Origin: Berberis thunbergii
Lineage: Eukaryota; Streptophyta; Magnoliopsida; Ranunculales; Berberidaceae
DNA: 64,000 nt
Direction of reading: 5' to 3'
Assembly: GCA_003290165.1 (NCBI GenBank)
Contig: QNQO01009147.1
Location: 1 to 64,000, forward strand
Positions 1 to 64,000 of this stretch are shown piece after piece. The notes below the pieces were generated by a model, which did not search any database, was not told the origin of the DNA, and saw nothing but the letters and a program-made list of their open reading frames with translations. Made by a program: the position numbers and the translations under genes. Within the stretch, counting starts at the first letter, position 1, and the number at the start of each line of letters is the position of its first letter.

Positions 1-687
1 TATTAAGAACACATTCTCCCAAAATTTATAGGTAATCCAGACAGGAACCGAAGAGAGTGAGCAACTTCAAGGAGGTGCCTATGTTTTCGTTCGACAACAC
101 CATTTTGTTGTGGTGTGTCAACACAATTCCGCTCTAGTAATATGCCAGAGGAAATAAAAAAAAATTGTGAAGGAAGAAATTTAGTTCCATTGTCAAACCA
201 AATTTTTTTCTATCAGGAAGAGAAATTGCTTTTGTACCATATCAGAAAATTTTTTGGATGTGATGTTAAGTTTCTGATTTATGTTGCACAAGGTATACCC
301 ATGTGCACCGAGTAAAATCATCGACAATGGTAAAATAGTATCATGTACCAGTATGTGATGGCGTTGAATATCCTCCCCCAAAGTCACAATATGAGTTCAA
401 AAAGCAACATAAGTTATTGAATGACTTGTAGGTAATGGATTTCTAGTCTTTTTTAGCTAAAGTAAAAATTGTGCAATGATTGGATTTATTTTCTGAAAAA
501 GAAATAGAAATAGAAATATTTTGTAGTAACTCCTTCAACCGTTGGTTAGATGGGTGACAGAGTCTTTGATTCCAAAGGTCATTGTAAGGGAAGATTGGTC
601 GTGATAAGCTTGAATATTGGACAATTTGAAATCCTTGCAGTAGTAAAGTCAATCTTTCTCTTCGCCAATCCCCAATCATTTCTTAGT
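1..687 (-). pseudogene. Copia-type retrotransposon pol fragment (GAG-pre-integrase and integrase), decayed
   Basis: Read on the minus strand, positions ~680-460 encode a GAG-pre-integrase segment containing LWNQRLCHPSNQRLKELLQ (about LWHxRLGHPS in the family). Positions ~330-1 encode an integrase core relic: TWVYLVQHKSET, then WFDNGTKF (the catalytic D of DNG), then [19 protein letters not shown], the typical Copia block with the catalytic E. The pieces lie in different frames with stops between them, so this is not a working gene. The element continues leftwards out of the window; I see no LTR for it here. Family assignment is firm because three consecutive Copia signatures occur in the right order and spacing. 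Confidence 0.85.
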
Positions 688-1040
688 TAATAGGTACAGA
701 AAACACAAAGCCAGAAAGAAATATAGCAGCACAATTATGTGTTTCGGTTAGTTTACTAACTGAAATTAGATTTAAATTGAAAAAGTACACATAAACACTA
801 TGGAGATCAAGGAACTATTATAGTCGAAGTAAGAGCTTGTCATTCCCTATGTGTGTGACATGAGTAGTGGAGTCTTTTAGGCAAATTAACAATATTGATT
901 ATGATCAAGTAACTGTTAAAGTAGGAGTATTTTCCATGTAATCGATTGCTCTTGTATATATTATCTAAGAGTGGGTAAAAAAAATTGAGGAGCGAGTTGA
1001 TTGTACTAATCCATGGTAAGTGATTGAGCACAAAAAACAT
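688..1040. other. No recognisable gene
   Basis: AT-rich sequence between the Copia relic and the first long repeat. It may be upstream pol/gag of the same Copia element, but I could not match it to a domain. Confidence 0.4.
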
Positions 1041-1460
1041 TGATTTTTATGCCTCGTTTACCTCTATATTAGTATCTAGTCATTCTAAAATTAATTAATG
1101 TCTCTATTTGACTCGCATTTGATTACTGTCATAATTTTTGAAAGAAATAGAGAAATTTGTGAAATTCAAAATTATTCTACTATAAATTTGCAATGACAAT
1201 GAACATTGTCGAAATTACGAAATCAATGAAACGTACTAAATTCTAGGCATTTGGGCATGTTCATACCATATAAGGAACAAAAGTTTCATTTCAAAGAACA
1301 TATCATAAAAGTCAAGATTTTGATTCCAATTAGTGGTGATTTATGATAGAGATATGTGATAAGTTGCAAGATAAGAATTTTAAGTGTAGTGCATGCAATC
1401 ATCAAGACAAATAAAACATCAATTCAAAACATATTACAATGATCAAATCAAATAATGTTC

Positions 1461-2042
1461 TAAGGGTGGGCATCCCATCCCGCGATCCCGATTGTTTCAG
1501 GTCATTTTGAACTGTCTCGTCTCATTCTAGAGTGGGATGAGAGCATCCCATCCCGTCCCGAACTTATTTAATATTAATTATAATTAATTTTAATATTTAT
1601 TAGCTCAAATTTTGTGTGTCAAATTAAGTGTGAAATATGAAGTTTTGAGGATTTGTGCCAACTTAACATCACAAATTCTTGTCTTATAGTTTAAAACAAT
1701 AACACTTCCACAGATAACTCCTTAATATGCATAATGATAGAAAATTGACTATAGTATTCATAAATTGATGACGTAAATAAGAACATAAAAACTTACAAAA
1801 AATAAGATCTAGCGTATTGTGGAACAATAAGTAGACCTAATGAGAAGGTTGATAATATAGTATTATAGATTATACGTTTAAATATGTATATAATAATAAC
1901 CCTCTAATTTCACAAAAATCCAACCAAGCTTATTTCGTCTCGTCCCGAACCCGTTTGGGATGGGATGAGGTCTAACTCATCCCGAAGATAAAACAACGGG
2001 ATGGGATTAGGATGAGTCCATCCTGTCCCGTGCCCACCCATA
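1461..2042. mobile_element. hAT-like MITE, 582 bp, inserted in repeat copy A
   Basis: The ends are TAAGGGTGGGCA and, at the other end in reverse complement, TATGGGTGGGCA: 12-bp terminal inverted repeats with one mismatch. Subterminal sequence is built from repeated CATCCCATCCCG/CGGGATGGGAT motifs. The paralogous repeat copy B (around 12,390-12,400) lacks the segment and continues directly from the left to the right flank, which is an empty-site confirmation. The flanking 8 bp (1,453-1,460 and 2,043-2,050) match at 5 of 8 positions, consistent with a decayed hAT target duplication. No coding capacity. Confidence 0.75.
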
Positions 2043-2441
2043 GAATATTTCATTGTCTCGAGTTTTGTCTCACAATGCACACATGTGCAAATGTATCTAC
2101 CCTCAAATTAGGACTCTCTTGATGTATCTATCACTAATTATGACTCCTTTGATTTTATATGATATGATTTGAAGTATAATCAAGGGATTTGTCGGATATT
2201 CCCATTTCTAGTTTTGGAGGAGAATACTAAAAATAGGCTCTCAAACTCTTAGAAAGCAACTCATCATCTCATATACATTTCATACATCTTTTATCTCTAG
2301 CATCACTTAGATTAGTTTGTCTTTTGTTGAAGCTTGTGTTCAAGTCAAGTTTGCTACATGTAAGTTTTTAGTTTTGAATTCAATAAAAGTTATTGTTTTC
2401 TCTCAATGCATTAATTTATCTTTGAATACATCCTCCACCAA

Positions 2442-2465
2442 CCCCCCCCCCCCCCCCTCCCCCCC
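2442..2465. repeat. Poly-C tract
   Basis: A run of 16 C, one T, then 7 C. The equivalent position in repeat copy B (12,791-12,806) also has a poly-C run, so it is part of the repeat family rather than an assembly artefact at one site. Confidence 0.9.
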
Positions 2466-3242
2466 ATTTCTATTCTTAGATTAATTCATCACAATGATAA
2501 TGATATAGATATCATTTTTTTAGATATACTTCTCATCTAAATGACAGGAGATGAAGCCTAATTGAGTGATATAGATATCGTTTTATTAACACAAAAAAAA
2601 CTTGTATAATTTCTACTAATCTTAGATTCAATCAATTAATCAAAATCGTCAAACCGAAATATGGACAAAGAAAGATTATGCGAAATGAAAATAATGATTT
2701 GAAATCATGAATTGTATTTTTTTTTATAGTTCTTTAATTCTTCATGAATTATAATCATTCATTGAAAAATCACCATGAAAAGTGGGTGGTTTAATGATGG
2801 CCAAGGAGCTTCTTTTATAATCGAAAGAGGTAAGTGAAATTCTATCTTAGAAAAGAATTTTCTTTTGAGCATTGGTCTTGAACTAAAAATTAGAGAAATT
2901 TGTGCAAGTGTTTGAAAATATTTATAAAATGTGTTAAAGATTAATCTCTATATAGCTAAGAGGCGGATTCTCCAATCCTTGAGACCTTTATTTTTAATTG
3001 GTTAATTTTTTTAAATAATTTTCATCATCAATTTTCAATAAATTTTTGTTTTAAAAATCTTCTCTCTTTCCCCAAATCTTTATTTTATGATTTCCATTCT
3101 TTGCACTAGTTTTATTTTATTTTCTAAGTGATTTTAAAATTTTATGGTTGAAGAATTTTAACTTGGTGAGTAGCCCTTACAAACAACTTGTATTTTTCTC
3201 AGAACCTTGCAGGTAAATTGATAAGAAAGGGAAAGAAAAACA

Positions 3243-4929
3243 AATGTTGATTTGCTTGGAATTTTAGGCAACAATTATATTCAAGATAATTACGTATTAC
3301 AAAAATCCTTTCAATTCATCCTATTTCATCAGATCAGGGATGCGACATGGTTCCGAAGGACGAACCGTACATGGGCAGTTTGTAAATCAAATGCCATCGT
3401 TGCATATCATCAACCAACGAAAAGATAGCTTAAGAAATTAAAAGTAAACAAAAGACCACATTTTTCCCCATCCCTTTTCTTCCATCCCCTATATATATAT
3501 TTTTTATTTTGTGAGAGATCGGTGACCACTTTTACATTTTATTATTTTTAATGCCTATAATTCGAGTGCAACTTATAATTATTGGACGTTTTTATTTTTG
3601 GTAGATTGTTAGCTTTAGGATAAAATTAATTCACTTCCACTACAAAAAATAAATTAAAAATTTAGTGGAAGTTGTATTTATTTTATTTATGGTTAATACA
3701 ATAGTTTTAATTGATTTAACAAACAAAAGTTGACTTCTTGACCAAGATGAGTAAACTATTTTTGCATCTGTAAATTCTTGAGTTTGTGTTTATTTATTAA
3801 GACACCTACCAAAGTTAAAAAAAAAATTATTTTTTGGGTAACACTATTATTTATTATTTATTTATTTTTTGTAGTGGAGAACCAATAGTGTTGCGGGGGA
3901 GGGAGCAATTTGTTTTACCAAGGAGAAGTAGCTCTCAAAAAACACTTCTCTCTACCCCCATGGTAGAATGAATTAAAATGGTTATTATTGATAAGCAATA
4001 AGTATCCCTTTCAAACACAATGTTTTAGTGGCTTGGGTGCTTAGTGAATTAGAATGGATATTGCTTGGTGTTTGTTTACGTTTCTGCAACTCAACGAACT
4101 CTGTGGTTGCCAATGTTAATAAACTACCATGAACAGAGAGGGCAAACCTAAGCTTATTTTTTAAATTGGTGGGATTTCATCACCCACCTTATGATTCCAG
4201 CTTTGTGAAACCAAAACACTTAATAAAATGAACTAAGATTAGAGCCAAATAGAACGATGATCATAGGACAACCAAGACTAAGGTGAATCTGATGATTTTT
4301 GTGTCGACCAGAGCTAAACGTGGCATTGGGTATAATCATTCAATGAAGTTCGGGAGGCCGCTGCCACATGGGTAACCCAATTGGTACGCCAAGTCACAAT
4401 TATGTTGCAGACCATAAAAAGACATGCTACAATTAATAGTTTTTTTGTTATGAACACATACCTAAGTGCATATTTGACACATTATTCTCATATCAATCGG
4501 TTTATAGAGCAATACCACAAGTACAGTTCTTAATTAGACCACATGATCTCATGTTACTTGTACAATAATCCGGCTTCTTGCAAGCGTAACTTTAACCTCC
4601 TGATTTTGAACGTTATAATGTTGGATACAAGCTTTTAGTATCATACTTTAGCACCCTATCTAATCAGGTGATAAAAGATAACAACGTGACGCCTACTGGT
4701 TTCAAACAATCTTGTCCCTCACAGATTAACAAGACAAAATCCTTTTAAAATGTTGTTCGCTTAGATTAGGCATTTGAGTGATTAAGTGGTGATTGTTGCT
4801 TGTGATTGTCTTTCACACTTTGGTATGTACTTAGATATGGAAAAAGTTGTTAAAAAAGTCAACAATATGTTAGATAGTGTTCCTATACTGCATATACCTA
4901 AGTTTGTGCCATTATAACTTTTACAATAT
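3243..4929. other. Non-coding stretch between repeat copy A and the gypsy relic
   Basis: AT-rich, no ORF of note and no recognisable domain. If the repeats are LTRs, this would be the gag/protease part of the element, decayed beyond recognition. Confidence 0.4.
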
Positions 4930-5350
4930 GAGGAAGAGTTATATTCCTTAGCTTCCATCCTAGCTCAGTCACTAGCGAGTGAATCATTCACAAGCTCTCA
5001 TCATTAATTAGAGCTTAAGCATTTACCCTATGAATTTTGATATGCATTTCTCATTCATGAGGAGAGTTATGCAGTGATTATTGCTTTGGATCTAACTAAG
5101 GAACAAAGTGATAAGTTGTTGGGCTTCGTTAAAGCTCACATGTCAGCCATTGCTTGGAGTATTTATGGCATCAAGGGTGTTGATCCTACTTACTTTATGC
5201 ATTATATCTATTTGGAAGATAAAATCAAAACCTTCAAAGAGCCCTAGCAACGTTTTAATCTCATTTTGAAAGATGATGTAAAAGAAAAATGTTGAAATTT
5301 CTGGATGCAAACATCATCTATAGTATCTTTGATAGCAAATGGGCTGCCTA
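4930..5350 (+). pseudogene. Ty3/gypsy (Athila/Tat-like) reverse transcriptase N-terminal relic
   Basis: Plus-strand translation gives, in order, LELKHLPYEF then YAFL, then SDKLLGFVKAHMSAIAWSI, YGIKGVDPTYFMHYIYLED, and QRFNLILKDDVKEK followed by FLDANIIYSI. This tracks the Athila/Tat consensus leading into the RT domain (LELKPLP..L.YAFL, LL..L..H..AIGW...DIKGI.P..C.H.I.LE, QRRLNP.M..VV.KE, LDAGIIYPIS). Stops and frameshifts interrupt it, and the catalytic part of RT is missing. It lies between the two long repeats in the matching orientation, which supports them being LTRs. Confidence 0.75.
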
Positions 5351-6324
5351 GTCAGTTTATGCATTCATTCATTTATTAACAAAACAATGTGCCACCAATG
5401 TCTATTTGGGGATGATGTATTTTGTGTTAATACATCACCCCCACCAACTCGATCTTTTTCATTGCAGTGACGGTACAAATGTTCAACAAATCACCAAAGG
5501 TAATAAGTTCCAATTGTTATTTTTCACTATCCATTTAATTTTTTTAACACCGGGGATAGTGTTTTATTTGTTTGGATTGGGGAGATTTATCAAAATTCAT
5601 ACATCTTTCGGGAAAAAAATAATTCTAAAGATAAAATAAAATGGTGTGGTATTTAGCTATAATGAGATTGGATTACTGATTCACTACATTTAGGAAAAGA
5701 GATGTTGGAAGTTTATTACTAGAGTAAACATTCCATTTGAGCATTTAGGAACAAAAATTTTGCAAAATGCCAAAGATGTAGTTTGGAATATATAAGTAAC
5801 TTCCTGAAAATCTAAAAGAATGATAGTGGAGACTTTTACCTTGTGAGCTATTAGACCTTTCATTTATTCAGAAGGTTTTTACACAACTTCGAGTCACGTG
5901 ATGAACTTTTTTTTTTGTTGATCACTAGGGATAACATATTTTTTTAGTTAAGGAAAACATAGGTCATATAGTCTAGTTGAGACTTATAACCATTAGCAAA
6001 CCTTAGAAGGTAAATTAGGCATCTCGTCCATCTATACGTTCTTAAAACTATCTTGCTAGTCTGTTCATCCAAAAAAAAAAAAAAAACTTGTTGCCCATTT
6101 ATGTTTCTAAAAAAGTGTTAGGAAGTCTTATGAAGAAAAGGGGAAGAGTGCAAAGTTAAAATCCAAGGTATTAAAAAAAAAAAGAGTTGTGAAGCAGAAA
6201 GTAAACAAAAAAAATGTTGTGAAGAAGAAAGGAAAATAAAAGGAGGTGATTGATGAGTTCCCTATTAAGCTACTTGAATTGCCTATATTTTCATAAACAT
6301 TTCCTTACTTATCATCTATCCCAC
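5351..6324. other. Non-coding stretch before LINE copy 1
   Basis: Short A-runs and AT-rich sequence. One 77-codon open frame (5,406-5,639) has no recognisable homology to me and is probably a relic of the gypsy element. Confidence 0.4.
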
Positions 6325-6339
6325 TACTCATTCAAAAAT
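6325..6339. repeat. Target-site duplication of LINE copy 1 (left)
   Basis: TACTCATTCAAAAAT, repeated exactly at 11,231-11,245 on the other side of the LINE. Confidence 0.92.
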
Positions 6340-6399
6340 CATCATCATCATCATCAAAGCCCATTAACTTGGATTTTGGACTTTGTTTACATGGATTTT

Positions 6400-7070
6400 G
6401 GTTCTCCAAGCAATGCGGTCTTCCCACATATCTTCGCCTAATCTAAGCTCAATAATATCTTCATTCACCGCCTTCATCAAGTTTTCAACAGTCGTCCCCT
6501 CCGTCTACACCCTCCATTAACTTGCCAATCTAGACATTTTCTAATTAGCGTCGTGCTTGGTCTCCTTCGCACATGACCAAATCAAGTTAAACGTATTTTT
6601 CTAATTTTGTCCTCTATGGGCGCTACACCTAAGTATCTCCTAATTCTTTCATTTCGAATTTTATTCTTACGAGTTTTACCACACATCCACCTTAACATAC
6701 GCATTTCTGCTACTGCCATCCTATGTGTATGTTGTCCCGTAGTAGCCCAACATTCTGAACCGTATAATACGGCTGGTCGAACAATTGCCTTATAGCCTTT
6801 CCCTTTTAGCCTTGCAGGCATCCTTCTATCGCATAATACTCCTGACGTCACTCTCCATTTCAATCAACCAGCTTTAATCCTATGGTCTACATCTTCTCCA
6901 ATAGCCCCATTCTCTTGAATTATAGATCCTAGATATTAAAAAGCCTCACACTCTAGGACCTCTACACCTTCGATCTCAATTGCATTACTTCTCCCTCGTG
7001 GTTCACGACCAAAGTTGCACACTAGATACTATGTCTTTGAACAACTAATTCTAAAACCTTTACTTTCTAA
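6400..7070 (-). pseudogene. LINE copy 1: C-terminal RT-associated region
   Basis: The minus strand encodes MKWRVTSGVLCDRRMPARLK, YGSECWATTGQHTH and AEMRMLRWMCGKTRKNKI, the characteristic C-terminal part of plant RTE/L1-like LINE reverse transcriptase proteins, followed by RIRRYLGVAPIEDKIR. It continues the RT ORF of 8,818-10,180 across the inserted solo LTR. Confidence 0.9.
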
Positions 7071-7075
7071 AGCCA

Positions 7076-8817
7076 TGATAGGGGCATAATTATGCTATTT
7101 TTAGTACCATATTTCTATATGTATTATTAGCTATTATTTGTTAATTATGGTACTAATTGCTATTTTCATGTTTGTGTAGGTTTCCAATTACAATACTTTA
7201 AAATAGAAGCAAATTGGCAATTCAGGAATACTAATTGCACAAGGACTTCACACAAACAAGGAAACCACACAAACAAGGAAACCACACCAACAAGGAAACC
7301 ACAGACAGAAGAAAACAAGAATAAAAAGGGGACATACCTGGGTTTGAGAGATCATCCATCGACCCATCGAGCAAGTCGGCCCATCCACTGCAACCATCCA
7401 GTAGAGCATCCCATCCATCGACCCCATGAAGCAATAGCATTGATCCACTGCCTCCATCATCTCCTTTTCCTCCCTGATCATCCTCGCACAAACCCTAGCC
7501 GCCGTCCTCACCCATCATCAACCATCTTCACCGCCCTCATCTACAGCCGCAGACCACCGTCGGACCCCATTCATCTTCTCCTCCTTAAAACCACGGTCCT
7601 TTCTTCCATCCTCTCGCCACAGTCTCTCTCGCTGTCCCTGATTGTCGCCACCCATCGCCACCTCGACAAACCCTAACCACCGTCTCAGTCCCTCGTCCTT
7701 TCCTCTTCGTCCCTTCTTCCCATTCTCAGCCTCGTCATCCCCTTCTCAGTAGAGCTTATCGCGAAGAGAGGTGAAGCAGAGAAACTGAAGAAGCAGAGGA
7801 GGAAATTCGCTAGAGGAAGCAAGAAGGAACAGAGAGGTGAAGCAATTCGCGAAGTGAGGAAGGAAGGAAGATATTTCGCGCTATTCGCACCCCAGTTCCA
7901 CTCAGTACCACCACGGATCAGTGTTTTGTTTTCATCTCTAAACATCTATTTCTCTTAATTTTAGTTTGATTATTGATTATGGATTACTGTTTAAACATAA
8001 TTAATATGTCTAGCTAAACTCCTCTTAGTTAGGGGTGGATTCGAAGCCCCGAACATGTGCTTTATAAATTAGTTGAATTTAATCTTCCTTGCTATTAGTG
8101 ATTGTGTTTTGCTTAACTGCTTTATAGAGAACTTTTCCTTTTATGTTTGTTAAGGTGGCCAACTTAGTAAGCATGCTAGGATTTGGGGCTAGAGTATAGG
8201 AAAATTTCACCTAATTGTTATGATTCTGTATTCGCAAGTAGTAAATACCAAGGAACGTTGGTAAGGTTAAGTCAAAACCTAGGCAAGAACAAGATGCTGA
8301 TCATACTTGTGATTGCCTAGTCAGTGTTCATATTTTCCACAAAACTTAATGATCTTAGATTGCTATTTAACTTGCGATTCCTGTTTAGATAGCATGATAA
8401 GAATAGTTTGAAAGCGACGCTTAGTTTAATTCAACGAACTTGGGAAAATAATAAGATTAATGCAGTGCGGTCACGGTTAGTCTTGAGCATTGTCTCTCAC
8501 GAGTTAGCAAGTGATTATTGAAGATTAATTTATAAGCATATGTTTGGTGTGTGGAGATAAAACCCTTAGCTAATTTCTCATCTTTGTCATCTATTTAGTT
8601 TATTATCTTTACATTAATTTTCGTAGTTATTTTCATAATTTAATTTAGAAAATCCAATCCCCTTTTATTTAATTAATTAGGTTGTTAGTTGTATTTTAAT
8701 TATTATTAGTGTAATTAACACGCCCTCTAATCCCCGGTCTAGAACGATCCCTACTTGTTCTATACTACAAATCACAAAGCAGGGTATTAAGTTGTGTGCT
8801 ACTAAAATAGCGCATCA
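7076..8817 (+). mobile_element. Solo LTR (Ty3/gypsy type), 1,742 bp, inside LINE copy 1
   Basis: Starts TGATAGGGGCAT and ends GCGCATCA, and is flanked by the perfect 5-bp TSD AGCCA at 7,071-7,075 and 8,818-8,822. LINE copy 2 gives the uninterrupted sequence across the same point (38,680-38,690). The 3' CGCATCA end matches the 3' LTR end of the gypsy element at 55,787 (minus strand), which suggests a Tat-like LTR in plus orientation. No internal retroelement sequence remains, as expected after LTR-LTR recombination. Open frames inside (for example 7,344-7,676) are CT/CA-rich low-complexity sequence, not genes. Confidence 0.9.
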
Positions 8818-10180
8818 AGCCACTCGCCACCTATCTAATTTTTGACCTAAACCTGCACTAATCTCATCAATTAAGACAATATCATCTGCAGATAACATGC
8901 ACCAAGGTACATCTTCTTGCAGATGTCTCGTCAGCTCATCCATGATCAAAGCAAATAGATATGGACTTAACGCTGACCCTTGATGTACTCCTGCTGACTG
9001 TGAAAATTCACTGGACATACCACCTACTGCGCGAACACTTGTTACAGCCCCTTCATACATATCTTTAATGATATCGACATAACATCGAGACACTTTCTTC
9101 CTTTCAAGCAACCACAAAATTAACTCCCTGGGGACCCTATCATATCTATGCAAACTCTTACGTGCCTCTCCGTATTTTTCTATGGTTTGTCTAAGCAGGA
9201 AGATGGACTCCATAGTAAACCTACCCGGCATAAATCCAAATTGATTCTCCGAAACTGTGGTTAAACTCCTAAGTCTTCATTCTATAACCCTCTCCCAAAT
9301 ATTCATCGTATGATTCATAAGCTTTATCCCTCTATAGTTCGAGCAATTCTGGATATCCCCTTTGTTCTTATAAATTGGTACGACAATGCTATGCTTCCAT
9401 GAATCTGGCATTTTTCTAGTTTCCAAAATCCTATTAAAGAGCTTAGTTAGCCATTGAATCCCAACTTCTCCCAGACATGTCCATGCTTCAATTGGTATAT
9501 CATCCGGTCCAACGGCCTTCCCTGTCTTCATTCTTTTTAAAGCTTTTCTCACTTATGTGGCACTAACTTTGCGATGGAACACACGATCTCTCCCTTCATG
9601 TGAAGCATACCCCTCCAAGTTTAACTTCCCTACATGTGTTCCATTGAGTAGGTTCCAAAAGTAATCATTCCATCTATCTAAAATAGCTTTATCCTGCATT
9701 AAAACTCTTCCATCCTCATGCTTAACACACTTAACAGGATTCAAGTCCCTAGTTTTTCGTTCTCTAGCTTTAGCTATCTTGAAAATATCCTTCTCCCCTT
9801 CCTTTGTACCTACCCTATTATAAAGATCACCATATGCTCTCTTCTTAGCTTCCCCTACTATTTTACTACTCAACTTCTTAGCTTGCTTATAAAGCTCATA
9901 AGACTTTAGGAACCTATCTTTTTGCCACTCCTTAAATCATCTTTTCTTTTCTGCAATGGTTTGTTGCACATCAGCGTTCCACCACCATGTCTCCTTACCA
10001 ATACACCTCCTTTTTTGACCTCTCCTAACTCTTCCTTCACACATCTGCTTATTCGGTTTTCCAAATATTCAAAAAGATCCGCGCTACTCGTCCTATCGTT
10101 TGGTTCGAGATTCTCCCAACCCTCTGAAACTGACCGGCCACCCAAACTTCTTTCTAAATTTTTGGCACACATTTCCCTGT
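8818..10180 (-). pseudogene. LINE copy 1: reverse transcriptase region
   Basis: Minus-strand pieces 10,172-9,906, 9,873-9,553, 9,552-9,277 and 9,231-8,815 encode, in order, the linker with WWN/CNKPL-like residues, [56 protein letters not shown], and [20 protein letters not shown] ending at SADDIVL. The catalytic FADD box is changed to SADD. Frameshifts and stops separate the pieces. Each has a close counterpart in LINE copy 2. Confidence 0.9.
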
Positions 10181-10229
10181 AAGGTCCACCACTTAGTTCT
10201 CGGTCTAACCTGTTCTATAGCAATACGAC

Positions 10230-11003
10230 CCCTACTCTCCTAGCAGCCTATGTTGGTTTGTCAGACACTCCCCTGGTATAACCTTACAATTTTTACACCT
10301 ACCTAAATCTTGTCTCCTAACAAGAAAATATTTAATTTGATGTCTATTGCACCCACTCGCAAAGGTCACCAAGTGATTTTCCCTCTTCTTATAAAAAGTA
10401 TTTACGATCCCAAAATCTTGAGCTAAAACAAAATCTATAATAGAAACCCCCGTAGTGTTTCGATCCCCAAATCCTTGACCTCCATGTACCCTCTCATACC
10501 CAACTCTATCCTTACCAACATGGCCATTCAAATCCCCTGCCTAGGAAAACCCTATTGGAAGAGGGAATTCCAAGAACTAACTTTTCTAAAGAGTCCCAAA
10601 AATCCTTCTTAGTCTCCTCGTCCAAACCCACTTGGGGTGCATACGCACTAATAACATGCATATCTCTAGTTCTAAAGTTAATTTAATACTTATGATTCTA
10701 TCCCCAAACCTCCTAACGTCGATTACTGCATCCTTAAAAACTTTATCTACCACTATTCCCACCCCGTTAGTTTAACCCTCCTCCTAAATCTTTAGCCTCG
10801 TTCACCTTCCATTTTGTCTCTTGAAGGCAAACTATATTTACTTTCCTCCTACGCAGGGCATCCACTAATTCTATTGTCTTACCTGTCAATGTTCCTATGT
10901 TCCAAGATGCTAATCTAATCATTCTATCTCTATCTTTAACCTGGACTAGCTTCTTTACTCGCCCCCGTCCAGAATGGTGCAAGAACCCTTGCCTATTTAA
11001 CAC
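10230..11003 (-). pseudogene. LINE copy 1: APE-type endonuclease region
   Basis: Minus strand 11,003-10,767 encodes RLASWNIGTLTGK and CLQETKWK (the N and E motifs of APE-like endonucleases). After a decayed middle, 10,531-10,232 encodes NGHVGKDRVGYERVHGGQGF. The final SQIDYF motif of copy 2 reads HQIKYF here, so the catalytic D is lost. Non-functional. Confidence 0.88.
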
Positions 11004-11230
11004 TATAGTCGGGCATCACTACAGCGCACCTTGCTCATTTGTCATGACACCCGAGCGTAGGTGCAGCGCGTCGCTTATAGCGGGGGACACCCTATCCTTC
11101 TACATTAATCTTTTTAACCAAATTCCATGAAAAGGAATGTGATTAGTTTTTTACGGTTGGCTATCACAAGCCTAACACCAACCCTCCTCCTTTATCCGGG
11201 CTTGGGACCGGCTGTTGCAACGGACGGAAT

Positions 11231-11245
11231 TACTCATTCAAAAAT
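11231..11245. repeat. Target-site duplication of LINE copy 1 (right)
   Basis: TACTCATTCAAAAAT, identical to 6,325-6,339. It runs into an AAAT microsatellite. Confidence 0.92.
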
Positions 11246-11995
11246 AAATAAATAAATAAATAAATACAAGCTAGGTTTAATATTTCTTAGAGATTTCCTA
11301 ATTAACCCTATGATAAAAGTATGTAAGAAGTAGAGAATATATGAGAAGGCTCTATGGTGACTAACTCGACATTTTCGCAAGTGATCGATATTCCTTCCAT
11401 GCATGGGACTATTATTCTCTATTGTTTGTTTGTTCTTATGTGCAAGTGAGACGTTTGAATTTTAACATTTACTCTTTTCCTCACATGCAAGAGAGAAAAT
11501 ATCTAAACAATCTCAGAGTGGTCATTTCAGAAAGATAAACTAGTGAGTTTTGAAGTTAAGGCGACTATTCCAAATGTAGATTAGCATGTACCTTACTTTG
11601 ACAAGAAAAATTGCATGTTTTTGGTTATTCACACACATACACCTTATTCCAAAGTTTCTCAGTCGTAATGTTCAATTTAGTAGCAAACAACATATGCCTA
11701 TTGTCTTCATTCTGATTGAATAACGTATATTCTCTTAATACATTTTTTTTTCTTTTTTCATAAAAAATGTTTGTGATTGTTCATCTTGGATACCTTTAGG
11801 AGGCTAAAACTCTTCATTTAGTGTCAATCTAGAGGTTCAAGGTTTTGTTGCACATCATAACTGCAATCGAGTCATGCTACTGAAAGTGACCTTGAGCTCT
11901 TTGTGAAGTTTAGGAATGATAAAAAATTGTATTGTGAGATTATCTCTCTTTTTGCTCCTCTTTGCTCTGGGATTAGAAAAAGGTTGTTTGGGGTT
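11246..11995. other. Non-coding stretch between LINE copy 1 and repeat copy B
   Basis: Joins to 6,324 when the LINE is removed. Contains an AAAT microsatellite and no recognisable domain. The GGGATTAG/GGGGTTTGG purine-rich segment just before 11,996 could be a polypurine tract if copy B is a 3' LTR; this is weak. Confidence 0.35.
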
Positions 11996-13445
11996 TGGTT
12001 TTTTACATCCCCTTTACCTTTTTATTAGTATTTAGTTGTGCTTAAAGTTAATTAAATGCCTCTATTTGTCTCGAATTTGATTATTGTCGCGGAATTCAAG
12101 AAATTTGGGAAATTTGATACAATTTCCCATAAATATGCATGACAAAGGGAAACTGGAGAAATTATGAAATCAATGCAAAGTACGAAATTTGAGGCATTTG
12201 GGCATGTTCATGGCACATGTAGATCAAGAGTTTCATTTCAAGATCATATTATGAAAGTTGAGATTTAATTCAAATTAGTGGCATTTTACGATGGATACAC
12301 GTGGCAAGTTTCAATATGAGAACTTCAATTATGGAGTGTGCATTCAACAAGACAAATAAAACATCAACTCAAATATATTCCAAGGATAAAATCATATTCC
12401 TCTGAGTTTTGTCTCACAATGGACACATGTGCAAATGTATCTATCTCCAATTAAGACCCTTTTGATGTATCTATCCTTAATTATGGCTCCGCTAATTTTA
12501 TATGATATGATTTAGAGTATAATCAAGGGATTTGTGAGATTTTTCTCATTTTTGCTTTAGAGGATAACACTATAAATAGACTCTCAAACTCTTTGAGAGC
12601 TACTCATCTCATATACATTTCAAACATCTCTTAGCTCTAGCATAACTTAATTAATTTTTGTCTTTTGTTTAAGCATTTGTTCAAGTCAAGTTTATTATAT
12701 GTAAGTTTTATATTTTGAATTTAATAAAAAAATATAATTTTTAATTCATTAGTTTATTTTTTAATTTAATTAGTTTACTTTCTCTTCTCTCCCCCCCCCC
12801 CCCCCCTAATTCATCATAATGAAAATGGTAGGCTAAAGATTGACAATAATGGATTATGCGAAATGGAGATAAAAATTTGGAAACAAGAATTATACTTTTT
12901 TATAGTTATTTAATATTTCGTAAATTATAACCATTTATTGAAAAATTGTCATCGAAAGAAGGGTAGATTAATGATGGTCAAGTAGTTTCTTTTATCGCCG
13001 AAAGAAGTAAGTGAAATTCTATATTAGAAATGAATTTTCTTTTGAGTAATGGTCTTGAATTAAAAATTAAAGAAATTTGTGCAAGTGTTAAAAAAATACT
13101 TACAAAAATGTGCTAATATTTCATTTTTACAAAGCTAACAGGTGGATTCTTCAATCATTAAGACCTTTATTTTAATTGGTTAAAATTGTTTAGTAATTTT
13201 CATCATAAATTTTCAATCAAATTTTGTTTAAAAAAATTTAACAGTTTCCCTTTCTCCAAATCTTATTTTTATCATTTCCATTCTTTCCACAAATGTTTTA
13301 TTTTATTTGATCTTCTAAAGTGTTTTTTAAAATTTCGAGCTAGAATCCATTTAACTTGGTAAATATGACGATAGCTCCTACAAACCAGTTTACTTGTATT
13401 TTTCTTAGAAATTCGCAGTTAAATTGATAAGAAGGGAATAAAACA
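11996..13445 (+). repeat. Long diverged repeat, copy B; candidate 3' LTR
   Basis: Paralogue of 1,041-3,242 without the MITE. It preserves a clearer promoter: a TATAAATA box at about 12,571 followed by CTCTCAAACTCTT, then AATAAA-like sequence near 12,723 and the poly-C tract at 12,791-12,806. The 5 bp after 13,445 (AACAA) resemble the 5 bp before copy A (AACAT), which is weak support for a common insertion. Copies A and B have diverged a lot, so any shared insertion is old. Confidence 0.55.
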
Positions 13446-16400
13446 AACAAAAAAAGCGTTTTTGTTTCAATGTGTTATGTGTATCTTGTACTATATCGGT
13501 TTCAACTGTCTCAATCGCTAGATGTCATTGTCTGTCTGAATGGATCGGTCATTGGTCATAAGCAAGAATTCGCTAATAGGCACAAGAAGGCAAATCATTA
13601 GTAATATAATAGGCGCAACACTTTCATTCAAAAAAAAATTGCTTAATTTGTATTAAATAGGATATCGTATATGCAACCGGTCCATGAATTCGTGTTTTTC
13701 AATATGTCTCCTCTCTTGCAGATCCTCTAGCCAGTAGCTGGAATCTCTCATTTTTCAATTGCCATAATCGGTCTTTTGGTAACGCTCCTTAACCAATCCA
13801 GATGCCAGTCCTTCCTTCTGTTATGAGTGAATTTTGTAGGGGAACCTGTGGCTAGATTGAATCCCTAAGAGTAATTAAGGACAAAACAAAGTAATGGCTT
13901 CAAAAAAGGGAGGTGGGCAGGGAAGGAAGCAAGAACACACCTAGGCAGGAAAAAAAAAACACTTGGATCCATGAATATAGGATTATAACCCCTGCACTGT
14001 AACCCTCCAACAATAAAAAAATTAAAAAAAAAAAAAATAGTACAAGACAGTGTTGTAAATGAGCATGTCCATGTTTGTCAGGGGAAAGCCATCTTTAGGA
14101 CAACTTTATTAAAGTCGCAATTCAAAAATCAACTGATACTCTGATTTTTCCGTTCCTAGTCGTCATGTGAAAGAAACGCAAAATATTTTTATATTATTCC
14201 TTGAGAGTGTGTCCAGTACCACCAGTACTTCAAATGCACTTCCTTCGCCTTCCAAAGTCATTAGTAGTGAAAAACTCACTTCAATCGTGAATTCTCTGTT
14301 GGAATCTTCTTTGTAAAAGAGGTAGTATACCAAGCTCAACGCCCTAATAAAACTTAATGCTCAGTATGCTACCCATAAAGAGGTAGTCTTTCAACTTACT
14401 TTAGATTAGAAGGCCCTCAGAGATGTCAAAATTCTTAGACTTTGTTCTTTTCGTGAGTTATATAAATATTTACCATCCATTTTTTTCTTGGATTTGAGTT
14501 GGAATTGCAATTTCCAGTATGGAATTCCATCCCGGCCGAAAATGGTTCTAAGTGTGAATCATAAGGCTATTTTGAGTGACGGGTACCCTTAAAAGGCTCT
14601 TCACTCACCCAGAGCTCACCTCCTTCAACTCGCTTAGAGAGATGTTCTCCTCTTTCATAGCTTGTTATAGAGTCCACGCTACCTCCCGATCCTGGATGCA
14701 TTTCAGACTTGCGAGTTATCCCTATCCTCTTCCTCTTGGAAGTTTTTCCTAGGTAAATAAAGTATGACTTCACAAATATTTTTTTCTTCGTAAGAAAACT
14801 AGGCTCACGCAAAGTACGGTCTAACCATAAAAAATAGGGTAAACAGGAAGTGTTCTGCTTCTCCATCAAGATAGAGTATAAAAAAATCCATTCTATTAAA
14901 TGACCGGTTTCATTACCTTTCTTTTCAATGAACGACTGGTTGAGCTTAAAGTAGATAGATTAACATCTCCCACGCTTTTCTTTTATTTGCTTCTTTCGGA
15001 TCTGGTATGCTCCACATGTACCAGTTGAGTCTTTTTCTATATGAAGAGAAGGAATGTCTGCTCAATTAGGAAAGAATGCCTTGTTCGGGAAAGATCAATT
15101 ATTTGACCTAATTTAGTAGTAGTTTCCATGCTCCCCAACTATTGATGCACGATCATTCTTAAAGAAAATGAGACCTCTCGTCTATGTCTTTGGCTGATCA
15201 ACACCAATTGCAATTCAAGTTATACTAGGACCGACTTTCTATTTTACACCACATCCATCCTAGCTAACCCAAGTATTGGAGGGGGAAAAAACCTAGGCTA
15301 ATAAGATTCAAGAAATTTTGAAACCATAACCACTCGGGTGAGTATGAGTAACCTGCAATTGATGGAATTAATAAATGTGATGATTTACCTATGACTGAGT
15401 GATTGGAACCATACCATGCCTATGTTTATAGACTTGGAGGAAGACATATTCTTTTGCATCTTACTGTCCTTTAGCATTCATTGTTTTTTGGTTGGATTCT
15501 TGTTGAATTTTACTATTTTATTCCATTGCTATTGAAATCCTTGGTTGATTCTTGTTTGCATTGAATTGTTTGTGAAATTTCGGCTGTTTAGCTTTGATCT
15601 TCATGCTTTATAAGCTCCGTGATCTTTTGGTTATAGCATACATGTTCTTAGCATGTTTTTATTCTCTTTATGTTGTTTCCAATATGCATGGACTGATTCG
15701 ATTGGAATTTGTACATAATGCACATTTCCATCACATATGTATCTATTTTGCTAATATGTGCTTATTTTGGCCATTTTTAGATTGGATCATTCATTTAGGG
15801 GGAGTGATCCATATGGATTGCATATCTTCTCATTTTTTTGTTGTCTTTTCTACAGGTGAGTAGAAGGATCCGAGTAGGCTTCCAAGTTTGCAAACTTTGG
15901 TTTAGCCATCCCAGACTTTGTACTCAGATTACTGCTCAGAGGACTTCAGCAGGCATAGCTTGGTGTGATGGGCATGGCAAGCCTCGCATTACGCGCTTGG
16001 ACCTTGTTTGCTATGATGATGGCTATTTTCTTTCCTATCATTATCATCATTTTTGTTGATGTCAGTTGCCTTTTCTCGTTTTGTAGTGTTTTGTCCTGGA
16101 TCTGTTCATGATTGCTCACTTTTGGTAGTACTATTGTGATCGTACATGAACAGTTTCTAGTTTCTAGGTTTTAGATTTGTTACCTTTGGTTAGGCTTGTT
16201 ATTTATAAACACATTGATTTACTAGAAACTTTTATGCGATTTGTTCATGTCTGATCATATTTTATGTATTTTGGTTCATTACTTGTACTGAAATTATCGT
16301 TGATAAACACGTTTCGTATCATTTTTAGGACTATACGAAGTACTTTATTGCTTTTCGCAAATGTGCACTTTCTGATCATTATACTAGTGTCCCTTTGATT

Positions 16401-17469
16401 TTTTGACATTAAAGGGGGAGTAATAGTATTTTCCAGATGAGATAATCAGTGGGAGGTGACCCGCCCAACAAGTGGTAGGAGTGAACCTAGCCTAATGGCA
16501 ATCATGGAGTTGTATTGATGGTTCAAGGATTCACAGATTCCCATGGCTGGTATCTAAAAAATCATATTAGTATTATCCAACTTTCCAACTCATACATCTA
16601 GCCTATGGCTCATAGTCCTTCCCCGCTCCCATCGTCATTCATTCAATCCTTGTCGTGACTTTCACATAGATTCATTCTGGGTTATGCGATTAACCATTCA
16701 CTTGGTTAGTTAGTCGTGGACAACTTTTCTATGAAAAAAAAATGAAAGAGCCAAGACTTAAGGACATGGAACAATATATCACCATTCTTATGTTTCGAGC
16801 AAGTCGATAAGGGGTAAGAGGTGTCACCCAGGGGACAGGGGTCCTACTATGATAGGCGTGTTGGCCTTGGAAGAGAAAACATGATGCCATTTTATTGGTG
16901 CAACCGTCAAATCTTACATTTCCTTGCATCAGATTTATGTTTCCTAATCAGTAAGGCGAAAGGGTGCCTAAATCAGTTCGTCAGCATAAAACTTTCACCT
17001 CCAGTATCGCATGTTATGGAAAAAGCATGGTCATAGTTCACTGATAAGTTACTTTTCGTTCTTAAGTACTTTTAGCCTATCATATAAAGGCGAGGGAATC
17101 GAGAAAAGTTCTTGTAGGTCTACCCCCAAACTTTTAGCTTCTACTAATCCTTACCAGCCAACTTCTTCGATTGATCGAGTCAGTAGTAAGCTACGACTTT
17201 CTTTAAGCCCTGGTTGTTTGAATTCTTAGAAAACCGATATCTACCATTCTAGCTCCTCATTAATAAAGGAGTAATTGCCTATTCATCCTGGCATTCTCCT
17301 CCTCCGTCATCCACATTCAGGTACATAAATCTTTTCATAAGTCCAAAAGTTTTGGGTCCCAGTAAGTAGCTCTCCCTTAATCTTAAGGAACACTTTTGTC
17401 ATGCAGCTCTTCACGAGATTGCATAACCTATCTCCCTTTCGAGTTAAATCAGTAACTTGTGCAAACTTC
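13446..17469. other. Unassigned region, about 4 kb
   Basis: I find no protein domain on either strand. Base composition changes within it: 14,520-15,200 and 16,800-17,350 look less AT-rich than the surroundings and could be organellar or old transposon sequence. Around 15,790 and 16,412 there are GGGGGAGTGAT/AAAGGGGGAGTAAT purine tracts of the kind that precede 3' LTRs of Copia elements, without a matching LTR that I can define. Confidence 0.3.
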
Positions 17470-18190
17470 CTTACTTTCCTTCTTAAAGGATCATGTTTTA
17501 TGCGACCCTGTTAACATTAGGTAAGGGATTGAAAGCAAGGATTTGGGTTCGAATTCCAGAGTAAGACTCATTCAGACCCATGAGAAATTCAAACACCTTT
17601 TCATCTTGTTGGTATTGAATCAAGTCTCTAACTACACCACAATTGCAAGTTGTTAAAGTAACTAATGATGCCAATTCATCCCAATACCCTTTGAGAATGG
17701 TGTAATAGGATTAAATTGTCATCTGATCTTGTGAAAATTTAGAAATAGCGTCCTTAAGGTGATAGATTTGAGATGCCTTCTTTTGAGAGCACATTTCCTT
17801 GAAGTTGTCTCAAACGTCTTTTTGTGTCCAAATAAATTACATTATTTGTCAAATCATTTGAGACAACTTTCCATATCAATGGAAAAACCATCGTGTTGCA
17901 TCATTTCCATGCCACAAGGTCTTCTAAAGTACTTGCTGGTTTAGGAATAAATCCATCAATGTAGCCGAGTTTGTTTTTTGGCTGAAAGTGCAGTGATCAT
18001 ATCACGACTCTATGTAGGATAATTCTCACCAGTAAGTAATTGTAAAACTAGGATCATTCCAAGATTGTCTAACTGGTGAAAAAATAGTGGTGATGAGGTT
18101 TGATTAGATGCATTTGTTGATAAAACATAGTGATCAGAAATAGCTCAATCGAAAAAATAGTGGAATGTTTGGATAATCCATAGGTATGCT
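17470..18190 (-). pseudogene. Copia-type retrotransposon gag relic
   Basis: Minus strand reads PKPAS...DLVAW, then WDNFKEMCSQKKASQIYHL, then KDAISKFSQDQMTI, SYYTILKGYWDELASL, CNCGVVRDLIQYQQDEKV and FEFLMGLNESYSGIRTQIL. This is the Copia gag pattern (xxIWDDLKERFSQ..., LKGLWDEL, Q-DERVMxFLMGLNDSY). Several stops interrupt it. A primer-binding-site-like TGGTATTAGAGC lies just upstream at about 18,192-18,205. Confidence 0.85.
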
Positions 18191-18207
18191 CTAATACCAT
18201 GATAAAT
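18191..18207 (-). other. Primer-binding site, tRNA-Met-like
   Basis: On the minus strand ATGGTATTAGAGC, one change from the initiator tRNA-Met complement TGGTATCAGAGC used by Copia elements, placed directly upstream of the gag relic. Confidence 0.7.
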
Positions 18208-18951
18208 TAACACATCTCTAAAAGCTCGAAATGTAGATAGGGCAAATCCAATCACATATCAAGGGGGAGCGAGAGCAGGCTCATGGGCAACATATATCGA
18301 TGGATACCAATCATACAATTACACCGTAAATTCACACGGTACTACCGTGGATAAGCACATGGGAAATTTAGGCTCATGGATAATTGGAGTGGGCTTAATA
18401 TTATTCCAAAACTCCCACTCAGAGCAAGCGCGAGAAAAAAAATAAAATTCTTACAACGATTGCACTAAATGGGACTCAAACTCACAAACTCCGAGGACCA
18501 ATGCTTTGATACCATGAACAACTAGTAGAAATGGCAAGATTGATGTGTTTATTGCATTGATCTTGTGTACATTTATTTAAGTTACATAGGTATACTTCAA
18601 GGGATCTAAATACTTGAATGAAGGGAATTCTCTTGAGGTATGGGGAAGAATATCTAAACATAGAAAAGAATAAATCTGTAGAATTAAGCAAACTAAAAAA
18701 GATATGTGAGATGATCTTGTGTAGAGGATCATGTCCGCCAATTTCTTACTTGACAAGCCAATTTGTGTTGTACTTTGCAATAGAATGATATTGTACTGGC
18801 GCAAGCACCAAATGCATTTCATGTTTGATGGCTTTGGTATTTCTTCAATTCCTTTAAAAGGGACAATGGGTAGGTGGATCCGATGGTCGAAATAGATAGA
18901 GCTTATAAGCCTATTTAATGGGTAAGAAATCGTCAGAATAAAGAATAACAA
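18208..18951 (-). repeat. Copia LTR relics, two overlapping insertions
   Basis: A second PBS-like motif, TGGTATCAAAGC, lies at about 18,500-18,512 (minus strand), 300 bp upstream of the first. The sequence between them (18,210-18,495) has the CTCCCACT-type LTR character. Two PBS motifs in one orientation suggest two Copia 5' ends in series. LTR outer boundaries are not resolved. Confidence 0.5.
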
Positions 18952-19241
18952 CTAGTAGCATTCAAATTCTGGAGTAGAAAAGAAGTGAACTTTGAAAAGC
19001 TCTGCAATGAACGGTAATGGAATGAAATTCCATGATTGTGCATTCAATCCTTTATGAATCGACTCATTGTTATGCTCCATGAAAGTATCACCTAATTTCC
19101 TTCATGTTCGTAAAAAATTGAGCTTAAATCTCAAATACACAATGAAGATATAGATCATGTTGATAGTGGTAGGAATAGAACCCGAGCTTTGGGGAGCTTT
19201 TAAATAATCTATTTCCAAAGGACCAAAAAATAAATATCATA
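18952..19241. other. Non-coding stretch
   Basis: AT-rich sequence with no recognisable feature. Confidence 0.4.
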
Positions 19242-19400
19242 GGGCATGTTTGGTTGCACAGAAAATAGACATGGAAATTGAAACTGTTTCCGTGAATTCG
19301 ATTCCAAGGCCTCCCCCTAGGACTTGGATTCCCATTAGTAGTGGGAAAACAGTCTTATGAAGAATTGATTTTCTATTAGTAAGTAGACAACCAAACAGCG
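19242..19400. mobile_element. Possible small hAT-type MITE
   Basis: Ends GGGCATGTTTGGTTG and CAACCAAACAGCG are inverted relatives, the GCATGTTTGGTTG type common in plant hAT MITEs. I could not define a matching 8-bp target duplication. Confidence 0.4.
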
Positions 19401-19415
19401 AAAATTTGCATAACA

Positions 19416-19418
19416 AGG
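19416..19418. repeat. Target-site duplication of CACTA-I (left), AGG
   Basis: AGG, repeated at 52,088-52,090 immediately after the right terminus. Confidence 0.8.
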
Positions 19419-19640
19419 CACTACAACAAAAAGCCCATTAATAGCGTTTCAAAAACGCTACGGTAGGATACCATGGCGTTTTAGAAAACGCTATATCTGC
19501 CGGAGCTATAATAGACCCAGGTCTATTATAGCGTTTTTAAAACGCTATAGTAAGTTGGCCTTTTATCAGAAACGCTATTGTAGACTCTGCCATAGCGTTT
19601 CAAAAACGCTTTGAAACGCTATGGTAGGTATACATAGCAA
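19419..19640. repeat. CACTA-I left subterminal repeats
   Basis: At least six copies of a palindromic unit close to TAGCGTTTCAAAAACGCTA, in both orientations, within 220 bp of the terminus. Such arrays are the transposase-binding regions of CACTA elements. Confidence 0.85.
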
Positions 19641-19653
19641 TTTTTTTTTTTTT

Positions 19654-19700
19654 GCTATCAAATGACTTTTTATTACATCTTATAAGTTTTATTTCTAGAA
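19654..19700 (-). terminator. Conserved 3' module with polyadenylation-like signal (CACTA-I)
   Basis: This 47-bp segment recurs exactly, in reverse complement, at 38,227-38,273 in CACTA-III, and its inner part recurs in CACTA-II at 24,819-24,847. On the minus strand it reads AAATAAAACTTATAAG then GTAATAAAAAG, so it offers AATAAA-like signals at the end where the captured genes' transcription would stop. Confidence 0.6.
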
Positions 19701-20079
19701 CTTCACACAATGTATCCAAATAGATCATGTTCGCTGTAGTCCACTAGACTAAAGAAACAAAACCAATATTGGAATTTCTTCATAGACAAAGCAACATAGT
19801 GTATAAGCATTTAATAACAATGAGGAGATGGCCATAAAGCATTAATTTCAATCAGAAACTACCTAAGCTTCATTCATAAATCAGATCCAACAAATACAAG
19901 AGGAAGAAGAGCTTCAGGCACCACCTTACCCACTGAATGTGGATTGAACAAAGAAGTATAAACTATCTTAAAACACCTATTTTTGTGGGAAATAAACTAA
20001 GAATCACTGGATGAAAACCAGAACTTGGTCAGACAATTTTCAGGAGAAGAGTCAAAAATCAAAATTCCTTAGGATTTCA

Positions 20080-21960
20080 ACCTGAAATGCTTCTGTAATA
20101 GATGAAGAAACAGTTTTCTCAACAACTGGTGTGATGAGACGAGCTACAGCCTGCTCAAATACAGCAAGTTCCTTCTTCAGTATTTTCTCATGTTTGGCAT
20201 TCTCTTTTTGGAAACGGGCCCATAAAGCATCGGTGTTGGCCTTGATGGCTTTCTCCATGCTGCGGCCCAAGGCTGCCTCTACTATTTTACCTTCTTTGGT
20301 AACCGGGGTAGACACCATTGCCATTTGTTTTTGCAAATCCTTTTGCATGGTGAATAGCTGCAAACATAACAAATAGACAAGTTTACCTGGAATACGATTT
20401 ATGAAAGAGAGCTTAAGGAAAACATATTGACAAAATAATATCTCACCAACAATAAAAGTAATAATAACAATAGTAATCACTAAATGAATGAATAAATAAA
20501 TATGTCTAAACAATGAGAAAACGTACCTCAAATGAATAATATATAATTCCTACCCATGGTCTCGTCACTGTTTCATTGTTTTGCAATAACGATCCAAGTA
20601 AAATAGCTATTAAATAAACAAACTGTCGTACATTCATATGTAAAATTCAAACTTTTTGAAACTTACAGATTCATATCTCACATTTTCACAGAGACATAGT
20701 TTGATAGATATAGCTGCATTTGATGATAGTGAAGCTTTCAAAACCTAGACATACTCCTTGCAAGTAGCAATGAAATTAAGTAATTGACTTAAGACAAGAT
20801 ATACAAGTTCATTTTGAGGTTCAACGTGATACTGTGATACATGCCTTTCCATGAAGTATTTGACACAAAACTACTTTTCCAACTAGCTCTTTCAAAACAA
20901 ATGGAAAGAGAACTTTAACGAGTTCTCATATATGGATAAACATGACACTGTACTTACATTGTTTTTCCGTCATGTATCCATTCAAATACAAAGATTAAGG
21001 GCATAAACCAAAATGAATCAAGTATGTCACTGACCAGTGATTGGCTTCTACTGTTGAGGTTGCCCATCTATCAAATTCAGATGTCTTCTGAGCTTGACAA
21101 TATGACTTTGAACCTGTCACAGCCAAAACGCACAAAAGAAAGAAACAGTCATACCATATTGTGACTGGTTTCTCAATATAGAAGCATATCCCTTTATCAA
21201 ACTTTGCAGAATGGCGTACCAAAAATACTGTATCATATTAAAAGTAGTAGAAGAAAGAATTTAATAGTGGGACAATGGGTATGTAAGAGTAAGTGATTAC
21301 GTGGTTGAGTGTCCCCTGTATAGAAATAATCTGAGAAGACACAAGCTCCAAAGAAGAAACAATCGGAGTGCTACCAGGCACATTGGAAGAACCTGTGGGA
21401 CTGCATATCCTCGGAGATGGAGAAGACAGCCCGATACTTGAGAGATTAAACCCTTTTGCTTGTCAACTTTTGAAGCTGATGTAGTGGGTTGTTGAACTGT
21501 TGTTGCAGCATCCAATTCAGAAACCTTGCCAAGAACATTTTTTCTAGCATCCTGCATTTCTTCCTCACTGGCTCTTGGAGGCTGGTCCAATGCTTCAAAT
21601 GCCCTAGCATCATTAACTTGTTTCTTCTCAGAACTTAACATTTCAGTAGACAATGCACTACATTCTTTGGCCATACCAAGAATTTCGACTAAGTTAAACT
21701 ATGAGTACAAGTACCTGTCGATGTTTCTGACCCATAAAAGGGTCATTCCACAAAAAAATTAAACAAAGGAAACAAAAATACCTTATCAGAATTGTTTTTG
21801 GTAAGCACTGCTCCAACAAGCTTTGGGGCTTTGCTGCTTTCCTAAATGAACTTCTTCATCAACAAGAGCTAGCATAGGATGGTGATCATCTGTATCAGGT
21901 GAAGTATTATTACATGACTGATCATCAGATTTTCTTTGCATGACACAGATGTCTAAAACA
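20080..21960 (-). pseudogene. EDC4/VARICOSE-like fragment captured in CACTA-I
   Basis: EDC4 (VARICOSE in plants) is the scaffold of the mRNA-decapping complex in processing bodies. The exon at 20,362-20,080 (minus) encodes TMQKDLQKQMAMVSTPV, then ALGRSMEKAIKANTDALWAR and FQKENAKHEKI, ending with VVEKTVSSSITEAFQ, the conserved C-terminal EDC4 segment (about M.KEMQKQ..., LGR..EK..KANTDALWAR...E..K, E...SSAI..AFQ). It is bounded by TTTGCAG acceptor and CAG/GT donor sequences. The upstream exon region 21,674-21,297 encodes a serine/threonine-rich linker ending SLELVSSQIISIQGTLN, which fits directly onto the next exon. The N-terminal WD40 part is absent, so this is a partial copy with introns retained. 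Confidence 0.8.
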
Positions 21961-22015
21961 ATAGCATGTCAGCTAAAAGGTTAACCACATGAGGTAGAAA
22001 TCATGAGCACTTACA

Positions 22016-22800
22016 GCCAAGGATCATCTCCAACAAGCATCATATCATCTTCATTATCAGTAAACACCACCTGCCAGTTTTTGTTGTTAGCCATCAACTC
22101 GCCATTGAAGTCGAACATCTTGTCTAATTCAGCAATCAGTTCATCATAGTCCTTAAACTTGGTAAGGTCCAGAGACCTGCCAAGAGCAACCCTTGTTTGT
22201 GAACCTGAATTAAACAACTTCAGTACGAAGACTTCATACATTGAGACCAGTAATATAAAAATTGAATTCATCAAAACAAACCTTGGTGCAACTTCTGGTT
22301 GAACTGCCCTGGGTTTTGCCCGGAACATCTCTTGAACGCTGTTGACAAGCTAGTGAAGGCCTCTCAGGCTCATTTCGAACAAGATCGGTAGACTTTGAGC
22401 CCTTTGATGACTCTAATTGTTCATCAGACTCTTGAGCGTGTGAATGGTTCAAAACAGGATGGATATTGCTTTCTTGCTCAAATTGTATATTTGTATTAGA
22501 CTGTGCTGCCTCTGAAACAACTGGGTTCCTGATTAGTGAAAAATCCAAATGGATGGTAACTGCTCCTGACTTAACATTGAAGGTTGTGGTCTTCCTCCTC
22601 TAGTGTGGTGTGTAGTCTCAGAGTGTGATGGCGAGAGCATTGGCATCACCCAGCTACTAGGCTGTTCCACCCTGAGATTATGCTCAATGGAGTAGCCACC
22701 AAACCCACCATACCTATTAGAACCAGATTTCTGATAATCATTTGTTTGTGATGTTTTCATGCCAGAATCCAACATATTTAATGGACTAGTATTCATCATA
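22016..22800 (-). pseudogene. Auxin response factor (ARF2-like) C-terminal fragment captured in CACTA-I
   Basis: ARFs are DNA-binding transcription factors whose C-terminal PB1 domain pairs with Aux/IAA repressors. The minus strand encodes a variable middle region ending RDVPGKTQGSSTRSCTK, then after an intron the PB1 start VALGRSLDLTKFKDYDELI, AELDKMFDFNGELM and the acidic OPCA-like DNEDDMMLVGDDPW. That order and wording match the ARF2 clade. The B3 DNA-binding domain is absent. A one-base deletion near 22,188 (VHKQG-IALGR becomes out of frame) and a frame change near 22,545 break it. It lies just upstream of the EDC4 fragment in the same orientation. Confidence 0.88.
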
Positions 22801-23330
22801 GGCCATGATCCCGCATAGAATTTCCCTTCAGATCTCTCATCCTAGTAGCCAGCTCGTCCAATACTGAGTAAATCATATCAAATGTTAGTTGTCCACGATT
22901 CCAAACTTGTGAACTTGGTTCTTAATTCAATTAAACTGAAACCTTGAATCTTGTTTACGTTCTTAATTCAATCCAACTTGATTTAGAAAGTACTTGTACA
23001 ACATTTTTTTTATTTAGTCTACTAGAGGCTCTATTTATTTCAATCTAAATCTTATATAGCAAAATAAGTAAATGCAAACAAAGAACTACTTTGTAGGATT
23101 CTGAAATTAGCGGATTTAAATGACGAGCGGATTCGATCAACCTCTCCAAGTTAAATTTTTGCCTTTTGTTCTCAGGAACACTAAAATTCACAAAAAGAAC
23201 AAACATCAATAAGTATCCTGGCCTACAGGAACAAGTATCAAGTGATTTCTTGCAATTAAAAAACAATTCAATCTCTGCATATACTACCATACCCATTGAT
23301 TTCCTTAATAGTCTCACACACGCATTATAG
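22801..23330. other. Unassigned interior of CACTA-I
   Basis: No domain recognised. May hold intron sequence of the neighbouring captured fragments. Confidence 0.35.
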
Positions 23331-23334
23331 CTGT

Positions 23335-23690
23335 TGAATCAGCATCTCGCATATATGAAGAAATACGCCTAAAATTAGCAGGCATTGAAAAGGAAGTAAT
23401 TGACTCAGCTGCAAATAGAAAAAAATTTCAATGCATGGAACTCACACGTGCAATTTCGCCTGGAAGCACCAATCTACTGCAGCTGGTCCAAGCCACACGT
23501 AGGCTGGTGAAAAGTCAGCAAAAATGGGTCTCTTCAAGGTGCACTAGAGGGCCATGGAGCTATTTTAAGATATGAACATGGTGTAGTCATAACAGCATGT
23601 GCAGGATCATCGCCTGGACACTCTATAATTATGCACGAACTGCATGGTATCGAAGCTGTCCTTAATATGATCTGATGGAAAAACACTGTA
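23335..23690 (+). pseudogene. Unidentified captured exon(s)
   Basis: The plus strand has a continuous frame with exon-like residues: SRIYEEIRLKLAGIEKEV then KKFQCMELTRAISPGSTNLL and ATRRLVKSQQKW, followed by EGHGAILRYEHGVVITACAG and SPGHSIIMHELHGIEAVL. It reads like real protein (balanced composition, no low complexity) but I do not recognise the family. It is on the strand opposite to the ARF2 and EDC4 fragments. Confidence 0.4.
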
Positions 23691-24403
23691 TCAATAAGGC
23701 TATTTTCATCAATGACCCAGCATATGCCTTGTCCATTCTCACAAGGAATGAAGTTACTCCATGGGAGGCTATTGCTTTTGCAATATATTTGACATTGCAA
23801 AGTAATATGACATGTACATAAACATAGATACCAAGGGAGAGAAAAAAAAGATGGAGTAACTAATCTACATTAATGCCGTACCAACGTTACTAATAATGTT
23901 AAGTACCTAACAAATGCCCATGACATTGCAACTAAATGTGGACCAATTAAGTGCACAGCAGCCATTAGGACTATCCAAATAGGTGCTTACTCATGTACCA
24001 AACATGTAAATACCACGTTTCAATGACAAAGTACACACCAGCCATTAAGACTATCCAAATATATGTGACATATCTTTGAGAAAAGGATGTGGGGAAGCCC
24101 AATGCCCAATAATTTATGGACCTGACAAACTGAAAAGCAAACACAATTTTCATAGAAAGGGCACCATCCACACTCGTTTTTGCCAGCTAACTCTGCTCTT
24201 CCAACTGCTACAGAAGCTTTAGTGATAAGGAGTGACCAGTTCCTTCATAACCAAAAGAACAAATGCTGCAGAATCTAATTAAACTGAAATGAAAACAAGT
24301 TAATTTAGATGGTTTAATGAAATATAAATGGTCTGATATAAAAAATCAGTACATCACTATCAAGTTGATCCTACTACTAAGTTACACCATAGGTGGGACC
24401 ATC

Positions 24404-24406
24404 CAT
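24404..24406. repeat. Target-site duplication of CACTA-II (left), CAT
   Basis: CAT, repeated at 48,907-48,909. Confidence 0.85.
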
Positions 24407-24803
24407 CACTACACCAAAAATACCCATTAGCAACGGTTTGGAACCATGGGGGTAACCAATTTCCACGGCTTAGAGCCGTGGGCTGTAGAGGCTTCGCTAA
24501 ATCACTATTAACGGCTACAAACCGTTGCAAAAATGTTAGCCACGGTTTTATACTCGATGACGGTTGATGATTTAGCCACGGTTCTAAACCGTTGTAAAAA
24601 GTTTAGCCACGTTTTAAGCCGTGGCTAGGAATAGCCACAGATTAAAACCGTTGCAAGTTATGGCCTCGGTTCTAAGCTGTTGCAATAGTTTTAGCCATGG
24701 TTTTAAGCCGTGGCAAGTACCAGCCACGGCTTAAAACTGTGGCAAGTTATGGCCACGGTTCTAAACCGATGCAATAGTTAGCCACGGTTTTAAGCCGTGG
24801 CAA
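24407..24803. repeat. CACTA-II left subterminal repeats
   Basis: About a dozen units of GCCACGGTTTTAAGCCGTGG and variants (imperfect palindromes separated by TTAG/AAG spacers) within 400 bp of the terminus. Confidence 0.9.
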
Positions 24804-24818
24804 ATTTTTTTTTTTTTT

Positions 24819-24849
24819 CTATAAATGACTTTTTATTACATCTTATAGG
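24819..24849 (-). terminator. Conserved 3' module (CACTA-II copy)
   Basis: Shares ATGACTTTTTATTACATCTT with the 3' modules of CACTA-I and CACTA-III, directly inside the subterminal repeats and a T-run. It diverges after the TATA that follows. Confidence 0.6.
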
Positions 24850-25058
24850 TAAGTATAATTCTTGCATCAGGTAAGTAAAATTTAATATGACTTTTTATTA
24901 AATTTAAAAACAGCATTTACAACCTCTGATCAGCAATTGCTTTCAAGCAATTCATTACAGTAGCAACATTTACAATTCATTACAGCATAAATTTAGATCA
25001 TTCACAATTCATTACAGCACGTGCATCACTTCAGATCATTCACAACCTCTGATCAGCA

Positions 25059-25253
25059 ATTTTTTTCAGCAAATTCAATAATGCGCCCTTCTTCGTCAAT
25101 TTTCATCAGACCAAATGCAATGGCACGTTGTTCATCCATTGGCAGCGCAACAACAGTGATGTCAGCATTTGTTTCTCTATGAACTTGAATAAACTTCACA
25201 TAGTCCATACGGTATAGATGATCTCCAGCAAGAACCAAAAACTCCAGCACATT
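25059..25253 (-). pseudogene. ADP-glucose pyrophosphorylase small-subunit fragment captured in CACTA-II
   Basis: AGPase makes ADP-glucose for starch in plastids. The minus strand encodes [20 protein letters not shown], then [20 protein letters not shown] and [19 protein letters not shown], close to the small-subunit consensus through the catalytic region that follows the nucleotide-binding part. Only about 65 of roughly 520 residues are present and the frame ends shortly after EFAEK. It is the last captured fragment before the 3' end of CACTA-II. Confidence 0.9.
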
Positions 25254-26095
25254 GTGCCATTCAAAGAGCCATAAATATTGTCTTACAGCATCAACTCTTC
25301 CTTATAAATCATTAAAAACATGAATAAGATGGGGCTTCAATCATGAAGGACGTTTCAGATTGAAATTGCGCTCATAATGAAAGTTTAATTGACTGAAGTA
25401 AGAAACTCATTATAAATTGTACGTACTTCATAGGAGCCTAACTGAGCAAAACTGCGGAACAGAATGAACAGACTAAAATGGAAAATGTAGTTGAAGCTCA
25501 ACAACCAAGAGATTGACAGACTATACCAAAGCCTAAGGCATTGAACAGCTCCTGAAGTTCCATAGGAACATTTTTAACCTAGTATACCCCTAAATACGGC
25601 AATAAGCACCCTTACTCTGAAAAACGGTGTGTGTGTGTGTTGCTTTTCCTAGTATAGGGAAGTATACTACTGGACAGTCAGTAAACATATGCTATAATAA
25701 TGAGCTAAAATATTGAGCTGAGTTAGTTTTGCACTATGATGAGAGACGTTTGAAGAAAATGGAACTTGAATATGTAGGAAAAAGTAAACTGGCTAAAAGA
25801 CCAACTAGAAGCATCTGTTAGCCTGTTAAGCAAACTGTTAGGTTGGTCCATGTTAGGTTTGCTACTTTTATTCATGATGAATATGGGGAAGCCACTTTCA
25901 TACAGGGAGCATGCATCTTTTGAACAAACAATGCTACATCCTTATAACATTTGAAATGGAAAAAAAAAAGTAAAAAAAAATTCAAACATAATAGCGTGCA
26001 CATAAAGTATAAAAACAAATAAATTACAAAAGCACATAGGCACAAACTATGAAATCAATATGATTGATTGAAATCGGCATGATCCAAAAAAAATA
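25254..26095. other. Unassigned interior of CACTA-II
   Basis: AT-rich, includes a short GT repeat near 25,629. No domain recognised; intron-like. Confidence 0.35.
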
Positions 26096-26176
26096 CCTTA
26101 AAAAGCAAATAAGGAGTTCCAGTTTCTATCTGTGCTTTCAAAATCTCAAACCAGAGATTCTGTGCAGATACAACCT
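26096..26176 (-). pseudogene. Ribonucleotide reductase large-subunit exon captured in CACTA-II
   Basis: The large subunit (R1) reduces ribonucleotides to deoxyribonucleotides. The minus strand encodes KVVSAQNLWFEILKAQIETG then TPYLLFK, matching the conserved R1 segment (AQ.LWFEIL..QIETGTPYMLYKD). A GT follows the last codon. At its 5' side it runs without an intron into GPHK of the cysteine-synthase fragment, so two unrelated genes are joined exon to exon. Confidence 0.88.
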
Positions 26177-26665
26177 TCTTTGTGAGGACCTGTGTTTTGT
26201 AATAAAAAAAACGATGTGATATAGATGCAAACAACTGTGCTAGAAAATAGAAATGACGTTTCCATTGCTTTACCAGGTGTTCCACTAGAAAGAATGTTTC
26301 TTTCTTTTGGTTCAATACCAATAACCTGAAATGTGAAAAAATCAAATGAAATATGAACTATCAGTACCTATGTTAAGTAAATCAGACAGGAAATAAATGT
26401 TTAATGCAATAACATTGTACTTCTACAGCCCTCCATGATACCCATGTCATGCAACACATGATGGACAAGGGGATACACCACCTGTCAGATATGTATGATT
26501 TTAGTTTTCTCATGAAAAGAATAGAAAAGAAAAAGAACATGTAACCTTTACATTAGGGTTCTTTTTTTTCAGGAACCGACCCACCCCAGAAATAGTACCA
26601 CCAGTTCCAATCTCTGCAACAAATATGTCCACTTTGCCTCTTAAAGTAGTAACTAGGAGTTGGAA
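26170..26665 (-). pseudogene. Cysteine synthase (O-acetylserine thiol-lyase family) fragment captured in CACTA-II
   Basis: PLP-dependent enzyme making cysteine or beta-cyanoalanine. Minus-strand exon 26,665-26,547 encodes [20 protein letters not shown] then [12 protein letters not shown], containing the PLP phosphate-binding loop GTGGT. After an intron, 26,326-26,273 encodes VIGIEPKERNILSSGTPG, and TGPHK follows near 26,180. The order matches the family (DI.VAGIGTGGT..G.G..LK..NP..KV.GVEP.ESN.LSGG.PGPHK). The lysine-bearing N-terminal part is absent. Confidence 0.88.
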
Positions 26666-26893
26666 CAAACCAGCGGCTCTATAAAGATCTTAAACCTCCT
26701 GGGCTTCAGATGTAGCTTTGAGGCTGTGCAGCTATGCTTTTCCAGTAAAGACCACCTGCAACATTATTTGTTTATTTACTGTATTTTTATTTTCTTACGA
26801 GGAAAGGAGCATCACATATCAGCAAAGAAACAAAGATGAAAGTATGCAACTCCAGGCTAGCTGAAGTTAATCCAAAAACAGCACTTGTGCAGC
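26666..26893. other. Intron-like sequence left of LINE copy 2
   Basis: Possible upstream part of the cysteine-synthase fragment, not assignable. Ends at the LINE target site. Confidence 0.35.
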
Positions 26894-26907
26894 ATAAAAG
26901 CACACAT
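26894..26907. repeat. Target-site duplication of LINE copy 2 (left)
   Basis: ATAAAAGCACACAT, repeated exactly at 41,166-41,179, more than 14 kb away. Confidence 0.95.
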
Positions 26908-27541
26908 CCATAATCAAAGCCCATTCCCGAGATTTTCGGGGTCAGCTACATGGATTTTGGTTCTCCAAGCAAGGCGATCTTCCCAGATTTCCTCGTCTAA
27001 TCCAAGCTCAATGATATCTTCATTCACCATCTTCATCCAAGTTTTCAACGGTCATCCCCTCCGTTTATACCCTCCATTAACTTGCCAATCTAAACATTTT
27101 CTAATTGGCGCCGTGCTTGGTCTCCTCCGCACATGACCAAACCAAGTTAAACGTCTTTCTCTAATTTTGTCCTCTATGGGCACTACACCTAAGTATCTCC
27201 TAATTCTTTCATTTCAAATTTTATCCTTACGAGTTTTACCACACATCAACCTTAACATACGCATTTCTGCTACTGCAATCGTATGCGTATGTTGTCCCAT
27301 AGTAGCCCAACATTCTGAACCGTATAGCATGGCAGGTCGAACAATTGTCTTATAGCATTTCCCTTTTAGCCTTGCAGGCATCCTTCTATCGAATAGTACT
27401 CCTGACGCCATTCTCCATTTCAACCACCCAGCTTTAATCCTATGGTCTACATCTTCTCCAATAGCCCCATTCTTTTGAATTATAGATCCTAGATATCGAA
27501 AAGCCTCACACTCTAGGACCTCGACACCTTCGATCTCAATT
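26908..27541 (-). pseudogene. LINE copy 2: C-terminal region
   Basis: Minus strand: IEIEGVEVLECEAFRYLGS, then WRMASGVLFDRRMPARLKGK, YGSECWATMGQHTH and AEMRMLRLMCGKTRKDKI, then the LTWFGHVRRRP motif, the usual C-terminal end of plant LINE RT proteins. It is separated from its RT by the CACTA-III insertion at 27,542. Confidence 0.92.
27539..27541. repeat. Target-site duplication of CACTA-III (left), ATT
   Basis: ATT, repeated at 38,588-38,590. LINE copy 1 has the uninterrupted CTCAATTGCATTAC at 6,978-6,991. Confidence 0.92.
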
Positions 27542-27740
27542 CACTGCACCAAAAGGGATGTTTAGCAACGGAGAGGTAGCCACGGCTCTAAGCCGTTGGA
27601 TTATTTTCCATGGCTAAAAATAGTGGTAATAACGGACAACGGTTTATAACCGTGGCTAAAAAAATTACACCAAAAGGGTTGCCACGGTTTTTAACCGTGG
27701 CTAAACTTGCCAACGGTTTAAAATCGTAGCTATCAGATTT
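27542..27740. repeat. CACTA-III left subterminal repeats
   Basis: Units such as GCCACGGTTTTTAACCGTGG and CAACGGTTTATAACCGTGG, plus an internal repeat of the terminus (ACACCAAAAGGG at about 27,665). Confidence 0.9.
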
Positions 27741-27745
27741 ACACT

Positions 27746-28000
27746 TTTGCGATTTGGTGAAAATATTTTCGCGCTTTGGAGGGAGTATTTTCGCACTTTA
27801 GCGAAAAAAATTGGGGAGAAATAGGTTCTCACTCTCGCCACAGCTCCTCTTCACAAGCACGGATTCTCAAACCAGATAAGAAGAACTCAAGAAGGAGAGG
27901 ACAATAGAAGAAGAAGAAGAAGAAAAAGAAAGTTTGAGAAGGTAAGTGTCCTTCTTCTTTAGATCTTGAGAGAATTGAACTGAAGAAGAACATGAAATTG
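27746..28000 (+). promoter_or_regulatory. Candidate promoter/5' leader of CACTA-III
   Basis: After the subterminal array comes TTTTCGCGCTTTGG, then TTTAGCGAAAAAAATTGGGG, then CT-rich and GAA-repeat sequence ending in an AAGGTAAGT splice-donor-like site near 27,938. The equivalent end of CACTA-II (minus, 48,590-48,536) has TTTTGCGCTTT, GGCGAAAAATTTGGGG and a CT-rich leader. The shared layout suggests a transposon promoter and 5' leader with a first intron; this is inference. Confidence 0.45.
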
Positions 28001-29185
28001 GAACTCCATTGTCAGTTTCTTCATTCCAGTCGATTTCTTTCTCTCTCTGTCTAAATCACAAGTAGAAGAAGCATCTAAGCATCTCACCCCCTTCAGCTAG
28101 TAATAATCGCGTTGGAACTTGGAACCCCATGTTTGCCATTCTTCCAAATCTCAGTTTCTCTTTCACTCATGCTCATTATCAACCATTGGGTATCTTTCTA
28201 ATCAACTACAAAATCAACCAAATGATCACAGCAAGAAATGGGTTTGTTTTTCTGTCGAAACTAATTCGTGGGTTTAGTTTTATTTTTGTTAATAGTTTCT
28301 CAACCGGTCTGTTTGGTTGAGTTGGCTCTGTATTCCTTAATTGGGTTGTTTTTTGTTTTATCAAAGTGTTGTTCTTTTTCTTTTCATCATTAATTATGGT
28401 TTGTTTTTCTTCTTGTTTACATTCCACTGTTGAATTCATGTTGTTTGTGTTTGTACTATGGCTGTTTGGCTTCATATGAATGAATCATCACTTTTTCTTA
28501 GGGGTTTTCATTTACATCTTCACCATATAAGTTAAATTGCATTGTACAATTCGATCTCCGGTGCTTGCTCTCAATCCACTCTCCTATTCTTGTTGTCTTA
28601 GTTTTGGGGTTATACCCAATCTGTACTGAGATGACAGCTCAATGTTTCAGATAATTGAAGGTCGACCAAATCTTGAAGACAATATATAATGGTTTCTATA
28701 TCTAGATTGGGTGTTTACTGATGCACTGAGATCAGAGTAATTCTCTCAGGAACGGTGCTGACACTTTGTCTTTTATAGACTCATTGAGAGCATATTCTAT
28801 TATAGGTATTGGATTTTCACAAAATTATTTTGTTCAAATGTTGGTATTGTTTGTTCAATTCAGAAGGTCATTCTGATCTTATAGAAGCTTGGGCCAACCA
28901 TGCCTTTTTACTGTCACCTGTTAGTTTGAATTTGTGATTTACTTGAAGGATACTACAATACTCGAGTGGCGAGCAATCTTTCAAAAATGTGGGGGATTTT
29001 CACTATATTTCAAACAGTCTATTGTTATACGTCTATTATGTTATTAGTATTACTGTGGAAATCTGATTTAATTTACCTTAACACTCACGTTTTATGTGTT
29101 CCAGAGCTTGATCACCTTGTTTAAGACCAGCAATGATGGTTAGCACTCTGATTTTGGACTGGAAGGGTTCAATTGAGATGGTAGA
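28001..29185. other. Intron-like stretch of CACTA-III
   Basis: T-rich, no domain recognised. Confidence 0.35.
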
Positions 29186-29272
29186 ATGGAGAGGAAAAGG
29201 GTGGATGAATTTGAACCTGGATCAGTTCCACCTGTGAGACAAGTGGACAGATTCGGGTTCGTAAAGCAAAGA
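29186..29272 (+). pseudogene. RabGAP/TBC protein N-terminal exon captured in CACTA-III
   Basis: The plus strand encodes MERKRVDEFEPGSVPPVRQV then DRFGFVKQ, matching the N-terminus of a plant TBC-domain RabGAP group (xxFEPGPxPSxRxVDRFGFVKQ). Only the first ~29 residues are present; the TBC catalytic domain is absent. Identification rests on this short motif. Confidence 0.55.
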
Positions 29273-29591
29273 AGTAAACTCCCCCGATGGTCAACCCAGG
29301 ATTAGGTCTGCGATTGATCAAGAGAAGTGGGTTTTTAATTGTTGGAGCTGATAATTATTTCTCATTTGTTCATAGTTTCATTTATGTCTACAATAGGAAA
29401 CGATTTTATGAAATTATCATGTGGTGGTTCTTATTTTGTTCATGTCTATATGCTTTGTTGAATTATTGAAGTGCTGAACAATTGGTATTAGCTTGAAAAA
29501 AATGTCAAACATAATTTTATCGAGTGTGATCATGTTGGTAAGATGCATCATAATTGAAAGAACCTTGTCTTTCTCTTCCTCCATTGAGATG

Positions 29592-29802
29592 ACACCAAAA
29601 TGTTTCTTCACTTGCCACAAAAATAGATCAGTTCCTTCGCATCCCTGAACCAACCATTGTCTTGGGCTCTGAAATCTTTGATCTTGTGTTTTTGTACTTG
29701 GACGGGAACATTGTTACCATTGCTTGTTTCAACAAAGCCCAATCGTCCTTCAAAATATCACTTGAACAAGTACGGCTGCTTGTAGCTGCCATAGAGGAGT
29801 GA
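29592..29802 (+). pseudogene. Unidentified open reading frame, possible captured exon
   Basis: A 70-codon plus-strand frame encoding SSLATKIDQFLRIPEPTIVL, then GSEIFDLVFLYLDGNIVTIA and ISLEQVRLLVAAIEE before a stop. It has a protein-like composition and no low complexity. I do not recognise the family. Confidence 0.4.
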
Positions 29803-30197
29803 AAAGGGGATACATTGTCAGCACTTGCTTGTGCATAATCAATGTCAATGATCTAACGTGTACTTAAATTTACCAAAAACATTAATGTTTTAATTGTATT
29901 TTCTCATTCTCATTAATCTGTATGATAATTTATAATTAGAAGATGTCTCAAGATTAGATGGTTAAAATGTTAAATCTGTGTGAGTGTTTATGTTACTTGA
30001 AGTTTGTGCACACTTCATTCTTCAGAAATGAAGTCTTGTTTGACATGATGGTGTGGTGTACAAGGAATTGTGAAAAATAACTATTAGCTGTCATTATATT
30101 TTGCAATGGATCCTATATTTTCGACAATTGTTCTAGAACCTGTTCTGATTTATTTCAATCTCAGTTAACTTTTTTTTCTTTTACGTATTATTTCGAG

Positions 30198-30439
30198 GTA
30201 AATCAAAAGATGATGAAATCAACTCTTATCAAGGACCTTTATGGAGAAATTGATCTGCTTAAAGCAGGTAGTGTATGCTTTTTGTTCTGCAGTCTGATTA
30301 CTCATATGCTTTTCTTTTGACATAGCATATTTAGTTGAAAATAATTGGCTTCTTTTTTGAAGAGGTTTATGATGCGCGGGAGAAAAGTGGAGTTTACATT
30401 CCAAAAGAATGTTACTATCAAGAGGAGAGTGAAAGAAAG
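30198..30439 (+). pseudogene. Kinesin-5 (BimC-type) two-exon fragment captured in CACTA-III
   Basis: Kinesin-5 motors slide antiparallel spindle microtubules. Exon 30,198-30,267 encodes VNQKMMKSTLIKDLYGEIDL; after an intron of about 95 bp, exon 30,363-30,439 encodes EVYDAREKSGVYIPKECYYQ then EESERK. This is the neck-linker/neck region immediately after the motor domain of plant kinesin-5, and the two exons join in frame. The motor domain itself is absent. Splice signals GAG/GT and AG/GT are preserved. Confidence 0.9.
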
Positions 30440-30690
30440 GTATTCATTCAACTCTATTTTACATTTCCATGATGGACAGTGGCAGGTGATAGTGCTTTTA
30501 TCTAGAGTTTTCTTCTAAATATTGACCAGGGATTATTGTGACACTTAGCTAGTATCTCATATTTTTGGATTTCTCAAGTAGAGATTTGTTTACCTTTGTT
30601 CTATGTTTTTGGATCTCAGATGTAATATCTTGTGGGCGGGTATCAACCCTGGACCCGTGAAAAATATATGTGAGAGTAATGAACATCACG

Positions 30691-30906
30691 ATGTGGATAT
30701 TTGTGCTACTCACATGAAAAGCACGTGGGTCCCTGCGGCTCGGCGTCGTGAACGTCAGCTATGTACTACCATCACTGCTGCTGCTGGTTCTTCTGGGTCT
30801 TCTTCAGCTGTCAATAAACCTAAACTGTCTCATACTACAAATTCACATACTTCAACTTCTAATACTACTCCCCCTAGAAACTTAGATACTAGCTCTAGCC
30901 ACCAAG
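30691..30906 (+). pseudogene. SHI/STY/LRP1-family fragment captured in CACTA-III
   Basis: These plant transcription factors (SHORT INTERNODES related) control auxin biosynthesis. The plus strand encodes the end of the RING-like zinc finger, DICATHMKSTWVPAARRRERQ, followed by a Ser/Thr-rich linker with NSHTSTSNTTPPRNLDTSS and HQ before a GT donor, as in LRP1-like members. The first Cys pairs of the finger and the IGGH domain are missing. The sequence before about 30,690 belongs to something else. Confidence 0.85.
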
Positions 30907-32631
30907 GTATGTTAATATTCTTCTCTAGCTCTTTATTGGTTGTGATTTCATAGATCAAAACACTTCAAATGGTGTTTTTTTATTTTTTATTTGTGATTTT
31001 ATCAAATTCTAAAAAAATTTCAGTAGGTATCTCTCATATGACCTGTAGATCAATGGGTATCTCTTTTTTATTGAAAGAAGTTCAAATGAATTCTCATTGT
31101 TGAAATACCATAGAATGAAACATGATTCTTGATACTTAGGTTGATCTAAGTCGGACGTGTGACTTTAAGAAATATAGCACACCTGGCAACAGAATTTGGG
31201 CTTTAACTAAGAGGTAAAAAAGAGAAGATAACTAACAGTCCTTGGCATAGAAATAGTAAACTGAACAATATTTGTTGGAGGTGTGACTTGTCCATTGTCT
31301 TTCCTTCATTATCAATTTTGTGTCCGACAATATTTTCTGTGATTTTCTGAGTTTCATTGCAATAACGTTATCTTCAAAATCCTTACCACTCTTTGATAAA
31401 GCTCATTTCACTTTCTGTAACTTGGATTCTTCTATATATTAAGTCATATATCATCCCTGAGGTGTGTTTGGTTTTGAGATGATAAGTCTAGGGGAAACAG
31501 TGAAAAAGAGAGGGGAGAGGAGAAAAAGATTTTCGGAACAGTTATTAGCTCTATGTGTACCTTGCTTCATAATTTTCTAATCATTCCAATTCAATTCTCT
31601 TTAGTTTACTGAACCATTCCCAGGACACTTTTGAGCTTCTCTCATCTCTCACTATGATCTCCCTTTATTGTATTCTGTTGTTTCTGGTCATTTTGCTTCA
31701 TGGACATATAGGCATTTGTTGAAGTTAGTTAATGAGTATATATATATAATGCTAGATTTGTATTCTATACCGTCCCATCTAAGCTGAAACCTACATTTGC
31801 ATTATTGGATGAAGGTTATGGTCCTACTTATAGTCGCAACTTAAACAAGTCCCATTTCTAATAAAGTGTTCTTCATCTTCATGTGTCTCTACTCTTTCCA
31901 AATTTGCCACGACTTACGTAGTTCTAACTCTGCTTCTTTCCTTGCTTTCATGTTAAAAAAATTTTATTCCAGGAAACTATCGCATGAGATTTCCATAGTT
32001 TTTTTGCAACTTTATCCCATAATATTTAAGCCTTTACAGAATACAAGTAGCCATTACATTTTCCTTTGAGAGCTACATAAACTGTGTACTTTGAGCTTTA
32101 TGGCGCTACACGTGCAATTGTCCATGATTGATGCTATTTCATGGGGGTTCCCTAGAACTTACAGCAGATAAGAATAACATATGATCTGGTACACCTGCTG
32201 TAGCTGGAAAAAAAAGTAGGAATCTTGGAGATTATATTTGTTATAGATATTCATAATCAACTCGAGATTTATGCACATCTGTACGTTGAAGAATACCATC
32301 TAGCATAAGGAGCAACTCTATCATCTAAATCATATGGCTTGCACATCCATCTCTAATATAAAAGAGTTGTGTAATACAGTGCAATAAGCTTTCCGAAGTT
32401 TTTCTTCTTAGTTACCTATTTAAACCCAACTACTTGTGGATTGCTGGGTCTCAAAATTGATAAGTTGTAGATGTGAATTCAATCTTTGAAATTTTTTTCA
32501 GTTTTAAAGGTTTTTACTTGGACTGCTAGTAGAGATTTTGCAAAATACATCGTACAGCTCTTTACTAACTTTGATGCTGTTTGTTTGTGTTTTATTTCAG
32601 TTACCTACTTGAAACTTCTCAGCCTTGAGGT
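30907..32631. other. Intron-like stretch of CACTA-III
   Basis: T-rich, with no recognisable domain over 1.7 kb. Contains a short TA repeat near 31,738. Confidence 0.35.
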
Positions 32632-32870
32632 TTGATGGAGGAAACAAGTAGTGTTCAAGGAAACTCTCTTGAATCTGTTCCTCCTGCTTCATCATCATCA
32701 CAAATTGTTGCACAAGCTAATTCAGATTCTCCTATTTCTTCTAATATTGCTGACAAACAAGAGTCTGTTTATGAGAGTGAAGTAATACAAAATTCTATTG
32801 CTTCACTCTCAAGCAACGATGGTGCATCAGCAGGAGATAATGCCGCGAAATTACTGAAAGTGGCCTGGTT
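32632..32870 (+). pseudogene. Unidentified Ser-rich exon, possible captured fragment
   Basis: The plus-strand frame begins MEETSSVQGNSLESVPPASS and continues Ser/Asn-rich to GASAGDNAAKLLK. A branch/pyrimidine-type TTATTTCAG precedes it at about 32,600. Composition suggests a disordered region of a real protein; family unknown. Confidence 0.4.
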
Positions 32871-33030
32871 GGTTTTGCCAATTAGTCTTTTAACAATTAA
32901 TTTTGATATTATATATGTATCGTTCTGGGATGCAGCATTATAGGTTTATTTGATCACATTTTTCTGGTTTTGTTGCATTACAGGTGAACTTAAGAATTTG
33001 TGATCATCTGTGACAGTGACCTTCTCCAAT

Positions 33031-34035
33031 GGCTCGTTCAAAGGACAAACTTAACACAAAGGAGATTGATGCGAGAAGTATGTCATCCTCACATCGCCAT
33101 GCAGAAGGACCACCAACACCGCATATCCACAAGGTTGGGAAACTCTCTCAGTAAAACTTGTTGAAGGATGTAAAAAACACATTGAAGGAGGCTTTCTTCG
33201 CAGATGACCCTTTGCGTTCTTTCAAGGACCAACCAAAGTCTAGAAAGTTCATTCTTGGCATCCAGGCCATTTTTCCTATTCTTGAGTGGGGGAGACATTA
33301 CACTCTAGCTAAATTTAAGGGAGATCTCATTGCGGGACTCACTATTGCAAGTCTATGCATTCCTCAGGTAGCTATATAACTTTGTTTAATTCAAAAAATA
33401 AAAATTTACTGCTACTTTCTTCTCCAGTGTCACTCAAGCTGCACTTGGCTTTCTCAGGTAACTTATGTCTTTCTAGGAACCGTTTTCCTGGCTATTTTTT
33501 GGCGATCTGTCTCACCACTGTACTAGTAATGTTGTTTTTTATGTGTTTCAGATTAAGGGTTCTTAATAGATTTCCTTTCCCATGCAGCCATTGTTGGGTT
33601 TATGGGTGAGACAGCTATTACGATTGCCCTTCATCAGCTTAAAGGTTTTTTGAGCATGAAAAAATTTACAAAGAAAAGTAACATTGTTTCTGTAATGAAG
33701 TATGTTGTTCATTCAACACATCATGCGGTAAACCCTCATAACCTCTCACAAATCCTAAAATTTCCTTGCTTTCTAATGACATACATTAACAAATTTGGGT
33801 TTTGATTGCTAGTTACTGAAATTTATGCTTTACCCCAATTACAGTGGAATTGGCAGACTATAGTCATCGGAGAAGCATTCTTACTTTTCCTTCTTGTCAC
33901 TAAGTACATAGTATGACTCTCTGCTCTTTACCTTCATTTGTTATCCTTTATTCAATTTTCTGGTTTCCTAATTTATCTATGCTTATGTAAACACAGGCAA
34001 AGAAGAATAGGAAAATTTTTTGGGTTCCCTACGTG
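33031..34035 (+). pseudogene. Sulfate transporter (SULTR) N-terminal multi-exon fragment captured in CACTA-III
   Basis: SULTRs are proton/sulfate symporters of the plasma membrane. Exon 33,031-33,366 encodes a His-rich start, then NLLKDVKNTLKEAFFADDPL, FKDQPKSRKFILGIQAIFPI and FKGDLIAGLTIASLCIPQ. Later exons give SVTQAALGFL, DFLSHAAIVGFMGETAITIA, QLKGFLSMKKFTKKSNIV, then WNWQTIVIGEAFLLFLLVTK and KKNRKIFWVP. The order is that of SULTR group 1-like proteins from the N-terminus through the first membrane helices. An in-frame stop near 33,154, an extra base near 33,558 (before the DFLSHAA block) and a missing exon section after CIPQ break it. The C-terminal STAS domain is absent. Confidence 0.9.
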
Positions 34036-34149
34036 CTCAAATTCTTCTAGTCCATGGGCTTCAAATGTCCTAAGAGAAAAGGAGTTGTAGACTTTTTGCA
34101 AAGGTACAAGTTTATATATTAGTGTATTCTATTTATGGATTTTATGTAG

Positions 34150-34530
34150 GTGGATGTTTCGAAAGTAAAGATGGATGTCGTCAAGGCTTGGATTGCACAT
34201 AGGGTGACAGAGCTTCTTGGGTTTGAAGATGAATTTCTTATCAATTTTATATATGGTCTTCTAGATTGAAAGGTGAGCTTCTCTTTCTTCTTAATTTTGG
34301 TTCAATTATAATGTGTGTGTCTTGTGTGGGTGTTGACTATTCCGTTTGATATAAGAGATTAATGGGAAGCAAGTTCAAATCCAGATTACTGGATTCATGG
34401 AGAAAAATATTGGAAAGTTCATGAAAGAGCTTTGGGGTCTCCTCCTCAGTGCTCAAAGTAATGCTAGGCTGAATCAGATCGAATTAATAGTGAGATTCAG
34501 AAGGAGAAAGAGCTTGAACAGGAGAAGTCT
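34150..34530 (+). pseudogene. PWI-domain (SRRM1-like splicing factor) fragment captured in CACTA-III
   Basis: PWI domains bind nucleic acid in splicing coactivators. Plus-strand exon from about 34,150 encodes VDVSKVKMDVVKAWIAHRVT then ELLGFEDEFLINFIYGLLD; after an intron the next exon encodes INGKQVQIQITGFMEKNIGK then FMKELWGLLLSAQSNA. This matches SRRM1-like PWI domains (V.LEVIKPWI..RVTEILGFEDDV.I.FI...LE, K..QI.LTGFL....A..FM.ELW.LLLSAQ). PWI itself reads AWI here. The domain is nearly complete but one stop lies at the first exon end. Confidence 0.88.
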
Positions 34531-34885
34531 AAGATGGTAACTTGTTCATTCTATGCCAACTTCTCTTTGACGTTGTTGGGACTTTCTGTTTTGACTGTCA
34601 TTTGTGTTTTTTCTGGCATTTAGCTTCCTTCTGCAATTATTTGGGTTCATGTCCTTTTACCTCAAACTACTATAGGACGGTGAGTGTGTGTTCCTTCACT
34701 ATCTTATTATTGACATCCGCGTCATTTTCTCCTAGTTATGTTCTGAAATCTGTATATGTAGGTGCTTTTGATGTGAAATTTATATATGTATTTTCTTAAA
34801 GGGTGCTTTTCATAAGAAATGCATATATTTGTTTTCATAATGGTTTCTTTTAATCTGAAATTTGTGTCTGTATTTTCTTAAAAGG

Positions 34886-35215
34886 GTGAAATCACAAAAG
34901 GGATGACTGCAATTGAAGAAATGGCAGGAATGGATGTTCTCCGCGATGACAAAACCGGAACCCTTACTCTAAATCACCCTCATTGTTGACCGAAACCTGA
35001 TAGAGGTACATGACTTATTTATTGTTTGCCTAGTTAATGTGAATGATTATTACATTGTGTTGGGCATGGACAAAGATACTATTGTCTTGCATGCATCTAG
35101 AGCCTCAAGACTTGAGAACCAAGATGCTATTGACACAGCCATTGTCAACATGCTTGCTGATCCAAAAGAGGTAGCAAATGAAATAGAAAATATGTTTTTG
35201 ATAACTCTTCTATCC
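34886..35215 (+). pseudogene. Plasma-membrane H+-ATPase fragment captured in CACTA-III
   Basis: P-type proton pump of the plasma membrane. Plus strand 34,886-34,985 encodes [19 protein letters not shown] then [10 protein letters not shown], containing the phosphorylated Asp in DKTGT. After an intron, exon 35,062-35,169 encodes [20 protein letters not shown] then [17 protein letters not shown], matching the start of the nucleotide-binding domain. CSDKTGT of the family reads RDDKTGT here. Transmembrane regions are absent and frames are broken, so no pump can be made. Confidence 0.93.
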
Positions 35216-35219
35216 AGGT

Positions 35220-38200
35220 GACCTTGATTGTTGGTATTGATTGCTCAATAAATTTGCTTAGTTTTCTTTTTTGAATGGTTAGGATTCAAGACTTGTTGAA
35301 CTGGTTTGGGTAGTGCATATGGGATGCATTCTATAAAAATGTTACAACATATGGAGTGAGGCAAGGGCTTGAAAGGTATGAACTTTATATGAAATGGGTT
35401 ATTTCAGTTCTTTTTGTTCTAATTGAATTATGCTTATGGTTTTTTGTTATTTAATTGCAGATAAATTTTTTATTAGTTAAAGGGATAAATTTTTTCTTTG
35501 GAGTTAAGGGGATAAACTTTTTCTAACCATGATCTTACATGCTTCTCCATTTGGATGTGGGTTCCCTTCTTTAAATAGTCTCTACAGTTCACTTTCTCAT
35601 AATTTGTTCAATGTTATAACATGGTTTTTATTGAAGATGTTAATACCTTTAGAGGCTAGCAATCTATGATGACAAGTTTTCAGTTCTTATCAATGAGATA
35701 CTCTTACTTGGTAAAGTTTTGGGATTTGGGATGCTTTTTCAGTATATAAAACAGAGATGTATACCCAACAAAATACAGAGAATGCTCTGGTTTCGAGCTA
35801 TGTTTTGATGACTGTTTGGAGTTTTCTTTGAGGTGTTTGGTGGTCTCTTGGCTGCGGTTTGTAATGACAGAGTTAGAAAGTAGCAAGGACCTATTTTGGG
35901 GGTCGGTTTTTAGCTGGATCATACTGCCGAGAAGTGGAAAATGCAGCCACGGTGGAGGTCTGCAGTTTGTATTCAGAATGTTATTAAATAATAATGTTTT
36001 TAAATGATTCTTTGAACATTGATTTTGTTTCAACATAGTTATATTGATCATATACTAGTTAAAGTACATGAAATTTGAACTGCAGTTCAAAGCATTCAAA
36101 TTAAGCTGGGACTTGCAATTCAAATTGCGTAAGTGCAGTTCAAATAGCATCAAGACTAGCATGCTATGTCATTAGTAACCTCTTCATTGGAACTTGGTCG
36201 ATTCTTTTTTTATGTGTTGTAATTTTCGCAACACTGTCAATTGAATACTATAGCATGCATGATACAGATTTAGTTTATGAGAAGCAACAAGATGAACTTC
36301 ATTGAGTTTCTCATGGTACAGAGTTTCCCAAACACTAGTAGGGGTTCTAAGGTGGTGTACAGAGTAATGTATGAATACTTCCAAGTAACCATAGATGTTT
36401 AGCACACTAATACTCATTTTTTATGTGTTCTAATCTTCGCAACATTGTCAATTTGAGGTTGGTCTTCCCATGTTCTAATCTTTGTTACTTTTTGTTTGGA
36501 TAAGCTCCAAATGGTAATTGGTGTGGTACCAAATAATCATTTGTACTGACCCTTATCAAAGCTAGGGCCAATGCATGACTGTAAATGAAATTTGTAACCT
36601 CCCTAGCATTAACAACTTAATATTTGTATCCTATTTGATACATCAATAAACTTTTAAAACATGGTTCTATCAGGCACGTTGATAGAAAAAAAAAGTTCGA
36701 TGAAGAAAGGTCCTCTTTAGGATAGTTTCTTTAATGCATTCCGGGCATATGCTTTGATTTGGTTTCATATGCTTTGGTTTCATAGTGATTTTAAAGCTCT
36801 TGTCAAAGTCTGGCTGCTAGCTTAAATGGTTGATGAGTTGGTTTTCTTAGTTGTTCTGTTTCATTCTTCACTTTCTTTCATTTTTATTAGTATTCTCCTT
36901 ATCCTTATAAACCATTATATTAATATCTGAAGCTATTATCTTATTAGAAGATTTTGGATGAGAAGCTTATGATCTACACCTTATGTGACTAGCATGACTG
37001 TGCTTGAAACTACTTATCTGGTCTGCAAAAACAACTTGAACTTCTGTTAGATTGATCTAACATATTGGCATTTGGACCGGTTCAACTCTTCTGTTTAGTT
37101 GGGAAGATTTTTTCAATTAAGAATCTAGTAGTATTTTGATTTGTAAATAAAATGTATCCCAGTTGAACAATCCTGGGACTTTCAACAATTGGTTGGATGT
37201 TATTTTCTTCATTCAGTCCTATGAGTTGGATACACATTCAATGATTCTGAACTAGAACATCATATCTAATATTGATCAAGTTTTGATTCTTTGCTAGGTA
37301 CTAGCTAATCATTGACAAACATATAAATGTCCCTTTGCTTAGCAACAATACAAGGATGATGTTGAATATGGTGCTGATATAGAACCTTCAGAAGAAGAGC
37401 TTGATGTCCTGGAGTTCCGCTGCCTCTTTTAGAACCTATGAGACAGACAATACTCCAAGTAGACGGGGTCATGGTAAGTAGTCTGTATACACACATCACG
37501 GGGAAGAATAGACGCAGCAAGAATGGGCAATGGTAGGTCCCGGAACCGAGTGCTGGCAGGGCACTCTGCTGTAAAACAGAGTGTCCCCTGTTTTTCGAAG
37601 TAGGGAGAGGCTGCGAACTGGAAGGACTGGGCACTGGTTGCTGCGGACTGTGCTGCGGCCTGGACTAGTGGTAAGGTCGTGGCGAGATGGTGGATACGCG
37701 TTAGGCTGATGGACGATGTTGCGTCGCAGAGCGTCCTGTTGTTGTGCTGTGTTCTGAGCTGCTGCGATGCAGTGGCCTTCATGCGAACACACTGCTGCGA
37801 CACTCTGCAATATGGGTTTTCTTATTTATGTGAATACAATTGCTGTTTAGGTGCTTTTTATTGTTTGCGGGGATCATTTATTTTCTTTGGTTAGCTGAAA
37901 TCAGTAGTTTATAAGAACATCCATTTAGTTGAATTGTGAAATTGTGAATTGGGTTACTGAGAAACCAAAGAAACTAAGATTGAAGTTTTATTATTGACTC
38001 AATTTTGATTCAAAACTGTGATTTGCCTCTTGACTTAATGCTTTAGTTGGAGCTGAACATAGTCCCCAAAACCAAATATTGGATTGGGTTTTTTATAGTT
38101 CAGTTAGGATCATTTACTTTGTTTGATTGATTGCCATTGAAATATTCTATCAAAACATTGAGTTTAAGTTTAAGTTTAATTACTTTGCCTCTATTCGTTT

Positions 38201-38220
38201 AAGTTTGGCACATTTAAATT
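35220..38220. other. Mostly unassigned 3' interior of CACTA-III
   Basis: About 3 kb. Short protein-like stretches (near 35,310, WDAFYKNVTTYGVRQGLE) hint at another captured exon I cannot name. The 37,430-37,820 segment is GC-richer than its surroundings, with open frames on several strands, none recognisable. Confidence 0.35.
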
Positions 38221-38226
38221 TTTATT

Positions 38227-38273
38227 TTCTAGAAATAAAACTTATAAGATGTAATAAAAAGTCATTTGATAGC
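38227..38273 (+). terminator. Conserved 3' module with polyadenylation-like signal (CACTA-III)
   Basis: Exact reverse complement of 19,654-19,700 in CACTA-I: TTCTAGAAATAAAACTTATA then AGATGTAATAAAAAGTC. It sits at the end of the captured-gene track and just before the subterminal repeats. Confidence 0.6.
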
Positions 38274-38312
38274 AAAATAAAAATAAAAATAAAAATAAAA
38301 ATAAAAATAATT
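38274..38312. repeat. AAAAT microsatellite
   Basis: Tandem AAAAT/AAATA units between the 3' module and the subterminal repeats of CACTA-III. CACTA-I and CACTA-II have simple T-runs at the matching position. Confidence 0.8.
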
Positions 38313-38587
38313 TGCCACGGCTTAAAACCGTGGCTAACTATTGCAACGACTATGAGCCGTGGCTAAAACATTTGCAACGGTTTATAACCGTGGCTAGGTC
38401 TTGCCACGGTTTTAAGCCGTAGCTATTCCTGGCCACGGCTTAAAACCATGGCTAACATATATTTTGCCACGGTTTTTAGCCGTTACTGAGGATTTAGCGA
38501 CGCCTCTACAGCCCACAGTTTTAAGTCGTGCCAATGGGTTGCCCCCACGGTTTAAAACCGTTGCTAATGGCCATTTTTGGTGTAGTG
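38313..38587. repeat. CACTA-III right subterminal repeats
   Basis: About eight GCCACGG...CCGTGGC units (for example GCCACGGCTTAAAACCGTGG) within 280 bp of the terminus. Confidence 0.9.
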
Positions 38588-40065
38588 ATTGCATTACTTT
38601 TCCCTCTTGGTTCACACCCAAAGTTGCACACTAGATACTCCATCTTCGAACGGCTAATTCTAAAACCTTTACTCTCTAAAGCCTCCCGCCACTTAACTAA
38701 TTTCTGACCTAAACCTGTACTAGTCTCATCCATTAAGACAATATCATCTGCAAATAACATGCACCAAGGTACATCTTCTTGCAGATGTCTCGTCAACTCA
38801 TCCATGACCAAAGCAAAGAGATATGGACTTAACGTCGACCCTTGATGTAGTCCTACTGACACTGGAATTTCACTAGACATCCCACCTACTAAGCGGACAC
38901 TTGTTACAACCCCTTCATACATATCCTTAATGATATCGACATAACATTGAGGCACTTTCTTCCTTTCAAGCACCCACCAAATTAACTCCCTGGGGACCCT
39001 ATCATATGCTTTCTCAAGATCAATAAAAACCATATGCAAACTCTTACGTGCCTCTCGATATTTTTCTATAGTTTGCCTAAGCAGGAAGATGGCCTCCGTA
39101 GTAGACCTACCCGGCATAAATCCAAATTGATTTTCTGAAACCATAGTTAAACTCCTAAGTCTTTGTTCTATAACCCTCTCCCAAAGTTTAATCGTATGAC
39201 TTATAAGCTTTATCCCTCTGTAGTTCGAGCAATTCTGGATATCCCCTTTGTTCTTATAAATTGGTACCACAATGCTATGCCTCCATGAATCTGGCATTTT
39301 TCTAGTTTCCAAAATCCTATTAAAGAGCTTTGTTAGCCATTGAATCCCAACGTCTCCCAGACATTTCCATGCTTCAATTGGTATATCATCCGGTCCAACG
39401 GCCTTCCCTGTCTTCATTCTTTTTAAAGCTTCTCTCACCTTTGTGGCACTAACTCTGCGATGGAACACGTGATCTCTCCCTTCCTGTGAAGCATACCCCT
39501 CCAAGTTTAACTCCCCTACATGTGTTCCATTGAGTAGGTTCCAAAAGTAATCCTTCCATCTATCTAAAATTGCTTTATCCTTCATTAAAACTCTTCCATC
39601 CTCATGCTTAACACACTTAACATGACTCAAGTCCCTAGTGTTTCGTTCTCTAGCTTTAGCTATCTTGAAAATATCTTTCTCCCCTTCCTTCGTACCTAGC
39701 CTATTATAAAGAGCATCATACGCTCTCTTCTTAGCTTCTCCTACTGTTCTACTACTCAACTTCTTAGCGTGCTTATAAAGCTCATAAGACTCTAGGCATC
39801 TATCTTTTTGCCACACCTTAAAGCATCGTTTCTTTTCCGCAATGGTCTGTTGCACATCAGCGTTCCACCACCATGTCTCCTTACCATAGAAACCTCCTCT
39901 TTTGCCCTGTCCTAGCTCTTCTTTCACACATCGTCTTATTCGGTTTGCCAAATGTTCAAAAATATCCGCGCTACTAGTCCTATCCTTTGGTTCTAGATTT
40001 TCCCAACCCTCTGAAACTAACTGGCCATCCAAAATCCTCTTTCTAAATCTTTGGCACATCTCCAT
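38588..40065 (-). pseudogene. LINE copy 2: reverse transcriptase region
   Basis: The minus-strand frame from 40,065 runs uninterrupted to the CACTA-III junction, about 490 codons. It encodes [125 protein letters not shown] and the catalytic [12 protein letters not shown]. All RT motifs, including FADD, look intact. Residues after [13 protein letters not shown] belong to CACTA-III, not the LINE. Confidence 0.95.
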
Positions 40066-41101
40066 GTAAGGTCCACCACTTAATTCTCGGTCTAATCTGT
40101 TCTACAGCAATACGACCCCTACTCTTAAGACAAAAATCGAGAACTAACAGCTTATGTTGGTTTGTCAGACACTCCCCTGGTATAACCTTACAATTTTTAC
40201 ACCTACCTAAATCGTGTCTCTTCACAAGAAAATAATCAATTTGACTTCTATTACGCCCACTCGAAAAGGGCACCAAGTGATCTTCCCTCTTCTTATAAAA
40301 AGTATTTACGATCCCAAAATCCTGAGCTAAAGCAAAATCTAGAATAGAAATCCCCGCAGTGTTTCGATCCCCAAAGCCTTGACCTCCATGTACCCTCTCA
40401 TACCCAACTCTATCCGTACCGACATGACCATTCAAATCCCCGCCTAGGAAAACCCTATCGAAATAGGGAATTCCAAGAACTAACTCCTATAAAGAGTCCC
40501 AAAAATCCTTCTTAGTCTCCTCGTCCAAACCCACTTGGGGTGCATACACACTAATAACATGCACTATCTCTAGTTCTAAAGCTAATTTAATACTTATGAT
40601 TCTAACCCCAAACCTCCTAACATCGACTACTGCATCCTTAAAAACTTTATCTACCACTATTTTCACCCCGTTCCTAGTGCCATCTTTACCAGAATATAAG
40701 AGTTTTAACCCTCCTCCTAAATCTTTAGCCTTGTTCCCCTTCCATTTGGTCTCTTGAAGACAAACTATGTTTACTTTCCTCCTATGCAGGGCATCCACTA
40801 ATTCTATTATCTTTCCCGTCAAGGTTCCTATGTTCCAAGAGGCTAATCTAATCATTCTATCTCTAGCTCTAACCTGGACTAGCTTCTTTACTCGCCTCCG
40901 TCCAAAATGGTGCGAGAACCCTTGCCTAGTTAACACTACAGCCGGGTGTCGCTGCAGCGCCTTTTGCTCATTTGTCACTACACCCGAGCGTAGGTGCAGT
41001 GCGTCGCTTATAGCGGGGGACGCCCTATCCTTCTGCATTAATCTTTTTGAACCAATATCCATGAAAAAGGGATGTGATGAGATTTTACAGTTGGCTATCA
41101 C
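40043..41101 (-). pseudogene. LINE copy 2: APE-type endonuclease region
   Basis: Minus strand 41,101-40,487 encodes RMIRLASWNIGTLTGK, NIVCLQETKWKGNKAKDLGG and VHVISVYAPQVG. An in-frame stop (DSL then stop) separates it from GDLNGHVGTDRVGYERVHGG and RSQIDYFLVKRHDLG, the end of the endonuclease, read at 40,435-40,043 in the same frame; LINE copy 1 has DSLEKLVLG at the stop. The catalytic N, E, and D/H-region motifs are recognisable. A frameshift near 40,060 follows, into the RT frame. Confidence 0.93.
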
Positions 41102-41165
41102 AAGCCTAACACCAACCCTCCTCCTTTATCTGGGCTTGGGACCGGCCATAGCAGCGGGCGGAGTT

Positions 41166-41179
41166 ATAAAAGCACACAT
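41166..41179. repeat. Target-site duplication of LINE copy 2 (right)
   Basis: ATAAAAGCACACAT, identical to 26,894-26,907. Confidence 0.95.
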
Positions 41180-41644
41180 AATATCTAAAAATAACACTTG
41201 TTAGCCAACATTCCAACAGCCTTTGTCATAGAAATTATGTTTAAAGACGTGAAAGAACTGCATAAGTGTGTTTACATGTGGAATTCCATAATATCGTTAG
41301 ACATCACAAACATGCACCAATTTGATCATTGTCATAAGATTACTCTCTAAGACTAATGAGACATGCTAGGATATTGAGCCAACTACAGTATAAATAATGA
41401 CAGCATCAGCTCATTGCAGTTACGAGGTTTTCCACTTATTTTCCAAATTAGTTATCAAATGATCTGAAAGACTACGTCTTCAATTCACCTTGTATGTACA
41501 CTTGCTCAGCTGGAAGCATCGTATGCCCACAGCATCAAGGTATGACAACAATAAAGTGAAAATGCAGGAAATGCGATTTTCTTATTCCTAAGTATGCATA
41601 ATAAGAAGTGACTAAAACGTTGCAATGCCAAAGAAAATTGAAAC
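41180..41644. other. Unassigned interior of CACTA-II
   Basis: Non-coding; continues CACTA-II right of the LINE. Confidence 0.4.
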
Positions 41645-42200
41645 CTACAAAGGCATAGTCGCAATCACGTGCAGACTTGCTAACATACCAGCTAACCAAC
41701 TCAAACTTGCAGAATACCATCCAGAGACTTTATTGATTGCTTCTGCTGCATCAAAGCCAACAGCCTTTGCAACATCAGCTGGCTGAGGAGCAGATACATG
41801 CTCAAACTTAACATCGGAGTCTCTTTCAATCCTAGAAATGTTTTGATCGCCTCGGATCATATAACATCACAGCAACCCCAGTATTCCCTGAAAAGGAAAC
41901 AACCAAGTTAGTGGCTCGACATTTTAAAATAAGAAGAATGTAAAGTGTCGAAACATTAAGTATACCTACTCTACCCGTGCGTCCATAACGATGGATGTAG
42001 GCTTCCACATCGCGTGGCAGTTCACATTGAAAAATGATATTGTTAAGGGATGAATTTTTTTTTACAAAAGATCAATATATAACACGATCGTACACACCTG
42101 AATGATCAACTGCACATCATTGATGTCCAAACCCCTAGCTGCCACATTTGTGGCCACCAATGTCATGAACTTTCCAGACCTAAATCCAGAAAGTGTGACC
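41645..42200 (-). pseudogene. DEAD-box RNA helicase (RH7/PRH75-like) fragment captured in CACTA-II
   Basis: Minus strand: exon near 42,200-42,095 encodes [20 protein letters not shown] then INDVQLIIQ (helicase motif [11 protein letters not shown]). The next, near 42,045-41,965, encodes CELPRDVEAYIHRYGRTGRV with one frame change (motif VI HRxGRTGR, here HRYGRTGR). The third, near 41,885-41,700, encodes GNTGVAVML, then NISRIERDSDVKFEHVSAPQ and PADVAKAVGFDAAEAI, a signature of the plant RH7 group. Introns are retained. Motifs I and II (N-terminal RecA domain) are absent. Confidence 0.9.
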
Positions 42201-43111
42201 TACAAAGAATCACCCAATTATTAAATTGTTTATAAACACTGTTACACATATACCAATAGAAAAATAGAGTGCAAAAGGACGGGGAGGCATTTCAGACAAG
42301 CTAATATCTGTGATAGCATCATCTTTTTGTTGATCGTTCTGGGTGCGGTAATGAGACGACGATGAACCATCACCACGTTGCTGCATTGGGGAAGAAGGCT
42401 CGCTCTCCCAATGATCTTGATCAGTGTTGGATCTTCGTGGAGTTGTTTACAGACTAGAGGCTTCACTACGGTAGTAACGTAATAGGTGGATTGGAGAGGT
42501 GTCGTGTGTAGGAGTTGTTGGCCTACTTGACATCGGTGTCACAGTTGCTGACCGACGGTTCTATTTTATTTGCTTCCTAGCTTTATGGTGCCAGCTTCTC
42601 AGCGTCGTGGCAACTCTGTCATTGAAGATCGTAGGCTTCATTGTAGAACCCATCTATTTGTACAAATTTTCATTAAAAATGGTGGTTAGAATCTTGAAAT
42701 GTTCGACAAAAATGAAGGTTTAATTTAGACAGGTATTAATGTGGTCTTTGATTTCTTACCTGCATGACTAATGCATAGAGAGGAAGAGTTAAGTAGCTAC
42801 ATAGGAATTGTATGAGCACCCTGATGAAAACAATTCCAATGATGGTCTAGTTAGCTAAATTGTGATAGTATATGATTGCAACGACCTACTTGAATATAGT
42901 GCTAATTTGGCAAATGTTATTACGTTATATTATAGTTTAGACTCACCCCATTGTGATCCTGATAATAACAGATTCTTAAAATCAATGGGATAAAGGGTAG
43001 CCACAGATAAGCATACCATCCTGTTCATCACAAAATACACAAGGAACAAAATTAGGCCCATATGATGACAGTGACAAAAGGCTCATAGCAAGCATTTATG
43101 CAACTTACTAT
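42201..43111. other. Unassigned interior of CACTA-II
   Basis: 42,290-42,720 is GC-richer and open on both strands, but I recognise no family. The remainder is AT-rich. Confidence 0.35.
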
Positions 43112-44531
43112 CGGTGTTGAAGAGCAAGAACAGCACTGCTATGAACCACATAACTGGACTGATTCCTACAACAACTTTGAAATCTTCTTCAAGTGATCTG
43201 TTGATGTATTTCTGAAAATCAAATTTATTCGCGCTTTGGGGGGCGAAATGTGCCTGTCAATCACAAACAACATCTTTTACTCAGTAAATCTATAAAATTC
43301 GTACAAGTAACTCACTTTTACGAAGGATAGGACTTACCATTATAAATCCATTTCTCATAGTCAAATAATCGACCATGAGGACAGATCGAAAGAACTATCT
43401 AAAGAAGCATGCCTGAAACAATAAGCAACCTGCTGTTAGCTAGCTAGATTAATCATTCATGCTTATAATAATTGGACTTATTCATGAAGCATGAAGCAGT
43501 CATGGCTATCCAATTTAAGAATGGTCTCCAATTTGTTGATTCACAAGTCAAACTGTCTTTTTCAATCTATTCGGAGCGGATTGCAACTTTTTTCAATAAT
43601 AAATTAGGTGAGTTGTACACTTGATGTGTCAACAATTAAAGCTATAGAAAATTAAGCAGACATTGTAGTCAGCCTACCCAAAATGAATCAAATTTAAACT
43701 AGATGTGTCTAATAATATAACCCGGGCGTCACAGATACTTGGAACACATTCATATTTAAGTAGGCAAAATTTGTTATATCTTCACAATTCATTTATCTTA
43801 TGGGATTGAATCAAATCAAGGCACTATACATCATTATACTTTGCAGAATTTAATGGCAAATGCATAATAGTGTTGAATTCATAATCAGAGATATTATTTA
43901 ACAAAAGAAAACATGGTTTGATTCTTACAATCCAAAGGAGAACGGGTGACTTGCTCCAGGAATTCAAGTGCCTTCTCCCGAAGGTTGTGTCTCTAGCAAA
44001 TCTAAACCTCTCTGGATTTGTAACACAAATATATTTTAGTACATCTTATCTAATACCATTGGAGTAATTCACACATTTATTAATTAGTAGACATTCTTGC
44101 ATATGTTGCACCTTTTTTTTTCTATTCAAACGAATTAATAACTCGACAATTTTGATAAATCTATCAATCTTTGAAACATTCAATTACCATGTGTATACTG
44201 ATACTCCACTGTTCTTGTTTCTTTTTCCCAGGCTTTCCATTTTTTAATTTGCAATATTCATACAAACCAATTAAAATAATTATACACTTGTCACTTTTTC
44301 CATTGAGAGAATACGATGGCAGTGTTGAGATTAAGTGATCCTCTAGCTAGCAAACATAATTTTCGTGTAAGAAAATAGGGAAAATGGAGATGAGCATTTA
44401 ATATAGGACGTACCTTAAGCCTGCCCAAAGCCATTGTAACAACACAATAGAGGACATGTGAAAGAGCTAACAAGAAGATGAAGATGTGGAGCTCATGTAT
44501 TCCATCAGTTGATATAAATGGCACTTTTCCC
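43112..44531 (-). pseudogene. MLO-family multi-exon fragment captured in CACTA-II
   Basis: MLO proteins are plant seven-helix membrane proteins that modulate powdery mildew susceptibility and other calcium-linked processes. Minus-strand exons in order: 44,531-44,415 [20 protein letters not shown] then [19 protein letters not shown]; about 44,025-43,929 PERFRFARDTTFGRRHLNSW then SKSPVLLWI; 43,415-43,337 FFRSVLMVDYLTMRNGFIM; 43,251-43,112 [40 protein letters not shown]. They follow the MLO consensus from the second loop to a membrane helix, with GT/AG intron borders kept. One in-frame stop replaces Q in FFRQFF. The exon between GRLK and PERF and both ends of the gene are missing. Confidence 0.93.
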
Positions 44532-44795
44532 TGCATCCAAATTAACACACCCTAACCCAGTATAGGACTTTCCAATAAAAACAATTAACATATGATCTAG
44601 AACAAAAACACAAGAATGACAACTGTAAAATGAGGGATGCATAAAATAGCTAGAAACAGAGGATGAATGCACTAGCTACATAAGGGCATTTCATTGCATA
44701 TAAGCCAGAGTCCGAATATTTAAGTTGCAACACTATCTGTAAAAGAACCAATGTAAGAGAAACGAGGAAACAACAATTCAAAAATTCAAACAAAC
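44532..44795. other. Junction region between MLO and threonine-aldolase pieces
   Basis: AT-rich, intron-like, no domain seen. Confidence 0.35.
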
Positions 44796-44898
44796 CTGAA
44801 TGGCCCTGTTGGCATAATAAGTACACCATTTTCTTTCAAATTGTTGCAAAGCTTATCCACTGCGATGTTTGAGCCCTCCAAAACATCAAAAAATATCT
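44796..44898 (-). pseudogene. L-threonine aldolase C-terminal fragment captured in CACTA-II
   Basis: PLP enzyme cleaving threonine to glycine and acetaldehyde. The minus strand encodes IFFDVLEGSNIAVDKLCNNL then KENGVLIMPTGPFRFV, matching the C-terminal domain (T.MIF.D...G....A..L...LEENGILI....S.R.R.V.H) just before its final helix. An AG acceptor precedes it. Only about 34 residues are present; the PLP lysine region is absent. Confidence 0.75.
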
Positions 44899-45910
44899 GC
44901 CAGTACAAAAATGAACATATCACTTTCCATGGACAATGTAATCCGAGCAAATTATGAGACGTGCTGATGGAATAGCCCATATTCATTCCACTGGATCATA
45001 AATGCAGAAAACTCTAAAAAATAAACTGTAAAGGAAACCTAAAGGAACCTGAAACTCAATTTTACAAGCTTAAAGTCTAGGCTTGCTCCCTTCAAGTTTG
45101 GTTTCTGACTTGGTTAGAACAATATATAGAACTTGGCAAAAAAATATCAGATTAGCCAAGACTAACATCAAGTTACATATAGCAACTCATTTAAAAGCGC
45201 TGTGTTTTACATTTTTTTATATATTGATACTTACTATATTTGTCTCTACGGAATCTGTATCTACTCTTAGCCCTTTGATTTTGTTCACTCCATCTGTAAA
45301 AGAAAAGGAAAAAAACACATTTTTCAGTTGCAAAACATAAGTGATGCTGAAATTGGAGGATATGTAAAGGATATTTACATTCCACAGCAAAAGCGATACC
45401 TGAAAATGGAACTTATGATAAGAACTGGCACTAGGTAACTGATGAAACAGAAAATACCTGCTTCCTGATGATGTTAAGGCAAACATATTCAAGAAGTTTG
45501 GGTCTTAATAGGTACACTTTTGAGTATTGTATTTCAGGTGTGAGGTTTGTAAGATTTTAGAATGATTATCGATATTTACAGAGCATTGAATTAAACATAG
45601 AAAGAATAGTCAGGACAAGCTAACTTGTAAGTAACACGGAATGACATTGGAGTGGAGGGATTCCTCAAACACTCCATTAGTGTCTCATAACCCGAGAGAA
45701 GGTGTTAAGTGTCAACAAGTCAATATTACTATATTAGTAACTAGACTAGCAACAAGGATTTGAGTACAGGAAAGCAAATATAATATTATCAATAAGGATT
45801 GGTTATCCCTCCTGGAATTCCATTTTCATCATATCCTTTTCTCCTCGGTCTATAATTGTATCAAAGTGATAAAAGAGAAAAGTAAAAGAAATTCGTATCA
45901 AAAGCGCACC
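44899..45910. other. Unassigned interior of CACTA-II
   Basis: Intron-like AT-rich sequence; short open frames have no recognised family. Confidence 0.35.
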
Positions 45911-46193
45911 TCATATGGTTCCTGACTTGTCACAAAAAATGTGTCAAAACCAAATACTTGGTCCCTTAAAATGTCAACTGTTTCTTTGGAATCCTGACTG
46001 GCTCACCAAGCTGCTATCATTATTTGCAACATATTAAGAAAACAAATATAAAAAATGTGAACAAAGAAAACAACATGAACCCACAAATAAGCATGTGACT
46101 AGAGATTTAAAAAGCATGAGATAGCCCAATCTTAGTCACCTTCAGACCTGGCAAGGGAGATCCACTGACAACTTCTACATTGTTTCCCCCCTG
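45911..46193 (-). pseudogene. EGY2-like chloroplast protease fragment captured in CACTA-II
   Basis: EGY2 is a site-2-protease-like membrane metalloprotease homologue of chloroplasts. Minus-strand exon 46,193-46,149 encodes GGNNVEVVSGSPLPGLK. After an intron, about 45,998-45,911 encodes DSKETVDILRDQVFGFDTFF then VTSQEPYE before GT. The second block matches the EGY2 soluble N-terminal domain (DTVDILRDKVFGFDTFFVTNQEPYEGG). The membrane protease domain is absent. Confidence 0.8.
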
Positions 46194-47090
46194 TTGCAAA
46201 CAGAAATACACCATTATTAGGTTATGAAAACAAAAATTATTTCGAATACAAACAAAGCATGGTAATGCAACAAAAACTAAATCTCAGTGTCCTATCATCT
46301 GAAACTGATTTGTTTTCCATGATTTTCATTTTCAATTCTAAAGTTTATCTGATTACTTAGATAGATAAAATGGGTGCTTTGTTAATTGAAAAGAACTTAG
46401 CATAGGTTCCTTTCCACAACACTTGCTCATATTAGTCTAATAAACATGTCAACTGTGGGTCATCCAATGCCTTTAGAACAATCAATGCATTCCATGATGG
46501 ACTCGTGCAAGTTTTCTGTAGGAACTCATGCAAATCGACTTCTCATATTGGAATTTGCATTATTGGTCTTCAGAATGACATGATATGGAGTTGGCATGAT
46601 TATTGATTCCAATTAACCTTTAGAAAAAATATACTTCTTCATCCTCATATACTTCTTTATATGTGTATAAAGAAAAGTGCAATAAAAATTCATCAGGGAA
46701 CTCTTTTTAGTAGTTTTTGGCTGGCTTGAATACACATTTAAGGAAGCCCCATTTGTTCCCTTGATAGGGACCAGTGGGGTTTTCATCCATACATCTCTTT
46801 GTCTGAATGAAATATTCAAGGCCAAGAATCCCAATTAAACTTTCATTTTTATGGATTTTATGAGACATTTTATTTCCATATGCAAATATCCATAGAACAC
46901 AACATATTCCATGAAACCATGAAGTTCAACACCACTTACCTATAGTGGCAAGCAGACCTTCTGTTATTTCATGTAATGTTTGTGCTAGGGAAATTAACTG
47001 TCAATTATCACAAAGGTTGATAAATGCCACCTTAAAGTTAAATAAATATGTAGACAAAAAATAAATTAGTGGAAATGTGAACCTATATTG
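46194..47090. other. Unassigned interior of CACTA-II
   Basis: AT-rich, intron-like; nothing recognised. Confidence 0.35.
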
Positions 47091-48041
47091 CGGCAATGAA
47101 CTCTTTGACACTGAGAAACCCTTGTCTCTTGGAATCAGCAATAGCCCGTACCTTTGGAACAACCATTTTTCAAATTGTTATTACAAAAAGTGAACGAATA
47201 TGGGATAATGTTAGCAGAGTCTCTTACTACACAATTGTATTGTATGTAGACTGAAAAAAAGGTAAATACAATCAAATAAACAATAGCCCAATCATCAGTA
47301 ACTTTGGCCATAACATGAAACTGATAATATAAAGTTGTTCAAGAATTAAAACATGGGTCTGATGAAGTTTGATTTAATCCAATTTTTGATCGTTAATGCA
47401 AGTACAACTACAAGATTATAAATCTTGTGCTTCTATCTCAAACTCTTCAAGTATTTACCAATAAAAATATCATAATATAGTACAAGAAAAGAGAACTCAT
47501 TCATGACTACCATCACTTAGATTCTATAATTGTAGCAAAAGCAACATTTTTCCATCATCAACGATAGGGTTTTCCATCTGACTACTTCAGTAACAGTCAA
47601 TGAAGACAATATAATAAAAGAAAACCTCCACCATCACTAAACTGAAACCTAACAACAAATCGAGCATAAGAAGCTCCTATGTAGCTAGATGAGGGGTAAA
47701 CATCGATGGGTCTCAAATGAACAGAAAACGACACATTTATGCTCTTGCAGCAAACGAAAAGGTCCATAAAACTTTAACAAAGTAATAATGCAACTCTATC
47801 TATCAAGCATATTGAATCATCATTTCAGATTGCTTCAATTTGATAACAATCATTAGTATTTAAATACACAGACTTCAAATTTACAGCTAAACTAATCAGA
47901 AACTGATAAAAAAACCCTAAAACGACAACTCGATATCAAAAGCCCTAAACGAACAAACCTGCTTCAGTTCAGACCGGGAGAGGCTGGAAAGAGCGAAGAA
48001 CTTGGTCGCATCGCTCCCCGTAATGCGTCCATCTCCATCTG
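47091..48041 (-). pseudogene. EH-domain (EHD-like) two-exon fragment captured in CACTA-II
   Basis: EH domains of endocytic proteins bind NPF motifs and contain EF-hands. Minus-strand exon 48,041-47,961 encodes DGDGRITGSDATKFFALSSL then SRSELKQ; after an 800-bp intron, exon 47,154-47,091 encodes VRAIADSKRQGFLSVKEFIA then AI and a stop. The family reads ...DGDGRVTG.DA..FF..S.L.R..LKQVWAIADSKRQGYLG..EF..AMQ. The first W of VWAIAD is R here. It is the first captured fragment after the 5' end of CACTA-II. Confidence 0.88.
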
Positions 48042-48123
48042 CAAACAAACACAAATCAATCAAACGAGTTCTACAGATATCTAACCACAACTTGTACCAA
48101 GAAACAAAAGAGTAGAGAAGTTG

Positions 48124-48160
48124 AATGAATGAATGAATGAATGAATGAATGAATGAAGGA
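48124..48160. repeat. GAAT microsatellite
   Basis: About nine tandem GAAT units in CACTA-II, upstream of the EH exon. Confidence 0.9.
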
Positions 48161-48197
48161 ACCTTAATAGATTAGTCGTAGGTGCGGAGGATGCGAG

Positions 48198-48530
48198 AGA
48201 AGAATTGGAGAGGAGGTGAAGAGGATTCGAGTGAGGAGAGCTCCTTGAGCTTGCGATTGTGTATGGCGTTGGAGACTTGGCTTTCGTCCAAAACCCTAGC
48301 TATCTTCACTGTCAATTCTTGCTACATCTCCTCTTTTTCCTTCTCGAAACCTGCATCTCTACTGTCAAAACAACAACAAGCAGCGAATGAAGCAACAAAG
48401 CTAACGATCCGCTCGGTGAAGGAAGTTCGTTGCTAAAAATCGAAGAGAGGAATTAGGGCTTTGGAGAAGGCGGAGAAGAATTGGAGAGGAGGTGAAGAGG
48501 ATTCGAGTGAGGAAAGCTCCTTGAGCTTGC
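48198..48530. repeat. 57-bp direct duplication in the 5' region of CACTA-II
   Basis: 48,198-48,254 and 48,474-48,530 are copies with one difference; both start AGAAGAATTGGAGAGGAGG and end AGCTCCTTGAGCTTGC. They are 276 bp apart. Confidence 0.85.
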
Positions 48531-48535
48531 TCTTT

Positions 48536-48625
48536 TTCCCCAAATTTTTCGCCAAATTTAAAGCGCAAAACTTTTGGAACCAGACCGCGAAACTCTCTCC
48601 ACACATACGCACGTGCAAAACACAT
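48536..48625 (-). promoter_or_regulatory. Candidate promoter region of CACTA-II
   Basis: On the minus strand: TTTTGCGCTTT, then GGCGAAAAATTTGGGG, followed by a CT-rich leader. Same order of motifs as the 5' end of CACTA-III at 27,746-27,812. Assignment as promoter is inference from position. Confidence 0.4.
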
Positions 48626-48629
48626 GTTT

Positions 48630-48906
48630 AGCCATGGTTTTAAACCGTTGGCAGTTCAAAACACGTTTGTGCCCACGGTTTTAGCCCGTTGGCCATTATA
48701 GCCACGGTTTTTAGCTATGGCAAATGAACCCACAGTTTTAAACCGTGGCCATGGGGTAATGATTATAGCCACGGTTTTAAACACGTTTATACCCACGGTT
48801 TTTGGCCGTTGACCCCGATATCCACGGTTATTGGCCGTGCCAAATAAAGCAACGGCTTAGAACCGTGGCCATCTACGTGTAGCTAAAGAGGCCTTTTGGT
48901 GTAGTG
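48630..48906. repeat. CACTA-II right subterminal repeats
   Basis: Units such as GCCACGGTTTTAAACACG and CCACAGTTTTAAACCGTGGC, degenerate relative to the left end. Confidence 0.88.
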
Positions 48907-48909
48907 CAT
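48907..48909. repeat. Target-site duplication of CACTA-II (right), CAT
   Basis: Matches 24,404-24,406. Confidence 0.85.
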
Positions 48910-49109
48910 GCTCTCAAATGTAGAGATCCATTCCACTCCTTTGTTGCAAATTTTTTCTTTTCTTTTCCATTTTTGACATGAACAACTTGTAAAGGTATAA
49001 GGTTAGGTTATAGACTACTCTTAAAGTGTCCCATAATTCATCTGTTAGACAAGTGTAAGTGAAGAAGAGTGAATTGAATTGAATTGAAATGAAACCCATC
49101 AAATAACAC

Positions 49110-49151
49110 TGTTTTGCATTCATTCATTCATTCATTCATTCATTCATTCAA
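49110..49151. repeat. CATT microsatellite
   Basis: About nine CATT units in CACTA-I, upstream of the WUSCHEL copy. Confidence 0.9.
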
Positions 49152-49327
49152 TATAACATTATTCATTCTTATGTAAATCATAGTATCATATCATACCCTC
49201 TATATACAACCTTCAACTTTACCACCATTATTAATCATAATAACAAGACTAGCTACTATGTTCCTTTTGCACAAGTAGTTCCTCTGAGTCCCACACTTTC
49301 TACACCCTCTTTTGTCCCCAACCCTTT

Positions 49328-49333
49328 TATAAA
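49328..49333 (+). promoter_or_regulatory. TATA box of the truncated WUSCHEL copy
   Basis: TATAAA about 205 bp before the ATG, followed by a CT-rich leader of the kind seen in plant 5' UTRs. It suggests the copy was captured together with its core promoter. Confidence 0.5.
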
Positions 49334-49533
49334 CCTTTGTCTGTTAACTTCAGTCCTTCTCTCCCAAATATTTCTATGATCTTCACCCTTTATTACTCTT
49401 CACCACCCCATATGCTCTTCTTCTTAGCTTCCACTCTCTCTCAACTACTTCTCTATAAGTTCTATAATCAATTTAATTCACACATTCACACAAAAGCACT
49501 CCCTTTGTTCTCTTCCTCTTGTTTTGATCACTC

Positions 49534-49872
49534 ATGGAAAGTCAACAACAAGACCCTACTCCACACAACCAACCACCACAAGCACAACAAAATCAGCAAC
49601 AACAACCAGCACAAGAAGATAGTAGCACTGCAGGGAGTAGTAGCAAGAGTAGCTTCTTGTGCAGGCAGAGTAGTACAAGGTGGACACCCACAACTGACCA
49701 GATTAGAATCTTGAAGGACTTTTACTACAACAATGGGGTAAGATCCCCATGTGTAGAGCAGATTCAGAGAATCTCGGCGCGGTTACGACAGTATGGGAAG
49801 ATTGAAGGCAAGAATGTTTTCTATTGGTTTCAGAACCATAAAGCCAGAGAAAGGCAGAAGATCTATAAATGA
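49534..49872 (+). CDS. WUS-like: WUSCHEL-like homeodomain-only protein (truncated WUS copy)
   Basis: WUSCHEL maintains stem cells in the shoot meristem as a nuclear homeodomain factor. This frame encodes 112 residues: a Gln/Pro-rich start (residues 1-30), a Ser-rich stretch with [10 protein letters not shown] (41-50), then a complete WUS-class homeodomain at about 46-109, with [39 protein letters not shown] and the recognition helix [14 protein letters not shown]. The extra residues YYNNG and KIEGKN are those of the WUS clade. After RERQK the similarity stops and IYK is followed by a stop. The acidic region, WUS box and EAR motif (about 180 residues) are missing. No stop or frameshift interrupts the frame. 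It lies inside CACTA-I on the opposite strand to the other captured genes. It could be expressed or be a dead copy; intact frame favours recent capture or constraint. Confidence 0.85.
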
Positions 49873-51470
49873 TTCTCTTCTACTATTTTCAGTTAAGTGA
49901 TTCATCTCAGGATCTAGTCAATGTCTCATCTCATTTTGTCTTTAAGAACTGTGCATATTACAGATTCATCTATTGCTACTGACATATTACATATTACAGT
50001 ATTACTTCTATTAAAGATTCATCTATTACATATTACATATTACATCTCATTTTGTCTTTAAGAACTGTGCATATTACATATTACAGTTCTAGAATCCGTA
50101 AAAACTCAGTTTACCTATTAAAAGAAGAAAACTTGCACATCAAAGTCCTTTATAATAAAACTCGATAGAGTATTAATCATGCTTGTTTCATCACAGTCAA
50201 CCATATCTAATGCTACATCACAAAATTAGTCATGCAACTTGCAATATCTCTTTTGACTTATCTTTTCTTGTTCATAATCATGGAGAAGTGTTGCAGACTT
50301 CATGACCTGGAGAGAATGTAATGAGCAATGGTAACATGGGGTTTAGAAATTCAATTAATAAGGAATATGCACTCCTCATAGGCGGATGGATAGATTTTCA
50401 ATCTTCAAGCAACTCAATATAGATCCTCCTCCATCCACTTTATGATCCAATATTAATGACTACAGCACTCTACTGTTTTTGTTTGTTTGTTTGCACCTTC
50501 CAAGTCAAGGTTGTCTGATAAGTTTGATAGATTTCTTCTGTTGTGATTTAAGCAGACATTTCTTGCAAATGAGCTACAAACTATAGAAAGGGCATTCAGT
50601 TCAATGCTTTATGCTCTTAATGTGGTAAATGTATGTGTGCTTATAGGATAAGGCATATATCACTTATTTATTTTCCTGTAAAGGGATTAGACACAATGGA
50701 TAAACCCTACCTCACACCCTGTTTTTATTTTTTGTTATAGTAATTAATACCTTAATTGTTCCTAAATTATTTTGTCGAATAAAATCAATTGTATATCACC
50801 ATCGGATGTTGATAATGACAAAGAAATCTTGCCAATAACAAACTCAAAGGTCTAATCCTAATAACAAAAATGTACTATTTAGTGCTGATGTATCACCAAC
50901 TCAACCATATAACTCATAACTGTTGGAATCAAACTCGAACCAGTCATCTGCATGGGGTGGGGAGGATTAATTTGTAGCAGATGGATTTTTTTTCCTCTCT
51001 TTCTATATGGATTTTTAGAGTTGAGACTTGTAACTTCTAATATCAGTAGTTTGGGTTATTCGCAGTCACTCTTTCAGGTGCTTGTATTGTTTCAATTTTC
51101 ATGTATTTTTTTAGAAAGAATAAATTAAAATACTAGAAAACCAATTGGGAACACAAATGACATACTAAAAACCATTAGAACAAAGCAAACTAAATGGGAA
51201 CCAAACAACCACTAATCTCACAAAGCAATCTCATACTAAAAACCATTAGAACATAAATCAATTCAAGATTCGTACCTCAAAATTGCCTCTAGATGATCGA
51301 AAACCGCTGGAGATAATCTTGGTATTTCTTCCCCGATGGAGAGACTCTGAAATCTATTTCATCTCTCTCTGAATATACAAACACATTGTCAACATCTCAA
51401 TAAATTATTGAACAAACTACAAAATGAAATGCAATCACAGAATCCAACTTACCTTTAATCAGAAACCTTA
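49873..51470. other. Unassigned interior of CACTA-I right of the WUS copy
   Basis: AT-rich with tandem ATTACAT/ATTACAG units around 49,985-50,080 and a partial duplication (CTCATTTTGTCTTTAAGAAC at about 49,929 and 50,045). No gene recognised. Confidence 0.4.
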
Positions 51471-51499
51471 ATTTGTGCAAAATGAAAAGGATGAAATAG

Positions 51500-51965
51500 T
51501 GAAGGAGTAGTGAGTAACAGAGGCAGAGTGAAGTGGAGGCGAAGCGACGAAGTGACAGAGAGCGAGAGAGCTCAGGCGATGCAGCAGAGAGCGAGAGAGA
51601 TCAGGTGACAGTAAGACGAGAGGTGATGGCGAGAGAAGAGCGAGAGATATCAGGCGAGGCGAGGTGACGGCAAGAGGAGAGTCGAGGTGGGAGAGCTGCG
51701 TTTGTGAGGGAGAGGTGCGTTGCGAGGGAGAGTCGCGAGGGAGGAGATGAAAGCCTTGGTCGCGAGGGAAAGGTGCATCTATGAGGGAGCTCTTGTGAGG
51801 GAGAGTCGCAAGGGAGAGGTGTCTGTGAGGGAGTTCTTGTGAGGGAGGGAGAGTCGCGAGGGAGAGGGGCGTTTGTGAGGGAGTTCTTGCGAGGGAGGAG
51901 ATGAAATCGATTGTGAGGGAGTTCTTGTGAGGGAGAGTCGCAAGGGAGGAGATGAAATCGATAAA
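51500..51965. repeat. Purine-rich imperfect tandem repeats near the CACTA-I right end
   Basis: Many copies of GAGGGAGAGTCGCGAGGGAG and GTGAGGGAGTTCTTG-type units. Read on the minus strand this is a CT-rich leader just inside the 5' end, as in the other CACTA elements. Confidence 0.75.
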
Positions 51966-52087
51966 AACGCGCGTAAAAAATTTTTATCTCCCGCTCTGCT
52001 TCATTGTGTATTCAAAACGCTATCTTTTAAATTTAGATTGGTTTTGATAGCACAAGTCCAAAAAAACGCTATGGATGTGTCGTAGTG
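51966..52087 (-). repeat. CACTA-I right (5') terminal region
   Basis: Contains AAAACGCTATC and AAAAACGCTATGG subterminal repeats and, on the minus strand, AGAGCGGGAGATAAAAAA. CACTA-IV has AGAGCGGGAGTTAAAAAA at the same distance from its left end, so these are equivalent ends. Confidence 0.75.
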
Positions 52088-52090
52088 AGG
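52088..52090. repeat. Target-site duplication of CACTA-I (right), AGG
   Basis: Matches 19,416-19,418. Confidence 0.8.
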
Positions 52091-52564
52091 GAAATAAATG
52101 GATTACCCACAAAGTCTTTATAACCACTATTTTGTGACAAAATCTGTACGGAACTATTATTCAAAATTTTACTTTATTCTGTAAAAGGATGAATAATAAA
52201 CACGTGTTGCATATCACATGCAAACCAGTAAGGATCAGGATATAGATGTTGCTGTTTCAATAATAAAGTCAACTATCAAAATCACAATCTACCCATAGTC
52301 AATTTTTCCTGATTAAACTAAATCTCACATGTAACTTGTCCACAAAAACAAAACCCACTAAGGAAATTTCATAGAAACTCTGTGCATAAGAAAAGTAGCA
52401 ATTGGGTTAGAAAAAATAGTAAAATTGACTTTGTGAAGTATTAAATTGACTTGGAAAACTTGTTCCTTCATAGTACAGCTGGTCGATGAAATTAAACGTG
52501 TTTTTTCTATGGATTAGAACTTGTTTGGTTAACAGCTTATCTCATTCTCTGACAAACCCTCCTC

Positions 52565-52572
52565 TATTTATA
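52565..52572 (+). promoter_or_regulatory. TATA-like box of the resident gene
   Basis: TATTTATA 116 bp upstream of the ATG at 52,688, giving a plausible 5' UTR of 80-90 bp. Confidence 0.5.
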
Positions 52573-52687
52573 CATCTGTTTAGGCCATTAACCTCTTATT
52601 GATCAGTTTCATTTGGTTTGACAAAGAGAGATTTCCAAGTGTAACACAATATTCTGAAGCTTGTGGTTAATCTAGAGATTATAGATC

Positions 52688-54415
52688 ATGATGAATGCAA
52701 CAAGGGCCTTTGGTTCTAGTGATTTGATGAGTACTGTTGATCGCCTTGCTAGTCACAGGTCTCGAGCATTGGTTCTTATTCCCTACCACACCATAGAGAT
52801 GTTTAGGTCTACACATCCTAGTCGTTTATCAAGCACACATGGCGTATCGCTAAAAAATTTGCCTAGCATGCACCATAAGAAGATGTAACCATTTCGTTTC
52901 TCCCATCAATTCAATTTTACTGTGTTTTCATACATCTTGTTACAGGTTTAATGCGCAACACTAATTACATTTGCTTGATGTAGGTTTGTGACACTCTGTG
53001 GCAGTGTTCCTCCAGGACCAACTTCGGATTCTTGGTAATGTATATGTTATTATATGGCTGCTTACAATTCCTTATGCTTCAACGTTCTTTGATTGTCAGA
53101 TGTTTAATTTAACCATTTTCATTTTAAACATGCAGGAAACTTTGGCTTTTGGGAGGATTAATATCCTTGATCATACCGTTTTGGAAGAACAAATGGTCTC
53201 CATTACTAGTTCTGAAAAGTAAGAACAAGGGGATAGATCATTATTCTAACTTTGAAATGAAATGAAGTGCTTTTCATTAGCTTTTAAGTTCAGTTAATCC
53301 AGACTTTTGCTTTTGCAGTTAAGCTAATTTATTAAACTTCTGAATATTTAGGTAAGGCTGATAACATGGTAAAGTCGTTGGACACGGTGGTGGAGGTTGT
53401 CGAAAAGGTGGCAGAGGAGGTGGAGAAGGTGGCTGAGAATCTCACAGAGAAGCTCCCAAAGGGTGTAAAGGTTAGGAATGCGATTGATTTGGTTGAAAGT
53501 ATGGCCAAAGAAGTAGCAGAGGATGCCCAAGTAGCTGATGAGATGATTCACAAGGTATACAGTTTTCTGAGAATTGAAACTTTGAATAAACAAATGGAAA
53601 TAATAACCAAAAAATAACAGAAAGAAATGCTAACTGGAAGAAAAAATAATAATAACCATGTCAACTAAGAATGAATTATTAAAATGTTTGATAAAATACT
53701 ATAAACCAAAGCAACAAAATATCACTGAGATTCTTTGCAGAAAAATTTACTCTTATTGGTCCTGTAAAAAATCGAAATATGTCGAGTAAAGGTATGTTAA
53801 AAATGACTGCTATTTGTTTGTACATAAGTGATGTCGTCAATATCTTTTATAAAGTTTATCTACAATAAATTATTAATCAATATCTGTGATAATCCTTTGA
53901 ATTAGTCCTACGGGAGGCTTTCTTACTGAACAAGGGATACAACTTGGTTACATCCAATCATAGTTGACTTGTATTAATCAAGGGACTTTTTTTTTAATTA
54001 TCTTTGACTGATGATTATAGAATTGGGTTTTGACTTGAAAAGGTGGAATTGGATCTTGAGTTGCATAGTTAACAGAAAACTCTACCATGGCTATCTAAAG
54101 TTTATGATGGAGGTCATCGTAAGTATTATTTTGTACTGTGGTAAAACTTGGGGATATTGTTTTGAGTATATTATTTCGTGAAAAGTATTATCATTTATAT
54201 ATACAAGATCGAGCACAAAAGATGTTACAGCCGGTGGTGCAAAATACCTTACATTATGTTTTGTTTTTAACCGTAACCTTATTCATATAAAAATGCAGGC
54301 AGAGGAAGTGGAAAAGGAGGTTGAAAAAGATGTGGAAGCAATCACAAAGGCGAACATGGAGCAAGAAAATAAGGAACGGAAAAATGAGGGGAAGGAAGTT
54401 AGTGACAAGAGTTAG
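52688..54415 (+). CDS. Uncharacterised plant membrane-anchored coiled-coil protein, five exons
   Basis: Exons by reading frame and splice sites: 52,688-52,884, 52,984-53,034, 53,136-53,218, 53,352-53,554 and 54,299-54,415. The sum is 651 bp, giving 216 residues plus stop, and every junction is GT...AG and keeps frame. The N-terminal ~80 residues are Ser/Arg-rich with few acids, compatible with organelle targeting. Then SVPPGPTSDSWKLWLLGGLI and SLIIPFWKNKWSPLLVLKS give one hydrophobic segment with a basic flank, followed by a long Val/Glu/Lys coiled coil (VVEVVEKVAEEVEKVAENL and AEEVEKEVEKDVEAI) and a charged tail. I recall plant proteins of this layout (W..W.LG...S.IIPFWKNKWGPLL.LK plus coiled coil) without an assigned function. 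It is the only gene in the window with an undamaged multi-exon structure. Confidence 0.78.
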
Positions 54416-54822
54416 CCTAAACTTTATTGGTTTGGTGCAAAACATATTTTCAAATGCATGTCAAAACTGAAGTAACATTGGTTTGTAATCGATTTGTTTA
54501 TTATTTGAATATAAAGATAACAATATTTTGTAAAGTGTCACATCCAGTTCATAAAATCACATCCAGTTTATAACAATATTCTATATAAGTTCATAAAAGC
54601 ATGAATATAGGCTACATAACAAAGATTGAAAAAACGAAATCATTGTAATAAACTTCATTTTATCAGCAATTTTGACAAATAAAATCATTCTTTACCAACT
54701 CTCAGGTACAAAAACAAAAAAAATCAACAAAAAATTCGACATGATCAAACTTTAGCATTTGGCTCTGAATTACTAAAACAGTTAGGGCTAAACAAGAACA
54801 AACAAATAAGAAGGTGAGCATA
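54416..54822. other. 3' flank of the resident gene
   Basis: AT-rich, with ATATAAAG/AACAATA signals about 90 bp after the stop that could serve polyadenylation. Nothing else seen. Confidence 0.4.
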
Positions 54823-54831
54823 AAATAGTAT
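54823..54831. repeat. 9-bp target-site duplication of the Mutator-type MITE (left)
   Basis: AAATAGTAT, repeated at 55,016-55,024. Confidence 0.85.
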
Positions 54832-55015
54832 GAGAAATTCTAAATGGCGAGGAAGTGGGCGAGGAAATCAGCGAGGGAGGGAGAGAAGGGACCGCCCATC
54901 CCCCTCGGGATGTGTGCATGAAAAATGATGGTGTGTATCCCGAGGAGATGAGCGGTCCCCTCTCTCCCTCCCTCGCTGATTTCCTCGCCCGCTTCCTCGT
55001 TGTGTAGAATAGCTC
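54832..55015. mobile_element. Mutator-type MITE, 184 bp foldback
   Basis: Two inverted arms of about 78 bp separated by a loop of about 25 bp. The outer ends are GAGAAATTCTAAATGGCGAG and, in reverse complement, GAGCTATTCTACACAACGAG; the inner arms match almost perfectly. A perfect 9-bp TSD (AAATAGTAT), the Mutator signature length, flanks it. No coding capacity. Transcripts through it would form a strong hairpin. Confidence 0.9.
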
Positions 55016-55024
55016 AAATAGTAT

Positions 55025-55786
55025 ATACTGATGTTAATTTTTTGCTACAACACAATGCGATTGAGACACGTAAAAAATGTGGCTCGTCCATTCTTAGACA
55101 TGCACAAACAACAATCTTGAATACACTAAGGGGGTGTAGTTTCCTTATTTGGTCTTATAACGCTTGTTCACCAATTTTCAGCGGAAATGCATATTGAGTA
55201 TTAATTTCCTAATGCATAAAACAAAAGTTGCACCTGCAACTACAAAACACTAAATGATTATATTGTTATAAGCAACATAAATTTAGTTACAGAAAATAAA
55301 ACCTACTAACCTAATTACTAGGATGCTCTAGCCTTGTACTAAAACAAAAGGACATATCAAATCAGTTATTAGTGAAAATTTTACTCTGCAAAGTTTGAAG
55401 TATCCAAATTCTTTGTTATAAATTGTGTACTAATTTGGTCATATTCAAGGAGAGGCATCGTTTTTTATGATCTAGTGAGGGTTAGTCGATGGAACTAACA
55501 GTGCAGAGTTGAACAAAAGAACTCATATTCATGAAAAGTAAAAATAATAACAATAATAAATAAATCCTGTATGGATATAGTACCAAATGATCTTAAGCTA
55601 AAGAAGCTTCTTTTGATATTATTTCATTGAATCAGTCCATGGCACCCAAATAACAATTTGCACGACAAATATGTAATAATTTGTGTACTTTGAATTATAA
55701 CTTAAAACAGAAACTTAAAGAATTATCAGAGGATCCAAACCTTTTTTAGCTACATCTATTTCTATAAAATTTCACTACACACCATT
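55025..55786. other. Non-coding stretch
   Basis: AT-rich, no gene recognised. Confidence 0.4.
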
Positions 55787-56290
55787 TGATGCGTCCAAAT
55801 CTATCGTCATAGAGATCTAACCTGCAAAACAGGGTTAGATTGCCAAAGACTATTTGTTTGGTGACCAAAGGCACTCTGATGCTTAAGTCAGTTAATCTGT
55901 GGGAGAGAAAGAATTTGGACAAAGTATAGTTCAGTTATGTTTGCATACCTCTTGTCAAATGTGGCGTAGTTAACTCTATGCATGATTTAAGCATGTATGG
56001 CGCGATGAGAGGAGACGTTTTTCACAACGGTCTTCTCCTTCATTGACATATGTCCATGGGGGAGTGATTCCCGCCATGACTTGTCTCCTTCGTAACGTCT
56101 CTCTTCTCTAAGGGAAGAAATCCATTGGGCCTGAACTTGGGCCTTTGATTATGATCTATTATTAAAGACCTTTTTGGGCTTTAATGATCGGACCTGCCTA
56201 TTTGGGCTTCTAGGATCGGACTTGTTATCCGTGTTGAAATTGAAGTGTTTGTTCCTCATGATGGACGATCTTTGCCACGTGTACAGTCTT
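55787..56290 (-). repeat. 3' LTR of the gypsy element (inner boundary approximate)
   Basis: Aligns with 61,483-61,703: shared ACAGGGTTAGA, TTGCCAAAGAC/CTGCCAAAGACC, GATGCTTAAGTCAG, GTTTGCATACCTC and TTGCATGATTTAA-like blocks. The rest of the LTR has no copy in the window, so the inner edge near 56,290 is set only by the end of the pol frame. Confidence 0.75.
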
Positions 56291-56300
56291 GATTATAGGA

Positions 56301-57461
56301 TTATTTGATGTATTTGCCGAAATGAATCTCTCGTAGAGCGTAATCGGCATCACCGGGTGAAAACCATCTTAGGAGCAGACTTGTGGCAGACCTCCTATAA
56401 AGTTTGTCTTTAATCAATGTGTACCGTGTTGTTCTATTTTGTAGTTTACAGACCTCCATCTTTTCCGTTGGTAGTGTTCCGTTTTGTATGTACGTCAAAA
56501 TTGGAGTTATCCAATTGCTCTCATGATCTGTTGCACACATTTTTTGTGTTTGGTTCTCCAAAATTGAACTTTCTTGTACTGTGACGAGTGGATTACCAGT
56601 TTCTTCAGCACTTGACGCTTCTTTAGCCAAGTTGTATGCTCTTTCATTTTCTGCTCTTGCGCATCATTAAACTGTTATTGCTTTGAAGCTTTCAATACGC
56701 TCGCTCGCCTTTTGATTGTATGTTTTCATCTGCGCATCTTTTACTTGTAATTCGACATTCAACTGGTTGACGACCAATTTGGAGTCAGTGAAAACATTGA
56801 CTTCTTTTATTATGAAGTGTTTATCCAATTGTAATTCAACTATTACTGTTTTATACTTGACTTCGTTGTTTGAGGATTTAAAATTGAATTTTATTGTCTT
56901 TTCTAATGTTACTCCTTCTGAGTTGTACATGGTTATTCCAACTCCACTTCCCTTTTCATTGGATGCTTCGTCATGACGTAGGATTCATACTTGGGCATTG
57001 GGTTCAGCAATTTTATGCTCAATATTGTTGTCCGATTGATGTAAGTTAAAGCCTGTGAACTCAACGATGAAGTCTATTAATGCCTGAGTTTTCATTGTAG
57101 TCTTAAGAGCATAGCTGGTGTCAAACTGACTGAGCTCTATTGCTCATTTCACCATTCTTTTGGACAGCTCTGGTTTATGTAGTACTGACAGAAGTGGGTG
57201 TTCAGTTATGACAGTGATGGGGTGGGCATGGATCTACGGTTGCAATTTTCTAGAAGATACAATCAAGGCGAGTGCTAGTTTCTTCAGAGATGGGTAATTA
57301 ACCTCTATGTTCGAAAATGTTTTATTGGCATAGTAGACTGACTTTTGTGTGTTGTTCTCCTCGCGTATCAATGTCGAGCTGACTGCATATTCGGACACTG
57401 ACAGATACAAGTATAATGTCTCGCCTGGTTTTGGCTTTGATAATAGTTCATTGCTCCCCAT
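56301..57461 (-). pseudogene. Gypsy RNase H and integrase N-terminal relic
   Basis: Minus strand: LLSKPKPGETLYLYLSVSEY and VYYANKTFSNIEVNYPSLKK, the RT-RNase H joint; MYNSEGVTLEKTIKF and FTDSKLVVNQLNVELQVKDA, the Tat/Athila RNase H; then WITPILTYIQNGTLPTEKME, RTTRYTLIKDKLYRRS and SPGDADYALREIHFG, the integrase zinc-finger start. The frame stops there, so the catalytic core of integrase is deleted. Confidence 0.9.
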
Positions 57462-57689
57462 GTATGTGAACAGGCTTCAGAAAGCCTACTCGAATTCTTC
57501 ATTTCATTTGAACATTTGAACATTTTTTTCCCTTTCAAGATCTTGAAAAAGGAAAGGCCTTTATCTAATGATATGGAGATGAACATGTTCAAGGTTGTTA
57601 TACTACCATTAAGGCATTGTACACCTTTGATGTTGGTAGGTGATTGCATGCTAAGGAGTGCTTATATCTGTTTTGGATCAGCTTCAATC

Positions 57690-58330
57690 CCTTTCTGATT
57701 GACCATGTACCCGAGGAACTTCCCTGAATCTACTCCGAACATATACTTTCTGAGTTCAGCTTCATTTTGTACTTGTGGAGCTGAGAAAATGCTTGTTCAA
57801 GGTCTTTGATGTAGTAATCTTTAAGTAAGCTCTTGACTAGCATGTCATCAAAGTACACCTCCATGTTCTTTCCAATCTTGTCTCTGAACATTTTGTTCAC
57901 AAGATGTTGTTACATAGCTCCAGCATTTTTTAGTCCGAATGACATCATTCGGTAGCAGTATGTACCTCTTTCTGTTTTGAAAAATGCATTTTCCTGATTT
58001 GATGGGTGCATTTGTATCTGGTTGTAGCCAAAATATGTATCCATGAAGCTTAAGAGTTCGTGTCCAGAAGTGGCGTCCACTATCTAATCTATACGTGGGA
58101 GTGGAAAGCTATCCTTCGGGCAGGCTTTGTTGAGGTCTGTGTAGTCCATGCATACCCTCCATTTTTTGTTCTTCTTTTTAACCCGAATTGTGTGGGCCAA
58201 CCAATCTAGGAAGTGGGATTCCTTGATCATCCCTACATTTATTAAGCGATGGACCTCATTGTTGATTGCTTGTTATGCTCTAGGGAAATTGGCCTTCTTT
58301 TCCGTCAGTTTGGCTTCTTATCCACGTTGA
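57690..58330 (-). pseudogene. Gypsy reverse transcriptase relic
   Basis: Minus strand reads MDTYFGYNQIQMHPSNQENA, FFKTERGTYCYRMMSFGLKN, MFRDKIGKNMEVYFDDMLVK and then SGKFLGYMVNQKGIEADP, the order of Ty3/gypsy RT. The catalytic YVDDM reads YFDDM. Several stops. Confidence 0.9.
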
Positions 58331-58546
58331 CTTGAAACCTGTGAGTGATGACGGAGGGGTCAATGCCCAACATGTCTTACATTGTCCAGGCGAAGACGTC
58401 TTAGTTGTCCTTCAGCAGTTAGATCAATTTTTTAGTCAACTCCTAGTAAAATTTTGTGTCAATCCAAATTGTTTTCCGCCCTTCTTTATCGTCCAGATGG
58501 ATCGATATTGTCTCCTCTTCCATTTGGCCAATACTTAGTCGACCTT

Positions 58547-58936
58547 TTAGACTATTTGGAGCTGCATTGTCCTCTGAGAGGTCGTGATCCATCTGCACTT
58601 GAGTGAGTTGTTGTGATAGCTCCTTTGATCGTGACTGTGATTGCTATGTGTTGGGGGGTTCATTGCTGCATAATGACATTCACACACAATCAGCTGGTCT
58701 CCTTTGGCGATCCCAACGTCATCACCAACGTGATCCTTCGGGCATTGGTGTAGGGTGGAAGATATTGCACCCATTTCATGTAGCCAATGTCTTCCTAGAA
58801 GCATATTGTATCTTGATGGTGCGTCGACAACGAAGAAGTCCATTAATAAGACTCGTTGTTTACCTGGTGTTTCTTCCACAATTGGTAATCGAATAAGTCT
58901 GAGTAGGTGGCAGTGCTCGCCAATGAATCCCGCCAT
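58547..58936 (-). pseudogene. Gypsy protease relic
   Basis: Minus strand: FFVVDAPSRYNMLLGRHWLH then EMGAISSTLHQ, matching the retropepsin-like segment of Tat elements (F.VVD.PS.YN.ILGRPWLH...AVPSTLHQ). The active-site DTG lies outside this frame and is not clear. Confidence 0.85.
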
Positions 58937-60243
58937 AGGTTGGTATGGTGTAACTCCTTCGTTGAACTACATTTTGCAGAATGTCGACAGGAATAGGAGG
59001 TTGGCCTAGCTACCCGTGTCGATGAATACTCTTTTGACTTCCCACTAGGCTATAGACACTAAAATCACCAGGGCGTCATTATGGGGGAAATGAACTCCAT
59101 GTGCATCTTTCTCAGAAAAGGTTAGAGTTTGGTGGTCAATTCTAGTGCGTTGAACGGGAAGTTCCAAATATCAAATTCTCATTCGTAAGTCTCAGATGGA
59201 TCACTTCCATGATCGGTTAGATCGTTCGCTTTTTCCGGCTACGCCATGTAAGACAAATATCATTTTTTGGACTGTTCATTTGACACCGCAATAGTGTCCA
59301 TTTTTTTTTCCCTTTGGACTGTTTGTCTTTTAGCCCAACAAATTCACCAAGTTGTTCTTTCTAGATCCAGTACTAGACTTCATTTTTTAAGTTGTAGCAA
59401 TCTGTCGTATCATGTCTGTGGTCCTTGTGGAAAGAACAATATTTGTTCTTATCTCGTTTGGTCGGATATCCCTTTAGTTTGAGTGGCCATTTGACATTTT
59501 CCCAGTTTGCCATAGACTTCAAGATGGTTGTCGAACTTATTTTTAGAACAGTGAACGGTTTGTACTTAGTGTTGACCGCTCATGTCTGGCTATTTTGGAT
59601 TGTAGTTTTCCGTGTTGGTCTGATACCTTTTGGATTGACCATGTCCTCCTTCGGCCTATCATCTCTCATTCTCCTATTTTTGGATTCGTTGGGAATGACC
59701 TTTTCTCGTACTCATTTCTTTTGGCGACCCACGTCTCCTCAAGGGTGATGTATTGTTTTAGCACTTTTCAGCAAGGTCATCATGCTTATCGAATGATCAA
59801 GGTTCAGAGAGTTGTAATTTTAGTTTGGAGGTGAAAGTGATTACGGCCGTATTCTCGCTGCATCCATCGATCATGGTTAACTAGTCAGTGAAACGAGTAA
59901 CATACTCCCTGAGAGTCCCATCAAACTTTTGCTTGATGTGAAGCAAATAATGAGGATCTTTTCTGATCCGTTGACTGCCAATGAACCTTGTGATGAAGGC
60001 CATAACCAATGCTTTAAAATAATTTATTGATCTAGACAGAAGGCTATTGAACTACCTCATTGTTGTGGATGTGTGGCTAGTCGGAGAGGTTCTGCACGTG
60101 ATGGACTTTGTGCTTTCTTTCAATACCATCATATGGTTGAAATGATGTAAATGGTATGATGGATCAGTAGTGCCATCATAAGTTTCAAACTTTGGCTTAG
60201 TGAACTTTTTCGACATAGGGGTCTTCATAATTGCATCGAATAA

Positions 60244-60251
60244 TGGTGGCC
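60244..60251. repeat. 8-bp target-site duplication of the hAT element (left)
   Basis: TGGTGGCC, against TGGTGACC at 60,924-60,931: seven of eight match. Confidence 0.8.
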
Positions 60252-60923
60252 CAGTGTTCTAAAAATCGCTAGGCGCTGGGCGGGCGGCGAGCAGGTGCCT
60301 AGCGCCCAGGGGCCTAGGCGGGTGCCTAGGCGATCTTAAGTTTTGTATTATAACTTTAATAATTTATAAAAGTTAAGCATAATACCTTATCAATTACATC
60401 CAATTTAATGCCAATATACATATGCAAAATTTAAAAACATGAAAAATTAACAATCGTGAACAAAATTTATTAAAACTCAAATGACTAAAGTTGGTCATGA
60501 TGGGTACTTTATATAAATTTGAATTTGTGTAATTTTTATTTTTCTTCAAATTGCATGAATAACCTCAGTTATTTTTTTATAAAATCTACATTAGTAAAAT
60601 TGGTACCGGCAGATCCTTTGAGAATTCTATTAAGTAATCATCCTTTGCTATATTGAGACATATACTGAATAAAAAATAAGTAAATAGTTTATTTCTAAAA
60701 AATAGGAAAGAAAAATAAAATAATAACACAATCAGCCTTATTAAAATAAAAAAATTAAAAAAAATAAAAATTAAAAAAAAAATCGCCCAGACCGCCTAGA
60801 CCCCGCCTAGACCCGCCCAGACCAGCCTAGACCCGCCCAGACAGCCCCGCCCAGCCATTAATCTGGGCGGTTTTACACCTTCTAGCGCCTAGGCAGCCGC
60901 CCAGGCCGATTTTTAGAACACTG
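60252..60923. mobile_element. Non-autonomous hAT element, 672 bp
   Basis: Perfect terminal inverted repeats CAGTGTTCTAAAAATCG / CGATTTTTAGAACACTG with an 8-bp TSD. Subterminal zones are GC-rich CCTAGGCG/GCCTAGAC repeat arrays; the centre is AT-rich and non-coding. It needs a hAT transposase from elsewhere. Confidence 0.92.
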
Positions 60924-61482
60924 TGGTGACCTGAATAACTCGTAAAACAAATTGGGACCTGTAACTCCAATCTTGAATAAAACTTGTAGATGAATTCCAT
61001 CAGTCTAGGATGCATCTCCCTAAGGTTCACTTCCTCCAAGGTTCTGCAGAAGCTTCATGGTTCTCTCGGACGTGGTTGGCAAAATTTTGTTGAAGTGGCG
61101 TTTTGACGTGTTCGAAAGGTGGGACACATTCCTGAGCGAGCTTTTCGACCACTCTAGATAGATAATCCATCTGGGCCAAAAGTTGGTCCACACCAAGATC
61201 CCTCATTGTACCACAAAATATATGGGCTTGTTGGGCCACCATATCGTGTGGTGGTGCTGCATTACCTTGTATAATCGGTTCTCCCAGTGTTGGATTCGGG
61301 ATATGCCTGCTCGAAAATTCAGTTTCACTGGTGGAAGGGTTGCCTTGATTGTTGCTAAGCTGAGAATTTGTAGGAAGTTCAATTTGCACTAAATCTTTAT
61401 GTTACTAACTTGCGCTAAAGAAACTACCAAAAAAAGTTTTCTTTAAAAAGGAAATTGTCATTCCCTATGGACGTCACCAAAC

Positions 61483-61703
61483 TGATGCGTCCAAATCTAT
61501 CTTTTTAGATATCTGACCTACAAAACAGGGTTAGACTGCCAAAGACCACCTGTTTGGTGGTCGAATGCACTCCGATGCTTAAGTCAGCTAACTTGTGGAA
61601 AAGAATGAATTTGGACAGAGTATGATTTAGTTGTGTTTGCATACCTCTCGTTGAATGTTATATTACTTTATATAATGTGTTGTTAACTCTTTGCATGATT
61701 TAA
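61483..61703 (-). repeat. 5' LTR of the gypsy element, truncated by CACTA-IV
   Basis: Begins TGATGCGTCC and is alignable with 55,787 onward up to GCATGATTTAA, where CACTA-IV enters. The undisturbed 3' LTR continues with GCATGTATGG. Confidence 0.88.
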
Positions 61704-61917
61704 CACTACACCACAAATGACTATTGATAGTGGTTCATTATAGCGTTTTTGCAGTTAGTGCTATGAAAAACCTATTTTTAATGACATTTCAATATTAAAA
61801 TGCTAAAAAAATGGAAGAGCGGGAGTTAAAAAAATCGCTCGATTCTCCTCAAAAAATTTAGAATACCCTTCATCTCTCTAGCCAAATACCAAAAAAAAAA
61901 AAAAAAAAAAAAACACA

Positions 61918-62350
61918 GCTCCTCTCACTTTCCTTTTGTTGTTGCCTTATCTCTCACCCTTTCCTCTCGCGTTTTCCCTCGCCCCCTAGAAGGGCTCCTC
62001 TCTAGGAGAGAGAGAGATCGAGGGAGAAAGAAAAATGGAGAGGACTAGGAGGAGCCTTCCTCCACAAGATCAGGACTCTGCAATCTTCATGGATTTGGAG
62101 CTTCATTGAAGATGACTTCGAGAAGCTTTGCTTTGGCCTGAGCTAAGATATTATGATATCTTCAACCGGCTTCAATTTTGCGTCTTTGGGGAAAATATTG
62201 AGCTAGTGAATTATCTGCTTGAAAGATTGGAAAGTCGGAGGCGGTGGAAGGCGGAGATCGTCGTGAAGGATGGTGAAAGAAGGAGAAAATGCGGAGAGGA
62301 AGATGAGAAAGGCTATAAAGGTGAGACCTTTGAGGTAAAGCTCGATTTTT
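61918..62350 (+). other. 5' leader and short open frame in CACTA-IV
   Basis: CT-rich then GA-rich sequence with a 77-codon frame (62,128-62,361, start MLWPELRYYDIFNRL) of unknown family. Likely transposon leader rather than a gene. Confidence 0.35.
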
Positions 62351-62654
62351 TTTCTCTTTGATTTCAATGGGGTTTTGGGTTGGTGGTGTGGCAGTAGAGA
62401 AAATGAAATGTTGAACGTTTTATGAAATGGGTGAAAGGGATCTCTGAGTTGACCTGAAACCAAATTGAGGAAAAGAGAGAAGAAAGGCAGGTTGAGAGAG
62501 TGTAAAGGGAGAGTTTCTAATTGGTGGATGGTAGTTGTGATGGAGTTGTTGAGAGAGAGTCAACGAGAGACAGCGATTGGATGAAGAGGAAAGAAAGGTT
62601 GTTTTGCTTGAGATTGGAAGTCAAGAAATTATCAACGGTGGCAAACAGATTTTT

Positions 62655-62878
62655 GATTTCTATTGGATGATCCATTTAGTGCAGTTGATGTTCATACCGC
62701 TACGAGCCTCTTTAATGTAACATTTCCTAACCTCATTGAATCTATGCTCAGCTACTTTCTCCTTGCGAAAGCTAACTTGTTTTATGGCAGGAATATGTAA
62801 TGGAAGCTCTGACAGACAAGATAGTATTATTAGTGACCCACCAAGTTGATTTCCTCCCTGCGTTCGATTCAGTTTTGG
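62655..62878 (+). pseudogene. ABCC (MRP-type) transporter two-exon fragment captured in CACTA-IV
   Basis: ABCC transporters move glutathione conjugates and other anions into vacuoles. Exon ending near 62,718 encodes LDDPFSAVDVHTATSLFN (Walker B and the following D-loop); after an intron of about 72 bp, exon 62,792-62,878 encodes [20 protein letters not shown] then FLPAFDSVL, with the H-loop His in THQVDFLP. The exons join in frame. Membrane domains and Walker A are absent. Confidence 0.92.
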
Positions 62879-63349
62879 TTAGTCTCCACTCCACCCCCCT
62901 GAAATTCTTATGAATATTCTTTTGTGGTGATTTAATTTCTTCGTCGCCTATCTAAGTCCGGTTATCTCATCCTCTTATCATAAGAATACATGATGTGTAT
63001 GTTCTTTGTTGGATCATATAGTTGGTTCTTGTTATTTTAGTTGGTCTATATCCAATACCTTTTAGTCTTCTGATGAAAAGTTGATTATTTAATACATTGG
63101 GTGTTGTTGTGATTTCCTCCTCAACACTTGCCACTGTTTTACTTCCCCATGGAACTTTTACTGCTGGGGAGTCATTCACTCTTCTAGTTCAGTTGTTATT
63201 TTGTATCTTGAATGCCCATATACTTGTATATAATTGATTTTGATACTTGTATAAAATATGAATATCCATCTTTCGATTACATGAACATAAAAGATCAACT
63301 ATTTATATGATGTTAAATAAATATTTTGTTGCACCTACATGTATACAAG

Positions 63350-63430
63350 TGTTGGGCAAGCTATCAAGTCTCACATTGGGAGAACTACAAGAAAACATAT
63401 CGAAAGGAAAGATGAGTTTGGTTGCATTGT
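63350..63430 (+). pseudogene. Unidentified captured exon in CACTA-IV
   Basis: The plus strand encodes VGQAIKSHIGRTTRKHIERK then DEFGCI immediately before GTAAG. Exon-like ending and composition; family not recognised. Confidence 0.4.
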
Positions 63431-63678
63431 AAGTTTTTATTTACCGCCTTTATAATGTTAACCCGTTCTACATATAGCATGCTATCATAATGACTAGAAT
63501 AGCCTTGCAATTGGTAGATGCAGTAGAAGTATGTTCGTGTTCTTGATCCCTGCTTTGTTATTGATTTTAATGCTAGCTTAGAGTGTCCTATGGTAGTTTA
63601 TAATAGATCTCACAGTTCAATTGCTTTTAATAATTATAAATGTTATTCCTTTGAGACTTCTTTGGTTAGTAGTCTAAT

Positions 63679-64000
63679 CACTACAATAAATGAAGTCTAA
63701 AACGGCACTTTCAATGCGGCGTTTTAAGAAAAGCGTCGCCGATTCATAACATTACCGGCGCTTATAACCAAAATGTCGCTTAGTTAAACATTATAACGGC
63801 ATTATCAAAGAACGTCGATAAACCTTATGCAATAACGGAGTTTCTGTTATAAAGCATCGGTGCAAACAAATTAAACCGGTGTTTCTGTTATAAAGCACCG
63901 GTTAAGAGAAAAAAAACCGGCGTTTCTGTTATAAAACGCCGGTTAAGACCTTATGCAATAACAGCGTTTCTATTATAAAGCACCAGTAAAACCTTATGCA
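63679..64000. mobile_element. CACTA-V terminal region, continuing out of the window
   Basis: Terminus CACTACAATAAATGAAGTC, followed by an array of GGCGTTTCTGTTATAAAGC units flanked by ACCGG/CCGG in alternating orientation. A third subterminal-repeat family. It probably lies inside CACTA-IV. The far end and TSD are outside the window; the candidate left TSD is AAT (63,676-63,678). Confidence 0.75.

Follow-up and report, generated by a model that had tools for sequence, protein, structure and literature searches.

Why should the pieces of host genes carried by a group of nested transposons point almost all the same way? This question is raised by a 64,000-nucleotide stretch of the Berberis thunbergii genome (contig QNQO01009147.1, positions 1 to 64,000; hereafter the window), in which four CACTA elements were recognised (Table 1). 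CACTA-I, II and III are complete and nested in the order I, II, LINE, III. CACTR-starting terminal inverted repeats were found at all six of their ends, the left end of CACTA-III reading CACTG and the terminal repeat of CACTA-I being short (CACTACRACA), and each element is bordered by a 3-bp target-site duplication. The starts of CACTA-II and CACTA-III, placed elsewhere in a preliminary description of the locus, were corrected to 24407 and 27542. The B end of CACTA-I was assigned to 19419 because the 22-mer found there is common with II and III. Subterminal repeats, direct and inverted, gave scores between the two ends of 41 in CACTA-II and 42 in CACTA-III (shuffle maximum 29). Subterminal units of the GCCACGG..CCGTGGC type were also spotted by eye. 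For CACTA-I, the repeats (GCGTTT units) were seen by eye only, and its A/B score of 22 was equalled in 57 of 2000 shuffles.

Table 1. Elements, captured gene pieces and end features in the window. Sense, reading from the A end to the B end of the carrying element; AG/exon/GT, exon with both splice borders.
Feature	Element	Position	Strand	Direction	Evidence and remarks
CACTA-I		19419..52087	-		Outermost, non-autonomous; sense is minus; A end 52087, B end 19419; CACTA ends; AGG/AGG duplication
CACTA-II		24407..48906	-		Within CACTA-I; sense is minus; CACTACACCAAAA ends; CAT/CAT duplication
CACTA-III		27542..38587	+		In LINE within CACTA-II; sense is plus; CACTGCACCAAAA / CACTACACCAAAA ends; ATT/ATT duplication
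CACTA-IV		61704..64000	+		Left end only in window; CACTACACCACAAATG end
LINE, one arm		26947..27541	-		Interrupted by CACTA-III, with approximate outer edge; 87-92% match to second LINE copy (from 6388 on)
LINE, other arm		38588..41181	-		Second copy at 6979-11247, 85-94%; ORFs reverse-transcriptase-like by eye
EDC4/VARICOSE exon	I	20082..20357	-	sense	94 matches, EDC4 among named, best E 5e-52; AG/exon/GT
PB1 piece, presumably of ARF (AUX/IAA family)	I	22014..22184	-	sense	Pfam AUX_IAA E 5e-4, slightly under curated cutoff
Exon 1, presumably of WUS	I	49534..49860	+	antisense	Sole exception; Homeodomain E 7e-12 at 49675-49857; translation
AGPase small subunit	II	25056..25310	-	sense	E 1e-39
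Ribonucleotide reductase large-subunit exon	II	26091..26210	-	sense	Database matches; splice borders
Cysteine synthase	II	26540..26644	-	sense	Database matches; splice borders not clear
DEAD-box RNA helicase, three exons	II	41700..42202	-	sense	Database matches, third exon by eye; first exon AG/exon/GT, second without preceding AG
MLO, several pieces	II	43086..44533	-	sense	E 4e-50 (4 stretches), E 4e-20 (3 stretches), two frames; two stretches with coordinates shown follow gene order
Two exons, presumably threonine-aldolase-like	II	44815..45290	-	sense	By eye; no Pfam support
Two exons, presumably EGY2-like	II	45910..46185	-	sense	By eye; no Pfam match
EH domain (EHD1-like), two exons	II	47090..48060	-	sense	Joined exons match Pfam EH, E 2e-5; splice borders
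Presumably TBC/RabGAP-like piece	III	29186..29272	+	sense	By eye; no match in Pfam or follow-up search
Kinesin KIN-5C, two exons	III	30200..30439	+	sense	Weak: kinesin in 12/12 matches, E 0.04-0.2
DUF702, presumably SRS	III	30702..30872	+	sense	E 4e-8
Sulfate-transporter-like (SULTR)	III	33020..34110	+	sense	E 3e-25; matched 33119-33709, remainder by eye
PWI domain, two exons	III	34147..34467	+	sense	Database matches
Plasma-membrane H+-ATPase, two pieces	III	34873..35191	+	sense	Decayed; database matches
Raffinose-synthase-like exon	III	35245..35379	+	sense	Pfam match; PDB weak; splice borders
ABCC10 exon	IV	62791..62877	+		ABC-transporter domains in 20/20 matches, ABCC10 among named
B-end 3' module	I	19660..19681	-		AAGATGTAATAAAAAGTCATTT, then 13 A after 6 bases
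B-end 3' module	II	24823..24844	-		Same 22-mer, then 14 A after 4 bases
B-end 3' module	III	38246..38267	+		Same 22-mer, then (AAAAT)n after 6 bases
Leader-like region inside A end	II	48530..48620	-		Related to that of III by alignment
Leader-like region inside A end	III	27740..27941	+		GCGCTTT..GCGAAAA..TTGGGG; ends at donor-like GAGAAG/GTAAGT; aligns with II

Captured pieces were sought by Pfam six-frame scans, with both strands treated alike, and by PDB and protein searches. The Pfam scans covered the window outside 1-14419, 38589-41179 and 55799-59001, and within CACTA-I the PDB search took in frames of 24411-38587 and minus-strand frames of 41180-52087. Among ten typed peptides compared with Pfam, one gave a match (the EH domain), one a BLUF match at E 0.07, taken as chance, and eight none. 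Other weak matches were set aside as noise (NAT10 helicase E 0.066 on the minus strand; TIG_2 0.089, Dam1 0.035, Pap_E4 0.32 and PAN3 zinc finger 0.18 on the plus strand). PDB matches of the joined kinesin peptide (C-type lectin E 8e-4, IQGAP1 0.85), in which kinesin was not found, were attributed to coiled-coil-like chance similarity, and matches of raffinose-synthase type (0.049) were kept as backing for the Pfam match.

In the six-frame Pfam scans, no match within I, II or III was to a transposase family (LINE stretch 38589-41179 left out), and these three elements carry 15 database-supported donor genes, with one more in IV. Helitrons transpose by a rolling circle and lack both terminal inverted repeats and target-site duplications; since both are present here, Helitron identity was ruled out. 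Retrocopy capture was likewise rejected, since introns and splice borders are retained in the pieces. The elements are nested, non-autonomous Pack-CACTAs, and the interior of each consists of exon-plus-intron pieces of unrelated plant genes.

Comparison of the termini gave the direction of each element. The A ends (CCAAAAGG) of CACTA-II and III are 81% alike across 181 aligned bases, and so are their B ends (CCAAAAATGG) across 272. Like-end scores were 67 (A/A) and 186 (B/B), against cross-end scores of 36 and 43, which also lie above all 300 shuffles because the ends have repeat units in common. Like ends are the best matches, and the two elements are mutually inverted, with the capture direction inverting along with them as had been proposed. 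The left end of CACTA-IV scored 33 against the A end of CACTA-I (reached by 1 of 2000 shuffles) and 28 against its B end (2 of 2000), an ambiguous homology.

All three complete elements carry an identical 22-mer with an AATAAA a short way in from their downstream end, and 13-15 bases separate this AATAAA from an A-rich tract. CACTA-I carries it despite termini unlike those of II and III, so that the module spans two terminal families. It resembles a poly(A) signal and, with homology there limited to about 50-60 bp, may be what is left of an old 3' UTR. The preliminary description did not contain this shared module. A scan of viral contigs for the 22-mer gave 0 matches.

Results showed that the host-gene pieces lie almost all in the transcriptional direction of their element, as the preliminary description had claimed. 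Fifteen of the 16 database-supported donor genes are sense, the CACTA-IV piece being counted as sense, and one, WUS exon 1, is antisense. CACTA-II, said to carry only minus-strand pieces, and CACTA-III, said to carry only plus-strand ones, do so without exception (12/12 database-supported genes), and the three pieces recognised by eye only (threonine aldolase, EGY2 and TBC/RabGAP) are sense as well. In CACTA-I the count is 2/3, with ARF PB1 and EDC4 on the minus strand and WUS on the plus strand, in line with the two minus pieces and the plus-strand WUS first described. The single plus-strand piece ascribed to CACTA-IV, an element of ambiguous polarity whose right end lies outside the window, was recovered as the ABCC10 exon. 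Multi-gene capture in one polarity is supported for both II and III; in I it is supported apart from the WUS piece. Assuming that the pieces are independent, 14/15 sense (without kinesin, with IV) corresponds to p 0.001 and 18/19 (when kinesin and the three pieces read by eye are added) to 8e-5, whereas the sample counted by element is only three or four. Many captured exons also have AG/exon/GT borders on the sense strand. The one-way pattern of the captured genes is unusually tidy for a known gene-scrambling kind of transposon.

Interior DNA without recognised pieces was T-rich on the sense strand in 57 of 69 250-bp blocks, compared with 36 of 68 in the flanks (Fisher 2e-4). All 16 of its 1-kb blocks leaned the same way, two of them barely (0.004, 0.007). 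The flank at 12.0-19.4 kb is T-rich too (6/7 1-kb blocks), so that long runs of one sign are also met elsewhere, and only 1/5 of the 250-bp blocks adjoining the WUS piece lean to sense. Splice motif counts in the unrecognised DNA had no clear bias (donor 7:4, acceptor 8:8) and were not used as support.

The explanation that we favour, with a probability of about 45%, is that the pieces were captured as DNA and survived mainly in the A-to-B sense through splicing of a transcript. Because the pieces retain their introns and splice borders, it was DNA and not spliced RNA that was taken up, the probable route being either repair copying or the excision of adjacent copies; excision of neighbouring copies together is the published Pack-CACTA capture model, as given in the available parts of PMC8903248 and PMC13317346. 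The upstream A end comprises terminal and subterminal repeats and, in II and III, the related leader-like stretch, and the downstream B end the poly(A)-signal-like module, the A-rich tract, subterminal repeats and terminus. Between them, the interior has given way to numerous exon/intron pieces of genomic DNA from unrelated genes. Sense pieces would persist because an A-to-B transcript could splice through them. A piece lying the other way would bring in terminators or give rise to RNA complementary to an active host gene, and would be purged or silenced. If a sense-compatible transcription unit is what selection favours, this would agree with the related leader-like stretches at the A ends of II and III, which are candidate promoters, and with the poly(A)-like B end that the elements have in common; both the transcription of the elements and a selective origin of their polarity are inferred. 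Of the earlier proposal that the pieces were acquired through, or selected for, one sense transcript, the selection half may be right, and acquisition via a spliced transcript is unlikely with introns and AG/exon/GT borders kept. Protein function is probably not what maintains orientation, because the pieces are decayed (the H+-ATPase piece has a frame change), and protein-level selection was considered an unlikely cause of the polarity.

Alternatively, the bias may be set at capture, with repair synthesis from one fixed end copying transcribed donors one way (for example by R-loop invasion) and without selection. The uniformly sense, unrelated pieces of II and III would suit this mechanism, as would the retained introns, which point to copied DNA, and the differing sequences of the two element ends offer a possible asymmetry. 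The available part of PMC8903248 describes Pack-CACTAs that inserted locally in a conserved orientation, yet this concerns element copies and not donor genes, and nothing in the Pack-CACTA model as presented there and in PMC13317346 fixes the direction of a donor gene. The antisense WUS piece also speaks against it, and we consider a bias at capture possible but doubtful. Less probable still is coincidence, in which few events per element were inherited as blocks, so that the sample effectively numbers three or four. Only three complete elements lie in the window, CACTA-I is mixed (2 to 1), and the A/B assignment of CACTA-IV is ambiguous. However, the pieces within each element come from different gene families, II and III have none in common among the 12 recognised, and 11/11 sense in these two elements without kinesin gives p 0.001 if the pieces are independent. 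Three or four elements are too few to decide whether the polarity is general or which of the two, a bias at capture or selection, produced it. It is very improbable that partly unspliced polyadenylated transcripts were reverse-transcribed and placed between CACTA ends, with polarity derived from the poly(A) end, since pieces of unrelated genes have retained their introns and splice borders, the short homology at the module suits an old 3' UTR remnant, and runs rich in A are fairly common here (14 in the window, counting both strands), although a LINE is present and the B ends resemble a polyadenylated 3' end.

Helitrons with gene fragments likewise carry multi-gene trains of exon pieces, and the fragments in them probably have a same-orientation bias. 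A statement of that bias was not retrieved from the literature searched, including the available parts of PMC3288121 and PMC2575219. Tgm-Express1 of the soybean wp allele, rightly cited in the preliminary description as a known multi-gene CACTA, is filled with unrelated gene pieces as I-III are here; according to the available text of PMC1947982, exon/intron pieces of five unrelated genes are cassette exons of one transcript. Because the pieces are spliced into one transcript, a one-strand train is implied, though unstated there, and a one-strand multi-gene train in a single CACTA is thus already known by implication. Tgm-Express1 differs in its size (5.7 kb, five pieces), in isolated transcripts that begin at the host F3H promoter outside the element, and in one predicted ORF in the (-) frames; the word orientation is absent from the main text, and we found no 3' module described in it. 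The Tpn1 family of Japanese morning glory also consists of non-autonomous CACTA elements with ends kept and an interior of host genic DNA, reaching lengths of 40.6 kb and giving chimeric transcripts (PMC5105172). It belongs to another plant and is likened here by description, and the available text does not mention the orientation of captured pieces. Pack-CACTAs of Arabidopsis and other Pack-TYPE elements are non-autonomous and combine ends of CACTA type with coding DNA that they have captured, and in maize it is the Pack-CACTAs that contain the most distinct loci (PMC8903248). In contrast to the elements described here, the orientation of non-autonomous elements is said there to be not easily defined, and donor-gene polarity is not reported in the part available. 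No statement on the polarity of CACTA-captured genes was found in the literature searched, which lay mostly outside subscription papers and included the available parts of PMC8903248, PMC13317346, PMC8978399, PMC3288121, PMC5105172, PMC4290129 and PMC2575219.

We tentatively propose that the large Pack-CACTAs of this plant may be gene-scrap transcription units, with a 3' poly(A) cassette exchanged across two terminal families, an upstream leader, and exons kept almost only in sense, so that they would act as natural exon traps with an RNA-level filter. The polarity bears on how and why DNA transposons collect pieces of host genes. If the sense polarity is strict and linked to ends that can be told apart, it would separate capture-bias models from models of RNA-level selection, and a 3' module common to two terminal families would tell how such elements exchange parts.

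We examined the orientation of host-gene fragments captured by CACTA elements in the window, which is plant DNA holding three complete CACTA elements, one nested in another, and the left end of CACTA-IV. Direction was read from the upstream (A) to the downstream (B) end of each element, so that the sense strand is minus for CACTA-I and CACTA-II and plus for CACTA-III. The LINE that hosts CACTA-III has a second copy in the window, in which the insertion point falls at about 6979-6981 (match offsets 20559-20560 on one arm and 31609 in the next block). As judged from these alignments, the second copy is consistent with an uninterrupted site at that point. Other features are listed with the elements in the table.

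CACTA elements and neighbouring features in the window
Feature	Position	Strand	Description	Captured pieces with database support
CACTA-I	19419-52087		Outermost; perfect 3-bp duplication AGG	Sense: ARF PB1, EDC4; antisense: WUS exon 1
CACTA-II	24407-48906		Within CACTA-I; perfect 3-bp duplication CAT	Sense: AGPase small subunit, ribonucleotide reductase, cysteine synthase, RNA helicase, MLO, EH-domain protein
CACTA-III	27542-38587		Within a LINE that sits in CACTA-II; perfect 3-bp duplication ATT	Sense: SRS/DUF702, SULTR, PWI, H+-ATPase, raffinose synthase, kinesin-5
CACTA-IV	from 61704		Left end only; begins 46 bp past the decayed retrotransposon	Plus strand: ABCC10
Fifth CACTA left end	63679		CACTACAATAAATG; subterminal repeats differ; perhaps nested in CACTA-IV
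Second LINE copy	6.4-11.2 kb
3' module of CACTA-II	24823-24906	-	Partly doubled; second copy with 4 mismatches about 60 bp upstream
Repeats, A-end region of CACTA-I	51500-51960		Degenerate units of GAGGGAGTTCTTG.. type (by eye)
Repeats, CACTA-II leader	48180-48300, 48480-48540		GAAGAATTGGAGAGGAGGTGAAGAGGATTCGAGTGAGG (by eye)
A-end leader motif, CACTA-III	27767	+	TTTTCGCGC
A-end leader motif, CACTA-II	48556	-	TTTGGCGAAA
A-end leader motif, CACTA-I	51987	+	TCTCCCGC
Copia-type gag match	in 14420-19418	-	Retrotran_gag_3, E 2e-6; directly outside CACTA-I
Inverted repeat	54831-55016		73-bp arms, 40-bp spacer, 86% complementary
Decayed retrotransposon	55787-61658		176-bp end repeats, 84% similar; gag match on minus strand

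The two ends of CACTA-II and CACTA-III could be told from each other. Their A ends (CCAAAAGG type) were 81% identical over 181 aligned bases and their B ends (CCAAAAATGG type) 81% over 272, with alignment scores of 67 and 186 for like ends versus 36 and 43 for cross ends; the cross-end scores still exceeded all 300 shuffles, because repeat units are common to both ends. The terminus and subterminal repeats of CACTA-I differ from these, the 3' module aside. This module, which the preliminary description did not mention, includes a 22-mer containing AATAAA, AAGATGTAATAAAAAGTCATTT, found with zero mismatches just inside the left end of CACTA-I, the left end of CACTA-II and the right end of CACTA-III, in constant orientation relative to the element. 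After a further 4-6 bases comes a tract rich in A, made up of 13 A in CACTA-I, 14 A in CACTA-II and (AAAAT)n in CACTA-III, and local alignment of the B ends gave 97% over 60 bp for CACTA-I against CACTA-III and 96% over 48 bp for CACTA-I against CACTA-II. Read in element sense, the module resembles a poly(A) signal trailed by a run rich in A, as at a downstream end, and the A and B ends of CACTA-I were assigned from the shared 22-mer. The left end of CACTA-IV weakly resembled both ends of CACTA-I, so CACTA-IV was not orientable by this means. The leader motifs at the A ends are E2F-like; their two main patterns, picked after the fact and without shuffle control, have 9 and 2 occurrences across the whole window.

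Captured pieces were sought by six-frame scans of both strands with X at stops, so that no strand was favoured. Pfam covered 14420-38588, 41180-55798 and 59002-64000. The PDB search took in all six frames of 24411-38587 but, for 41180-52087, just the three minus frames, so the plus strand in the right part of CACTA-I and CACTA-II was read from Pfam only. Four pieces, EDC4, ABCC10, kinesin and the EH domain, are not strand-blind, having been spotted by eye on a single strand before they were put to the test. Matches to AUX_IAA, cysteine synthase, ribonucleotide reductase and raffinose synthase fell below Pfam curated cutoffs; the latter three had PDB support. The kinesin piece reached only E 0.04-0.2, but 12/12 matches were kinesins. 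Some further weak matches were discounted as noise. Threonine aldolase, EGY2 and TBC/RabGAP, also in sense within CACTA-II and CACTA-III, were read by eye only.

Results showed 11 sense pieces versus 1 antisense when the four by-eye-first pieces were omitted. Assuming independent pieces and counting plus in CACTA-IV as sense, 14/15 were sense without kinesin (binomial p 0.001), and 18/19 with kinesin and the by-eye pieces (p 8e-5); CACTA-II and CACTA-III alone, kinesin omitted, gave 11/11 (p 0.001, same assumption of independence). The claim of the preliminary description that captured pieces lie nearly all in the element's own transcriptional direction is sound, with WUS as the sole supported exception. 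At the element level the sample is just three well-oriented elements, of which CACTA-I is mixed, and a general polarity rule is therefore not provable from the window alone.

The captured material is genomic DNA, since introns and splice borders are kept and gene order is preserved between the two MLO stretches whose coordinates are known. Introns were retained between exons of the helicase, PWI and H+-ATPase pieces. On the sense strand, AG preceded and GT followed the exon in EDC4, ribonucleotide reductase, helicase (first exon), raffinose synthase, threonine aldolase, EGY2, the EH-domain protein and kinesin (second exon), in some cases a few bases off the edge of the typed peptide. The same check found no AG before the second helicase exon and no clear borders for cysteine synthase, and by eye the AGPase piece had no splice borders at its ends. 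From these borders, capture breakpoints apparently lie mostly outside exons; the WUS piece presumably terminates within one, judging by eye. Because the pieces are decayed, coding function probably does not explain their orientation.

With recognised pieces masked, by-eye pieces included, T exceeded A on the sense strand in 57/69 interior 250-bp blocks versus 36/68 flank blocks (Fisher 2e-4, neighbouring blocks not being independent). Of the 1-kb blocks, 16/16 interior ones were T-rich in sense, two barely, versus 11/17 in flanks (plus strand). Plant introns are usually U-rich, and the remaining interior DNA is therefore probably gene-derived in the same sense. Against this reading, only 1/5 blocks beside WUS was T-rich in sense, one flank was T-rich in 6/7 blocks, and splice-motif counts in the unrecognised DNA gave no clear strand bias.

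CACTA-I, CACTA-II and CACTA-III belong to the already known gene-capturing kind; the individual elements are new. This kind is defined by Tgm-Express1 (PMC1947982), Tpn1 (PMC5105172) and Pack-CACTA (PMC8903248), CACTA gene capture is described on wheat 3B (PMC4290129), and a one-strand train of pieces is already implied for Tgm-Express1 (PMC1947982). In the passages searched with orientation terms, polarity that holds over several CACTA elements was nowhere described. Interest centres on this polarity, together with the 3' module that the elements share. The polarity may come from selection after capture or from bias at capture, and these two causes can be tested genome-wide.
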